64,000 nucleotides of DNA, from the NCBI RefSeq assembly GCF_026151205.1, contig NC_087074.1:20552765-20616764 (forward strand). The letters run 5' to 3'. Below, one piece after another: positions 1 through 64,000 of the stretch (position 1 is its first letter; the number at the start of each line of letters is the position of its first letter). This DNA is from Bolinopsis microptera. Taxonomy: Eukaryota; Ctenophora; Tentaculata; Lobata; Bolinopsidae. The translations under genes were made by a program, and so were the position numbers. The notes under the pieces were generated by a model. The model worked only from the letters and a program-made list of their open reading frames with translations, made no database searches and had not been told where the DNA came from.

Positions 1-309
1 ATTGACATATTGTGAGTATATGTATTGAGTATTGACATATTATGAGCGTATGCAGAAGTGTTCTAATTTTAACTGTTACCTGCTCTTTTGAGGGCGAATG
101 TGGATATGACGTCTTTATGTAAACAATATCAGTTTTACACAGTATATTATTATTTGCAAAAAAAGTGTCATTAGTCAATCCCAGTTGCTTATCGGGCTAC
201 AAAATTATCGGTTGAATGTTCTGCCAAGTAGTACGTTTTAACTCGTAATATGCTAGACAGCCCCACAAACATACAGACAAACTGATTAACAAACTCACAA
301 ACTGACTGA

Positions 310-402
310 CAAACTTACATAATGAATGCGCGCACTTAACTAAGTATATTGAGGAACTTAACTAAGTATATTAAGGAACTTAACTAAGTATATTGAGGAA
401 CT
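310..402. repeat. Short tandem repeat, about 23-bp unit
   Basis: Three to four units built on AACTTAACTAAGTATATT. No gene was seen in the 1-470 interval around it. Confidence 0.8.
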
Positions 403-474
403 TTGCTTTTGTAAAACTGTAATAATATGCCAGACAGCTCCGTTTCCCAAAATTGTAAAACAGACGAACAAACC

Positions 475-1118
475 GACAGTTACTTTAGATCTTACTCTAG
501 AACTGACAGTTTACTAATAACTGACAAACTGACGGTTCCTTTAGATTTTACTTTAGAACTGACAGTTTACTAATAACTGACAAACTGACAGTTACTTTAG
601 ATCTTACTTTAGAACTGACAGTTTACTAATAACTGACAAACTGACAGTTACTTTAGATCTTACTTTAGAACTGACAGTTTACTAATAACTGACAAACTGA
701 CAGTTCCTTTAGATCTTACTTTAGAACTGACAGTTTACTAATAACTGACAAACTGACAGTTACTTTAGATCTTACTTTAGAACTGACAGTTTACTAATAA
801 CTGACAAACTGACAGTTACTTTAGATCTTACTTTAGAACTGACAGTTTACTAATAACTGACAAACTGACAGTTTACTAATAACTGACAAACTGACAGTTC
901 CTTTAGATCTTACTCTAGAACTGACAGTTTACTAATAACTGACAAACTGACAGTTCCTTTAGATCTTACTTCAGAACTAACAGTTCACTAATAACTGACA
1001 AACTGACAGTTCCTTTAGATTTTACTTTAGAACTGACAGTTTACTAATAACTGACAAACTGACAGTTACTTTAGATCTTACTTTAGAACTGACAGTTTAC
1101 TAATAACTGACAAACTAA
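475..1118. repeat. Minisatellite, 56-bp unit, about 11 copies
   Basis: Units contain GAACTGACAGTTTACTAATA followed by ACTGACAAACTGACAG and an AGATCTTACTTTA segment. The same point in successive units falls at 501, 557 and 613, a 56-bp period. One unit is internally shortened near 850-890. Confidence 0.9.
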
Positions 1119-3345
1119 CAGACTTGGGGATTCTACATCCTATAGGGTAAGGTAAACTTATATTATATGAGGTACCTATTTGTTATATCTTACCAAATAT
1201 GTAAGGTATTTAAGTTAAGTAGGTTATTATATTATTATTATATGTAGTATAAATTCTAACATTTATTAAACACTTCGAAATTACAATATACCCAACAAAG
1301 ATAGGTAGGTAAAAAATATTTTGTAAAATTTACAACCGTTCAGATATTTATACAGGATAGTCACATGTTAGTGAGGTACGTTCCCATGCGGTTGGTATTT
1401 GCACGCAGATTTGCGCGCGCACGTGGGCGCATTATAATGAAATTAGTGAGGGTACAAACTCACCACATCAATATTGAGACAGCCCTGATACTGTAACGGC
1501 TCTATGTGCAGGTTCAACAAACTGTTTATATCTGATATGTACCTGGGGGGGATAAACACGTGTGTTAGATAAACGTTATGAGTATTTAGATTATTTAAAA
1601 TGACAAGCAATAATTATAGAGATTTCTTTTACCTCATGCTTAAACGTATTTCTCATGTGACAGGAGATCAGGAGATGTTGTTGTTTCAGCTTGAGAATTT
1701 CTCACGAGTCATCATTTTAACAACAAGGTCGTCTACACGTTTCTAAACTGTTGTAATAGCGACACGTTTATTTCATTAGCCACACGTGTTTAATGAAAAT
1801 TAAAGCGTGCGTAAATTTAACATCCGGAACAGTTTACTCTTAACCGTAACCCGTGTCAGTATTATACTACTTAGTACTTTAGCAGTGATTAGTTTTAGGC
1901 GAACTGTTTAAATATAGTTCTGGAGAAATACTGAAATATGGTGGAGGAGCTGCTAATGTAAGTGATGCAATATCTTAACTATTAAACAGCACCTATGTAG
2001 TACTTATAGTGAACTATGTGATTCTAGAGAGAGAGGCAACTCGTAGGAATACGTCACAAATGTGGTGACGTCATGCAAATGTGGTGACGTCACTTCTTTT
2101 AGCAAGCAGAGAACAGTGTGACCCTCACTTCTCCCGCCAAATAGCGGGCATATTTCCACCTCTCTCAAATAGCGGGCATGTTTCCACCTCTCTGCTTGTT
2201 ATCATCTCAAGTTCCGGGGGTAATACTGCGGTTAAATCTCTCGTATTGAGAGAGAGGAGGAAATACAAATCAGACACGTGATCAGACATATCTCACACGT
2301 GATACGTTTTATCTAGACGTACATCATCGCACGCCTATATCTTGAGGTCATGAATAATTGATTGAACAGAATATGTACTAGTTGTAGAGATGATATGCAC
2401 AGTACAGTACTACACAGTGCATATAGCATGTAGTATGTACGCTATACTCACATACTATATTGTAAAGAGGCGTGCATACTGGAGTGGGAATGGGGCTCAG
2501 TTATATTTATTAATTGTGCACCTTCTAGAATTTAGATGGAATGTCAGTTTCAATTGGAGCAGTAGCGGTTATTGTCACCACAAATACTAGAATTTACATC
2601 AGTGGACGCAGATCTGAATTTTGGTGGCAGATTATCGCTCTCCAATCTGACCAAGGTCGCAAGTATATAATGAATCTAGAGATAACATTGTAGTTAATAT
2701 CTAACCAAGTCTGTTACACACATATTAATACACATTACACATGATTGCGATATTGGATACCTTTATAAGTGTACACTAGACATGTTCGGTCATGTAACGC
2801 TTTATGCTGGCTAATCAGTCTCATGTTACACTTCAGTACTGGTTTTATCAGACCCACTCCATTCCATGCGATACATTCTCAACATTCCGCTACATAACAA
2901 ACACATGATCACGAGAAATATCCAGAGATATTCAGTGTCAATTATTAACATTTTGAATCCTTTATTCAACACATGATATTATAAAGGAGTAGTATTCAAG
3001 CAGGCGAGACTGGTAGGAGTCGTAAGACTACGAAATATTTTCCCAACAAGGCATAAACATAAAGTTCCGTACCAGGTGTTCCACTTGAGGTACTATAAAT
3101 AGATTATAAATGGGTCGTCTCCAACTGGGATATAACGGGAGCTTGAACGCTCATTACCCACCCCCACCCATATACCGCTCCCTGATATAACTTTAGGTAT
3201 AATAACTAATCCAGATACTTGTTAAAATATATTCTGTTATCTGGTTATACACACTGCTAACTAAGACACTACACAGCTAGGACAGGTTCTTACATGTTAA
3301 AAGTAAATAAACAAATACGGCGATCTCTTTTGTCTCAGGGTAAAG
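1119..3345. other. No gene recognised
   Basis: AT-rich non-coding sequence. The short open frames at 2081-2281 and 2390-2590 have no family resemblance and no good splice context. A tiny ATG exon ending in a GTAAGTG donor could be read at 1938-1956, but no partner exon was found. Confidence 0.5.
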
Positions 3346-3348
3346 ACG

Positions 3349-3512
3349 AATAATGTAGAAGCAAATCTTACTTTAATGTAGAAGCAAATCTTACTTTAAT
3401 GTAGAAGCAAATCTTACTTTAATGTAGAAGCAACTCTTACTTTAATGTAGAAGTAAATCTTACTTTAATGTAGAAGCAAATCTTACTTTAATGTAGAAGC
3501 AAATCTTACTTT
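3349..3512. repeat. Tandem repeat, 23-bp unit, 7 copies
   Basis: Units of AATGTAGAAGCAAATCTTAC plus three bases, nearly identical. Confidence 0.9.
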
Positions 3513-3963
3513 AAACTATTCATGAAAAATGCCGCACTTTCTAAAGGTCAGCACATATTCAGATGATACAAGGTGTAAAGGCCAGGTGTTCAGAAATGTA
3601 CTATAAATAGCACTCTAATGTCTCCACCTGTATTGTGTCATAATACGACCATTCCCTGGAAATCAGCTCTTAAATCGACCTTAAGTACTAGATAATAGCT
3701 CAAATGCTTTTAGGCTTTCTGTTCAATAAAATATGTTTTATTACAGAGGCAAGGCAGATAAGATAAATTGACGAACTTTCTTTTATCTAAAGAATCAACC
3801 TGGTGAAGACTGGTTCGGTTAAAATTTGGCAGAGAGGAATCTAAATTCACAGACCAAAATTTGTGATGATCAGCATGTATTCAGCTTATAAAAGTTAACT
3901 TGATTACCCTAGATACAAAACTGCAGTTACGATATATAGGATTTTGGCTATTGAAGAACTAAC

Positions 3964-4435
3964 CTCTGCTCGGATCTGATGAAATGGTCGATAGCACCGT
4001 GCACTTCCGGGTTTACAGCTTGTCTGTATTGCCTCCTCTCTCCTCTATCTCCTCCTCTCCCAAAGCTATTCTCCATCTCCAAATTCCCCAACACACTAGC
4101 TGAATCCCGGGGAGACCCCGGCCCCACATCCATCTTAGAAAAGTCATCATAACTCCCTCTTCTATCCCTCATCTGCCTGGCACGTGCAGTACTGGGCCGG
4201 GTCAGCGAGGAGTACATCTTGTTCTGTCTCAGATCATGTCGTGCTGATATCTTATCTATCAGTCCCTCGGACAACTCATCTGATTTGGAGGTGGTCTCCA
4301 CAGGGCGGTGGATGGAGGTGGTCTCCACAGGGCGGTGGATGGAGGGGGCACTTCCTGTTCGGGAGCGGGCTGTTATTTCTTCAGATGGCAGGGTGGTCCG
4401 TATATAACTCTCTTCGTGGGTAGTGGGAGAGGATC
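3964..4435 (-). CDS. Internal exon of an unidentified minus-strand gene
   Basis: A 472-nt open segment with a strong acceptor (minus strand CCCCCTTTTGACAG before 4435) and a GTTAGT donor after 3964. It enters in phase 1 and leaves in phase 2. The encoded segment of about 157 residues is Ser/Arg/Glu-rich and looks disordered. It includes an 8-residue direct duplication (IHRPVETT twice) and the stretches RPSTARARQMRDRRGSYDDF and RSEQR. The entry phase fits the exit phase of the upstream exon at 4775-4906. No domain was recognised. It could be the cytoplasmic tail of a membrane or scaffold protein, but that is inference. Confidence 0.65.
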
Positions 4436-4709
4436 CTGTCAAAGGGGGAATGGAGTCAGATACCGTTTATTATCCTCTAGCTCGGAATTACCATTTTTGG
4501 TTAAATTATGGTATCCAGCATAATTGGGTTCTTAACTCCTTACTTCCGTTCTTTTAACTGAGTAGTCTGTAGGATATTTCAACTACTAGACGTAACTGTG
4601 CACATTGGACATAAAGAGTAAAAATTTAGTATGCAATATCAAGTGTAGCATTTACACATAATGTACTACAAGCCGTGAGTAAACCCAGTAAAATTCCACT
4701 AAAATTCCG

Positions 4710-4803
4710 CCAAAAAGCTGATTTACCGAGAGGGCTGGTACGGTTGTGCTGGTTCCGCCAAAAAGCTGACTTACCGAGAGGGCTGGTACGGTTGTACTGG
4801 TTG
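4710..4803 (-). repeat. 48-bp duplication of an exon end and its donor
   Basis: Two near-identical units in tandem (4710-4757 and 4758-4803). Each holds the last codons of the exon at 4775-4906 plus a splice donor. The exon-proximal copy keeps GTAAGT; the distal copy reads GTAAAT. Confidence 0.8.
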
Positions 4804-4906
4804 TTGTACTTCTTGATTAGGTCCGGAGTTACTGGTGAGTCGCCTCCCACCGAGTGGTAGTCACTGTCCACATCTGATTGGAAGGTGGAGTTGCAGCTCT
4901 TCTTTT
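4775..4906 (-). CDS. Internal exon of the minus-strand gene
   Basis: A 132-nt exon, phase 1 at both ends. The acceptor is CCTGCACAG on the minus strand before 4906, and the donor after 4775 is GTAAGT. It encodes about 44 hydrophilic residues including SDVDSDYHSVGGDSPVTPD and ends NRTSPLG. Its phase fits the next exon at 3964-4435. Its 3' end is duplicated just downstream. Function unknown. Confidence 0.65.
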
Positions 4907-4929
4907 CTGTGCAGGATAGTAATATTAGC

Positions 4930-5057
4930 AATTTTAGCAGTGTTAGAAATGTTAGAAATGTTAGAAATGTTAGAAATGTTAGAAATGTTAGAAATGTTAG
5001 AAATGTTAGAAATGTTAGAAATGTTAGAAATGTTAGAAATGTTAGAAATGCTAAAAA
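4930..5057. repeat. 9-bp tandem repeat (GTTAGAAAT)n
   Basis: About 13 copies of GTTAGAAAT, drifting at the edges. It lies in an intron of the minus-strand gene. The Leu/Thr/Phe-rich and Asn/Ile/Ser-rich open frames across it are repeat artefacts. Confidence 0.9.
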
Positions 5058-5404
5058 TGTTAGTAATCCTAAGCTTATCACGAGCGGTTCTCTTGATTGC
5101 TACTACTACTAGTTTATTCAATATTCACCTATCCAAGACTTATCATGACTTAGTGTGTGGCTAAGATCCTTTCTCCCAAGAAATGGATAACACATTTAAA
5201 TTGTCCATTTTTACCACTTAGTTAGGCGTTGCCCAAACATTATACTTGAAAGAGTACGAATTGCCCCTAAATTCCATTCCAATCAAATAACATTAAGACC
5301 GATAATTAATTAAGACCGATAATCAGCCACCACGCCCAGTTGGTTTCCTACACTAACCCCTGCCAAGATGCGGCCTGTACCGCTGTCTGCTTGCATTTCC
5401 TGCA

Positions 5405-5492
5405 GTCAGAGGTAGAGCCTACTCTCAGTGTACAGTGTGTAGAGCCTACTCTCAGTGTACAGTGTGTAGAGCCTACTCTCAGTGTACAGTAT
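5405..5492. repeat. 27-bp tandem repeat, 3 copies
   Basis: Units contain AGAGCCTACTCTCAGTGTAC. Confidence 0.9.
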
Positions 5493-7005
5493 TGAGAGCA
5501 CATGATAATGGTATAACGATACACGCACCTAGTGGTACTATGTATAGAATGCTTAGTATGCGGAGTATGCGGAGTATCACCTTACCGTACCTTATATACC
5601 GTACCTGGGTAGCAAATGCCACGTTACACTTACCGGAATGGTAATATTACGTAATATAATGAGAGTTTTAAGCTTCATATTTTATTGATGCAGACGGAAA
5701 TGTTAGTTTATGGTGCGAAAATGAGACATTGTTTGCAATTTTAGTCTCATGGGGTTGGTACTGTTGAGATAAGATATTGTACCTGATCGTGATGTTACAT
5801 ACTACAGGATGGTGAGGGTAATAAAGTCCCATACAGCGATATTGGTTGCAACACGTAGCAACCACCACTTTATAAATTCATTGCTGTAACAGGTTAATAC
5901 AGCGAGAAGTTGTAATTAATATTTAATCGATATGTGTCTGAGGAAACTCTCACTATCTGTTTATTGCCTGCCAAATTGTGATTTATTGGTATTTACAATA
6001 ACATCAAGTGGAGGGAGCGTGCATAAATTCGTTAATTTAGCATAAATACAATTAATTATTATTGTTATGCAATATTATCATATTTGTTTAAGCGGGAGTA
6101 AAGCTTATTTCAACAGGGAAACGCATCATGTTGCACTTTGCAGCCATGTGATAGGTAGCGAGCCAATAACAAGGCTAACTGGGCAGATATCCTCCAATCA
6201 GGAGACAGTATAGTATGTGAAGGGGGGCCAATCAGGTTATAGTATTACAGTGACTCAGCCAATGAGAATATAGGAAAGATATTACCTCAACAAGTCTAGG
6301 GTTAGGAAGTGAGAGGGGCATATTATTAACTAGGTAGTAATCAACTAACATGTGTAACTAGGTAGTTATCAACTAACAGGGGCATAGTGCAACATACACC
6401 TTCAGGGTGTTCTGTAGATCACTCAACCGCAGGGGGGTTGGGGGGGGGGGGGGTTGGGGGGGGTGCAACCAACTCTGGGCACCTTGGTGGGGGTCGGTAA
6501 TTGAAAACACGGAGTAATTTAATATCATGACTTTATGGGAAAAGAAGAGGGATTACTCGGGAGACTAATGTGAAACACTTGTGACACTAGGCAGAGGTTA
6601 GATTGGAACGTACGTGCTTTGTTATGGTGTTGAGCTGCCATAGAAAAAATCATTCTAGAATATTATTTTTATTTTTTCATAATCCAGAGCATTTCGGGTA
6701 AAAGCGATTGGAAAATACACTGATTTGCTATTTTATCAAGAACACCTAGTTTCATACTTCCTACCTGTAGTTCCCTGCTCCCTTTCACACATCCTTACCA
6801 AGGATTCTCAACGTGTACTACACACGATGTGAAACTTCTAGTAAACACACTCGCACACAAATATGTGTTTATTTTGCTTGTTAAATCGAACAAACTCTCA
6901 CATACCTCAGTATTCTGAATCCACACAGGGCACATTACTCTAACTGGGCGACACACTACTATTTTAAACAAGCACCTACACTTATAGTATGTAGAACCAA
7001 TTAAC
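5493..7005. other. Presumed intron or intergenic, no gene recognised
   Basis: AT-rich. It contains a repeated TAACTAGGTAGT-ATCAACTAACA segment near 6325-6380 and a G-rich tract. The minus open frame at 5668-5868 shows no conserved pattern. Confidence 0.4.
6429..6474 (+). repeat. G-rich tract, possible G-quadruplex
   Basis: Long G runs broken only by TT. They could fold as a G-quadruplex on the plus strand, and the run length may be unreliable in the assembly. Confidence 0.6.
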
Positions 7006-7056
7006 CTTGCTTCCCGATGTATTGTACACTTAATAGGGTGAACATTCTCTCCCTCC
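7006..7056 (-). CDS. Candidate small exon of the minus-strand gene
   Basis: A 51-nt segment with acceptor TTTTCTGAGCAG and a GTTAAT donor, phase 1 in and phase 1 out. It would fit between the exons at 7329-7402 and 4775-4906. Support is only the splice motifs and phase. A longer alternative ending in a GTATGT donor near 6904 gives a Cys-rich frame in another phase. Confidence 0.25.
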
Positions 7057-7328
7057 CTGCTCAGAAAACATACTAACAGACTATTAACATCTAACATTTA
7101 ACTGAATTTACACAATGTTTAGTTTATTCAAAATTTTATCACGGCTTTTCCACAGAAAAAGATCTTAAGATGTTACGTTACTTAAAGAAAGTAAGGGAAA
7201 AGGATAACTTTTATCAAAGGAGGACGGACATTTTATTTGAGAGTTTCAGTAAAGATAAACTTTGTGTGAGATGATAAAATCACACGTGTGAAAAAAGAAA
7301 CATGTAAACTAATCATAATTGGTTTAAC

Positions 7329-7402
7329 CTGAGAGGAATTCAGCAGGGGGTGGAGGAGTAATAAAAGAAGCGAGGTAGTCTTCAGTCAGCAAAACTGTCA
7401 TA
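7329..7402 (-). CDS. Internal exon of the minus-strand gene
   Basis: A 74-nt exon with acceptor TATCTTGTTTCAG and donor CAG/GTTAAA. It enters in phase 2 and leaves in phase 1. It encodes 24 residues beginning MTVLLTEDYLAS and containing TPPPPAEF. Its entry phase fits the exit phase of 7484-7610. Confidence 0.55.
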
Positions 7403-7483
7403 CTGAAACAAGATACAGTGAATAACGTAGTATTTAGGTAGAATATAAAAAAGCTAAAAAGGAGGTAAGATCCACTGCTTAAC

Positions 7484-7610
7484 TGCTTCTTCCATGTTTC
7501 ATAGCCGCCAATAAAGCCGCCAACTTTTGCTGCGTTTATGACACGGGTAATAGATGTGACCATAGTAACACTACTAGTTACCATAGCTACCATAAGATGT
7601 GACCATGTCT
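7484..7610 (-). CDS. Internal exon of the minus-strand gene, hydrophobic segment
   Basis: A 127-nt exon, phase 1 in and phase 2 out, with acceptor CTGTCACCTTCAG and donor GCA/GTTAAG. It encodes TWSHLMVAMVTSSVTMVTSI followed by a Gly-rich stretch AAKVGGFIGGYETWKK. The hydrophobic and Gly-rich character suggests a membrane segment, but no family was recognised. Part of the coding sequence overlaps a dispersed GTTACCATAGTAAC-type motif, so a few codons may be repeat-derived. No upstream first exon was found in 7611-8640. Confidence 0.5.
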
Positions 7611-8640
7611 CTGAAGGTGACAGTTTAATAACCCATAGTTTTTAAGTGACAGGTCAGCTAAGAATATAGCTCTAGAGCGGTTGGTTTTTATCAAAATCTG
7701 TGTCTGTGACGATAACTTCTGAAGCCTAGGTAGTTTCTCTAATTTAATATTACAAAGTGTTAATGAAAAGTTGGACCAGCCCAATGTATCTCGATGACGC
7801 ACAGACGTGTGATAATACAAAGTCACAAAACGGTGACTTTGATTGCACAGAGAAAAGTTGTTCAGCTCAATTGATATCGAATTAGGTACTTTTTTATTTC
7901 AAATTATCACAACCACCATTGCCTTGAATTGATCTAGAGCCAAGTATTCAATGGAAAAATTAATGTATACTGCAATGTTACAACATTTACAGCTTTGATA
8001 AATCCCTTACAAAGCCTAAATACCTATATACCCTGAAATCAATTCAGATACCTGTGATATTAATTTTACCTGCCAGGTGGAGGGGGGACGATAAAAATGT
8101 CCTCCATTTGACTAACAGCTGTGATCTGAAAAATTGATTATAATACGACTCTCATTATTGAAAGTTCTTCCTTCAAAACTCAAATATGGATTACAAAATA
8201 GATTAAAAAACTTATATAAATGATTACCATAGTCATCATATTTTCTGTTTCCTTCTGTTAATGAGTCATTTTCCAAGATTCCATTGATAGTTCAACTAAT
8301 AAAAGATAGAGGGATTAAAATAATAGATAGACTCCCGATCCCATTAATCGTTTTATGTCCTGAATTTTATAAAGAAGAAGAAAGTAAGTTTCATTAAAAG
8401 AGCAATCAATTATGCTTCTTAAACTGAAGGGTATCAATTACTCAACTGTTATTGTTACAATCGAAATGTGGCATAGCCGCTATGTTGTGTTTGTTAGCTG
8501 GTCAAAAAATTTGAATGTGCAGTTAGAATTGCTCGAGCGCAGGCAACAAGGTTACCAGGTTAAGGTTTTTCTGCCATCATCAAGTTCTAAAGAACCATCT
8601 TAACCAAGCAGGAGAGTAAGAACAAACAACAAAGAAGCCT
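7611..8640. other. No gene recognised
   Basis: AT-rich. The minus open frame at 7587-7826 has no supported splice sites, and the plus frame at 8412-8603 has no recognisable product. Confidence 0.4.
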
Positions 8641-8650
8641 CGGCTATGTA

Positions 8651-8740
8651 AGGTGGCCTAATGATTAGAGTGGCCTAGTGATTAGAGTTTCCGCCTTTTG
8701 TATAGAAGGGCCAGGGTTTTAATACTTTCAGCGCTGCTAT
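8651..8740 (+). mobile_element. tRNA-derived SINE-like fragment
   Basis: GTGGCCTAGTGATTAGAG resembles a tRNA/SINE A box. A degenerate B box (GGGTTTTAATAC, compare GGTTCGAATCC) follows about 40 bases later. The A-box segment is duplicated at 8651-8685. It sits just upstream of the LINE. Confidence 0.45.
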
Positions 8741-8869
8741 ATAACAAATAATTTGAGTTCAGGGAAAGTATGTCGTAATTCCCTCAAAAGGGTGTCGTAA
8801 GTTTACACGTTGCTTTAACAGCTGATTGTTTTGACTTTTGCTGGCTGTTTGTTTTAACTTTCGCTGAGT

Positions 8870-11095
8870 ATGGGTGACAACAACAAGAGTAACAAGAGAG
8901 CCTCATCTATTACCAATATGTCTCGGATTCCTTCCCCTGCGGACAAAAAGGCAAAGTCCCGAATCAAGAACAACACTCCAGGACCAGAGGCGAAGGGAAA
9001 GGATGTATCTTGTGAAACTATTGTTGTAGACAGTGATGTAACACCCCAAAGTTTGACAGTTCACACAGAGACAAGACGAAATGTCCTTGTAGTAAGTCAA
9101 TATCGTCATGGAAGATTGACTGTGTAAAGTGCAAGCAATATTGGCACATAGACTGTCTAACTATGAATGGACTCAACCAGAAAAATGTCAACAGCATGAC
9201 CAATTGGCACTGCCCTTTTTGTTTGGTTTCACCAATTCCCACATTCGAAACTGCTGCAGATGTGTGTTATGTGTGTAGGAACACTCTGACACTTCAAAAA
9301 TCTAACAGTCAGTGTGAGACAGCTATTTCCACAGAGAAGCTTAATACCATCACAGCTTTTGGTGAAAAGCTTGCCAAGGTTGACTTTGACAGTCTAAACG
9401 ACAGCATTGCTGCCATCCAGAACCTTGACCTCCATATCAAGCACCTACTGGTTAGTGACAAGGGCACTGCTCCAGCATGGGTTGAAGTGATGGAAGGAGA
9501 TCTAAAGCAGCTGAAAACTTCAGTTGACTCTACCCTCGGAAAGGTTTCTGAGACTGATAGTGGCCTAACAGAACAGATTAAAGTGTTGAACAAGCAACTG
9601 CAGGACTTTTCTATTCCTCAAGTAAGTTCTCAATCTTCATCCAAGACCAATGATCTCATGGAAAAAATAGAGAAGAATCTCCATGAGCTAAATTCCAAGC
9701 AGTCTCTGGAGACGAATCAGGAGCTAACAGCCATTAGACAGTCTTTGAACACTCTTGAGCGAAATTCTTTGGCTTCTTCTGACCATTTAAACGTCCAACT
9801 TACCAGTTCTTCACTTGCCCCTGGCCCAGACCTAATAGCTCATGAGCATCTCCAATCAAAAGAAGAACCAGTTGTAGGCGCTATAGAAGAGTTTATTACC
9901 ACAGAAGAGCAGGAAACTCTCCTCCTTGCCTGCCAATCACTTGACGAGGATTTTGTTGTGGAGGGAGCTCGTGCTGTGTATTCTTTGGGAGAACCATACA
10001 AGTATAATGGCTCCAAGTCATCCAATGGCCAACTATCTTCAACTAGCTTCTCCAATCTAATGGACAAAATCAATGGTGCATTCTGTAGTGGTGAAAAACC
10101 GAGGTGAAAACCTGCTGATCAACCGCTTCAAAGAGGATGGCTCCCTACCGAAACACTCGGATGATGAAACTACCATCCACCCTGAATCCGAAATTTTCAC
10201 TGTGTCTATTGGAGGCCAGTGCAACATCAAATTCTTTGATAAGAAGACGGATCATATGGCTCTTGACCATACATGTGTGCCAAGATCCATGTATCGCATG
10301 ACTCGACGTAGCCAAGAGTTCTACAGCCACTGTATCGAGGATGGGGCAATAACTGGTGGGGTGAGATACAGCCTAACTTTTCGTTCAGTTAGCTTTAGGA
10401 ACAGGAACTCTACATGCATCATCGGAGACTCGCATACTGGTGGTCTCAAATTCGGGCTGGACCCCAAAAAATCATTTGGGCAGTGGCTCCCCGGAAAACA
10501 GTATTTTGCTCCGCTAGTGGGGGATATAAATCCTACAGTTTCATGTGGATACAGGAATATTCTCTTGATGTGTGGTATAAATGATATCAGGAAACCTGAG
10601 ATCAAAAATACCGCTGATATAAAGAACAATGTTTTTAAACCATTTGTTCAGAAAGTAGAAATGATCCAAGCGCTTAACCCCAAAGCGAATATATTTGTGT
10701 GTCCGCTGCTGCCAACCAAACTCGTTGAGCTAAATCGTAAAGTTGTACATTATAATGAATTAATTTTTAAGGAGCTGCTCCATTCCAACTTTGGTGTGAC
10801 TTTGGTACCTGGTTTTGACATGTTCTGTGATGAGGCTGGGCTCCTAAGCCAGCAATTCTCTAGGAACATTGGACGAAACCAGAGACCGGACTATTTACAC
10901 CTTAATTGGAGTGGTACAGCAAAACTGGGGGTTCTTATACGTGATACAATACTTTTAAGGATGAATGGAGGGACTGATAGAAGGAAGAAGAGATCGGATA
11001 AAGTTGACAATCGCTTATACTCCCAGACGATGGGTGGTTCCTCTCCTGCTGCTGCTGCGACTCAACAAGGGGAAGGTTACGTACCGTACCCATGA
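8870..11095 (+). pseudogene. LINE ORF1: PHD-like finger, helical region, AlkB-like oxygenase, SGNH esterase; two frameshifts
   Basis: The product is read in three frame segments. Segment 1 (from ATG 8870) is a basic, Ser-rich head. Segment 2 (open from about 9034, to 10107) has a PHD-like Cys/His set (KCPCSKS, CVKCKQYWHIDC, WHCPFC) and then a helical region. Segment 3 (10073-11095) holds two domains. The first matches an AlkB-like dioxygenase: NLLINRFKEDG, iron ligands KHSDDE (10154-10162) and SHCIED (His at 10328), and 2-oxoglutarate-binding RYSLTFR. The second is a GDSL/SGNH esterase: block I GDSH (10424), block III CGIND, block V DYLHL. The first break, between about 9034 and 9127, behaves like one missing base. 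The second, near 10094, behaves like one extra base in a 5-A run and splits the AlkB domain. Retroelement ORF1 products bind RNA and esterase domains are known in CR1; the oxygenase is the unexpected part. It is probably inactive in this copy. Confidence 0.8.
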
Positions 11096-14000
11096 ATAAA
11101 TTGACCAAAGAGGTATGCCCTGTCTGTACAAAATTCATTTCCATTGGCCAATTCATTGCTGAATGTTGTAGGTGTGACTGTGCTATGCACCATAAATGCT
11201 ATACTAAATCCAGTACAAACAAAATATATGAAGATTTTTACTGCCCTAACTGTGTACACTTAGCAAGTACTCGTTACAATCCGTTTATATATGAAGATAC
11301 TGACTCTGAAAATAATAGTACTGACATTGATGAAACACTTGTAAACATCAACCGATTACTCAATAACTGTAACCCATATAGTGTTAAAGAATTTAATAAA
11401 ACATTTTGCAACCAAATGAACGAGTACTCATCATTATTATTTCAAAATATCGATGGTAATAAATCTAACTTTGATACTCTGGCAATAGAACTACAGAGAT
11501 ATATGAAATTTTCGATCATTGCTTTAGCAGAAACAAATGAAGGCCCCGAATTAAGTGACCTTTACCAACTGACTGGATACAATAGTTTCTATCAAAACAC
11601 TTTGCAAGATAAAAGAAAAGGCACTGGAGTCGCTCTTTATGTATGTGATACCCTCAGTGCTACAGTAAATGGCAATTTGTCCCATATATCTGAAAACCTA
11701 GAAACTCTATTTGTTACGATAAGCAGCAAGAATACTCCGGTCACTGTTGGTGTAGTTTATCGCCCTCCAAGTGGTGATGTAAATGTTGCATTATTAGAAC
11801 TCTCAGCAATTCTCAATAATTTGCCGAAATGCAGTTACCTGGCAGGTGATTTCAACATTGATCTACATAATAAGGATAATGCGATTGTAAAACGTTATGA
11901 GGAAGTCCTGTTCAGTAGAGGATTTTTTCCCCTAATATCTCTGCCAACTCATGAGAAGCCAGGTTGTAAAGCATCGTGTATTGACAATATTATAACTAAC
12001 GATGTAGAGAGTATAATAGCCTCAGGCACACTTACTGATCGTATATCCCACCACTCACCAGTCTTTCAAATATTTGAAAAGAGTATGGGATCCACTAAGA
12101 GTAACCTAAAATATAAACAATATTACGACTACTGTAAGTCTAATGTTACCTCTTTTGTAAAGGACTTGGAACATGAATTAGAGAATAAAGTAATTGACAA
12201 CTTCACGGTATTTCATGATGTTTTCAAAAGTAGTATCGATAAAACGTGTAAGTTGGCAACCCCTAAGTCTTCCAAAAGAACTACACAAAATAACCCATGG
12301 ATCACACCTGGGCTTATAGCCAAAATCAAGCATCAGCACCAACTCTATGACAATTGGGCTAAAGTTAGAAAGAAAAAATGTAAACTTGGTGAAACTGATT
12401 ATAAAGGTGGAACATGTCAATGCTTGAAATGTTGTGAAAAACGTTCTAGATACAAAACTTACAAGGATTATAGAAGGATGGTTAAAAAAGATCGCAAAGA
12501 TGTTCAAACTAAGTATTTTATGGGAAAATTTGCAGACACAAACGGTAATAGTAAGAAGACATGGGAACTGATTAATCAAATACGGGGCAAACAGAAACGG
12601 CAAATAAAACCACTGTTTACTATAAACAATGAGAAGATAACCAATCGTAGAGTAATAGCCAATGAATTTAATAAGTATTTTGTCTCTCTAGCGTCTAATT
12701 TAAACGGGGCATATAATGAAATTGGAGAACTAACTATTAACAATCTTCCTAGTTTTTATGACTACCTGCCTAGAGCAAACACGTCCAGTATTTTCATGAA
12801 TGACTGTACAGCTGACGAGGTTAGAATGATTATATCTGAACTGAAGAATGGGAAGTCATCCGACATCCCAATACATATAGTTAAAGAATCGTCTAAAGTG
12901 ATCTGTCCTATACTTTCTTTATTATACAGTGAATGCATGAGGAATGGAGTATTCCCAGATGATTTAAAGACTGGGAGAATCAGTCCGATCTATAAGAAGG
13001 ATAATGAGGAATTGCTAGAAAACTATTGGCCAGTATCAACCTTAGCTGTTTTTGGTAAGATATTTGAAAAAATTATTTACAACAGACTGTATAGCTTCTT
13101 TCAGTCCCAGGAAATGATTTACGAGAACCAGTACGGATTTAGAAAAAATCACTCCACAAGCCATGCCCTCAACTCCTCAGTGAATTACATAGAATCCTGT
13201 CTTAGCAAAAAACTGCATGTACTTGGAATATTTATTGATCTATCTAAAGCGTTTGACACGATCTCACATGAAAAACTACTTAATAAACTAGACAACTATG
13301 GAATACGTGGAAACGCCAATAGACTCATCGCTAGTTATCTCTCTAATAGATATCAATATGTCTCTGTACTGGGCGAAGAGTCTGACAAGCTGCCTGTTCT
13401 CTTTGGAGTTCCCCAAGGCTCTTGTCTCGGACCCTTGCTATTTATAATATATGTTAACGACTTATTTAGAACAACTGATCTGGGCAAGTTCATACTATTT
13501 GCAGATGACACAAACATATTCGTAGTAGATGAATGTAGAAAAAAACTGTATGAAAGAGCAAACGAAATTCTCCGTTTGTTACACCAGTACATGAAATGCA
13601 ATCTATTACATATAAATATAAAGAAATGCTGCTACATTCACTTCAATCCGTCACGTACAGCTACTGATAATGAGGCAGTTAACGAATCAGAATATATACT
13701 AACTCTGAATAATACGGTAATAAAGCAAGTTAGAGAGACCAAGTTTTTAGGTGTTATTATTGACGAAAAGCTAAAATGGGATGTCCAAATAAGAGCCCTC
13801 AACTCGAAACTTAGGTGTGAGATCGGAAGACTCAGTAGAATACGACACGTTATCCCGAAAAAACACCATAAAGAATTGTACCACACGTTATTTGAGTCAC
13901 ACCTAAGATTTGGAATATCGGTATGGGGTGGGTCGAGTAACAATATGCTTCAACCTATCTTCATCACTCAGAAAAAATGTATCAGAATACTATTTGGTGA

Positions 14001-14460
14001 CCTTGAAGCATATCTAGATAAATTTAGAACATGTGCCAGAACACGTTGTATAGATGAACAAATCCTAGGAAGGGAATTCTTTGAAAAAGAGCATACAAAG
14101 CCGTTGTTTAACAAGAACGGCCTTCTTACTGTCCACAACCTGTACAAATACACATGTCTATTAGAACTGTTCAAAATTGTCAGATTAGAATCTCCAATCT
14201 CACTCCTATCTTTACTCCACAGATCACCATCACAAAGACGTTCAGACCAGTTCATCACCCCGAACCCATCATCCTCTTTCATTTATCAATCAACAAAAAT
14301 GTGGAACGACTGTCGAAAAATTGACAGTTTGATAAGCTTTACTAAGTCAACGAACTTAGTTAAAGTAACACTGAAAAGTGAGCTACTCAAGATACATTCC
14401 AGGTACGAAGAATTAGAATGGACAGAATTAAACTTCGATAAGAATGAGCTTGTATTTTAA
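11092..14460 (+). CDS. LINE ORF2: PHD finger, endonuclease and reverse transcriptase
   Basis: An intact 1122-residue frame. The start codon overlaps the ORF1 stop as ATGA, suggesting termination-reinitiation. Residues 6-56 form a PHD-like finger (CPVC, CCRCDCAMHHKC, CPNC). The endonuclease follows with LAETNE (about 145-150), VVYRPPSGD, GDFNID (about 252) and SHHSP (about 319). The reverse transcriptase, about 590-860, has QYGFRKNHSTSHA, FIDLSKAFD, GVPQGSCLGPLLF and the catalytic FADD at 803-806. The C-terminal region includes a Cys-rich stretch and no RNase H. All key catalytic residues I can identify are present, so the protein could be functional for target-primed reverse transcription. 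No in-frame stop. Confidence 0.93.
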   Translation: MNKLTKEVCPVCTKFISIGQFIAECCRCDCAMHHKCYTKSSTNKIYEDFYCPNCVHLASTRYNPFIYEDTDSENNSTDIDETLVNINRLLNNCNPYSVKEFNKTFCNQMNEYSSLLFQNIDGNKSNFDTLAIELQRYMKFSIIALAETNEGPELSDLYQLTGYNSFYQNTLQDKRKGTGVALYVCDTLSATVNGNLSHISENLETLFVTISSKNTPVTVGVVYRPPSGDVNVALLELSAILNNLPKCSYLAGDFNIDLHNKDNAIVKRYEEVLFSRGFFPLISLPTHEKPGCKASCIDNIITNDVESIIASGTLTDRISHHSPVFQIFEKSMGSTKSNLKYKQYYDYCKSNVTSFVKDLEHELENKVIDNFTVFHDVFKSSIDKTCKLATPKSSKRTTQNNPWITPGLIAKIKHQHQLYDNWAKVRKKKCKLGETDYKGGTCQCLKCCEKRSRYKTYKDYRRMVKKDRKDVQTKYFMGKFADTNGNSKKTWELINQIRGKQKRQIKPLFTINNEKITNRRVIANEFNKYFVSLASNLNGAYNEIGELTINNLPSFYDYLPRANTSSIFMNDCTADEVRMIISELKNGKSSDIPIHIVKESSKVICPILSLLYSECMRNGVFPDDLKTGRISPIYKKDNEELLENYWPVSTLAVFGKIFEKIIYNRLYSFFQSQEMIYENQYGFRKNHSTSHALNSSVNYIESCLSKKLHVLGIFIDLSKAFDTISHEKLLNKLDNYGIRGNANRLIASYLSNRYQYVSVLGEESDKLPVLFGVPQGSCLGPLLFIIYVNDLFRTTDLGKFILFADDTNIFVVDECRKKLYERANEILRLLHQYMKCNLLHINIKKCCYIHFNPSRTATDNEAVNESEYILTLNNTVIKQVRETKFLGVIIDEKLKWDVQIRALNSKLRCEIGRLSRIRHVIPKKHHKELYHTLFESHLRFGISVWGGSSNNMLQPIFITQKKCIRILFGDLEAYLDKFRTCARTRCIDEQILGREFFEKEHTKPLFNKNGLLTVHNLYKYTCLLELFKIVRLESPISLLSLLHRSPSQRRSDQFITPNPSSSFIYQSTKMWNDCRKIDSLISFTKSTNLVKVTLKSELLKIHSRYEELEWTELNFDKNELVF

Positions 14461-15725
14461 AACAGAGTCCTTTGACTTTATTATTTTGAAATTGAAGAAT
14501 CGTCTGGCCATAACTCATTTCGTTCGCATTATAGATTCACATTCACTTTCATTTTCACTATCACACACAGTACAGGGTCATACCCCAATACCAAATTATT
14601 ATAGGGCACAAGAACAAATTTGTTTACAATTATCAAAATATGTTGAGCCCAGCAGCTTACTTCCTTTCCTCTCTTCCCCCGTCGTCTGGAGCATGTGATT
14701 TTTGTTGATATCCGAGCTCTTGTTGTTTTTATCTTTTGGTTAACTTTCTGTGATTGGACTCGGTATTTTCGTCCCGGCCGAGTGGGACGATGCTTGCTCG
14801 CCAGTTAAGCTATACTGTAGATGACACTAATTTCTACAAACCACAAAATATTAAATATAAAATGTGTCCAGTATGGCGCAAATGCATAATTTGATAATTT
14901 CTCGACGCCGTCGTTGGGGTGAGAGTTATCTGAACCAACTGCATGCCCCTACGATTGCGTCACCACTGGTGAGCAAGCATTTGTTTGTTGTTTAGTTGTG
15001 TTGAAAGGGAACATTACTTGATTAATTCATCCATTCGGATTTTAATAACGATGAGCTATGATATACCGTTCATCTTAGACTATTGGATCAATCTTATTAT
15101 ATGATTAGATTTTATAAACGAACTTGGCATACAAAAGATTATAATGCGGAGGTTGGCTGGCTCTTCTATAATAAATACGACACTTCAATTTACAGAATGC
15201 TTGCTAGAGATAAGACAAAATATTATCAGACTATACATGCAGCATGAGTAACTGGTGGATAAGCCTTCGGTAAAAACGGATCCGGAAAAGTCAATGCGGC
15301 ACTCGGGTCCTTGGTATTGTCGTCGGTATATTGTCCATTATCTACGTTCTGCTTTCGTAGTTTAAACAATAGTGAGTTCTAAATATACAGCTTTAAACCG
15401 ATTAAGTATGAATGAATGAAATACCTGACAATCCGCACTCTTATAATCCAAAAGCATGAGTAACTCGTAGTGATGTATGATTTCTAGAAACTTTAAATTA
15501 ATTTTGGCGCTCACAGGTCCTCATGAATATATGTGATTGCCGCATAAGGTTCTGTAAATGCGCAGGGCACCTTCAAGCTTAAATTATTCACCTTACTGAG
15601 GCAGTCAACCAACGCGTGGCTTTATTTTTATGATATGATATGTTTTGATTGTTATTAATAAATACCAAAATTTAAATTTGTTTTCCTAAAATTTGTTTTC
15701 CTAATCCCAGTGTCAGTAGTTAACG
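14461..15725. other. LINE 3' flank and unassigned sequence
   Basis: It may include the LINE 3' UTR. No tail repeat marks the element end. No gene seen. Confidence 0.4.
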
Positions 15726-15731
15726 ATACAT

Positions 15732-16434
15732 TTGATCAACACACATATCATCATATGGTCTGACAGTCTATCATCTATACAAGCTATCTCTGCGCTTTCA
15801 ACGCGGAGTAGAACTACAAGAGACTGTTATGACTCTCTTAATGCACTCGGATCCAACAACTTGCTAGAGATACGATGGATCGCTGCACACATCAGATTGT
15901 GGGGGATTAAAAAAGCAGATGAGCTGGCCAAGCTTGGTAAAATCAGTGAATCCACTTTAAAGTGTCCAATTCCACAATCCTACATCAAACGTCAAATCGA
16001 CAAAAAAACTCAACAGACTGAATCAGGAATCTTGGTTAACTGATGGTCCCAGACACACCAAAGTGACACTCGGCCACAAGCACACCAACATCATCAAAAA
16101 CCTCAACACTACACTCAGCAACAACAGATAAGATTACAGAACTACAGTTTACCTCATCACGGGTCACTGCGGCTTAAACAAACACCTTCACACCATTTGC
16201 AAATCAAACACCAGTGCTTGTCTTATGTGCGGCGACGTAGAGGAAACTGTCTCACACTTCCTTGGACAGTGTCCGGCTATTGCCCAAATAAGAGGTCAAT
16301 ACTTCCAGGACTACTACCTCTCTGTCAATGACATATTCGACAACCAACCCATCACCACGATTGTCAAACCGTACCAAACGCTTAATTGTGCCGGAAGAGC
16401 TGGAATCTGGATCAGACCAGGGTGACTTAGAGTA
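15732..16434 (+). pseudogene. Fragment of a second LINE: RNase H and C-terminal zinc knuckle
   Basis: The frame at 15732-16043 reads IIIWSDSLSSIQAI, then IRWIAAHIRLWG-KKADELAKLG, the pattern of a retrotransposon RNase H (Asp catalytic motif and the W-x-H...AD-LAK end). After stops and frame changes, 16150-16425 gives GHCGLNKHLHT and CLMCGDVEETVSHFLGQC, the usual C-terminal Cys/His region of I- or Jockey-like elements. It is broken in several frames and unrelated to the CR1 copy upstream, which lacks RNase H. 16435-17052 holds nothing recognised. Confidence 0.75.
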
Positions 16435-17052
16435 TGAACTCATAAGCTGTCTCGTCTCATTGTACTTTTCCATACCCAGCTAGCACTTAAGCGTATCATC
16501 TTGACTCATGTCAATTTTTACACCATCCTCCACCATTCACTCTGATTTCACCGGCAACCTTCCCCAGGGTTGCCACACCCCAGAAGTTTTTTAACCTCTC
16601 TTTTTAAAAAAAGAAATTGGATCTATTATATCTGTTTCAACTCACCCGTTTCAACTCACCAGATATGAACCGTGATTGAGGGTAAAATCAGGAGACCTGC
16701 CAAAAAATATGTAATTTTCTAAGGATACCCTTTCAGTACATCTACATTGTAGTGTAAAAATAGTACTACATTATGATATAGTATTTTCTGATTGCAAATG
16801 AGAATTATACGAAGATGACTGCTCAGTACATGTGACTCCAAAATGTTTCTGATTATTATGTTCAGTTTTATTATTTTACCGACTAAATGATTCACTGGGA
16901 TATGCTCCCAGACAGCTTCTTTCAGAATGTGAATATGAAAATTATACAAGAGTTGCTATAAAGCAATGAAAGGCATTAGTTTGGTCAAATCAAACAGAAC
17001 ATATGCTATCAGACTTTCAACTGACTGAGTTCATCGGTCTACTATACAATCT

Positions 17053-17427
17053 CGCTCCTACTAAATCGCTCGCCCAAATTTTAAGAAAATTCATGTGAAA
17101 AGGCCCTTTAGGCATGAAAGTGATCTAGATCGGTGTATTTTTGGACGCTGATTCCGAATCACCCCCCATGACGTAGGGTTAAAATGCTTCCCTGGAGAGT
17201 TATGGGCAAAAAACCGTTTTGGTCACGTGACAGGCTAGTAAAACGTGAATTCGATTATTTAGGGCTCGGGTTAGGGTTAGGGTTGTGGTTAAGATTATGG
17301 ATAGTTTCGGGGTTATGGTTAGGGTTAGGGTTGGGATTAGGGTTTATGTAAAACCGTTTTGTACGGCTGCAAGACCAAAAAAACCAAAGTCACGTGAAAT
17401 TTTTGGGCGAGCGATTTAGTAAGAGCC
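17053..17427. mobile_element. MITE with TIRs and a 9-bp target-site duplication
   Basis: Ends are inverted copies of about 25 bp sharing TACTAAATCGCTCGCCCAAA. They are flanked by a direct ATACAATCT at 17044-17052 and 17428-17436. The 375-bp body has no coding capacity. A 9-bp duplication is typical of Mutator-like elements, so that assignment is likely but not proven. Confidence 0.75.
17263..17345 (+). repeat. Degenerate interstitial TTAGGG-like repeats
   Basis: Several GGGTTAGGGTTAGGG-type runs mixed with variants such as GGGTTATGG, inside the MITE at 17053-17427. TTAGGG is the common metazoan telomere unit; here it is internal to a transposable element. Confidence 0.8.
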
Positions 17428-17578
17428 ATACAATCTAACAAAATAAAAAACTAATCGTGGTTGTTTATTAACATGGACGTCGGTCTTGCAGTAGCGGAAC
17501 CGCTTGTGAAACAAGCGCGTCATGCAGTACGCGTAGACTCATGGCTAAGTAAAGGCGGCGCTCAGTCTGTCATTCCGT

Positions 17579-18376
17579 TGACCATTGCTAATGATCTGGC
17601 CCGGCGCGCGCTACTTCGTAGCTCGTGCCATCGCAACATTTCGAGAAGAAAGCGGCGCGCGCTACTTCGAAGAAATTTAGACGAGTAACATCCGTCAATC
17701 ATTCCGCCGAAACTTTATTTTTAAACATAATTAATAGCCAGGGGTCTTGTCCATTGCTAATTTTAAAAAGTAACATCCGTCTAAATGGCCCTGCGTGAAT
17801 ACAACTTTATTGTTTATTTATTATTGTTAATGGATTAGAGTTGTCATACGTTGTAAGATCCGCCGCGCACGAGTGCGCGGCTCCCCTGTATCGTAGAAAC
17901 TCTACCGTACTGAAACTCCACCATAGTGAAACGACCGTGGGGTCACGACGTGATACAAAATTAAAGGACGTCACTACTTCGACACGCCGCGCGAACTTCG
18001 ACACGCCGCGCGAATTATTATTTTTGTTTTGCTTCTGTACGAATGCCGAACAACGAAGTTACCTGGGGACCTCAGGCCCCAGAAACCCTTACTGGATGGG
18101 GCCTAATTTTGAAAGTAAAAGAGTTAGAGATTTCCGGTTTTTTGCAACATGTTCAAAACATGTAAAAGTAACGTTTGGAGTTATCTACAAATCTCCAGAA
18201 AAGTGTCATTTTGGGCCGATCAAAAGTTTGCAACTTTAACTTTGCAGATTCCTGTACTTTGATTGGTTGACGGATGTTACTCGTCTAAATTTCTTCGAAG
18301 TAGCGCGCGCCGCTTTCTTCGACGGCAAGTGCTACGAAGTAGCGCGCGCCGGGCCAGATCATTAACAATGGTCAAT
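17579..18376. mobile_element. Foldback element with about 115-bp inverted arms
   Basis: The left arm (17579-17701) is repeated inverted at 18260-18375. Both include GATCTGGCCCGGCGCGCGCT and CTACTTCGAAGAAATTTAGA. The arms differ by small indels. The interior frames (17461-17688, 17841-18239) are not like any transposase I know. Confidence 0.75.
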
Positions 18377-18742
18377 CTGATTGGCTGAATTGTGTCAAGT
18401 GCTGGCTGCTTGAAGATTGGAATCGAATGTTTATGATAATGATAGCCTGAGGTACCCAGGTAACCTCGAAAGTGATCTTAAATGATTCCTCGTTTAATTT
18501 TGTCATAGAAGGAAGTTATAAAAATATTTCATACGTATCAAATTGGATGTGCTTTTGGCGGAGATATAACCAATAACGTGCGCATTTAGGAAAACATCGA
18601 AAATCGCCTGTAAAATGTTAAGTGATTTAGCACGCGCAAGCGATATTGAATATATAATAATAATAATACTAGACTAGTAAGCTAGCTAGGTGAAACAAAT
18701 TTCGCCGTTAACAGTTATATTAACTCACCACAAGTTTTTGAT

Positions 18743-19240
18743 TGTAGGTTTACAACCTACCAGGACGCGCGCCGAGTTGGACTCGTCGACGGTCCAATAT
18801 TATATATGGAACAGATATTTTACGAGTATCACCCGTTAAGTTTTTGAGCTTGTTATTCTCTTTCAAAAGTATTCCAAGTAATTTGTATAAGTGCATATAT
18901 TAACTTTGTAGCCCGATGCACTACTGGGTCGCGCCGCGCATAAAATAATTCTTCTCGCAATCTTCGGTAGATCGGCGAGATGCACCACTGTGCCTCAACG
19001 AGCTGCGAAGGATTGACACCGAGAATCAAATATTAACTCTGAATACATTGCAATATAATTTATCTCGATTCAGGAAGTTTGAAAGAAGTTACAGCAATGC
19101 GCGCGATTTGGGGAGTGTGCTTTTGGCGGAGATATAAACTGCGCCTATTCGTAAAATATTCATTTCAAATATTCAAGACCGTCGACGAGTCGATCCAACT
19201 CGGCGCGCGTCTTGGTAGGTTTGTAGGTTATAAACCTACA
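18743..19240. mobile_element. TIR element with about 50-bp arms
   Basis: The left arm at 18743-18793 and right arm at 19177-19240 are inverted copies sharing the GCGCGCCGAGTTGGA-CTCGTCGACGGTC segment. A GTGCTTTTGGCGGAGATATA block occurs at 18549 and again at 19119, one copy outside and one inside the arms, so several insertions may be nested. No coding sequence. Confidence 0.7.
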
Positions 19241-20262
19241 ACACTTACTTAAGGACAATGCAGCCTTTTCTGTTCATAAACACACCGATTGAAAATATGT
19301 TAGGCTAAGCGCAGGTTATATATGTTATATAGAAAATTATTTCAAAATTATTTCAAATTATTTCACCTCTCTAACTAAACCTGAGAGGGCATTGGTTAGA
19401 GCAACTTGTTTAACACTCGTTGTCTTGCCACGCATATCAATATGCTTATTGCTTTCCTTCGAAGAAAACTTTGAGAAAACCTTTGACTAACACTTTAACC
19501 TTTTAAAGATGACCACAGTTGTGTTGCTCTATCTGCGCGCTCTACTTCAACTTGCGCGCGGAGATTTTATTAGAAATAGTAGTATAGGTTCTTCATTCTT
19601 TAAAAAACAAGAATTGAATCGAGCGCTGATTTTGTTGTTTGATCTTAGGCGTCACCTAATTTCGCGCTTGTTTTCGTTTGTTTTATCCGTGATGTCAGTT
19701 ACGTCGACTTGGTTAAGATACTTTTAATCTAACATAAAATGCGTCACGATAGTCAAAATTGATTTAATTTAGGTTGATTAACTTAACCTTATACATTCCT
19801 AGCGATAGTCGTTGGTCTTTACATTTACATTTCTAATTCCCATTTTGGACCATATTTTGACGTTTGTAGGACGTTAGCCAGGATTCATGAAGTGATCTCT
19901 TTGGATTGTGATATCACTTCTTTACGAATAGATTCTCGGTGCCACCTACATGTTCAGCGAACTTACTTTCTGATATCGTACTTGCAAACGAATGAACGAC
20001 TCTAGAAGTTCTCCACGGTTGTCCAACGCTATACACAGCGCTCTACAATACATGACCAACATTATTGTCCACCGTAATGATACAACTATCATATTTTACC
20101 TGTGAACAATTTGAATCCTTTTCAGTCCCATTCTTGTAACAACGCTAAGCATGACGATGTTAATGGTTTTGAATCTAACTTGTTGTAATTATTTAGTTTC
20201 TTTAAACGTGTTACTAACCAGTCACCTTCTCGTAGCAGTAAGTCCTCCACCTATACCTTACC
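19241..20262 (+). other. Upstream region of the zinc-finger gene
   Basis: No upstream exon or clear TATA element was identified. The transcription start and 5' UTR of the gene starting at 20263 probably lie here, but nothing in the sequence fixes them. The plus frame at 19509-19727 looks spurious. Confidence 0.35.
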
Positions 20263-20419
20263 ATGGCTTCTGCCAGCACCGCTCCCCTCCCCATTTTCTA
20301 CAACAATGATGTCCACAACTTCTATTTGAAGCAGAAGCAAGAATTCCATTTCACTCAAAAAAGTGATAATGAATTTCTTATGTTTCTACTAGACACCGCA
20401 GTCCGAGTCATATCAATAG
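20263..20419 (+). CDS. Constant exon A: N-terminus of the zinc-finger gene
   Basis: The ATG at 20263 lies in a good initiation context (CTTACCATGG). It encodes 52 residues beginning MASASTAPLPIFYNND and containing FHFTQKSDNEFLMFLLDTAV, a likely helical segment, and ends phase 1 at a strong ATAG/GTAAGT donor. It is not a BTB domain, the usual N-terminus of lola-type genes, and I do not recognise the fold. The donor is followed by three more tandem copies of itself. The membership of A and B in the gene is inferred from strand, proximity and phase. Confidence 0.6.
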
Positions 20420-20605
20420 GTAAGTTTACAACTTAATCTTACATCTGTAATATTACTACATATCAATAGGTAAGTTTACAACTTAATCTTACATCTGTAA
20501 TATTACTACATATCAATAGGTAAGTTTACAACTTAATCTTACATCTGTAATATTACTACATATCAATAGGTAAGTTTACAACTTAATCTTACATCTGTAA
20601 TATTC
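20411..20605 (+). repeat. 50-bp tandem repeat carrying four splice donors
   Basis: Four units start at 20411, 20461, 20511 and 20561, each with ATCAATAGGTAAGTTTAC. The first donor is used in the model. Use of a later one would add an in-frame stop (ACT TAA) straight after the first donor position. Confidence 0.9.
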
Positions 20606-20631
20606 TACGCACGGTGTTAAGCTTAGAGTAG

Positions 20632-20817
20632 CTGCGAATGTATCAGATTACAAGAATCACAATCAGGGTTATAATTACTCAGTTGTTGCCAATTTCAAAC
20701 AGTTCACTCAAAGTTCAATTGTGTTAAAAAGATTAAAAGATCGTCCTAGAGAACATGATAAATACTCCCGTTACTTATTGTTCATTCTCATTCATTACCC
20801 AAACCACTTCACTCGTC
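20632..20817 (+). CDS. Constant exon B (boundaries uncertain)
   Basis: The frame is open from about 20604 to 20910 and looks coding (VSDYKNHNQGYNYSVVANF, LKRLKDRPREHDKYSRYLLF). The proposed boundaries are the acceptor GAGTAG before 20632 and a GTCTCA donor after 20817; they are weak but keep phase 1 at both ends. Exon A could also splice straight to exon C in frame, which would skip this exon. The encoded segment is basic and partly hydrophobic, with no known domain recognised. Confidence 0.45.
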
Positions 20818-20850
20818 GTCTCAGAAACCAATTAACTCCGTTTCCACTCA

Positions 20851-21470
20851 CTGTTACTAACCAACACTCCCTCAGTACAACATCTAGCACCAGTTATAGA
20901 GGCCGTGTCTGACTGTTACTAACCAACACTCCCTCAGTACAACATCTAGCACCAGTTATAGAGGCCGTGTCTGACTGTTACTAACCAACACTCCCTCAGT
21001 TCAACATCTAGCACCCGTGATAGAGGCCGTGTCTCACTGTTACTAACCAACACTCCCTCAGTTCAACATCTAGCACCCGTGATAGAGGCCGTGTCTGATA
21101 ACACTAACCAATACCCCCTCAGTTCAACATTTAGCACCCGTGATAGAGGCCGTGTCTGACTGTTACTAACCAACACTCCCTCAGTACAACATCTAGCACC
21201 AGTTATAGAGGCCGTGTCTGATAACACTAACCAACACTCCCTCAGTTCAACATCTAGCACCCGTGATAGAGGCCGTGTCTGATAACACTAACCAATACCC
21301 CCTCAGTTCAACATTTAGCACCCGTGATAGAGGCCGTGTCTGACTGTTACTAACCAATACCCCCTCAGTTCAACATTTAGCACCCGTGATAGAGGCCGTG
21401 TCTGATAACACTAACCAATACCCCCTCAGTTCAACATTTAGCACCAGTGATAGAGGCCGTGTCTGATGCT
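20851..21470 (+). repeat. 61/62-bp tandem repeat carrying ten complete 3' splice sites
   Basis: Each unit has a branch-point-like ACTAAC, then CAACACTCCCTCAG or CAATACCCCCTCAG, then the first bases of exon C. The ten possible exon starts are 20876, 20938, 21000, 21062, 21123, 21185, 21246, 21307, 21369 and 21430. Two unit types alternate (TGTTACTAAC, 62 bp; ATAACACTAAC, 61 bp). Only the last start stays open into exon C; the others reach a stop within one or two units. Confidence 0.9.
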
Positions 21471-21546
21471 GGGATTGAAGTTGATGATATCGAGGATGAT
21501 GTGTCACCCATACACACCCCCAACAACACTTCCAACATCTCGGCAG
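21430..21546 (+). CDS. Constant exon C: acidic linker
   Basis: A 117-nt exon, phase 1 at both ends, from the tenth tandem acceptor to donor GGCAG/GTAATA. It encodes about 39 residues including LAPVIEAVSDAGIEVDDIED and SPIHTPNNTSN. The acidic, Ser/Thr/Pro-containing composition fits a flexible regulatory region. The downstream intron (21547-21909) holds an AT-rich tandem repeat. Confidence 0.7.
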
Positions 21547-21554
21547 GTAATACA

Positions 21555-21672
21555 AAAACATATCATTAACATAATATATACAAACATATTATTAACATAA
21601 TATATACAAACATATTATTAACATAGTATATACAAGCATATTATTAACATAATATGTACAAACATATAAAAC
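21555..21672. repeat. AT-rich tandem repeat, about 25-bp unit
   Basis: Units of ACATATTATTAACATAATAT with small changes, inside the intron between constant exons C and D. Confidence 0.85.
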
Positions 21673-21909
21673 ATAATATGGCGCCCCACCGTACGTACAG
21701 TTTACATCCCTCTGATTTGTTATGGTTATGTGGTGTGGTTTGCAGTCAGTTTATGGCTTTTTGGTACGTCTCAAGGGTGTTAAAAGGTTGATGTCAGACT
21801 TTTAAATGACTTTTAAATTTATCAATCACGGTTTATTAGCGATGATTATATGGGATACTAATACTGAGTTGATTTAAAAAAGCTTCATTGTAAATGCTAA
21901 TAATTTCAG

Positions 21910-22696
21910 GAGCCATGGATGTTGACTCAGTCGACCCAACCCCATCAGCCTTATCAGCAGAACTAGAACAGATTAACCAGGAGATAACTAACGCTCAGAT
22001 ATCTTCCCAACAACTCTCTCGACAACCCTCCGTATTTACCCGACGACCTTTACCCTTACCCGCTCCAGCACCCATCTCAATTCCCGTATCTGTTCCTGTA
22101 TCCGCCTCGACTTCATCAGAATCCGAACTCATAATGTTACCTATCGCCCAATCCACCGCTATGTTATCCGTCTCCCAGCCGACAGCTATGTTGTCTCTCG
22201 CCCAACCCTCTGCTGTGCATACCCCTTCAGCAAATCGCTCAGACTCAAACCGCTCAGACTCTCTCGCCCCAAACGTGCCTTTAATTCAGCTCCCCAGCTC
22301 GGCACAATCTTCAGAAAACACTACGACCTCCCTTCCCTCCGCCTCTCAGCCCGTAGCTGAGCCCCCAGATGATTCCCTCGCCAACGTCAAAACCGAGCAA
22401 CCAGTACCAGAAGTAATCGAAATAAAAGAGGAAGTGAACGACCTGACAGGGCCCGCTTCCGAATCCTCCGAACTAATATCGCAAGACACTTTAGATCAGC
22501 TCATGTCGTCAATATCAGGGGCTGAAGACAATGTAGGATTACAGAACTTTGTACCCACTGCGACTCCCTCCGGTTTACCTCCCTCGTTCCTCGACCGTGG
22601 TGCCGGTAATCCCTTATCCATGCTTGGTAGTCTCAACTCTGGTGATGGGCCCGGTCCTTCTGGCATTAATGTTCCCAACATATCAGAGAGTATGAT
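21910..22696 (+). CDS. Constant exon D: Pro/Ser-rich regulatory region with SUMO motifs
   Basis: A 787-nt exon between acceptor AATTTCAG and donor GAT/GTAAGT, phase 1 in and phase 2 out. It encodes about 262 low-complexity residues: a short helical stretch (LSAELEQINQEITNAQ), Pro/Val/Ser-rich repeats (PVSVPVSAS; LSVSQPTAM and LSLAQPSAV), and a tail with two classic sumoylation-type sites (VKTE, IKEE) about 15 residues apart. These are features of a transcriptional regulator's activation or repression region, not DNA binding. The intron after it (22697-23045) has nothing recognisable. Confidence 0.85.
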
Positions 22697-23045
22697 GTAA
22701 GTCTTTTAAAATATTTGGGAAAAAACGGGAATAGTTGGAATTCCCATTTGTTATCCATTGAATGTCTCATAATGTTGTTTCACAAGATTTATTCGCTACT
22801 GTAACAGTTACAACACTCCTATTTGCTATCGGTTACTTAGCTCCTTCAACACTAAATTGCACTAACTCTTACAGTTCAATATTTACACACGTAACTTTAT
22901 AGATTTATTCCCGTTATCCAAGAGACAACTTTATGGAGCCCTCTTTTATTTAAATTAATTAAATAAACTAACTTAATTTACAACCGACTTAAGATAAAAC
23001 CCTAGCTACTTCTAGTCTGATTGTCTAATTATCTCGATCTTGCAG

Positions 23046-23104
23046 GAAGAACATAAGTGACGCCGGCCTCAACGTATCCAGCATTAAAGGACAAGCCAAC
23101 CCAA
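23046..23104 (+). CDS. Constant exon E: last shared exon, phase-1 donor for the array
   Basis: A 59-nt exon with acceptor GATCTTGCAG and donor CCAA/GTAAGA. It completes the split codon from exon D and encodes KNISDAGLNVSSIKGQANP, ending on one base (A) of the next codon. This phase is the key to the locus. An exon that adds two bases and then codons stays in frame, and 49 of the 50 zinc-finger exons from 27188 onward can be entered that way. A further small exon at 23187-23232 (acceptor CTTCACTCAG, donor GCT/GTAAGT, phase 1 to 2) is possible but would suit almost none of them. Confidence 0.8.
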
Positions 23105-26100
23105 GTAAGAAACACTTTAGTTACGCAGTTTAGAACCCAATACAAACCACTCATTTAAGCTCCGTATGGGGTTTTTCTTCACTCAGAAAACACGGCCAGA
23201 CATCCTAAGTTTCTCACAACCGGTATTCAGCTGTAAGTTATAAATTAAACTAAGTGGTGCAATAACGAATACTTGTTATCCGATATGGGACATCTCATTT
23301 GTTTGGGGATGCGGTGATCTAGTCTACATGGCATTAACAGTGATACAAATGAAGAAAAGTATCCATTTGCGCTCTACAGTAACGCAAATTGCTCGCTTGA
23401 ACACCAAATACCAGGCCCTCTATTTGAACTGTGCCCATGTGGAACATGTGGAACCTAACATGCACTGAAAACTCTCTAAATACTCTAAATACTGCTCCCC
23501 TTTTCGCATGCACTGAATTACCTCCCTTTCGTGCGGTTTGTGGAACCCCTTGTCTCTTCTCTCGTGAGACTGCTTGAATTAAAAGATAAGATCTCGTGAG
23601 ACAGCATCTCGATAAATGATCTGGCACTTGGCCTAGCACTTGGCCTAGCACTGCTGCAATTAACCTTTTTTGACTAGAGGTTGAAATATTTACCGGGTGC
23701 GAGAGTTGGAGATACTTTTATTAAAGTATTGGGTTCTAGACTAGCTTTATGCGTAGGTTTGAAATATATGCAGTCGAGTCCGCATAATCCGGACAATATG
23801 CAAAGTCGCCTTGAATAAAACACCGTGCCTCTCCCTAATAAATTGTGTGCGGTCAGTGTAAATATTTGAGTGTAGTATGCGAGAGTGAGTGATGGATGGC
23901 GGTAAAATTATTCCGTTAATTTTCTGCGAGCTCTCTCTCTGTCTTGAGAGAGTGAGCGGCTGTCTCGAGAGTCACACCATGTGATGTCTCAACTTTTTGT
24001 GCGGTGTCTCCGTATTGTCACGTGGTGTTCCTATCCTGTCACGTGGTGTCTCAATGTGGTGTCACGTGCTACCTGGGTAACAGGTTTGCGAAGTAGCGTG
24101 GGAGGGTGAGAGTGTGTGTGTGGTGAGGTTAGCAGGGTTAGTGTTGAGAATATAGAGGAATATACGTCCTGTTCTTTGTCATGTAAAATGTACTTAATAT
24201 TGAGTTATATTGAAGACTGCGCCTGATGGCTGGTACACTGGTGGAGGCTCTAATAACAGGTATGTTGTTTGTAATCAGAGGGCCCTGTGTGGAGTTCTCT
24301 AAAGAGTTTACCTGAAGGACAGCTCACTGTAGGAGTGTGGGATATAAAGTACAAACTGTAGGAGTGTGGGATATAAAGTACAAACTGCAATATAATATGT
24401 GGCATAAGTTTCAGAATTTTTGAACATTTGACTTTTTCCAGCTAATCGTAGGATGAATAAATGAAGTCTAAACCATGCTGAAATGTATTAACTTTTGAGG
24501 GCGTAAGGGCATTGAACGGGGGGGGGGGGGGGGGGGGGGGGGGGCATAAATACCAGTAAAACTGCTAGTTACCATAGTTACACTGCTAGTTACCATGGTA
24601 ACAACCCCCCCCCCCCCCCATTGAACTCTGACATAGTCCCCTCTGGTTGTGTATGTTACAGTTGTGTTTTCTTAGTATCCTAAAAGTTGTTATCTGAAAT
24701 ATGGGAAGGGATGGGGTCTGAACGATTCTAGAACAAATTACATATTAAGCTGAAAATAAGATAAGTTTAGAACTAACAACCAGCATACTTTGACATGGTA
24801 ATTGTGACCCATCATCAGCTGGCCTAGATTCTACCCTTTAAGCAAACTACTTTTCTTGGAACAACGAACAGCGCTCATCTCAGCTAATCTATCTATTTCA
24901 CACAGTTGTGGGGCAGTAGAGAGTCAACAAGAAGTTGCATATATACATATAGCGGACACAACTTGCCATAGTCATAATATGGTTAATTAGTATAAATTAT
25001 AGTTTGTAACTAACTTAAGTTAATTAGTATAAATTATAGTTTGTAACTAACTTAAGTCAGTGTCAGTGAAGTCATGTCAAGGTCAGGGAGGGTTTAGTTC
25101 TGTCCTAATTATATGTCAGTTATCCTACTTGTCTCAGTATAGTCTGTCCTTCTATGTCTGTACGATTATGACCTAAAGTATAATCTACCAGTTAATCATT
25201 ATTAGATGGTGATGTCAGATAAAATTCGCATTCGAAGTTTTTAAAAATATAGCGTCCTTCTTACTTCAATGTAAGTTGTCTATTAGAAATGTCAGGCACC
25301 AATTTCATGTGACAACACTATAAAATGTGTGTTATTAATATGCACTAGAAATATGCGCTACAAGTATGCAGTACAAATGTGTAATACAATTATGTAGAAG
25401 TAGAAATGTCCCAAACATTTTAATAATGTGAGTAATGTTCAAAGTTTCCTAATATGGCGTTTCTGCGACTACAAAAAACAAGCTTCATTTATCATAATCT
25501 CCGCTGAGAAAGAAAGCTTGTTCTCCTTAGCGCACACAGCACAGCAATAATTATAAACTTTGTACATTACTCATTATAACATGTACATAATTAATTACAA
25601 CACCAACATGTAAGTGCATATATTTAAGTGTATGTTTGTCACTTGTACGTGCTTTAAACACTGCGAAGAAGAACGGAGAGACGGAGGGAGAAACTGTGGA
25701 AGAGGTGCGTGTAAGTTAATGTCCTGTGTAAGTTCTGTAAACAAGGCTAGGTAAGGGTTTGTTCGTGTGTGAGAAAGTGTGAGAATGAGGTTGGAAATTT
25801 GCCAAATTTGAGGGGGAGATCTTGCTTGTGTACTAATTAATATACTGACTGGTCGTCATTTAAATTGAGAGAACATAGAACATGGATATGATGGGTAGAA
25901 GTCAAAAACAATGCCTGAACGCTTTGTAAACTAAATGTGAATCCTTTGAACGATCAGTGATACAAGCAGGATTTCCCTATTATAGAGTGATTAAAAACTC
26001 GACTGCAATTATTTCAGATTTACGCATCACCAATAGTTCTGTTTACAGGCCAAACTTTGCCTAGATTGTTAGATTTATTTTCGATGATATACCGAAACTT

Positions 26101-27187
26101 CGATAGAACCCCTTTTGAATGAAAGTACAGTTCTTCCTTCTTTCTATGGATCAAAATTTGGTCTGTTATCTTCAGAACGTATTGGTATAACTAGGATATT
26201 GTGTATAATTAACGTTTGCAGTCGATTGCCAACACTGTTATTTCTTTCAAACTCCTGCTCGCTTTTGGATTTAAACCCGAACTTTAGGGATCGTGAAGTT
26301 GTCAATCGATTGGAGGCGTCCTTTTCTTAATATGCATTATTGCCGAGTTTGTACAGAGTGAAAAGGGCTCAATTTCTGTTACTATTTTATATTCTACACA
26401 ACACAAAGTCGTTCACTCTGTGCTTACAACGGCCGCGTTAAATGATTTTACTTTACCCCCAAATTCGCCTACAAAAGCTTGTGAAAACTTTGAGATTAGT
26501 AATTCTAGAAAGGCCTGGCCAATGAATGCAATGATGGCTTGTAAGTAAGGTTAAGGAATGAAATTAGCAGAGGAGAATCTGCAAACCTGCCTTGCATCGC
26601 CCATTCTAAGACTAAGTAGAACCGCATAGGGCCAAAATTTGGAAAATTTTGTCTCCGGGGATATTTTCGCTTTGGCTTGGGCATCGTTTTTCGGGGTACT
26701 TTGGCTTGATTTTCAGGAGCAGTTGATGATTAGCATTTGTAGCGATGCAGTATATTTGTTGTTTTCTTGTTCTGTAAATGTAGATAATTTTCATTGCGTG
26801 GTTACTGCTTCCTTGGTAGGACGCTGGTCGTAGGCCCAACTAGAACTCAGTTCGATTGATCATTAACATAAAATAGATAGTGCAACAAAAGAACGTAGCC
26901 AAACGACTAGCAAATTTGGCTTATTTTCTCCGGTTAAACCCAATCCTAGCTAACAAAGTATTTGCGCGCAGTGCGCGGCTTTTCTTTGTCTAATGTGGCG
27001 GCAAGTTTACCCAGCGGTTCTAGAACTTTCTGTACTGAGTGAGAGAGAGAGGGAGAGAGAGAGAGAAGTGGGTCACACACACATTCACCACTAATGAGAG
27101 GGTTACATTTCCTAGCTGGCAGGCGGAGCCACTAATTAGGGCGACCCTCAGTTCGCCTCAACATTCCTACCCTCTTTTTCTCCGCAG
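23105..27187 (+). other. Long intron before the zinc-finger exon array
   Basis: No zinc-finger exon was seen. It contains a G28 run (24517-24544), a C14 run (about 24606-24619), a GTTACCATGGTAAC palindrome (near 24590), two 28-bp direct copies (24331-24388), two 37-bp direct copies (24984-25055) and a GA-rich tract (27040-27066). Several short open frames lack splice support. A candidate alternative first exon lies at 24226-24259. Confidence 0.6.
24226..24259 (+). CDS. Candidate alternative first coding exon
   Basis: An ATG followed by MAGTLVEALIT, ending phase 1 at CAG/GTATGT. This is the phase the array exons require, so it could supply a short alternative N-terminus from an internal promoter. 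Phase alone would match one time in three by chance. Confidence 0.25.
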
Positions 27188-27318
27188 AGGGTAAAACTAC
27201 TGGGGACGTTCGTTGCCACATATGTCAAAGAATCTTCAAAACGAATAGGAATGTGGCCAACAACTTAAAACGGCATATGAAAAAGATTCACCCGAAGTCC
27301 CTCACGCTGAAAAGTTAA
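27188..27318 (+). CDS. Terminal exon T1: single zinc finger
   Basis: Acceptor TTCTCCGCAG, phase 1, stop TAA. It encodes one C2H2 finger, CHIC then a 16-residue loop then RHMKKIH, and ends 9 residues later, so the second finger usual in this array is absent. It is the first exon of the array. The next 560 bases hold no recognised feature. Confidence 0.8.
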
Positions 27319-27880
27319 AGTGTGTGGAGCTAAGTTTGTTAGCAATACGATATTCGACGAGCATGTTTGCCATTATGTACATTTGCTCGTGAATTCGAAA
27401 ACAATACATAAGTATGTTGCCAAATAAATTATTCTACACTATTGCAACTAAAATGTCCGTCAAACATTCCGAACCAAAACCATCTTCGTATATAAGTTAA
27501 TTAAAAAGATAACATACGTGGAAATTACTGTAATTCCAATTAAGAAACAACTACCTTGCTCGGTAGCACTATGGGATCCGATTTAATAAATTACTGATCT
27601 TTAATATCAATAATTAAATAACATCTTTAAATCATTCTGGCAATCTTCACAATACATTGATTTATTGATTTTAGTACATATTAGAGAGTAGTATTACCTG
27701 TTCATGAATCATGTGTATTGAACATGTTCGATTCAGCAACAACACAGCGTGTGCCCTGTAGCATTCCTAGGAGGCGTACCAAAATTAGATCAATTAATAC
27801 CTCTGAAATCATCCCTATCTGCAATACCCGAAGTCCCTACACAGCGCTCATCTCCCGTGTTAAGACTCCTCCACCTTTAG

Positions 27881-28011
27881 GTGGTGAACGTCCTGTGATA
27901 TATTGCCCGGCCTGCCAGAGAGTTTACTCCAGCAAGACTAATTACCGTCGCCACTACAAGGAGGTTCATCTCAACTGGAAGAGGGCTAAAACGACAAAGA
28001 AACACTTTTAA
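27881..28011 (+). CDS. Terminal exon T2: single zinc finger
   Basis: Acceptor CTCCACCTTTAG. One finger (CPACQRVY...RRHYKEVH), followed by a basic tail KRAKTTKKHF and stop where the second finger would start. It may be a truncated pair. The open frame extends upstream of the acceptor to 27718 but that part is intronic in this model. Confidence 0.75.
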
Positions 28012-28347
28012 GAACACATCTCCGCAAGCAATCCTCGCTTTTAAGAACCATTAATATCCTGATTCTTAGCTTGTGTTATTATTGCTATTCTGTTAAAGTT
28101 CGGCATCAGTTTGCCTCTTAAACAACATTTTTCATGCACAACCGAGTAATAAGAAATTTTAAAATTTTAAAACTTTGATGGCGAATCATGATGAATCTAG
28201 TAGTCAACCCTGCGGTTATAATCGGCTTGTTTCGAATATTTGACGGTAATTTGACTCAAGTAGTTTCTGAAACTAGCCACGTTCTGGTTTAAGAGATAAA
28301 CAAACTAAATTTAGCACCAACAATCTTCTCGAACCCTTCGTTTCTAG

Positions 28348-28550
28348 GTTTGACATGCCACATCTGCGAGAAAAGGTTAGCCTCGGTAACAGTTCTCAAG
28401 TACCACATTCTGGAAGTCCATGAGAGGTACAGAAACTTCAAATGCTCGCTGTGCAGTGGTAACTTTACCCGTAAAACTAGTCTGGTTCGTCACTGGAAGA
28501 AAGTACATCCAGATACCTATAAAGCTGTCAGAGGACAAATTCCGTGCTAG
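28348..28550 (+). CDS. Terminal exon T3: zinc-finger pair
   Basis: Acceptor TCGTTTCTAG. Finger 1 CHICEKRL...YHILEVH and finger 2 CSLCSGNF...RHWKKVH, both C-x2-C-x12-H-x4-H, joined by ERYRNFK. Confidence 0.88.
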
Positions 28551-28840
28551 TGATCACTTTGTTGTCTTGATGAACGAGTGAGTGAGGTTGTGTCTTTTGT
28601 CTTCACCGTAATTTGATAACTAGATTGAGGACATTTTTAATTGAAAAGTTACGTTGTTTAAAAGTTACGTGACATTTAAATTATAGTAACATATTAAAGA
28701 TTAATGGTTTAAATTATTGTTTAATTAAAGTTGAGAGCAGCTGTTCAGTAGATCTAGTTAGTGGATAATCTTGTCTCCTTCCTTCGTCTGTAACCTAGCT
28801 ACTGTTGCTATAGTAACCGTCCCATTACACAACCCCCCAG

Positions 28841-29079
28841 TTTCAGCGCCTGCTAGCCAGGAGTGCCCCGTATGCAAGCGTTCCATAAAGCGGCTCCAAG
28901 ATCTAAAGCGCCACATACGCACGGTGCATAACAGAGAGCGGCGCTTCTCATGCCCACACTGCCCCAAGACCTTTACCCGCAGCGACATCCGTAAGAAGCA
29001 CATCCGACTCGTGCATAATTCCGCAAGCACCTCCGCAAGCATTCCCTCCGCAAGCAGTAACGTTGCACTATTTCAGTAG
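28841..29079 (+). CDS. Terminal exon T4: zinc-finger pair
   Basis: Two in-frame acceptors six bases apart (CCCCCCAG before 28841, GTTTCAG before 28847). Fingers CPVCKRSI...RHIRTVH and CPHCPKTF...KHIRLVH, then a Ser/Ala-rich tail. The frame runs through the acceptor of T5 and stops at TAG 29077-29079, the first three bases of T5. Confidence 0.87.
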
Positions 29080-29249
29080 TCTGCACTCTGTGCGGGAAGG
29101 AGTACAGCAGCACGGCGGGGCTGAGACGCCACTTTCAGGCTGTACATCTGGGCCGGAGATCATTCGTGTGTGCGCTGTGTAACAAGGCTTTCTCTAGGAA
29201 GGATGTACTCAAGCGACATATGCTCATCCATCTTAAAGGGCAGCTGTAG
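29077..29249 (+). CDS. Terminal exon T5: zinc-finger pair, abutting T4
   Basis: Acceptor GCACTATTTCAG, which is itself the last coding bases of T4. Fingers CTLCGKEY...RHFQAVH and CALCNKAF...RHMLIH (H-x3-H). There is no methionine early in the frame, as expected for an exon entered by splicing. Confidence 0.85.
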
Positions 29250-29454
29250 ATATTTCGTTCGAGCTGAATAATATGACAATTCTTTTATTGTATTGCTTGG
29301 TTTTTTTAAGGGAATTGTGAGACAAGGGTGCTTAAAAAGGAAATTTGCTGTCAGTTCTCTCTCCAGCGGAACCACTTTAGTGTGCTGAAACAAAAATCCA
29401 TATCTGTCGTGTTTTTTACACACTAAGTTTTACACGGTTTCCTCATATTTTCAG

Positions 29455-29687
29455 TCGAACCCCTGTATTGCCCGTATTGCCATTTCTTCACGTTCAAGGG
29501 CGGACTAAGTAGAAAAAGATGGGTTTTAAAAAGACACATCCGTGAAGTTCACAATGAGGAGAAGGACTATGCGTGCGACCTTTGCTTCAAGAAATTCAAA
29601 CGCAAGGAAACACTGCTAGCCCACCAAATGAACCACCATACTGACGATAAGTCCGTCATCTCGGTGATGCAATTAAATTCTAATTGA
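29455..29687 (+). CDS. Terminal exon T6: zinc-finger pair, long first loop
   Basis: Acceptor CATATTTTCAG. Finger 1 CPYC with an 18-residue loop then RHIREVH; finger 2 CDLCFKKF...HQMNHH. A tail of about 15 residues follows. Nothing recognised in the following 470 bases. Confidence 0.86.
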
Positions 29688-30166
29688 CTGGTAATTAGTT
29701 ATAATTTACTGGGTAGGAGATCGAATTCGACACGTTAATTTCGTGATTAATTGGTTCTGTGCATGTCCTACCTCACTGTACGTATGGCCCTTGTAATTGA
29801 TTAATTGTTTTTGTGCATGAAATGATTCCCTGATAATTTAAATAGTCTCCCATGTTTATTTTCAATGTGGTGACAATTTATAATATCTATCTGTGTGTGG
29901 GCGAATTCTTTATTCTTGATTAACGTTGTTTTGTAACGATTGTTGTTTTAAATTCCTTTATTCTCGAAATTTTTGCCTATTATTTTGTTATTTGGCCCGG
30001 TTAAATGTTAAAATTTAGAATCTTGTAAGGTTACTTGACGTTAAATTCGGCCGCCCGCGCCATGAATTACTAGTCCTAGTTGTCCAGTCCCCCCACTCTC
30101 TGCCACACAATAAGACCTGTAAAATAATGCCACCTCCGCAAGCAATAATGCCGAGATATTGTCCAG

Positions 30167-30372
30167 GCGATGACTTGTTCAGCTGCCCGTTTTGTGATAT
30201 CGACTGCAAGACTTTCGGCTGGAAAGGCGGATTGAAACGTCACGTTTCCGAAGTTCACTTGAAAGTCAAGAGGTTCCCATGCGGACTCTGCAGCAAATCC
30301 TTCTCAAGGAAGGAAAACTTGATCCGACACCAGAGGACTGTTCATTCTACCAAAATTTCTCCTTTTTTATGA
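30167..30372 (+). CDS. Terminal exon T7: zinc-finger pair
   Basis: The best in-phase acceptor is ATATTGTCCAG; a second at CCGCAAG (start about 30143) is possible. Fingers CPFCDIDC (15-residue loop) RHVSEVH and CGLCSKSF...RHQRTVH. The second finger is nearly the same as in T8, indicating recent common origin. Confidence 0.82.
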
Positions 30373-30665
30373 TGACTATTTAGGAATATTGCTGGTATTT
30401 CGTAATTAACGATTAATCAAAGTGGGATTTTTCTATCTTGAGAAGCTCTTAAGTTTATAATACAACGAATTTTGGTGACCCCACCTATACCTAGTCATAG
30501 CTTCACTACTAGTTACCATAGTGACGCTACTAGTCATAGCTTCTAAATTAACCTACCCAACCAAGTATCATAACTCACGAGTTAATAGATCGATAAATTC
30601 AAGATAGTAAGATAACTTACGTTTAAAATATGGTAACTCACTAGTTACCATGGTTACTTTGGTAG

Positions 30666-30874
30666 GTACGTCTCCCTATTGGTTTACAACGGAGGAGCAT
30701 TCCTGCCCTTACTGCGATTTTATTATCGGAGGGCGAACGAAAGGCGCGAAGTTCCACCTAAAACGCCATATCAACGACGTGCACTTGAAACTGAAGAGAT
30801 TCCACTGTCTTAGTTGTGGGAAATCTTTTGCGAGAAAGGAAAACCTTTTAAGACACCAGAAAACTGTTCATTAG
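30666..30874 (+). CDS. Terminal exon T8: zinc-finger pair
   Basis: Acceptor TTACTTTGGTAG, formed at the edge of a GTTACCATGGTTAC motif. Finger 1 CPYC with a 17-residue loop then RHINDVH; finger 2 CLSCGKSF...RHQKTVH. The stop follows the last His directly. Confidence 0.85.
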
Positions 30875-31276
30875 TTACCATGGTTACAAGTAGAGATACC
30901 AGAAAACTGTTCATTAGTTAAATATTAGTAAACTGTAATTGGTTGTGTGGCCGTGTAGTATATTTTACGTTTATTTTGAGTTTAAAACATTTATAAATGT
31001 AAGTTTTATTGCATTTGCAGAATGTGTGGGGCTCGTGAATTATATCCAGCTGTAATGTTTCCATACTTAATAATTAAGTAACATCAAGTTAATCTGCATA
31101 CCTCATCTATTCCCCTCCCAAGAAACCGCAATTCTAAACCCATCCACCCACTCCAGAGTATTGGCAGATTGCCAGCCCTCAAGAGGACTCCTCTGTTAAC
31201 ATATGCAAGTTTGTCTGTCCTTACAAAAACTGCTGCTTTACAGACTGTCAGAAACCGCATGGATTGTATGATTGGG

Positions 31277-31520
31277 CGACATCTGTCCGACAGCGAAATC
31301 TGTCCGACTCAGAAAATAGGTTATTCGGACAATAGTTTATGTCGGATCCTACCGTACGAAACACAAAAAATATCTCACATTCGGTGGTTTGCAGTGGTAC
31401 CAAGGCATATATCTGGAGATCCAACGATACGATTTTCTTGAAACTTTCTAGATAGTAAGATAGTTTTAAAAAACAAATAATTTGTGCTGTCGGACAGATG
31501 TCGCTGTCGGACAGATGTCG
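31277..31520. mobile_element. Short TIR element
   Basis: The left end at 31277 is an inverted copy of the right end near 31520. They share CGACATCTGTCCGACAGCGA, with the motif doubled at both ends. The 244-bp body has no coding capacity; the open frame 31169-31441 crosses it and is spurious. Confidence 0.7.
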
Positions 31521-31850
31521 TGTTACCGGATTTTATGCATACTGGCGTAACACGTGACTTAACAGGCGTCTACAGTTAACAACCAAATAAACATCAAGGG
31601 GGCCGAGGAGCACGTGTTGCTTTGTAGTTTTTGTAATAAGACTATAAGAGGTTCAGTTCTAAGAAAGTTACGGGAATTTCTCGTCTATTGTTTTGAATTT
31701 GGAGAATTTTATTGTTGGAATTTTCTTATCAAGGCACGAACAAGAAATTGTTGAATAATGTACCATCAAATTACCAATATTGTAGATCCGATCAAATCTC
31801 CGTTTTTATCATACACCTCCCCCCTAAACAATCCTTCTTCACCATCTAAG

Positions 31851-32077
31851 AGTCCGGCAAAGAGAAACAAACCCACTTCTGTCCGTTCGATAACTGCTCC
31901 TTCACCAACATCGGTAACCGCTACAAACTAAAGCGGCATGTAGAAGCAGTGCACTTGAGACTGGAAAAGTTCACTTGTTCGGAATGTTGCAGTAAGTTTG
32001 GGAGAAAGGATACGCTCGTTCATCACCAGAGATATCATTGTCCTTGTGCCAAGTGGCGGACAAGTCAGATCGAATGA
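31851..32077 (+). CDS. Terminal exon T9: zinc-finger pair, variant first finger
   Basis: Acceptor CTTCACCATCTAAG. Finger 1 is C-x4-C (CPFDNC) with RHVEAVH; finger 2 CSECCSKF...HHQRYHC. There is no early methionine. AATAAA at 32137-32142 lies 60 bases past the stop, a candidate poly(A) signal. Confidence 0.82.
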
Positions 32078-32280
32078 CAATCCCGGGACCATTAATGTAT
32101 TTTTCGTTTGTTCATTGTTATTGAAACACAGTTATAAATAAATTAAGAATAATTGTTTTTATCTGAAGAAATAGCATTAAAATTGGCGTAGAAATTGATC
32201 GGGAACTGAAGCACAGAAAAAACACTTTGATCCGAACTTCTGACTTTTACGATGAACTATTAAATTATCAGGATTTATAG

Positions 32281-32471
32281 GGAGTTTGACTGAATGCCCG
32301 TACTGCGAATACCAACCCAAAGGAAGAAAGAACATTAAGAGACATGTTGAGGATGTGCACATGAAGGTCAAGAAATACCAGTGCTCCACGTGCAATAAAC
32401 TATTTGCTAGAAGTGATAACCTGAGGGCGCACGAGAAACGCTGTACTGCCAAGATAGTGTCACTATGGTAA
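32281..32471 (+). CDS. Terminal exon T10: C2H2 plus C2HC pair
   Basis: In-phase acceptors at GGATTTATAG (start 32281) and TTATCAG (start 32272). Fingers CPYCEYQP...RHVEDVH and CSTCNKLF...HEKRC; the last ligand is Cys. The stop falls in a TCACTATGGTAACTAGTAG repeat that is duplicated just downstream. Confidence 0.83.
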
Positions 32472-32786
32472 CTAGTAGTGTCACTATGGTAACTGCCAAG
32501 AACTATTCGTTGTACGGTGGATTGTAGAACTGTGGATTGTAGAACTGTGGATGTCGGTCGTATTGACTGTTAATTTATTCTATGTTTGGTATCATTCAAG
32601 TTAGTATGTTATGTTTTTGTATCATGTTCAACATAATTATGTACAAAACATAATTATTCAACATAATTATGGTCCTGGTAAAATTTTAGAAATTGCAATC
32701 AAACTCCTCAGTAACAGATAAAACCGTACACCATGGCCTGGCCTTTCTAGAAAACTCAAACAACACTTCCAAACTGTTTCTTTCAG

Positions 32787-33022
32787 TGATGTCTCGTCCA
32801 CTGTGCCCGATTTGTCGTAAAGCGTTCAGCAGCAAAACCAACATGAAATTACACGTGGATACAGTGCACGGTGCTAACAAGTTCGTGTGTCCGGTGTGCC
32901 CCACTTCCTTCACACGCAAGTTTAGTTTGCAACGTCACATTTACACTGCTCACAGCGAGGGAAACGTTCCGGCCAAGTCGGAGTGGAACTTCAGTGAGGA
33001 CGTTACGGACTTCCATTCTTAG
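32787..33022 (+). CDS. Terminal exon T11: zinc-finger pair
   Basis: Strong acceptor CTGTTTCTTTCAG. Fingers CPICRKAF...LHVDTVH and CPVCPTSF...RHIYTAH with a GANKFV linker, then a polar tail. It resembles T12 closely in finger 2. The following 480 bases hold paired GTTACCATGG motifs (about 33426-33473). Confidence 0.88.
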
Positions 33023-33502
33023 TTTCGTAGTCATTTGAATGTAGAATAAGTCAGCAGAAATCATATTGAGCATGGTAGCATGGTGAATGGAACTGCGGCA
33101 TTAGTTCCATGTATTCTTGTTTTTAGATTGTTAAACATAATTTTACATGCATAATTCTACGTTTTTATTGGTTTAAAGTTATGATCATGTTATTTACTTG
33201 TTTCCGTGAAGTGTCCCAGCAATTCAATGTTCTCCGAATTTCGAATTATTAAAAAGTTTTGTTTAGACCGTTGTTTCAATCCAGAGTCTCCAACAAATCA
33301 GTGAAACTTCTATCAGCAAGTTGAACACAATAAAGTAATAACGATGAACATGGCGTGTTAGATTAGCTGCCCTAAAAGTAACCGACCTTGAGGAATGTCC
33401 AATAATAATGAGCACGCTAATTCGTGGTAATGTAACCATGGTAACATGGCTTAAGGTAACGTTACCATGGTAACTCAACACGCACCTCCACACCAGTTTC
33501 AG

Positions 33503-33684
33503 ATAAAAGCCGTCCAACGTGTCCAGTGTGCACCAAAACGTTCAGTTGTGTGGGTGCCCTGAAGCTGCACAGTCAAACAATTCACAGCGGGTACAAGTAC
33601 GTGTGTGCCATCTGTAGGGCCTCTTTCAGCAGGAGGTTCAGTTTGCGGCGACATCATCTCTCCGCACACAACATTATGCCGTAG
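33503..33684 (+). CDS. Terminal exon T12: zinc-finger pair
   Basis: Acceptor CACACCAGTTTCAG. Fingers CPVCTKTF...LHSQTIH and CAICRASF...RHHLSAH. No early methionine. A perfect 57-bp inverted repeat starts four bases after the stop. AATAAA occurs at 33915-33920. Confidence 0.87.
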
Positions 33685-33688
33685 TAAA

Positions 33689-33818
33689 TACATATTACAT
33701 TACACTGGAGCTTACACAGTGTAATTTCCTCCAGTCTGCGCCGCGCGCCTTTATAAACGTACGCGGCGCAGACTGGAGGAAATTACACTGTGTAAGCTCC
33801 AGTGTAATGTAATATGTA
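33689..33818. repeat. Perfect 57-bp inverted repeat with a 16-nt loop
   Basis: Arms 33689-33745 and 33762-33818 are exact complements; the loop is CGCCTTTATAAACGTA. If transcribed as T12 3' UTR it would form a long dsRNA hairpin. It could equally be a palindromic MITE. Confidence 0.92.
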
Positions 33819-34260
33819 TGTACTACAACATTAAACCTCAGTGGTAGTAGTATTAATCAGCGGACAGAAAGGAAATTATCTTATGAACCGTATATTAAGG
33901 ATGAAGTTGAGTTGAATAAAAAACAGTCTTACTATTGATTATACTTTTCTTTAATCCTTATACCCCCGGCAATTATGTCCATTATTCAAAATCTTCGTCA
34001 TCTTATTATATTTCGGATGCATTTCATTTGTTTATTATTCATTCACCGGGGTCTTCCTTTTTCTTTACGGACCATATATTATCTTTCGTGGGTCGGCTAT
34101 CTCGGATATATTCTGAATTATTTCTTTTATTCTTAACTGGTAAAACGTGTCTTATCGTAGAAACAAATTGGCACCGAGCTAATAGCACAAAATCGAAAGT
34201 ATGTAGTTAAAAAAGCAAGGAACAATTTTAATCAATAACACGAGTAAACAACAGTTTCAG

Positions 34261-34583
34261 TAAAACCGCCAGTCTGGGGATATTGTCCGTTTTGCAACAA
34301 ATCCACCTACAGTTCCCTGGAAATGGGGCGGCACCTCGACACAGCACACGGCTCCCGGCTCCCGGATACGGCACTTCCCGGCACCCAGCAGAGCGAAAAT
34401 ACCCCTTACTCTCATCTTATTGGCAACAGATTCACAGATAGTCGTGACCATGGTGCGGGGGCAGCTAGGTTCGAGTGTCCCAGGTGTAAGAAGTGTTTCA
34501 GCCGAAAGTGGACGCTTCATCGACACATGTTGACGACCGAGGGGAAATGCTACAAAATCTTTACAGCCTATGAAAATATCTAA
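34261..34583 (+). CDS. Terminal exon T13: two fingers separated by a long linker
   Basis: Acceptor ACAACAGTTTCAG. Finger 1 CPFCNKST...RHLDTAH and finger 2 CPRCKKCF...RHMLTTEGKC are separated by about 40 residues instead of the usual 7. It is one of few exons with a long spacer. Confidence 0.85.
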
Positions 34584-34815
34584 AGGTCTTGACTTTAAGT
34601 TGATCAGCGAAATGTAATGAGTAGTTTTGGAGTCATTGCTGGGCTGAAATTTATAATCGCTTTTTTGGTAACGTGAAAAACTGATTTTAGCTGGTTATGT
34701 CGATTCTTAATTTTTGGCTCGTACTTACTCCAGTCGATGTCTTGAAAAATCATTTATTAACGGTGTAACAAATAAGGCTCACTTTTTCTAGGTCGACAAA
34801 ACAATCTTTACCGTC

Positions 34816-36438
34816 AAATCCCACCCTTCTAGAACAAATCTCACCCCTCTAGAACAAGCCTCATTCTTCTAGAACAAATCTCACCCTCCTAGAACAAATT
34901 TCACCCTCCTAGAACAAATCCCACCCTTCTAGAACAAATCCCAACCTTCTAGAACAAATCCCAACCTTCTAGAACAAGTCCCACCCTTCTAGAACAAATC
35001 CCACCCTTCTAGAACAAATCTCACCCCTCTAGTTCAACAAGTCTCATTCTTCTAGAACAAATCCCACCCTTCTAGAACAAATGCCACCCTTCTAGAACAA
35101 ATCCCACTCTTCTAGAACAAGTCCCACCCTTCTAGAACAAATCCCACCCTTCTAGAACAAATCTCACCCTCCTAGAACAAGTCCCACCCTTCTAGAACAA
35201 GTCCCACCCTTCTAGAACAAGTCCCACCCTTCTAGAACAAACCCCACCCTTCTAGAACAAATCCTACCCTTCTAGAACAAGTCCCACCCTTCTAGAACAA
35301 ATCCCACCCTTCTAGAACAAATCCCACCCTTCTAGAACAAATCCCACCCTTCTAGAACAAGTCCCACCCTTCTAGAACAAGTCCCACCCTTCTAGAACAA
35401 ATCCCACCCTCCTAGAACAAATCCCACCCTTCTAGAACAAATCCCACCCTTCTAGAACAAGTCCCACCCTTCTAGAACAAGTCCCACCCTTCTAGAACAA
35501 GTCCCACCCTTCTAGAACAAATCCCACCCTCTAGAACAAATCCCACCCTTCTAGAACAAATCCAACCCTTCTAGAACAAATCCCACCCTTCTAGAACAAA
35601 TCCCACCCTTCTAGAACAAATCCCACCCTTCTAGAACAAGTCCCACCCTTCTAGAACAAATCCCACCCTTCTAGAACAAGTCCCACCCTTCTAGAACAAA
35701 TCCCACCCTTCTAGAACAAGTCCCACCCTTCTAGAACAAGTCCCACCCTTCTAGAACAAGTCCCACCCTTCTAGAACAAGTCCCACCCTTCTAGAACAAG
35801 TCCCACCCTTCTAGAACAAATCCCACCCTTCTAGAACAAGTCCCACCCTTCTAGAACAAGTCCCACCCTTCTAGAACAAGTCCCACCCTTCTAGAACAAA
35901 TCCCACCCTTCTAGAACAAATCCCACCCTTCTAGAACAAGTCCCACCCTTCTAGAACAAGTCCCACCCTTCTAGAACAAGTCCCACCCTTCTAGAACAAA
36001 TCCCACCCTTCTAGAACAAGTCCCACCCTTCTAGAACAAATCCCACCCTTCTAGAACAAGTCCCACCCTTCTAGAACAAGTCCCACCCTTCTAGAACAAA
36101 TCCCACCCTTCTAGAACAAGTCCCACCCTTCTAGAACAAGTCCCACCCTTCTAGAACAAATCCCACCCTTCTAGAACAAATCCCACCCTTCTAGAACAAG
36201 TCCCACCCTTCTAGAACAAGTCCCACCCTTCTAGAACAAGTCCCACCCTTCTAGAACAAATCCCACCTTCTAGAACAAGTCCCACCCTTCTAGAACAAAT
36301 CCCACCCTTCTAGAACAAGTCCCACCCTTCTAGAACAAATCCCACCCTTCTAGAACAAATCCCACCCTTCTAGAACAAATCCCACCCTTCTAGAACAAGT
36401 CCCACCCTTCTAGAACAAGTCCCACCCTTCTAGAACCC
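34816..36438. repeat. 20-bp minisatellite, about 81 copies
   Basis: The unit is TCCCACCCTTCTAGAACAAG with a G/A alternation near the end. It fills the intron between T13 and T14 and ends 12 bases before the T14 splice acceptor. Each unit contains CTTCTAGAAC, which fits the nTTCnnGAAn heat-shock-element core. Confidence 0.95.
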
Positions 36439-36450
36439 ACTTCTCCGCAG

Positions 36451-36662
36451 ATTGTGAAATTTGTGGTAAACACTTTCGAGGAACCAGTGCAATGTCGAAC
36501 TTAAAGCGACACATCGCAACTGTTCACCTCAACATGCGACCATTCGAGTGTACGATCTGTAAGATGAAGTTTAAACGGAAGGAGCACTGGAAGGATCATT
36601 TCTTTAAAAAGCATGGCGAAAGTACCGAGGGGACTGCTTATTTGAGCTCAGTTTATAATTGA
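36451..36662 (+). CDS. Terminal exon T14: zinc-finger pair
   Basis: Acceptor CCACTTCTCCGCAG, directly after the 20-bp minisatellite. Fingers CEICGKHF (15-residue loop) RHIATVH and CTICKMKF...DHFFKKH. AATAAA at 36816-36821. Confidence 0.87.
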
Positions 36663-36945
36663 GGGCAGCTATGATACTGTGATGAAATTTTGAATTGTTT
36701 GACCCACTGCACTGAGCCTGATTTTTGATTTTTGATTTTCCAATTTTAAAGACAGTTTTTTGTTGTATTATCAGTATGATGAATGATCATAAGCTATGGT
36801 TGTTTTTGTTTGAAAAATAAAGTTTCGAAATTCTACAAAACCCATGTTCATCTTTGTCCGGTATAATTCAATGATTAACAGCTAGTCTCCAATCTCCTGA
36901 CTCAAATTCAACACTCGTGACTAGAATCGCTTTATTCTCTTTCAG

Positions 36946-37343
36946 CTGGGGCTCTACCATCAATCTACCACCGCCCACTCTTCAGTCGGCAGCTCGAGGA
37001 GCTGACGTCATCAGAACACACGATGACGTCATCAGAACACACGATGACGTCATCAGAACACACGATGACGTCATCAGAACACACGATGACGTCATCAGAA
37101 CACACGATGACGTCATCAGAACACTCGATATTCTGCCAGTTCTGCAACCTGGAGTTCCAATTCCAACAGTCTCTGAAGCGTCACATCCTGGACGTTCATC
37201 TCAAGTCTCGGCCGTACTCATGTGACCTATGTAACAAGACGTACAAGAGAAACGAACACCTCAAAGAACATGTCGCCACTAAACATTTGAACATCTCGCG
37301 GATAGAACATCGTCTCAATAAGAAAGTGAAAAAGTTGCATTAA
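36946..37343 (+). CDS. Terminal exon T15: coding minisatellite plus zinc-finger pair
   Basis: Acceptor TTTATTCTCTTTCAG. The frame is open from the acceptor through a 21-bp repeat encoding SSEHTMT about six times (about 37005-37125), then CQFCNLEF...RHILDVH and CDLCNKTY...EHVATKH and a basic tail. The repeat DNA carries a TGACGTCA palindrome in each unit. The same repeat also keeps a second plus frame and a minus frame open, but only this frame joins the fingers. Confidence 0.85.
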
Positions 37344-37559
37344 CTTCTTGAAAATGAGTAGAGTATTTAATGTGGACAATCGCAATTGTTTTAATGGGAT
37401 AGAACTTTTTGGACGTAATTTGTGTTAGAGGGTCAGAAGCCTATTAGTCGGAAACTTGTTAAAAAATAATGGTAAAATGCAATTTCAAGAGAATTTTCGA
37501 CTAGACAATCTAATTTATGTAATAATTTGTTTAAAAGGCGAATTTATAATTATTTTCAG

Positions 37560-38492
37560 ATATCGACAGTTGTAACTACTGTACCGGAGTACCTATAAAG
37601 GTTGAACAAGTTGAAGTTGAAACTTCAGCTCATGTCTTGAAACGGTCGGAGACCGCGGCCGCGGCACCACCACCTGAAAAGGACCTTGCTACGTCCAAGC
37701 GACAACGGCTCCCTACCGCCTCACAAACACCGCAAACGAAACAAGCCCTGTGAGACAAACGAAGTGTCTCACTTTTCATGCAGCTTCTGTGATGTAAACT
37801 TCCGGTCTCACGAACTGCTCCGGAGACACCTCATGGACGATAAAGCCCACGCTTCCAAAACCTCAGCTTCTTACGACCAGCTCTCTGTCTTTAGTTGCCA
37901 AGTGTGCCACATTAGTTTTCTGTCCGAAGCTTGTCTCCGGGAACACAACGAGGCTATTCACAGGGTTAAAATTAAGCGAGTTTTTCATTGCAGCGTTTGT
38001 CCCAGCTGGGGTGACCAAAAGGTCACGTTTCAAACCCTTCAAGGATTGAGGAAACACACGATGAGTCAGCATTACAACAGTGCTACCCACGCTCACATGT
38101 GCAAGTGTGGGATCTGCTGCCTCAAGTTTGACTCTGTCCCCTCCCTGGAAGTGCATCTGAAGAGCACGAGACACCATGACTACTACGAGGGTGTGGGTCC
38201 CTACTCCTGCAACATCTGCCCCGCGAAGAAGTGCGCTTCCTTCTCCTCCGCCTACCTGCTCAAACTGCACTTTAAACAAGCGCACAGTCTACAGTGGCAC
38301 GCTGTACCGCCCCCGCAGATACCGCCCACTGCCCATACTGTAACCATGGTAACTAGTATCCCTGCTCCAGCCTGTTCAGTTAAGAAGGCACTTAAGATTA
38401 CCTGTATATTTTGTAAAGCTGAGTTTGGGTCCAGGGAACTGTTGAAAGAGCACGAGCGAACCCATCTGCTCGGTCTACCCAAGGACTCTTGA
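37560..38492 (+). CDS. Terminal exon T16: six-finger exon with a frame break
   Basis: Acceptor TTATTATTTTCAG leads in phase 1 into DSCNYCTGVPIKVEQVEVE and an Ala/Pro-rich stretch, then a stop at 37753. The long frame from 37641 to 38492 is one frame over and encodes a basic segment (HKHRKRNKP) and six C2H2-type fingers: CSFC, CQVC, CSVC, CGIC, CNIC and CIFC. No in-phase acceptor was found for that frame, so I infer a single-base insertion between 37641 and 37753, real or from assembly. AATAAA at 38614-38619. Confidence 0.7.
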
Positions 38493-38692
38493 ATTGCTGA
38501 ATCGATGCTGTATAGGATATCATGTTACACGATGTAATTAGTTGTAGTTTCAGTTGCCATTTAATTACAAGCAAACTGTAATTTCCTGTGAACCCCTTGA
38601 TTTTGTCACCAGAAATAAAGGCCGCTGAAACCTACTCTAACATCAAGACTAACCACCTCTCCAACCTTATTAGTACACTGACTGAATTTCAG

Positions 38693-38961
38693 ACAGACTG
38701 ATCTGCGACACCTGCTCCAAAACTTACTCCTCCTCCTTCTCCCTAGCTCGACACACACGTACCGTGCACCAAGGTCAGCGTCCCCACGCCTGTCCGCTCT
38801 GCAAGCTGAGATTCAGTGCTCTGAACAACCTGTCCCGCCATTTGGAGGCCGTACATTGGGGGACTAGGCACTTTGCGTGCTCCCTCTGTGAAATGACGTT
38901 CAAGAGAAGATACAGACTAGTAGAACACATTGATAGGGCCCATACTCTCAGTCATAATTAA
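38693..38961 (+). CDS. Terminal exon T17: three zinc fingers
   Basis: Acceptor GACTGAATTTCAG. Three C2H2 fingers: CDTCSKTY...RHTRTVH, CPLCKLRF...RHLEAVH and CSLCEMTF...EHIDRAH. It is the only clear three-finger tail. The bases spanning the stop are duplicated just downstream (to about 38990). Confidence 0.88.
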
Positions 38962-39308
38962 CGGATAATTATACTCGCAGTCATAATTAAAACGGATATT
39001 TTGAGGTTTTAATGTTTGTTTTTATGTGTTCGTTAAACGGTGTTGTTTATATTGAATTCTTTGTCAGTCATTTAATTCAAATCCTCGTTATTTACTGTAC
39101 TCACTTTCGCAAGAGATTAGCTACTGAGAGGTGTCTATAATACAAACGAGCATAAATTTCTATAAATCTGTTGAAGTTAGACGTAGTTTATTTTTAATTT
39201 ATTACATTCGAATTTAAACAGAAAGTTGCATTAAACGTATGCCTACTGTCATAACCCTGTCAAATTACGAATCAAATATAGTTTTGAAAATGCCGCCGAT
39301 TATTTCAG

Positions 39309-39520
39309 AAGCCGCACCAGGAGTCCCGATGTGTATGATCTGTTTAAAAACGTTCTCCTGTATTAGAAGCGTGAAGGAGCACATATCCTCCGTTCACATG
39401 AAACGGCGGCCCTACACGTGCAAGTTCTGTCGCAAAACGTTCGGTACCCAAGCCTCCGTCAGCCGGCATAAGAACCACCACTGCTCCAAGAATTTGGATA
39501 TCAAACGAACTCCGCGATAA
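39309..39520 (+). CDS. Terminal exon T18: C2H2 plus C2HC pair
   Basis: Acceptor CCGATTATTTCAG. Fingers CMICLKTF...EHISSVH and CKFCRKTF...RHKNHHC. From here rightward most second fingers end in Cys. AATAAA at 39723-39728. Confidence 0.88.
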
Positions 39521-39858
39521 TCAGATTGTCATATGCTCCTTTGGGAGTAGATTATTTTTATGATTTAAATTTAGACGGCACTGATTAAAATCTTAATATC
39601 ATTTTGTGACTCTTATTACAGAACCTTTCTCTTTTGTAATAATACCCCCGATTGTAGTTCTATATCCCCGTCACCATGACTTAGCGAATATTTCTTAACC
39701 TCTGAACTGTGAACTTCATCTCAATAAAATATTTAGATCTCAGATATAACGGCCCACTGTTGAATTTAAGTCACGATTTATGATAGTCAGGGACCCGTTA
39801 CATTTGTCCGGACAAATAACACATAATAAGAAAGGGAACCATTAAATTTGTGTTTCAG

Positions 39859-39902
39859 AGCTAGTTAAGCGAGCGTGTTGCAAGTTGTGTTTCCGTATGT
39901 GA
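39859..39902 (+). pseudogene. Decoy copy of the T19 exon start
   Basis: TTGTGTTTCAG then AGCTAGTTAAGCGAGCGTGT as in T19, encoding the first Cys pair and then a stop. It lies 214 bases upstream of the true T19 start. Confidence 0.8.
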
Positions 39903-40072
39903 TAGTAGTGAATAAATTGATGATATAAACGTTCTAAAGTGCTAAAAATATGGTAGAACTACATAATCTCTGGTCGAAAAATATCGTGTCAATTAATGTC
40001 AGTATTCCAAAATTTTGCAAAACTGACATTGACATTAATTGACATTAATTGACGTTGCATCACCCCCTTCAG

Positions 40073-40278
40073 AGCTAGTTAAGCGAGCGTGTTGTAAGTT
40101 GTGTGGGAGATGGTTTGCGGGGCAGAACACAGTTAACAGGCACGTGCGCACAGTTCACAGTGGCGCGAGACCCTACACGTGCAAGAACTGCGGCAAAGCT
40201 TTCAAACGCAACGATACACTGCACGGACATTTGCCCAAATGTTTAGGTCTAAGTGTCAAGTACAATTTAGACATGTGA
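40073..40278 (+). CDS. Terminal exon T19: C2H2 plus C2HC pair
   Basis: Acceptor CACCCCCTTCAG. Fingers CKLCGRWF...RHVRTVH and CKNCGKAF...HLPKC. A partial copy of its start lies upstream at 39859. Downstream, 40279-40517 is AT-rich with no feature. Confidence 0.88.
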
Positions 40279-40517
40279 ACTGTCAGTGTGAGGAGGATTA
40301 TTTTTATTTGTAATGAGCTTTTTTATCAGTAATATGGACATACTTCTCTAAATTTGAAACGTTAATATTTCTATCTTAAATTTATATAATATGTCTTGTT
40401 TTAATTTGTTTAGCAACACGTGACTATTTAAAAAAACTGTAAATTATTTTCCCGGCTCATGGAATTCTTGAAACTCAAATTGCTCGAAATCTTCAATAAC
40501 CACAAGCACTCACTACC

Positions 40518-42237
40518 AACAAACAATCAGTCAATGTGACCCTTAGTTTCAGTTGCATCCTACACTCCAAACAAACAATAAGTCAATGTGACCCTTAGTT
40601 TCAGTTGCATCCTACACTCCAAACAAACAATTAGTCAATGTGACCCTTAGTTTCAGTTGCATCCTACACTCCAAACAAACAATTAGTCAATGTGACCCTT
40701 AGTTTCAGTTGCATCCTACACTCCAAACAAACAATTAGTCAATGTGACCCTTAGTTTCAGTTGCATCCTACACTCCAAACAAACAATTAGTCAATGTGAC
40801 CCTTAGCTTCAGTTGCATCCTACACTCCAAACAAACAATTAGTCAATGTGACCCTTAGTTTCAGTTGCATCCTACACTCCAAACAAACAATTAGTCAATG
40901 TGACCCTTAGCTTCAGTTGCATCCTACACTCCCAACAAACAATTAGTCAATGTGACCCTTAGTTTCAGTTGCATCCTACACTCCAAACAAACAATTAGTC
41001 AATGTGACCCTTAGTTTCAGTTGCATCCTACACTCCCAACAAACAATTAGTCAATGTGACCCTTAGTTTCAGTTGCATCCTACACTCCAAACAAACAATT
41101 AGTCAATGTGACCCTTAGTTTCAGTTGCATCCTACACTCCAAACAAACAATAAGTCAATGTGACCCTTAGTTTCAGTTGCATCCTACACTCCAAACAAAC
41201 AATTAGTCAATGTGACCCTTAGTTTCAGTTGCATCCTACACTCCAAACAAACAATAAGTCAATGTGACCCTTAGTTTCAGTTGCATCCTACACTCCAAAC
41301 AAACAATTAGTCAATGTGACCCTTAGTTTCAGTTGCATCCTACACTCCAAACAAACAATTAGTCAATGTGACCCTTAGTTTCAGTTGCATCCTACACTCC
41401 AAACAAACAATAAGTCAATGTGACCCTTAGTTTCAGTTGCATCCTACACTCCAAACAAACAATTAGTCAATGTGACCCTTAGTTTCAGTTGCATCCTACA
41501 CTCCAAACAAACAATTAGTCAATGTGACCCTTAGTTTCAGTTGCATCCTACACTCCAAACAAACAATTAGTCAATGTGACCCTTAGTTTCAGTTGCATCC
41601 TACACTCCAAACAAACAATTAGTCAATGTGACCCTTAGTTTCAGTTGCATCCTACACTCCAAACAAACAATTAGTCAATGTGACCCTTAGTTTCAGTTGC
41701 ATCCTACACTCCAAACAAACAATTAGTCAATGTGACCCTTAGTTTCAGTTGCATCCTACACTCCAAACAAACAATTAGTCAATGTGACCCTTAGTTTCAG
41801 TTGCATCCTACACTCCAAACAAAGAATTAGTCAATGTGACCCTTAGTTTCAGTTGCATCCTACACTCCAAACAAACAATTAGTCAATGTGACCCTTAGTT
41901 TCAGTTGCATCCTACACTCCAAACAAACAATTAGTCAATGTGACCCTTAGTTTCAGTTGCATCCTACACTCCAAACAAACAATTAGTCAATGTGACCCTT
42001 AGTTTCAGTTGCATCCTACACCCCAAACAAACAATTAGTCAATGTGACCCTTAGTTTCAGTTGCATCCTACACTCCAAACAAACAATTAGTCAATGTGAC
42101 CCTTAGTTTCAGTTGCATCCTACACTCCCAACAAACAATTAGTCAATGTGACCCTTAGCTTCAGTTGCATCCTACACTCCAAACAAACAATTAGTCAATG
42201 TGACCCTTAGTTTCAGTTGCATCCTACACTCCAAACA
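40518..42237 (+). repeat. 52-bp minisatellite carrying 33 tandem copies of the T20 splice acceptor
   Basis: Each unit contains GACCCTTAGTTTCAG followed by TTGCATCCTACACTCC, the first coding bases of T20. Exon-start equivalents run from 40553 to 42217 at exactly 52-bp spacing (1664 = 32 x 52). The unit length is not a multiple of three, and reading from any upstream acceptor reaches a stop within two units or just inside T20. Confidence 0.95.
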
Positions 42238-42434
42238 AAGATCGTAGACCCGTCTGCCAGTTCTGCGGACGCATATTCTCAAGTCCCAGCAACATGTACC
42301 GTCACCAGCGTACCGCGCACACTCCAGCAGGTCCGGATTATAAACCGTTCAGGTGCCAAAAGTGCGGCAGATCTTTTAACAGACATGATAACTTGATGCT
42401 GCATCTCAGAAAGCGGTTGAAATGCAGTGCATAG
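42217..42434 (+). CDS. Terminal exon T20: C2H2 plus C2HC pair behind a tandem acceptor
   Basis: It uses the last of 33 repeated acceptors; the first 20 bases of the exon belong to the repeat. Fingers CQFCGRIF...RHQRTAH and CQKCGRSF...LHLRKRLKC with linker TPAGPDYKPFR. Downstream 42605-42668 is a (CTTTTAGTTATTTGT)n repeat. Confidence 0.87.
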
Positions 42435-42604
42435 TCCGGGAATGGAAGAGGTTTAAAACGGACTGATAGATTAGTTCATTTTTAGAAGATACAAGTGGTC
42501 ATGGTCCTAGCTTGATTTAATCTTAGTCATTGTAGCTTTAGTGCAATTGATATCTGATTTCAATTTTGTGTTCTTTCATGAACATTTCGTGTCCTCAGTC
42601 CTGT

Positions 42605-42668
42605 CCTTTTAGTTATTTGTCTTTTAGTTATTTGTCTTTTAGTTATTTGTCTTTTAGTTATTTGTCTT
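42605..42668. repeat. 15-bp tandem repeat, 4 to 5 copies
   Basis: CTTTTAGTTATTTGT units, lying between T20 and T21. Confidence 0.85.
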
Positions 42669-42854
42669 AGTATATTTGTCTTTTTCTGAATATCACTTCG
42701 AGAATACATCTTAAACAAATTGTATCACTTTCTGAATACATCTTAAACAAATTGTAAACGAAAATCAAGAACTTCGACAATTTGACGAATAAAAACTTCA
42801 CCAACTTAAAAGTATTTTCTTATTTGATCACCTCTCAAAGATGCGTCTCTACAG

Positions 42855-43075
42855 GAGAAAGTTTACGGAGTATACCCAACAAGACCCGACCTAGGTCACA
42901 ATGTCCATTTTGCGGTAAATTCCTGTCCACCTCCAGCAACCTTAACGTACACATGACGACTGTCCACCGTAAACTCCGACAACACAAATGCAAATTCTGC
43001 GGCAAGGGCTTCGGAGCTGCTTCTAACAAGATACGACACGAGAAGATTAACTGTTCTCTCCGGTTTCAGACCTGA
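42855..43075 (+). CDS. Terminal exon T21: C2H2 plus C2HC pair
   Basis: Acceptor TGCGTCTCTACAG. Fingers CPFCGKFL...VHMTTVH and CKFCGKGF...RHEKINC. It forms a clear subfamily with T22, T23 and T24 (Gly at finger 2 position 6, RHE before the last Cys). Confidence 0.87.
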
Positions 43076-43262
43076 TATGACGTTATAGATCATGAAGCGA
43101 GAAAAACAATAATCAAAACTGATGCAACTTCACCATTAATAGCATGGATGTTGGTTTCTGCATTTTTGCCTACAGTACTAAAAAATGTCTCCTGTTTTAT
43201 CATTTTGATTGGATTTTGTTAAATAAATGTACATCAAACCTATTGCTCGAAGATCCAGGTTT

Positions 43263-43335
43263 TCCAACTTTTCGTAAACTACACCCTACACCCTACACCC
43301 TACATCCTACACCCTACACCCTACACCCTACACCC
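43263..43335. repeat. CTACACC tandem repeat
   Basis: (CTACACC)n with slight drift, just before the T22 acceptor. Confidence 0.85.
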
Positions 43336-43358
43336 TCTACAGTGCCCAATCACTCCAG

Positions 43359-43561
43359 GAGAACGTATACCGTGCCGCGCTAAATCCCAGTGCCCGTACT
43401 GCGGTAAATTCCTCTCCACCCCTGGAAACATGACGGTACACATTACCACGGTGCACCGCAAACTCCGGCAGTACAAATGCAGGTTTTGTGGCAAAGGCTT
43501 CGGACATGTTTCTAACAGGGCTAGACACGAGAAAGAGTATTGTTCGCTCCGGACACAGTAA
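43359..43561 (+). CDS. Terminal exon T22: C2H2 plus C2HC pair
   Basis: Acceptor CAATCACTCCAG. Fingers CPYCGKFL...VHITTVH and CRFCGKGF...RHEKEYC. It starts with the same GA-GAA bases as T21. AATAAA at 43621-43626. Confidence 0.87.
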
Positions 43562-43821
43562 ACTGTTCATGTGACGTTTCGTCGTGTTAGAATTAAGCGA
43601 GGGAGCAGTAACCAATTTCAAATAAAAACTTTTAATCTTGTGGAGCTAATTTTAAGTGTTGAATTTTGTTGTGGAAGGAAAAGAAAATGCTTAGCGGATC
43701 TTGTTTTCTGTTATTTTAGCTGAGTAAGTGACCAATAATCTGGACTTATTTCCTGTATCTGCACGTGCAACACCACGTTACGTCATCCAACTAGATTTTC
43801 AGTTTGCAACGCTTATTTCAG

Positions 43822-44072
43822 ACGGACGCGTTATCCACGCAAGCGACATCTGCCCAATATGTGGCAAGATCTTTGCAGCTCCGGCCAATGTTAAAGTCCA
43901 CATCGACACAGTACACAACAAGATAAAGAGAATCCTGTGCCGGTACTGTGGCAGAGCTTTTGGTCAACATTCCAGTCGAGCTAGACACGAGAGAATGAAC
44001 TGTAAAGCTGATAGAAATTCTTATTGCGGGGATTTTGGCAATTATAGCTATAAGATGAAACCGATGGAGTGA
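43822..44072 (+). CDS. Terminal exon T23: C2H2 plus C2HC pair
   Basis: Acceptor CGCTTATTTCAG. Fingers CPICGKIF...VHIDTVH and CRYCGRAF...RHERMNC, then a tail rich in Tyr and Asn. Confidence 0.88.
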
Positions 44073-44275
44073 AGTTATCAACTAATTACCTTTTATATTT
44101 CCTTTTAAAGTTCGCCATCTCGAAAATTCTTACCCTCTACTCTCCAAAACGCCCTGCACAATAAGTGACCAAGCTGATAACTAGGTGGTAACTAGGTGGT
44201 AACTAGGTGGTAACTAAGTGACCAAGCTGGCCGGTCTATTTTATCAAACTTTACCACAACTGCATGCTACCTCAG

Positions 44276-44529
44276 CCCGACTTCCAGTCCCCCACTGCCC
44301 TCTATGTGGTAAAACATTTGCGGCTGCCAAGAACGTGAAGGTTCACATTGACACGGTCCACAAGAAACTCAGCCCACATCGGTGCCGGTACTGCAACAGG
44401 GCTTTTGGGCAGCTTTCCAGCCGGTCACGCCACGAACGGGAGACTTGCAGGATTAAGTATGCTAATAATAATAATGATGGGGGTGATGGTAATGTGAAAA
44501 CTGAGTATTCTGAGAATATCACTGACTAG
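44276..44529 (+). CDS. Terminal exon T24: C2H2 plus C2HC pair, SUMO-type tail
   Basis: Acceptor TGCTACCTCAG; an in-phase alternative ACTTCCAG gives a slightly shorter start. Fingers CPLCGKTF...VHIDTVH and CRYCNRAF...RHERETC, almost the same as T23. The tail has poly-Asn and VKTE, a sumoylation-type site also seen in constant exon D. A GGTAACTAGGT repeat lies upstream at 44175-44216. Confidence 0.88.
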
Positions 44530-44883
44530 ATATTTTAGTTTCTTTTTTTAGTTTCGAACAATTTTTTAAACCTTGCTGACTTGAGTTTCTTTTCATAAGG
44601 ACATCTAGATCTTTCTAATCGCAATTTAAAAAATTTTGATGTATGGCAATTTATTTTGAATAGTTGAACTTTCACCAAATCTTGAACGCTAGCTAGCCTT
44701 AGCCTTATACTGTTATATGTAGATTTTATAGGTCAAGAGCAAACAAATAGCTGATCTGTTCTCACTAAATTTATTTATTTAACAGCTGTAAAGGATAAAC
44801 TATTGCTCCTTTGTAATACACAGCTGTACAGGATAAATGAAATTATTTCCTCTTCTTCCGAAATATTGCATAAATTATTTCAG

Positions 44884-45071
44884 TGAACTGCCCAGTTTGC
44901 GGCAAGCTGTTTCAAGGAAAATCTGTAAGAAGTCACTTGAAGAGGCATCTTAATGAAGTACACTATAAAATCGTTAAGTGCAAATGCGTTTGTGGCAAAA
45001 CTTTCTTGAGGAAAAACGAGTATAAGATACATATTAGTAGGGGAAGTTGTGTGATTTCAGATTATAGATGA
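44884..45071 (+). CDS. Terminal exon T25: zinc-finger pair, variant second finger
   Basis: Acceptor AAATTATTTCAG. Finger 1 CPVCGKLF (15-residue loop) RHLNEVH; finger 2 CKCVCGKTF...HISRGSC with an extra Cys. Confidence 0.86.
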
Positions 45072-45325
45072 TCATTATTTTAAAAAATTTCATTAAATTA
45101 TGTTTTAACAACTTGTTCGTTTGGCAGGCATTGGATATAAATTATCTTTATTAAAGATATTTCATAAATTTCAATTATTTGTTTTTGAGGTTAACAGTGC
45201 AGTATTGATAATGGTATCAGTGTCTTGCGGTTAAAAAAAGATATAAGTAAATCCTCACGATAAAACAGTTTGTCACAAAAATGCGCTTTATAAAATTCCA
45301 CCTCGCCATACAAACCACATTTCAG

Positions 45326-45516
45326 CATTTGAGTGCCCCGAATGCGGTAAATCCTACAAAGGAGCTTACCAAATGAGACGACACTACAAGGTTGTCCACC
45401 TCGACATTAGACGGTACCCGTGTCTCACCTGCGATAAGCGGTTCTATCAAATATCCGATCTGAAGAAGCACCTGCCCCATTGTAGACTACGCTCCTTTAA
45501 TGCTGCCCCATTGTAG
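45326..45516 (+). CDS. Terminal exon T26: C2H2 plus C2HC pair
   Basis: Acceptor AACCACATTTCAG. Fingers CPECGKSY...RHYKVVH and CLTCDKRF...KHLPHC. Nearly identical at the DNA level to T28 over finger 1 and the acceptor. The stop lies inside a tandem repeat made from the exon end. Confidence 0.88.
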
Positions 45517-45722
45517 ACTACGCTCCTTTAATGCTGCCCCATTGTAGACTACGCTCCTTTAATGCTGCCCCATTGTAGACTACGCTCCTTTAATGCTGCC
45601 CCATTGTAGACTACGCTCCTTTAATGCTGCCCCATTGTAGACTACGCTCCTTTAATGCTGCCCCATTGTAGACTACGCTCCTTTAATGCTGCCCCATTGT
45701 AGACTACGCTCCTTTAATGCGG
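45475..45722. repeat. 31-bp tandem repeat from the T26 exon end, about 8 copies
   Basis: Units contain CCCCATTGTAGACTACGCTC, starting inside the T26 coding sequence and running into its 3' UTR. A further short GCATTACACGTGCATTACAC repeat follows at 45757-45822. 45823-46044 holds nothing recognised; the frame 45717-45944 is spurious. Confidence 0.92.
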
Positions 45723-46044
45723 ATCTCGAGCATCGTTCCTAGCTTGATAGACCCTGGCATTACACGTGCATTACACTTGCATTACACGTGCATTACACTT
45801 GCAGTTTGCATTACACGTGCGCTTTTTGCAGCTCCTAGAATTATAGACCCTAGTACTTGTTTGGTTACGTTTTGGGCCGATACATTCTGTAATTACAAAC
45901 TTACTTTCTATGTAATAATCAGATATCAGTGTAAAACTTTTTAAATTGAATTTTTCAATGAAATATTACTGATCTGATAATTTGTGAACATGAGATTTTT
46001 CGTGTGAACAATTTGGAGTAGTTAAGCGGCATCCTGATCCCCAG

Positions 46045-46364
46045 TTTCAAATTCTAATCCACTCTCAATGATTACCAACTGTCCTAATTCACCAAATACC
46101 ACTATATCTACCCCACTATATCTATCCTCTAAATCAAGAGTGGTGATCACGCTCCCTTTCAGTCTACCCTGTTCGCAGTGTAGCCGGACGTACACCCGTT
46201 CTCACGGTTTAGCGCGACACTTCAAGGCAGTTCACCAAAATATCAGACGCTTCACCTGTCTGACTTGCAACAGAAAGTTTTACCAAGCATCTGATTTGAA
46301 GAAACATGCGGTACCATGCAGAGCGGGCAAAGCACGGACTTCTACATTTGACCCCTTGTTTTAG
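46045..46364 (+). CDS. Terminal exon T27: C2H2 plus C2HC pair
   Basis: The in-phase acceptor is CTGATCCCCAG before 46045, giving a long Ser/Thr-rich lead-in. The stronger-looking CTCCCTTTCAG just before the fingers would enter in phase 2 and would not fit exon E. Fingers CSQCSRTY...RHFKAVH and CLTCNRKF...KHAVPC. It groups with T26 and T28. Confidence 0.75.
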
Positions 46365-46499
46365 GAGAGAGTGGACAATAATTGTGGGTGTTGTACCTCG
46401 AGATTTCGTAAAATTTGTGGTCTGATAACTCATAACTCCGGCCTGGCTCAAACCTACCTAGCATATTAAATTCGGAGCAATATATCTTATCAATTTCAG

Positions 46500-46750
46500 C
46501 ATTTGAGTGCCCCGAATGCGGTAAATCCTACAAAGGAGCTTACCAAATGAAGCGACACTACAAGGTGGTCCACCTCGACATTAGACGGTACCCGTGTCTG
46601 ACCTGCGATAAGCGGTTCTTCCAGGTTTCTGATTTGAAGAGACATGTCCCTACCTGCCATTCACGGGTACGGGTCTCGGGAATTGTTAATCATTTTATCT
46701 GGAACCACTTGCCAGAGTCAGAACTTGGTGCTAACGCTTCTAAGAAATGA
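46500..46750 (+). CDS. Terminal exon T28: C2H2 plus C2HC pair
   Basis: Acceptor TTATCAATTTCAG. Fingers CPECGKSY...RHYKVVH and CLTCDKRF...RHVPTC, then a tail of about 35 residues. The first 120 bases differ from T26 at only a few positions. AATAAA at 47410-47415 is the nearest signal downstream. Confidence 0.88.
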
Positions 46751-46754
46751 AAAA

Positions 46755-47038
46755 CTACGTCACTATGACGTCATTACTACGTCATGTCACTATGACGTCA
46801 TTACTACGTCATGTCACCATACCTCCGGTTCATAGCTAGTTTTCTAACAGAATATAAGGGTTTGGTTGGACACGTTACTATTTAAGATAAGATAAGTGTA
46901 CTCCAGTACAATTCCTGCATTCACCCGTTGTGTCTAGCTAGGTTGATATTCTGATAATCTTGTTAGAACGTTCCTAAGTACAACAAGCTACGTCATGTCA
47001 CTATGACGTCATTACTACGTCATTACTACGTCACTACT
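46755..47038. repeat. TGACGTCA-containing repeats
   Basis: Two clusters (46755-46815 and 46988-47038) of CACTATGACGTCATTACTACGTCA-type units, carrying CRE-like TGACGTCA palindromes. The rest of 46751-47637 shows no gene. Confidence 0.8.
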
Positions 47039-47637
47039 AAGTACAACAAGCGCTAATAATAACAGGACGTGACTGTAATATACTTCAGGACTTTTAGATC
47101 CTAAGATACAATTAGTTCTCTACCACAATCCATGCGCATTTCAGTGTTTACATACTTGGTGTATTGTTTTTATACTGTATGTCTAGCTTGGTGTATTGTT
47201 TTTAGCAACCTTATTTTGGATCTAAGTTACTTTTCTAAGGTTGGAGAGGTTGTATTATGAGATATCATTATCATCATTTTCTCAATAATTGTTAACTCTT
47301 TTGCGATGAATATCTTATGTATCAGAAAAAGTTGTTTATTTTATTTGGACAATATTTTACAACGAGAATGTTTTATGTTTCATTTTAATTTACAAAAATA
47401 TTTATCTTGAATAAAAATATTTGGTGCGTTTCCCTTGTCAGTTCCATTATTTAAAGATACGGATTAACAAAACGTGTATTTTTAAATGAAAATGAAGTGG
47501 CCTCGAAATGAATGAAAACGAACTGATCTTGAGATGAATGAAAATGAAATGGCCCCGAAACAACGTCATTAGCTTTGTTACCTCATCACTATGACAACAA
47601 CGTCATTAGCTTTGTTACCTCATCACTATGATTTCAG

Positions 47638-47825
47638 CCTCCAAGAGCCGCCCAGAAAACACGTGCACAGAGTGTAAACAAGTGTTCAAATCTCCCAACT
47701 ACGTCCGGTACCACTTTAACGAGGTGCATCTCCGTATCAAGAGGTTCAGGTGTCCTAACTGCAGCGAGATGTTCAGCAGAAAACACAACTTAAAGCGACA
47801 CATGAGATCCTGCCTTCAGCTGTGA
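47638..47825 (+). CDS. Terminal exon T29: C2H2 plus C2HC pair
   Basis: Acceptor CACTATGATTTCAG. Fingers CTECKQVF...YHFNEVH and CPNCSEMF...RHMRSC. A duplicated AACGTCATTAGCTTTGTTAC block lies just upstream. Confidence 0.87.
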
Positions 47826-48043
47826 TATGTTTCCTCCTTAAATGTTCGTTCTTTGTCCCGTAATGCATATTGGCCATGTTTACGGATTGTTTGTGTGTCG
47901 ATGAGGACTGTTCCTAGAGATATCACAAAATTTAACTTTTTTTGTGAGAGAAACAGAAAATAAACTAGATCTCAATATTTGAGGGTTAACACTGTTCAAT
48001 TGACACGGTGCAGATCCCGGAGAATAAACAGTACTAATTTCAG

Positions 48044-48321
48044 ACGACACACCATCATCCCACGACCCTCGGCTGTGCAGAATGTGCGGCAAGTTGTTCA
48101 CCACACGACACCAAGTCCGCGCCCACGTGGAATGCGTGCACCTCAAGATCCGCAAGTACAAGTGCGAGACGTGCGGATTAGCCTGCTACAAGAAACATGA
48201 TCTGAAGAGACATCTGATGAGGCGGGGTCACGTGGGTAGTTTACAGGATCAGACTGTGGGACAGACTGCAGAGATAGACACAGCGGTGAAGCTACTGGAC
48301 CAACTCACCTGGGACAAATGA
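48044..48321 (+). CDS. Terminal exon T30: zinc-finger pair
   Basis: Acceptor GTACTAATTTCAG (with TACTAAT as a possible branch site). Fingers CRMCGKLF...AHVECVH and CETCGLAC...RHLMRRGH, then an acidic tail of about 30 residues. 48322-48638 holds no feature. Confidence 0.87.
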
Positions 48322-48638
48322 TGACTAATTGATTGGGATTCTGACCTTGCTCTTACTTACTTCTTTTATTATGGAGTAGTGAGCTGGGACACCTGATATT
48401 AGAACTGATATTTTCAATCGAATGTTAACTTGTTGATTTAATCCGTGTGATGCGGTTTAAAATTTTGTGTTGACTTATGGGTCGATCATTATTCATTAAT
48501 GCTGTCCTCAAAATAGTTGATAAATACTAATAGCATATAATTTATTATAGTACCCACGAGTCACAACTCCTACGTTATATAAGTTGACTATTAAGCAAGT
48601 TATAAGTTAATTATAAATAATTAATTACTACCTCGTAG

Positions 48639-48832
48639 GAGGCGGAGCTACCTTTAAATGCGTGGAATGTGGGAAGAGCTTCGGGTCCAACTGGAGAGCC
48701 AAGCGCCACTTTGAAGCTGTTCATCTGAGAGTTAAGAAATACAGATGTGCATATTGCAATGTACTGTTTTACTATCACGATAAGTTTATTAATCATATGA
48801 AGATTTGTTCTCATAAGATACACTACGTGTAA
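48639..48832 (+). CDS. Terminal exon T31: C2H2 plus C2HC pair
   Basis: Acceptor ACTACCTCGTAG. Fingers CVECGKSF...RHFEAVH and CAYCNVLF...NHMKIC. No early methionine in the frame. Confidence 0.84.
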
Positions 48833-49033
48833 GGTTTAAAGGGATTGTTCTGTGATTAAGTTTCTTTAGATGAAGTCTAAGAGTAACAAAATATGTGTGT
48901 GTGTTTTGATTAAGTGATTATTAATTATCTTAACTGCGATGTGGGGTTGAAACACTACAAGAAAAAAGTTTTTGTTATTAAGGCAAAAAAACAATATTTA
49001 TCTGAAATATTTACACGCACCACAATTTCACAG

Positions 49034-49350
49034 TGTATGAGTTAGTTCAAGTTGTGGATGAAACTAGACAGTGTCCAATGTGTCAGCGAATCCTCGGACC
49101 TAACACCAGTCTTCAGCGACACATAGCTGCTGTCCATCTCAAAATTAAGAACCACGAGTGTTCCATCTGTCAGAGACGGTTCTTCCGAAAGACAGACTGT
49201 GATAAACATAAGATACGACACCTCAAGAAAGGCAAAGCAGTATTTCAGGCACAGAGAGAATCTAATTTACGGTTAAGTGAGAAATTGAAAGATAATCTAA
49301 ATGAGAAACTTAATGAGACACTTACGGAGAAATTGAACAGAAGCGGTTGA
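49034..49350 (+). CDS. Terminal exon T32: zinc-finger pair with a coiled-coil-like tail
   Basis: Acceptor ACAATTTCACAG. Fingers CPMCQRIL...RHIAAVH and CSICQRRF...KHKIRH (H-x3-H). The tail repeats Leu/Glu/Lys heptad-like units (SEKLKDNLNEKLNETL), suggesting a short helix that could mediate dimer contacts. AATAAA at 49988-49993. Confidence 0.87.
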
Positions 49351-50218
49351 AAAGTGCTCATAGACAAATATAATTATTGCTTCGTTGCTAAGTGTGTTAT
49401 TCCTGGGTATCCCCATTGATAAAGTGTGGCTGCGGCCAGCCTACAGAATATTGTGAGCAACTGAATTTTGTGAAAGTTACCAGGTCTCATGTTACACTTC
49501 ATTACTGAATACTGGTACATAAATCTTCTAACATAAGCATAGATTACATGCGAGGCAGACTAATAAGTAATAACTGTTATTTTTCTAAGCGAATCAGAAA
49601 TAACCAACTGTTCATGTGATTATCGTTCCAAAGCTTAGTCTTAATACGCAGGTGTCTGAAGTTAAAGTGTTATATTTATAATAAGGTAGGTGGACTGTAC
49701 AACCACCATGTTCTTGTATTTTTGTAAGAAGTTAAATTATTTATAATCTGTAGCAAGAGATGTGACATATTGACTTTCAGAACGACAATGCGTTTATTGA
49801 CTGCTTATGCATGTGACTGTTCACTGCCGTGTTACGCATTTTCATAATATGATATTGATCGATTTGATCTTAATTCAAAGCCGATTGTTTCCTTTTGTAG
49901 TTATCTAAAGATCTTGCCAAATAACCAACTTTCATCATGTATTAATTATTAATTGTCCTAGTACTGACTTTACTAAGTTACTCGTCCAATAAAAGCTACA
50001 ATTTTTCACTTAAAAAGTCTACCTAGAAACTTTCAGAGCTAGTTCAGTGTCCGGTTATCATCCAATATAGTTTCCACATGGAACATGATTTCACACTAAT
50101 TACAAGGTCGCCGCCGGTAACATTACGTAATATGCTTACTCCAAGCACCTGTACACCACTTTTTCCCAAAATGGCTATTGAAAAGTCCCTGACATACTAC
50201 TTACCTAGAAATTTTCAG
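49351..50218 (+). other. Long intron with a decoy copy of the T33 start
   Basis: 49351-50036 holds nothing recognised. At 50037 the sequence after AAACTTTCAG copies the first 24 bases of T33 (AGCTAGTTCAGTGTCCGGTT) and then diverges with no zinc finger. Confidence 0.7.
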
Positions 50219-50400
50219 AGCTAGTTCAGTGTCCGGTTTGCAGTCGGCAGTTCAATGGTGCTCAGCGAGTGTACCACTACCGGCGGCACTTTCGGGCTAT
50301 ACACCTCAAGATCAAAGAGTTTCGTTGTTGTGTGTGTAATCGGCAGTTTTCCCAAGATAGCAACCGCAAACTCCACGAAGCCAGATGTCGCCAACCCTAA
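50219..50400 (+). CDS. Terminal exon T33: C2H2 plus C2HC pair
   Basis: Acceptor CTAGAAATTTTCAG. Finger 1 CPVCSRQF with a 15-residue loop ending RRHFRAIH; finger 2 CCVCNRQF...LHEARC. It starts a right-hand group (T33-T45) in which finger 1 usually has the 15-residue loop. Confidence 0.87.
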
Positions 50401-50780
50401 ACACTGTGTTACACTGTGTTACACTGTGTTACACTGTGTTACACTGTGTTGCACTGTGTTGCACTGTGTTACACTGTGTTGCACTGTGTTGCACTGTGTT
50501 GCTTATATTCGGTAATCTCAGAAATTCGAACTTAGGCATCTAGATAAACTGAGCTAATGCGAATAATAACTAACAGAAATTGTGGAGCAATCTAAGATAA
50601 AGCTAGATCCCAGCACGAAAGTTAACGACCACATTTCAGAGACAGAACGAAACTGTTGCACTGTGTTGCACTGTGTTGCACTGTGTTGCACTGTGTTGCA
50701 CTGTGTTGCACTGTGTTGCACTGTGTTGCACTGTGTTGCACTGTGTTACACTGTGTTGCACTGTGTTGCACTGTGTTGCT
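50401..50780. repeat. 10-bp tandem repeat (ACTGTGTTGC)n inside a 277-bp duplication
   Basis: Two arrays (50401-50500 and 50655-50780) of ACTGTGTTAC/ACTGTGTTGC. Each is followed by the same block of about 150 bases (50501-50651 and 50778-50929), so array plus T34 acceptor region is duplicated as a unit. Confidence 0.9.
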
Positions 50781-50812
50781 TATATTCGGTAATCTCAGAA
50801 ATTCGAACTTAG
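50640..50812 (+). pseudogene. Decoy copy of the T34 exon start running into the repeat
   Basis: After ACCACATTTCAG the first bases match T34 (AGACAGAACGAAAC). The frame then runs through the 10-bp repeat, giving a CTVLHCVALC repeat peptide with no fingers, to a stop at 50812. Confidence 0.75.
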
Positions 50813-50916
50813 GCATCTAGATAAACTGAGCTAATGCGAATAATAACTAACAGAAATTGTGGAGCAATCTAAGATAAAGCTAGATCCCAGCACGAAAGTT
50901 AACGACCACATTTCAG

Positions 50917-51161
50917 AGACAGAACGAAACCCCACCTCACCCAGTTCCCTCACCTGCCCATATTGTCTCCGGGCATTCTACGGCCGGTGTCGGCGGAGGA
51001 ACCAACAAAGACACATTACAACCGTTCACCTGAAGATGAGGGATTATAATTGTTTGGAGTGCGGAAAGGACTTCACTAGGAAGGATAGTCTGGTGAAACA
51101 TAAGAAGAGTTGTCGTGGACCCAAGCTGCCCTGTTTTGGTGACCCCTCTCTCGATATATAG
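50917..51161 (+). CDS. Terminal exon T34: C2H2 plus C2HC pair
   Basis: Acceptor ACCACATTTCAG, second copy of the duplicated block. Finger 1 CPYCLRAF with a basic 15-residue loop (RCRRRNQQR) then HITTVH; finger 2 CLECGKDF...KHKKSC. 51162-51596 holds nothing recognised. Confidence 0.87.
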
Positions 51162-51596
51162 TTAGGGTTTCGAAACACTGGGCTACTGGATACTCGGGCT
51201 GTATTGGGTTCCTCTTTGGGAGCCTGTGACTGACAACACTCAGTGAACTTCAAGGCAGTGTTGCTTGATTGTTACTGCTTCTAGCTTGAAAGGCTGATGT
51301 AAAACGTGGAATACCAAGTTTAGTTTTTTATGACTGGATTAATTGTGTACCGCATCAATGTATTATCCTTTACTGTATTTAAAATAGTTCAATTCTTTAC
51401 AATATCTCTGGAAATTTGGAATTTACTCGTTACTGTTAGCAAACACACATTTAGCGGGTTTTTATACGTAAGCAGCTTTTAATTATACCCACCGCTAAAA
51501 GTAGAATCAAACCTCACTTATCATCATTATAAGTAAAATGAATCAGAAAAATTCAATTATGGCTCAACCTGCGATCCTAAAGCCAGGCCGTTTCAG

Positions 51597-51787
51597 AGTT
51601 TGAGTTGTGTCCTGTATGTTCAAGAAGGTTCTTCGGACAAAGCCGGCGTTCTAACCTGAGAAGGCATTTCAAAGCGATCCATCTCCTGGTGAAGGAATAC
51701 CGCTGTGCGTACTGTGCGAGACTCTTCTCCCAAGACAGCAATAGGAAACAACACGAGTTCGTGTGCCAGTATAACTATAAGAAGTGA
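51597..51787 (+). CDS. Terminal exon T35: C2H2 plus C2HC pair
   Basis: Acceptor GGCCGTTTCAG. Fingers CPVCSRRF (15-residue loop) RRHFKAIH and CAYCARLF...QHEFVC; close to T33. 51788-52207 is AT-rich without features. Confidence 0.87.
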
Positions 51788-52207
51788 AAGTGAAAGTGAT
51801 TTGTACGCTGCTGAACGTGGAGGGGTGTGGAATAGCCTTTAAAAACTTTGTACGTAAAGCAAGAGGTTGCTTTAGTAGTGTATGATTTTATTTCTTACAT
51901 GTTTTAACTTTTAATTGTTAGATACAGACGAATGATATTTAGTAAATATTATTAGATTGCATATAATATTTATTACATTTTCAAAAAAGTGTGTTCATTA
52001 GTTATGCTATGTGTTGTTGAGTGTACAATCTAAGAAAACTAAGTTATGGAAAAGTAAAAGTAATCGGTGTAAATCGTAAACAATTTCACGATCTTTTATA
52101 ACCAGCACAAACCAAATATTGAGTCACAGCGAAAACTCCCGTCTTCTCTTCGAGACTCGTTGTAGCAGCTTAGACCAGCGGTTAATCCTAATCGACCTTG
52201 ATTTCAG

Positions 52208-52416
52208 TTGACGTTGGTTGCCGGGGACCCTATTTCTGTATACCATGCAAAAAGGACTTTCGTTCAAAGAGCCATCACACCCGTCACTTTAACGATGTGC
52301 ACATTGGACTAAAGGCTTACTGTTGTCACTTTTGTGGACGCAAATTCTCCCAGAACAGTTCTCTTAAACGCCATTTAAATTATTGTAATGGAAATATTAT
52401 TTATAATCTGGAGTAG
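52208..52416 (+). CDS. Terminal exon T36: C2H2 plus C2HC pair
   Basis: Acceptor CCTTGATTTCAG. Fingers CIPCKKDF...RHFNDVH (standard 12-residue loop) and CHFCGRKF...RHLNYC. Finger 2 nearly matches T37. Confidence 0.87.
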
Positions 52417-52525
52417 ACTTAAGATAAAAATCTAATCTAGAAAACTAAACTAAAACGTACTGATAAATACGATTCTAACTTAAGTTTTGATTTAAAAAAG
52501 ATAGCTTTAAGAGTCCCCCTCTCAG

Positions 52526-52581
52526 ACTCTATCGAGTGTCCAGCCTGCAGTCGGCAGTTTAAAGGAGAGCAGCGTCTCTAG
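52526..52581 (+). pseudogene. Decoy copy of the T37 exon start
   Basis: CCCCCTCTCAG then the first 50 bases of T37, encoding IECPACSRQFKG and then a stop. It is followed by a CCTAGTTACCAC-type repeat up to the T37 acceptor. Confidence 0.85.
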
Positions 52582-52661
52582 TAACCCATCAACCTAGTAA
52601 CCAGTTAGTAACCAGTAAGTAACCTAGTTACCACCTAGTTACCACCTAGTTACCCTCTCAG

Positions 52662-52843
52662 ACTCTATTGAGTGTCCAGCCTGCAGTCGGCAGTTTAAAG
52701 GGGAACAGCGTCTCTACCACTACAAGCGCCACTACCGAGCAATACACCTGCTGATAAAGGAGTTCGGCTGCCCAAACTGTCGGAGGAGATTCTCGCAGAA
52801 GAGCTCACTGAAACGACATTTAAATTATTGTAGATTAAAATAA
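52662..52843 (+). CDS. Terminal exon T37: C2H2 plus C2HC pair
   Basis: Acceptor TTACCCTCTCAG. Fingers CPACSRQF (15-residue loop) KRHYRAIH and CPNCRRRF...RHLNYC. No early methionine. Confidence 0.86.
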
Positions 52844-52978
52844 CTGGCGAAAAAGAAGTTTGATCTGAAAAATCCAGTCACAATTTCTTTGAAAACTAAC
52901 TTGTTACTCAGTTTCTATTAAAAAACTTTGCACTGCTGAAACAAATTTTCTTATTCTGTATGCGCCTATTCTCTTTAG

Positions 52979-53037
52979 TGGAACTGAGAATGAAACACAA
53001 CGTCTACCCCTGTCTGAGTTGTAACCTAGCAACCTAG
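52979..53037 (+). pseudogene. Decoy copy 1 of the T38 exon start
   Basis: CTCTTTAG acceptor, then MKHNVYPCLSC as in T38, then NLAT and a stop in a GTAACCTAG repeat. Confidence 0.85.
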
Positions 53038-53132
53038 CAACCTAGTAACCAGTTAGTAACCAGTAAGTAACCTAGTAACATAGTAACCAGCTAGTAACCT
53101 AATAACTGATTATATGCCCCTATCCTCTTTAG

Positions 53133-53191
53133 TGGAACTGATAATGAAACACAACGTCTACCCCTGTCTGAGTTGTAACCTAGTAACCTAG
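53133..53191 (+). pseudogene. Decoy copy 2 of the T38 exon start
   Basis: Same structure as the copy at 52979, with a Met/Ile change before the Lys-His motif. It lies 154 bases further on. Confidence 0.85.
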
Positions 53192-53283
53192 CAACCTAGT
53201 AACCAGTTAGTAACTAGTAAGTAACCTAGTAACATAGTAACCAGCTAGTAACCTAATAACTGTTATGCCCCTATCCTCTTTAG

Positions 53284-53342
53284 TGGAATTGAGAATGAAA
53301 CACAACATCTACCCCTGTCTGAGTTGTAACCTAGTAACCTAG
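53284..53342 (+). pseudogene. Decoy copy 3 of the T38 exon start
   Basis: Third copy, 151 bases after copy 2 and 151 bases before T38 itself. The units are separated by GTAACCTAGTAACC-type repeats. Confidence 0.85.
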
Positions 53343-53434
53343 CAACCTAGTAACCAGTTAGTAACCAGTAAGTAACCTAGTAACATAGTAACCAGCTAGT
53401 AACCTAATAACTGTTATGCCCCTATCCTATTTAG

Positions 53435-53652
53435 TGGAACTGAGAATGAAACACAACGTCTACCCCTGTCTGAGTTGTGGCCGAACGTTTGCCGGGCCCA
53501 CCGGAGCTGCCAACTGCCGGAGACACTTTCAAACAGTCCACTTGAAACTGCAGAAGTACACGTGTGGGGGCTGTGGCCGCAAGTTCGCTCACGATAGCAG
53601 TCGTAAGAGACACTATAAGACATGTGTTGGGAAATGTGAAGTTCCCGATTAA
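53435..53652 (+). CDS. Terminal exon T38: C2H2 plus C2HC pair
   Basis: Acceptor CTATCCTATTTAG, fourth in a series of about 151-bp units of which it is the only complete one. Fingers CLSCGRTF (15-residue loop) RRHFQTVH and CGGCGRKF...RHYKTC. The coding end is amplified downstream. Confidence 0.87.
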
Positions 53653-54015
53653 AGAGACACTATAAGACATGTGTTGGGAAATGTGAAGTTCCCGATTAGT
53701 CGTAAGAGACACTATAAGACATGTGTTGGGAAATGTGAAGTTCCCGATTAGTCGTAAGAGACACTATAAGACATGTGTTGGGAAATGTGAAGTTCCCGAT
53801 TAGTCGTAAGAGACACTATAAGACATGTGTTGGGAAATGTGAAGTTCCCGATTAGTCGTAAGAGACACTATAAGACATGTGTTGGGAAATGTGAAGTTCC
53901 CGATTAGTCGTAAGAGACACTATAAGACATGTGTTGGGAAATGTGAAGTTCCCGATTAGTCGTAAGAGACGCTATAAGACATGTGTTGGGAAATGTGAAG
54001 TTCCCGATTAAATGT
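53600..54015. repeat. About 59-bp tandem repeat from the T38 coding end, 7 copies
   Basis: Units contain CGTAAGAGACACTATAAGAC and the codons up to the T38 stop. 54016-54326 is unassigned; the frame 53983-54219 is spurious. Confidence 0.92.
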
Positions 54016-54326
54016 GATTTGGACAGAATGTTGAGAGTTAACTGTGTTTTGTTTTTTCTTAATTTTATTTCTAAACACGGTTATTATGATTATAACTTAC
54101 CTTTTTCTAGAAAATTTGTTGTGCGTGAACATTGCAGGAATCATATAGCTAGGTCTTGTAATCTCGTCTATAAGTGGTACAATACTTGGGAATATTTCTT
54201 TGATGACGGTATAATTTAAGTCTGAAAACTCACAACCTAACGGCAATATTCCTATTAGAACACCAATAACTTTATTGGGAATCTTGTACTGGATCTAAAA
54301 GTGTACTCCACTCATTAAACTTTCAG

Positions 54327-54550
54327 TAATAACATCAACATATGTGCAATGCCAGATATGTAGTCGTCAGTTTGGAGGTACGGGCGGGGCGGGTAACTAC
54401 AGAATACACTACCGAACAGTGCACTTGAAGCGCAGAGACTACCGATGTGAGTGGTGTGACAAACACTTTGCACACAGCAACAGCAAGAAACGCCATGCCA
54501 AGACCTGTCGTTATCGGTGGGCGATGGTACACGAACAACACTCAACCTGA
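54327..54550 (+). CDS. Terminal exon T39: C2H2 plus C2HC pair
   Basis: Acceptor TTAAACTTTCAG. Finger 1 CQICSRQF with a Gly-rich 15-residue loop then HYRTVH; finger 2 CEWCDKHF...RHAKTC. The minus frames over it are shadows. Confidence 0.87.
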
Positions 54551-54832
54551 ACTCTTGTACTTTCCTGTTTTATAGATTTTGGAGGCATTTTACTTTGATT
54601 TGGGAACCGGATCCTTTCTAAGTTTTTAATGGTTAATCGTTCAATAGTGTCGTAAAATTGCTCTGGCCCCAACTTTCGCTATGAAGTACGTTTTAGGCCG
54701 AAATATAATCCTAACCTCCAGCGGTAAAAATTTAGCAAAGCATCGTTCGCACTTCCGCGTAGTTGAAAGTATTATATTTCCTTGCTTCAGTATAGTATCT
54801 CCTTGCTTCAGTATAGTATCTCCTTGTTTCAG

Positions 54833-54876
54833 CTATGATCGTCACTAAAGACTGCCAAGTTTGCGGTGGTAACTAG
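54833..54876 (+). pseudogene. Decoy copy of the T40 exon start
   Basis: CCTTGTTTCAG then the first 35 bases of T40 (MIVTKDCQVCG) and a stop in a GGTGGTAACTA repeat. Two more CCTTGCTTCAG copies occur upstream at about 54780-54812. Confidence 0.85.
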
Positions 54877-54938
54877 GTGGTAACTAGGTGGTAACTAGGT
54901 GGTAACTAGGTAACACTAAGTGTATCTCCTTGTTTCAG

Positions 54939-55180
54939 CTATGATAGTGACTAAAGACTGCCCAGTTTGCGGGAAGTCCTTCCGAGCAAGTAACCTGAAG
55001 AGGCATCACCGCACAGTTCACCTCAAAATATCCAACTTTTCTTGTCAGTTTTGTTGGAAGAGGTTTACACAGAGTAATAGTCTGAAGCGACATCTGGCGA
55101 AGTGCCACCTGGCAAAGTGCCAACTGAGGGACCGTTATGTTGGGAATGTGGAACTCCAGTTGAGGATGGAGGAGGATTAG
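54939..55180 (+). CDS. Terminal exon T40: zinc-finger pair, short first loop
   Basis: Acceptor CTCCTTGTTTCAG. Finger 1 CPVCGKSF with an 11-residue loop then HHRTVH; finger 2 CQFCWKRF...RHLAKCH. A repeated LAKC and an acidic tail follow. 55181-55735 holds nothing recognised. Confidence 0.87.
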
Positions 55181-55735
55181 GTCCTTTTAAATCAACATTA
55201 TACCTTCTGTCACATCCTCGATAAATGTACAGGGTGGGCCAAAAGTCAGTACCCATACGTTGGGTCTTATACCTCCGCCGTCTTTTATATTTGAGAGTTG
55301 TTGCTTTGCAGATGGCATACTGTACCTACTTGTTCGAGGATTCCGTCGCCAAAATTTGAAAATTCGAATAATTCGATAAATGTATTTTATTGTAGTTTTG
55401 AGAATAGTTAACACAGCTTTTTTAAACTATTGCAATATCTGATCTGCGTGGCTTCGTGTAGTTGAATTCTAGTTTATTTTTTTGATAACTGTTTAAGCAG
55501 CTGGTATTTATTTTGCTTACATACTGAAAATACTATCATTATTTCTCACGCTGGCCCGGAATTCAGTTAGATCATCAATCGTATCTGGAATAAAAGCTTT
55601 GTTACTTAATCAAAATTCAGACGGATAATGTACCAGCGGATGTAAAATAAATATAACTAAATATAAAATTGATCAATACAATGAATATAAAAGTTCAAGG
55701 CACATGCACATGTACTATGTAGTCCTAAATTTCAG

Positions 55736-55926
55736 GTATAATACAGTGCCCCACGTGTCAGAAAGTATTTGGTGGTTGCAACCCAAAGTACGTGTACGAG
55801 CGGCACTACCGGACAGTTCATCTGAGGATCAAAGCGTTCACCTGTGGTTACTGCAAGAAGAAGTTTACTCAGGATAGCAACAGGAAGAGACATAGCGATG
55901 TGTGTAGCATGAGGAGGGGCACGTGA
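55736..55926 (+). CDS. Terminal exon T41: C2H2 plus C2HC pair
   Basis: Acceptor CCTAAATTTCAG. Fingers CPTCQKVF (15-residue loop) ERHYRTVH and CGYCKKKF...RHSDVC. The stop lies at the start of a 21-bp repeat. Confidence 0.87.
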
Positions 55927-56085
55927 CTTTCTCAGTTTGCCACGTGACACTCGCAGTTTGCCACGTGACACTCGCAGTTTGCCACGTGACACTCGCAGTT
56001 TGCCACGTGACTTTCTCAGTTTGCCACGTGACAGTCGCAGTTTGCCACGTGACACTCGCAGTTTGCCACGTGACTACATCATCTG
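55920..56085. repeat. 21-bp tandem repeat with a CACGTG site in each unit, about 8 copies
   Basis: Units of CACGTGACACTCGCAGTTTG plus one or two bases. CACGTG is the E-box core bound by bHLH factors. It lies in the presumed 3' UTR of T41. Confidence 0.92.
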
Positions 56086-56206
56086 GCTAGTTTATGATTC
56101 CGTCTTTCATTTCGTGCATATAGTTCAGAATTACGTGGGTATCTGAAATTTTATAGTAAAATAACTTTCCGGGATCCTTTTCTAATATAAAAGAATTCAG
56201 TGTATA

Positions 56207-56882
56207 CAGTGGGGTGACATATGTTTTCGTCACTTCTTATAATGACAATACAAACAGCGTTAAACTAACAATTTTCATTGAACCATAACTCCGCTTCCGG
56301 ACCACCGATTTACAAAATTCAAAAATGGGTGTTTAGAGAAAATTCTGAACTTTTCTCGGACAGTAGAAATTAAGTTCATTCGTGCTTCAGAAGAGACTGG
56401 CAGGCCCATAAATAAGGGGTTTGATCACGATAATGATACTATTTATGAAGGAGCACATGTTTTAATAGCAAGCGACGAACTTTTCTCTACTTCAATATTA
56501 CCATGAATTTTAAAACGGAATATCTTTGTACTGCATCGTTCGATTTCGATAAAATTGATAAGGTAACAAGACCAAATGTTTCTCAGTTGATTAAAATAAA
56601 TACTGTTAGAGTTGTTAATCTTCAGCCAGAGATAGCATAAGTTTACCATGCTAAGTTGGATATTGTGAACACTTCCCTATTCCTCAATTTTTAGTGGTGT
56701 CATAGATATTACATAGCCACAAAATTTACTACAGATACGCCAAAGGGTCTGGGCCTTGTACTAGACAAATTCTCCAGACTCGTGATTACACTCACTGTTA
56801 ACAATATCACGTGACGTGCATGCAAACTCGCGCGCTAAAATGCGCGCATTCAGAAGTGACGAAAACATATGTCACCCCACTG
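56207..56882. mobile_element. Non-autonomous Tc1/mariner-like element
   Basis: A 676-bp element with inverted ends CAGTGGGGTGACATATGTTT continuing to about 30 bp, flanked by TA on both sides (56205-56206, 56883-56884). The interior has no transposase. Its right end stops 21 bases before the T42 lead exon. Confidence 0.88.
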
Positions 56883-56903
56883 TATCAACTATCTGCGTTT
56901 CAG

Positions 56904-57033
56904 TATCCAGCCGGAATAGCATAGATGTATTGGGAAATTTAAAATATCTCTTTCTCAGCGAATCAGGAGGGTCGTTGGGCAAACGTGAGGATTCCACCTC
57001 CTCACATTACCTCTGGTCGCTACACTTCAAGGA
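56904..57033 (+). CDS. T42 lead exon: phase adapter without zinc fingers
   Basis: Acceptor ATCTGCGTTTCAG, phase 1 entry. It encodes about 42 residues (NSIDVLGNLKYLFLSE, then a polar stretch) with no finger, and can leave in phase 2 at a GTAAAG donor after 57033. The following T42 finger exon needs phase 2 entry, so the two fit together. If the donor is not used, the frame stops at 57035-57037. Confidence 0.6.
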
Positions 57034-57048
57034 GTAAAGACTATCCCA

Positions 57049-57140
57049 TCCCACCTAGTTACCACCTAGTTACCACCTAGTTACCACCTAGTTACCACCT
57101 AGTTACCACCTAGTTACCTCCTAGTTACCGCCTAGTTACC
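57049..57140. repeat. ACCTAGTTACC tandem repeat flanked by a 57-bp duplication
   Basis: About eight 11-bp units. The block CCTCACATTACCTCTGGTCG and onward occurs on both sides (57000-57056, 57142-57199), so the donor region of the T42 lead exon is duplicated. Confidence 0.88.
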
Positions 57141-57212
57141 ACGTCCTCACATTACCTCTGGTCGCTACACTTCAAGGAGTAAAGACTATCCCATCCCACC
57201 TGCCAACTCCAG

Positions 57213-57420
57213 CTGCAGGGAAGATTCAATACATTGTCCAGTGTGTGGGGACCCTTTCGGCGGAGGTAGAAAGGCAATTAGGAACCATAACTATAAGCAG
57301 CATTACCGCACTGTCCATTTGAGAATCAAAGAAAAAAGTTGTAGTTATTGCTACAAGAAGTTTGCTAAGGATTTTAATAGGAAACGGCACGAGAGAGTGT
57401 GTTCTACAAGGCCTCGCTAA
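57213..57420 (+). CDS. Terminal exon T42: C2H2 plus C2HC pair, phase-2 entry
   Basis: Acceptor GCCAACTCCAG (or CTGCAG six bases on, same phase). Finger 1 CPVCGDPF with an 18-residue loop then HYRTVH; finger 2 CSYCYKKF...RHERVC. No phase-1 acceptor was found for this frame. That makes it the only array exon that cannot join exon E directly. Confidence 0.78.
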
Positions 57421-58101
57421 TCGGGAAGAAGAATTGAGATTTTCTAAACTTAAGTTGTTTTAGAAATCGTGCTACCCCTCCTTCAGCAGAGCCGGAGAAA
57501 AGTTCCTGGACACGACGTAGCAGAGAAGTTTATACCCAGCCTCCCACTACAAGGACTCAATATTCTGTACAGCCAGTGCGCAGTGGACGGATCCTCTTCG
57601 GAACACCAGCCGTGTGCAACATAATATGAAGGTCCTGAATCAGGACTTATGGTTTACTCTCCTGATTACTGTATAGAAAAAGGTGTCTTACGATGCCAAG
57701 TTGAAGAAACGTATAACGTTCCCAGTTACGTTTGGAAGAATAGAAGTTCCAGCTTCCGAACCACAACCACTTGCAATCACCTTTACAATTTGAAGTATAA
57801 TAATAACTTTTGAATTAGTATTTGGGCTAGACTTTAAGATCACTGCTGTGCTCAAAGTATCGCGAGAATTGGCATATTGTCCGGTTTAGGCACATTTCAT
57901 CGCTATCTCAAATATCGAGGGCTGGTATTGTCCACAAATCTGTAAATAGCTCACCCTATACCTCTAGATGTTACTCCGTCCCGACTGTACCCCTGGAATA
58001 TGCTCAGATGAGATCAAAATACTTCAGAACTAGAACTATCGTTAACTGATCACCTAACCTTCTCAATTATAATCAATATTCTCTACACAAAATACCCCCA
58101 G
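57421..58101 (+). other. Intron with a possible non-finger exon
   Basis: After TACCCCTCCTTCAG (start about 57490) a phase-1 frame runs about 50 codons (EPEKSSWTRRSREVYTQPPT...) to a stop, with no finger. It could be a degenerate or non-zinc-finger terminal exon. Nothing else recognised. Confidence 0.35.
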
Positions 58102-58406
58102 CACTGTCCCTGACCCAGCCCTACTCCTGGAACGTGCGGTTCAGGCACGCAGCTACCCCGGATCCTGTCGAGAACCCCGGCTCTGAAAACATCAGCTGTC
58201 CTGACTGTGGCAGAGTCTTTACCGGTAGACACCGGGTACCTGTCTTTAAACGACACTACAGAACTGTACACCTCAAGATTCAGCTGTATTCTTGTGATTT
58301 CTGTCAGAGGAAGTTTGCTCATGATAATTCGAGGAAAAGGCACGCGAAGATTTGTCGGTTAAAGATGATTGAGATGAAACTTAGCAGTTGTGCGGGACAA
58401 GAATAA
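58102..58406 (+). CDS. Terminal exon T43: C2H2 plus C2HC pair
   Basis: Acceptor AAATACCCCCAG; in-phase GGCACGCAG gives a later start. Fingers CPDCGRVF (15-residue loop) KRHYRTVH and CDFCQRKF...RHAKIC. The stop codon is part of an AATAAA at 58402-58407. Confidence 0.84.
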
Positions 58407-58646
58407 AGTAATCGTTTATTTTCGGAACATAAACTTGTTAATTATTGGCCATTATTGGGTAAAAGAGAAGAACTGTTTGCCCGCCCTGGGTTCATTTTAT
58501 TCAATCATTATTGGTACAATTTTCATCAAAATAATTTTTTTGGGCAAATGCAGCATATTATGCAAGATCAAAACTTTTGTAGATCACTTGATTTCACTTT
58601 TAATTTCACTTCAATCCTGTCTGTTTTATTTATTGTCTGTTTTCAG

Positions 58647-58873
58647 AACCAACCGACACCCAAACTACATGTCCGGTCTGTCTCCGGATCTTTAAGGGAA
58701 AGTACCAAGCCCTGATATTCCGTCGGCACTACAACGCCATCCATCTCAAAATAGAGAAATACTCGTGTGAATTCTGTGCTAAGAAGTTTGCTCACTACAA
58801 CCAGCGGAAGAGACATTATAAGAACTGCGCTAATATGACCAAGTTAATGGCGGCCCAGCAGTTCGGGTTGTAG
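58647..58873 (+). CDS. Terminal exon T44: C2H2 plus C2HC pair
   Basis: Acceptor ATTGTCTGTTTTCAG. Fingers CPVCLRIF (15-residue loop) RRHYNAIH and CEFCAKKF...RHYKNC. The longer frames at 58390-58715 that overlap its start are in other phases. Confidence 0.86.
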
Positions 58874-59110
58874 AGAAATCAAGGAGTGATGATAGCTACT
58901 TTGCTGGAATTTATATTTTTATCTGTTGATTAAGAAGCTGTTGTTATGTACAGTAATTTCATGGAATGAATTTTACGATAGTAATTTGACCAGTCTATGG
59001 TAGTTGAAATGAGCGTTATAATCGAACGGTACTTTAAGTTTTAAAACGCTGATGCTGAACTAACAGTTCTATCTCAATCTCTATATCAGCTTTTAGTTCA
59101 CATATTCCAG

Positions 59111-59328
59111 GCGGCGCAGCGCGGGTTCTAGTGGACACCATAGTGGACACCATAGTTTGTCCTATCTGTGATAGACCCTTCACGGGCAAAAACAGAGATT
59201 GGATCTTTAAGAGACACTACAAAGCTATCCACCTAAAGTTGGAGCGATACTCTTGTGAGATCTGCGGAATGAAGTTTAATTATTATAATCAGAGAAAACG
59301 GCATATTAAGAAATGTATGTATCGGTGA
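59111..59328 (+). CDS. Terminal exon T45: C2H2 plus C2HC pair
   Basis: Acceptor CACATATTCCAG; GTTCTAG before 59132 is also in phase. A 12-bp duplication gives VDTIVDTIV before finger 1, CPICDRPF (15-residue loop) KRHYKAIH. Finger 2 is CEICGMKF...RHIKKC. 59329-59895 holds a duplicated CATTTGGACCCCCTCTAGCT only. Confidence 0.87.
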
Positions 59329-59895
59329 TGGACCTTGAGAGCTGTTTTAAAGTCGAGACAAATCACAGATTAAATATTCTGGCTGAAACGTGTTAGTTAA
59401 CGTTCACATGGGACATGTTAAGTGAGCCAGAATATGCCCATTTGGACCCCCTCTAGCTCCCCCATTTGGACCCCCTCTAGCTCTCCTTCCGTAAGCAGCA
59501 TTAACAATTGTTATCGTGTAGAAATAATGTTAGGTAATATGTGAACCATCCTTAACGTTACATTGCGGAGCTCGTATTATATATTTACAATTTACACGTC
59601 TAGTACGACAATACGTACTTGTTCTTTAATGAATACAGAATGGACAGCTTGTTTAGGCTGGGACAAGGATAAGAGTTGTGTTAACCGCCGTCGCTTGATT
59701 TACGAGATTGAATTTTGTATCAGCTAAATTATTTTTAATTTTGACAATAAGTTTCAAATACTAACATGTATTTTTGTGGCACTGGCATGTTCCCGCTTAT
59801 TTTGAACTTGAAATTGCAACGACCACCCAGATCTTTAACACCACCGACAATACCTCTTCATTCCCTTTCTCTCTACCTGTTCATAACAATTTCAG

Positions 59896-60098
59896 ATCCG
59901 GAGAAACTTCCTATAGACTGTGCAACCTGTGCGCAGCTACTCCAACAAGGGAGATGGAGATATAACCGTCACTACCGCGCTGTTCATCTCAAGATTAAGA
60001 ACTTTATGTGTCAGATTTGTTTGAAGAGGTTCTCTACCAAGCAGGTTCTAGACTCTCACGTGTACTCCAAGAACTGTGAGCCTAGAGAAATGTGCTAG
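59896..60098 (+). CDS. Terminal exon T46: C2H2 plus C2HC pair
   Basis: Acceptor CATAACAATTTCAG. Fingers CATCAQLL...NRHYRAVH (13-residue loop) and CQICLKRF...SHVYSKNC. It groups with T47-T49 by the GRW/GKW-YNRHY motif. The coding end merges into a large minisatellite. Confidence 0.86.
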
Positions 60099-61182
60099 AG
60101 AACTGTGCTAGAGAACTGTGCTAGAGAACTGTGAGCCTAGAGAACTGTGCTAGAGAACTGTGCTAGAGAACTGTGAGCCTAGAGAACTGTGCTAGAGAAC
60201 TGTGAGCCTAGAGAACTGTGAGCCTAGAGAACTGTGCTGGAGAACTGTGAGCCTAGAGAACTGTAGCTGTGCTAGAGAACTGTGCTAGAGAACTGTGCTG
60301 GAGAACTGTGCTAGAGAACTGTGCTAGAGAACTGTGAGCCTAGAGAACTGTGAGCCTAGAGAACTGTGCTAGAGAACTGTGAGCCTAGAGAACTGTGCTA
60401 GAGAACTGTGAGCCTAGAGAACTGTGAGCCTAGAGAACTGTGAGCCTAGAGAACTGTGAGCCAAGAGAACTGTGCTAGAGAACTGTGCTAGAGAACTGTG
60501 AGCCTAGAGAACTGTGCTAGAGAACTGTGAGCCTAGAGAACTGTGCTAGAGAACTGTGAGCCTAGAGAACTGTGCTAGAGAACTGTGCTAGAGAACTGTG
60601 AGCCTAGAGAACTGTGCTAGAGAACTGTGAGCCTGGAGAACTGTGAGCCTAGAGAACTGTGAGCCTAGAGAACTGTGCTAGAGAACTGTGAGCCTAGAGA
60701 ACTGTGAGCCTAGAGAACTGTGCTAGAGAACTGTGAGCCTAGAGAACTGTGCTAGAGAACTGTGCTAGAGAACTGTGAGCCTAGAGAACTGTGAGCCTAG
60801 AGAACTGTGCTAGAGAACTGTGCTAGAGAACTGTGCTGGAGAACTGTGAGCCTAGAGAACTGTGCTAGAGAACTGTGAGCCTAGAGAACTGTGAGCCTAG
60901 AGAACTGTGAGCCTAGAGAACTGTGCTAGAGAACTGTGCTAGAGAACTGTGCTAGAGAACTGTGAGCCTAGAGAACTGTGAGCCTAGAGAACTGTGAGCC
61001 TAGAGAACTGTGAGCCTAGAGAACTGTGCTAGAGAACTGTGAGCCTAGAGAACTGTGCTAGAGAACTGTGAGCCTAGAGAACTGTGAGCCTAGAGAACTG
61101 TGAGCCTAGAGAACTGTGAGCCTAGAGAACTGTGCTAGAGAACTGTGAGCCTAGAGAACTGTGCTAGAGAACTGTGCTAGAA
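60060..61182. repeat. Minisatellite of two mixed units, 13 and 16 bp, about 75 copies
   Basis: GAGAACTGTGCTA and GAGAACTGTGAGCCTA alternate irregularly. It grew from the last codons and stop of T46. Confidence 0.95.
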
Positions 61183-61424
61183 TCTCTGGAGACTGACACT
61201 GCTGAAAGTCGTCGGGAGAACATTTGAAATTGGTATTTTCTGACATAGTTTAATTGTAGTAGCTGTGAATTGAAACTAGATCCTTCGCTCAATTTTCAAG
61301 CCACCCGTTTCACAGTTTCGTAGACTTTGACTTCGTTCCTAAAATGTAAATTGTTTCCAAAATAATCGTACCCAAACTTTTGATGCTCCCAAACTTATCT
61401 CTCCAAACTGATCTTGTTTCTCAG

Positions 61425-61639
61425 CACATCTGGAAATCAAAACCCCTCTGGAATGTGAAACATGTGTGAGACTGAGGACTAGTGGTAGAGGAAAGTGGGC
61501 CTACAACCGTCATTACAACGCTGTTCACCTAAAGTTACGGAGCTTCCCCTGTCACATCTGCTGCAGAAAGTTCTCCACTAAGCAGAAGCTGGAGAGCCAC
61601 GTGGCGACCCTCCGGTGTATCAGGAACACTACCATATAA
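61425..61639 (+). CDS. Terminal exon T47: C2H2 plus C2HC pair
   Basis: Acceptor TCTTGTTTCTCAG. Finger 1 CETCVRLR (15-residue loop) NRHYNAVH; finger 2 CHICCRKF...SHVATLRC. No early methionine. The stop lies in a GTTACCATAGTAACACTACC repeat. Confidence 0.87.
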
Positions 61640-61675
61640 GGTAGTGTTACCATAGTAACACTACCTTATATGGTA

Positions 61676-61960
61676 GTGTTAGAGACTGAGGACTAGTGGT
61701 AGAGGAAAGTGGGCCTACAACCGTCATTACAACGCTGTTCACCTAAAGTTACGGAGCTTCCCCTGTCACATCTGCTGCAGAAAGTTCTCCACTAAGCAGA
61801 AGCTAGAGAGCCACGTGGCGACCCTCCGGTGTATCAGGAACACTACCATATAAGGTAGTGTTACCATAGTAACACTACCATATAAGGTAGTGTTACTATA
61901 GTAACACTACCAACTCACGTGGCCACCCTCCGGTGTATCAGGATTCAGGAAAAAGGCTAA
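61676..61960 (+). pseudogene. Two partial copies of T47
   Basis: 61680-61851 repeats T47 from the RTSGRG codons to the stop, with one base changed, but lacks the acceptor and first Cys pair. 61916-61960 repeats only the last part (VATLRCIR) and has a different end. They are separated by TAAGGTAGTGTTACCATAGT repeats. Confidence 0.85.
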
Positions 61961-62233
61961 ATTTCGTTTCGATGAACAGTCGCTGTAGAGAACGGAAGTG
62001 AGATGTTGTTTAGATGTTAACCGCACGTTTAGTGAACTTAAAAGCATGTAAAAGTTTACCAGGAATATGATGAGCATGGTTTAACGATTTAGTCTATTCT
62101 CTAAAATGTCAGCTGTCAATCTTTATTTTATTAAACTTTTTAGTTCACTTTCCTTCCCACCTAACCTAGTTTCTACCCCACTATATGATACATTATATCT
62201 CCACTAGAGTCTAGACAGCTCCCCATGTTTCAG

Positions 62234-62487
62234 ACAACTACCCTATAGAATGTGAGACCTGCGCCAGACTAATTCAACGAGGGACCTGGTTCTATCGCCG
62301 TCACTACAAATCCGTCCACCTCCGCCTTAAAGAGTTCACATGTCAGGATTGCAACAAAATGTTTGCTGAAAGTGGAACCCTGAAGCGACACAAGACAAGG
62401 TGTCTTGCAATGATGAACAGGAAGACGCGCTCCTATGCTCATCTTACCCTGGATCCCAGGATCTTCCCTCCATCTGACGACTTCTGA
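62234..62487 (+). CDS. Terminal exon T48: C2H2 plus C2HC pair
   Basis: Acceptor CCCCATGTTTCAG. Fingers CETCARLI...RRHYKSVH (13-residue loop) and CQDCNKMF...RHKTRC, then a tail of about 30 residues. No early methionine. Confidence 0.87.
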
Positions 62488-62772
62488 GACTCGTCTAATT
62501 GAGTTATTTTGTAGACTGGGCTGTGTAACCCCGTTATCTTATTCTCAGTAGACTTTCCATCCCCACTCAGATAAAGAGATTCATGTAGTTCTTAGCAATT
62601 TACTTTTTTATTTGAATTCGATTTTCTCCTTCAATTTTTACCGCCTGATCTTATTACTACTTTATTTTCTATCGCTTTCTTAACAGATATAAAAGTGTAA
62701 CTCACAGTTAAACTGAATGGTATGCGGGAAATATTTTTGGCAACTAGACAAATTTCACCAGTAATGTCGTCA

Positions 62773-62922
62773 GTTCACATATTACGTAATCATTTTATGG
62801 AACATTTTGACCCCCCCCCCCTCCGTAATCAGTTTTACACATAGCTATTGTGTCAAAATTACACTAGCGTAATCATTCGGAAACCCCCCCCCCCCTCAGC
62901 TGATTACGTAATATATGTGAAC
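62773..62922. mobile_element. Short TIR element with C-tracts
   Basis: The inverted ends share TGATTACGTAATA-ATGTGAAC. The 150-bp body contains two runs of 13-14 C. Nothing else is recognised in 62488-63082. Confidence 0.65.
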
Positions 62923-63082
62923 GACCCCTTATGAACCAAAGGAGTGAAATTTCCGTAATATCATAATCATGATTACAAAATAAGTCGAGGATCAGATACC
63001 TTACATTCCATAAATGTTATCCTAGCCTGGCACCCTGTCAATTTTCCTATTGACACGTGGTCTTTAAGTCACGTGCTTTCAG

Positions 63083-63336
63083 GACAATCCCTAGTGTACA
63101 AGCGAGTGAGCGTGACCTACGAAGGCTGCAAAGTGTGTGACAGACTCAAAGATAAACGAGGTCAATGGAACCGCCACTTCAAGACCGTCCATCTGAAGAT
63201 CAAGAACTATCAGTGTCCGTTCTGTAACCGGAAGTTTGGTGAAAGTGCTACAGTTAAAAAACATATGCGAGTATGCAAAGAGAAACAGGAGAACGTTAAA
63301 TGGGAGGAGGAGGAAGGAGGAGCTTATAAGCCTTGA
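63083..63336 (+). CDS. Terminal exon T49: C2H2 plus C2HC pair
   Basis: Acceptor CACGTGCTTTCAG; AATCCCTAG nine bases on is also in phase. Fingers CKVCDRLK...RHFKTVH and CPFCNRKF...KHMRVC, then an acidic tail (WEEEEGG). AATAAA at 63386-63391. Confidence 0.88.
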
Positions 63337-63502
63337 TCTGTAATACTTGTGTTTTAAAACCTTAAGTTATGTTCCAAAATTTATTAATAAAATTGCTCCA
63401 CGATTGGCCGTGCACGAGTGTGACTCGTTGCAATTAGGTATGCAAAATTCGTCGTACTCCTTACATTACACCAATTATTAGTCAGACACATCTACATTTC
63501 AG

Positions 63503-63720
63503 TGGACGATAAAGTAATTGTGTGTCCAGTGTGCCACAAAGAGTTTACGGGCAGGCGGGAGGGCAACTTCCGTAGACATATTAGAACGGTTCATCTCCGT
63601 ATAAAGGACTTTGCCTGTCGTTACTGTAACCGTCCGTTTACCCTGAAACACCACCGTATCCGTCATGAACAAACGTGTAAAGAAGCTGAGAAGCTTATTA
63701 AGCTAGGCCCTGAGTCATGA
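63503..63720 (+). CDS. Terminal exon T50: C2H2 plus C2HC pair
   Basis: Acceptor TCTACATTTCAG. Fingers CPVCHKEF (14-residue loop) RRHIRTVH and CRYCNRPF...RHEQTC. It is the last exon in view. Its coding end seeds a tandem repeat that runs off the window. Confidence 0.88.
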
Positions 63721-64000
63721 ACAAACGTGTAAAGAAGCTGAGAAGCTTATTAAACTAGGCCCTGAGTCATGAACAAACGTGTAAAGAAGCTGAGAAGCTT
63801 ATTAAGCTAGGCCCTGAGTCATGAACAAACGTGTAAAGAAGCTGAGAAGCTTATTAAACTAGGTCCTGAGTCATGAACAAACGTGTAAAGAAGCTGAGAA
63901 GCTTATTAAACTAGGCCCTGAGTCATGAACAAACGTGTAAAGAAGCTGAGAAGCTTATTAAGCTAGGCCCTGAGTCATGAACAAACGTGTAAAGAAGCTG
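63663..64000. repeat. 52-bp tandem repeat from the T50 coding end, at least 6 copies
   Basis: Units start at 63663, 63715, 63767 and onward, each with TCATGAACAAACGTGTAAAG. It continues beyond the window edge. Confidence 0.93.

Follow-up and report, generated by a model that had tools for sequence, protein, structure and literature searches.

The mod(mdg4) gene of Drosophila couples a common N-terminus with a BTB domain to many alternative tails, mostly of the FLYWCH type, some of which are joined in trans. The Drosophila lola gene is described as carrying common 5' exons followed by many alternative 3' exons, mostly coding C2H2/C2HC fingers, with at least 20 isoforms (PMC1947980). Tandem arrays of alternative exons are also reported for Dscam1, in which one large array gives isoform diversity from a single locus (PMC1397879), and for the shortened Dscam genes of Chelicerata and the clustered protocadherins, which are described as combining tandem alternative cassettes with constant exons (PMC4835542). 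In ctenophores, CTEP1 and CTEP2 of Mnemiopsis are presented as ctenophore-specific C2H2 loop-anchor proteins (PMC12221973).

We analysed a stretch of 64,000 bases from the ctenophore Bolinopsis microptera (the window; bases 20552765-20616764 of contig C3, in a genome of 264.65 Mb and 232 contigs), together with its flanks; the published assembly is reported as 265 Mb on 13 chromosomes (PMC11797021). The window opens onto a locus, LOC134813369, that is very probably a single transcription-factor gene whose constant N-terminus is spliced to about 100 alternative 3'-terminal DNA-binding exons. As in lola, several alternative 3'-terminal exons lie behind one donor (five joins seen), and their tails code C2H2/C2HC finger pairs (100 of 103 parsed). 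It differs from lola in that its N-terminal module has neither a BTB match nor a known family, where lola has BTB; in scale, with about 100 terminal exons against about 20, roughly five times as many; and in its occurrence in Ctenophora, with some helix-turn-helix tails and another giant locus elsewhere in the genome. The lola strategy of one N-terminus with many DNA-binding tails is now seen in another animal phylum, although LOC134813369 is not filed as a lola or BTB-ZF member because BTB is absent. In mod(mdg4), one N-terminus likewise serves many tails, with a smaller array, and to our knowledge no known array is as large as one of about 100 terminal exons. A literature search returned no publication on the LOC134813369 array among its best-ranked titles.

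The remaining systems are more distant in plan. In Dscam1, which codes a surface receptor, the alternative exons are internal and mutually exclusive, whereas those of LOC134813369 are terminal exons with stops that code DNA-binding domains; each unit frame closes with a stop codon, and alternative exons placed internally with common exons behind them were not found here. In the shortened Dscam genes and the protocadherins, as far as the source describes them, the variable part lies 5' and every cassette has its own promoter (PMC4835542), whereas in LOC134813369 it lies 3'. The likeness to CTEP1/CTEP2, both being described as ctenophore-restricted C2H2 proteins (PMC12221973), is one of description.

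All coordinates below are window positions on the plus strand unless stated otherwise, and are continued beyond the window's end. The constant protein is a 100% match to 'uncharacterized protein LOC134813369' of Bolinopsis microptera and is spread over four exons. Exon B (20263..20419), with an in-frame stop at 20239, 24 bases 5' of it, contains the start codon, the conserved N-terminal helical module and a phase-1 donor, and is present in the five sequences P0001-P0005. Exon C (21430..21546; VQHLAPVIEAVSDAG...) matches P0001 and P0003-P0005, while exon D (21910..22696), matched by P0001, codes a long linker of low complexity that includes a VKTEQPVPEVIEIKEE motif, and has relatives in P0012-P0015, proteins of other sources. 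Exon E (23046..23104; MKNISDAGLNVSSIKGQANP) ends in a phase-1 donor after 23104, with an identical junction in P0001-P0005. Once joined, exons B-E comprise 1120 coding bases, that is, 373 residues and one extra base, A, and the next exon must therefore enter in phase 1; this reading frame bears out the donor and phase given for exon E in the first-pass annotation. Tandem repeats copy two of the splice sites: a 50-base repeat (20409..20608, four copies) includes the exon B donor in each copy, and a 62-base repeat (20850..21466, about 10 copies) contains copies of the exon C acceptor, with exon C as used opening in the last copy.

In an alignment of eight proteins (A1), conservation falls in the first ~65 residues of the constant part, where the invariant positions include Y-x-KQK-x-EFHF, FLLDTA, RVISIVQHLAP and EAVS; the low-complexity remainder includes an IKEE-like motif that is also conserved. 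When the constant protein and the N-termini of seven family members were scanned against Pfam, no family, BTB included, reached its cut-off, in line with the non-BTB N-terminus proposed at first. The module likewise had no match among PDB sequences at E<=10, and in a fold search of the PDB none of 196 matches reached E<=0.001, the best 50 of the 196 being zinc fingers. A low-confidence structural model (mean pLDDT 46.9) predicts helices at 15-27 and 35-66, both lying in blocks of 52-80. Such a module may oligomerise or recruit a partner; it matches no known family, unlike the BTB of lola.

With a finger-pair profile derived from the pairs of the array itself (cut-off E<1e-4), we recovered 113 plus-strand ORFs in the interval from 27.2 to 153.5 kb (end 153548), of which 103 are complete pairs; the interval covers about 126,000 bases, and the median unit spacing is 761 bases. 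The part inside the window (27188..63720) holds 49 of these ORFs and 46 complete pairs, which agrees with the roughly 50 finger-pair units originally counted there; unit 34284, used by isoform X5, and a multi-finger ORF (37641..38492) lie outside the profile cut, and unit 61704, among the 49, is a truncated repeat. The first-pass annotation had placed the array in ~36.5 kb and understated its size by more than half, 63.7 kb being merely where the window stops. As the units themselves supplied the profile, its use in detecting them is circular, and its value lies in the comparison of strands and flanks: at the same cut-off there were no antisense matches along the array, and none in the readable 45 kb 5' of the window (5 kb reads N), in the window's first 27 kb or in the 50 kb 3' of the array. 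Within the window, the strict pattern C-x2-4-C-x12-H-x3-5-H matched 51 times on the plus strand and once on the minus strand. When the raw regular-expression matches were grouped, 121 groups resulted, of which 96 had phase 1; as at least two of the groups are junk (95795 and 100396), the profile-based count is preferred. Finger-pattern matches at 131.3-137.5 kb (a 15-base repeat), at 89.9-91.0 kb (a 43-base repeat) and at 50.4-50.7 kb were rejected as simple repeats.

In the 100 parsed units (of 103 complete pairs), the C-to-H gap of finger 1 measures 12 residues in 46 units and 15 in 39, and the last ligand of the second finger is C in 64 and H in 36. The multi-finger ORF at 37641..38492 is long, with about five single fingers and no good phase-1 acceptor, and its use is uncertain. 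Beyond the window's end, a helix-turn-helix-like domain is coded by the unit at 66863-67194, which has a phase-1 acceptor as well.

Joins are given directly by four annotated models of LOC134813369, isoforms X5, X6, X8 and X15, which share the constant part B-E, differ in their array exon and terminate in it. The terminal exons map to 32787..33022 for X15 (P0001, 76/76 residues compared), 34255..34583 for X5 (P0005, 107/107) and 58102..58406 for X8 (P0003, 99/99), with zero mismatches, the first and last residue of each stretch being left out. Isoform X6 (P0004) passes through an adapter (153020-153124) into the last unit (153334-153548), with ends read by eye, and its join spans ~130 kb while skipping other units. 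Their clusters hold 27 (X15), four (X5), one (X8) and one (X6) member sequences, and among two candidate relatives the tail of X8 found only itself. A fifth join is provided by P0002, a 1496-base contig from another collection, in which the constant part is joined to unit 65849 (65.8 kb) exactly at the previously predicted acceptor; P0002 must be spliced, since the 46 kb of genome that it would span do not fit into 1496 bases. Joins have thus been seen for five of the ~113 units, four of them in annotated models. Joining of the donor at 23104 to several array exons had been set beforehand as the test of a lola-like swap of terminal exons within one gene; joins from exon E exist for five units, and the isoforms and the added P0002 junction uphold that proposal.

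According to the preferred mechanism, the four constant exons would code the conserved helical module and the low-complexity linker, and the phase-1 donor of exon E would be spliced to one of ~100 terminal exons, each with its own acceptor and stop codon and containing a zinc-finger pair or, rarely, a helix-turn-helix. With one donor and one terminal exon per transcript, the same N-terminus would thus be coupled to differing DNA-binding ends, and one gene could in principle yield about a hundred distinct DNA-binding proteins. Choice of exon may operate mainly in cis, with the terminal acceptors and their poly(A) sites competing against one another, and with a possible contribution from trans-splicing of separately started 3' exons. 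This poses the splicing question in an extreme form, one donor choosing among ~100 acceptors over 130 kb. A version in which internal promoters transcribe the downstream units, which are then joined to exon E in trans, is encouraged by the report that spliced-leader trans-splicing is common in ctenophores (PMC8527503), by the description of lola isoforms as arising through both cis- and trans-splicing (PMC1947980) and by the distance and number of units that isoform X6 skips, but no sequence feature requires it, and we consider it rather unlikely.

The few joins seen, and the 10 of 113 units that are not complete pairs, some clearly broken (86542/86638, for example, has a stop between its fingers), would also suit an array in which few units are used and the remainder are relics of exon duplication. 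Against such a graveyard stand the 103 complete pairs with open frames and the pattern of substitution among close copies. Eighteen unit pairs share 60% identity or more, and pN/pS was 0.16-0.38 in every one of them; dS was saturated in 13 of the 18, with dN/dS of 0.11-0.21 in the remaining five; there is purifying selection between close unit pairs, and the low pN/pS together with the saturated dS indicates that those units are old and kept. We therefore regard a mostly relic array as very unlikely, and most of the ~100 units are probably in use. The DNA contacts of a finger pair are made by helix positions -1, 2, 3 and 6 of both fingers, and these eight residues were distinct in 99 of the 100 parsed units. 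The contact positions are variable, but since some non-contact positions vary as much, positive selection is not claimed.

If the units are terminal exons of one gene, their acceptors should share the phase left by exon E. Using a generic weight matrix of our own, we scored every AG that follows the last in-frame stop and precedes the first Cys, and the best acceptor was in phase 1 in 87 of the 103 complete pairs of the whole array. In matched random control ORFs, phase 1 was best in 28.5% and 28.2% (flanks), and within the array in 29.9% on the minus strand and 33.7% on the plus strand, the latter with units included; a binomial test of the excess against 40% gave p=2e-20, a value that is descriptive only because the units are related. 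The phase-1 entry ascribed to the units at first stands for most of those in the window, being best in 38 of 46 pairs. The one unit to which an adapter of its own had been ascribed (T42) is taken here to be unit 57235. This complete pair (57136..57420) has a best phase-1 acceptor of -6.1, and its use is uncertain or would run through an adapter exon; units 100115 and 141066 are likewise without a usable phase-1 acceptor. A better-scoring acceptor in another phase was found in 16 of 103 units, one of which, 58197, is nevertheless entered by isoform X8 at the phase-1 site 58102. TTTCAG is common to the unit acceptors, and T occupies position -4 in 60% of the 100 phase-1 acceptors scoring above -4, a position that, the AG penalty aside, carries zero weight in the score. 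A search for adapter exons is uninformative because the known adapter at 153020-153124 was missed as well, and it speaks neither for nor against an adapter of unit 57235.

Start codons and downstream signals were surveyed in the same set. No in-frame ATG precedes the first Cys in 79 of the 103 complete pairs, which confirms the earlier remark that many units lack an early methionine and differs from the clustered protocadherin type, with a start codon for each variable exon. This count also bears on the second refuting condition set beforehand, which named ATG exons of their own in front of the units. Also very unlikely is that the array consists of small zinc-finger genes, independent of one another and arranged in tandem, perhaps as a spliced-leader operon, that annotation chained to the upstream gene: ctenophore gene clusters with a common short 5' leader exon have been reported (PMC8527503) and an in-frame ATG is present in the other 24 units, but the missing ATGs and the prevalence of phase 1 speak against it, as do the size of the shared part (1120 coding bases against a leader of 35-48 bases), the independent spliced contig P0002 and the absence from 254 kb of two 12-base strings of the Hormiphora leader, whose 8-base core occurs nine times and from which the Bolinopsis leader may differ. 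Poly(A) hexamers behind the stops were only slightly more frequent than at random places and not clearly enriched: 50 of 103 units had one within 500 bases 3' of the stop against 41 +/- 5, a value reached in 25 of 500 draws, with 33 against 28 within 300 bases and 21 against 16 within 150. Words of 6-8 bases enriched upstream of the acceptors were mainly A/T-rich, and this analysis revealed neither a shared intronic element able to guide unit choice nor a counterpart of the docking/selector elements of Dscam1.

A second, paralogous locus, on contig C10 and thus another chromosome, appears to be built on the same plan as LOC134813369. At 10849 kb, on the minus strand, it has exons B, C, an apparently split D and E, the last ending ...GSTNP plus A in phase 1, with terminal exons behind them that first code helix-turn-helix domains and, further along, finger pairs; the exon borders were set by visual reading, as was the phase for three of the four helix-turn-helix exons. 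Over the 10 kb of this array that were read, phase 1 was the best acceptor in 13 of 16 rows, equal to 11 of 14 distinct exons. From two genome searches, taking the best 150 candidates of each and counting starts more than 150 bases apart as distinct, we obtained at least 86 distinct finger places between 10738883 and 10839167 (100 kb), each of them on the minus strand and at least two with a stop inside. No annotated gene for this array was found among the annotated proteins. Four of its finger places recur with equal scores at C7:13884-13886 kb, a copied fragment.

Among the sources compared, the N-terminal module occurs in ctenophores and unnamed sources only, and one protein from another source, P0008, combines this N-terminus with a homeodomain and a SIX domain. 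With about even confidence, we propose that ctenophores independently evolved a transcription-factor 'factory' in which two giant loci together offer ~200 exchangeable DNA-binding ends representing more than one fold (helix-turn-helix as well as zinc-finger pairs; elsewhere the SIX homeodomain), by which DNA specificity would be made to differ among cell types, perhaps neurons, or among chromatin-loop anchors. At the level of the family, its members might supply cell types or regulatory sites with different DNA-binding specificities. Comparisons that take one isoform per gene would overlook such a locus. In the genome as a whole, the module is found at five clear and two weak loci; exon B has three clear paralogues on C10, a fourth on C5, and two weak ones, of which one lies on C5 at E 4e-4 and the other on C13 at E 0.01. 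A smaller relative, LOC134821797 at C10:11.55 Mb, has at least three finger places and a Mnemiopsis counterpart (P0010, P0011).

A second giant array, following the same plan as the array of alternative terminal zinc-finger-pair exons in LOC134813369, lies on the minus strand of another contig of the same genome (C10:10738883-10849200), and it opens with helix-turn-helix terminal exons (Pfam matches: HTH_7; CCDC106, below cut-off). The protein P0008 carries the same N-terminal module as LOC134813369, followed by a SIX domain and a homeodomain; as this example suggests, further kinds of DNA-binding fold may also occur behind the module. Four finger units on a further contig (C7:13884036-13885950, plus strand) recur with identical scores and in inverse order at C10:10797919-10799804 (minus strand), and the C7 units represent either a copied fragment of the C10 array or an assembly matter.

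Within the LOC134813369 array, a 15-base repeat extends over six kilobases at 131.3–137.5 kb (window coordinates, beyond the window itself); the likeness to a finger pattern across this stretch was dismissed as mimicry by the repeat.

Upstream of the gene, the 5000 bases immediately 5' of the window consist of N, which hides the promoter region there as well as any distant 5' exon in that stretch. Non-LTR retrotransposon ORFs occupy window positions 9037–14460, upstream of LOC134813369, and we take them to encode a PHD-like finger, an SGNH-like part, an endonuclease and a reverse transcriptase. Among the constant exons, the exon B donor falls inside a tandem repeat of 4 × 50 bases (20409–20608) and the exon C acceptor inside one of about 10 × 62 bases (20850–21466), and each splice site is therefore present in several copies; use of an early copy of the exon C acceptor would lead to a stop.
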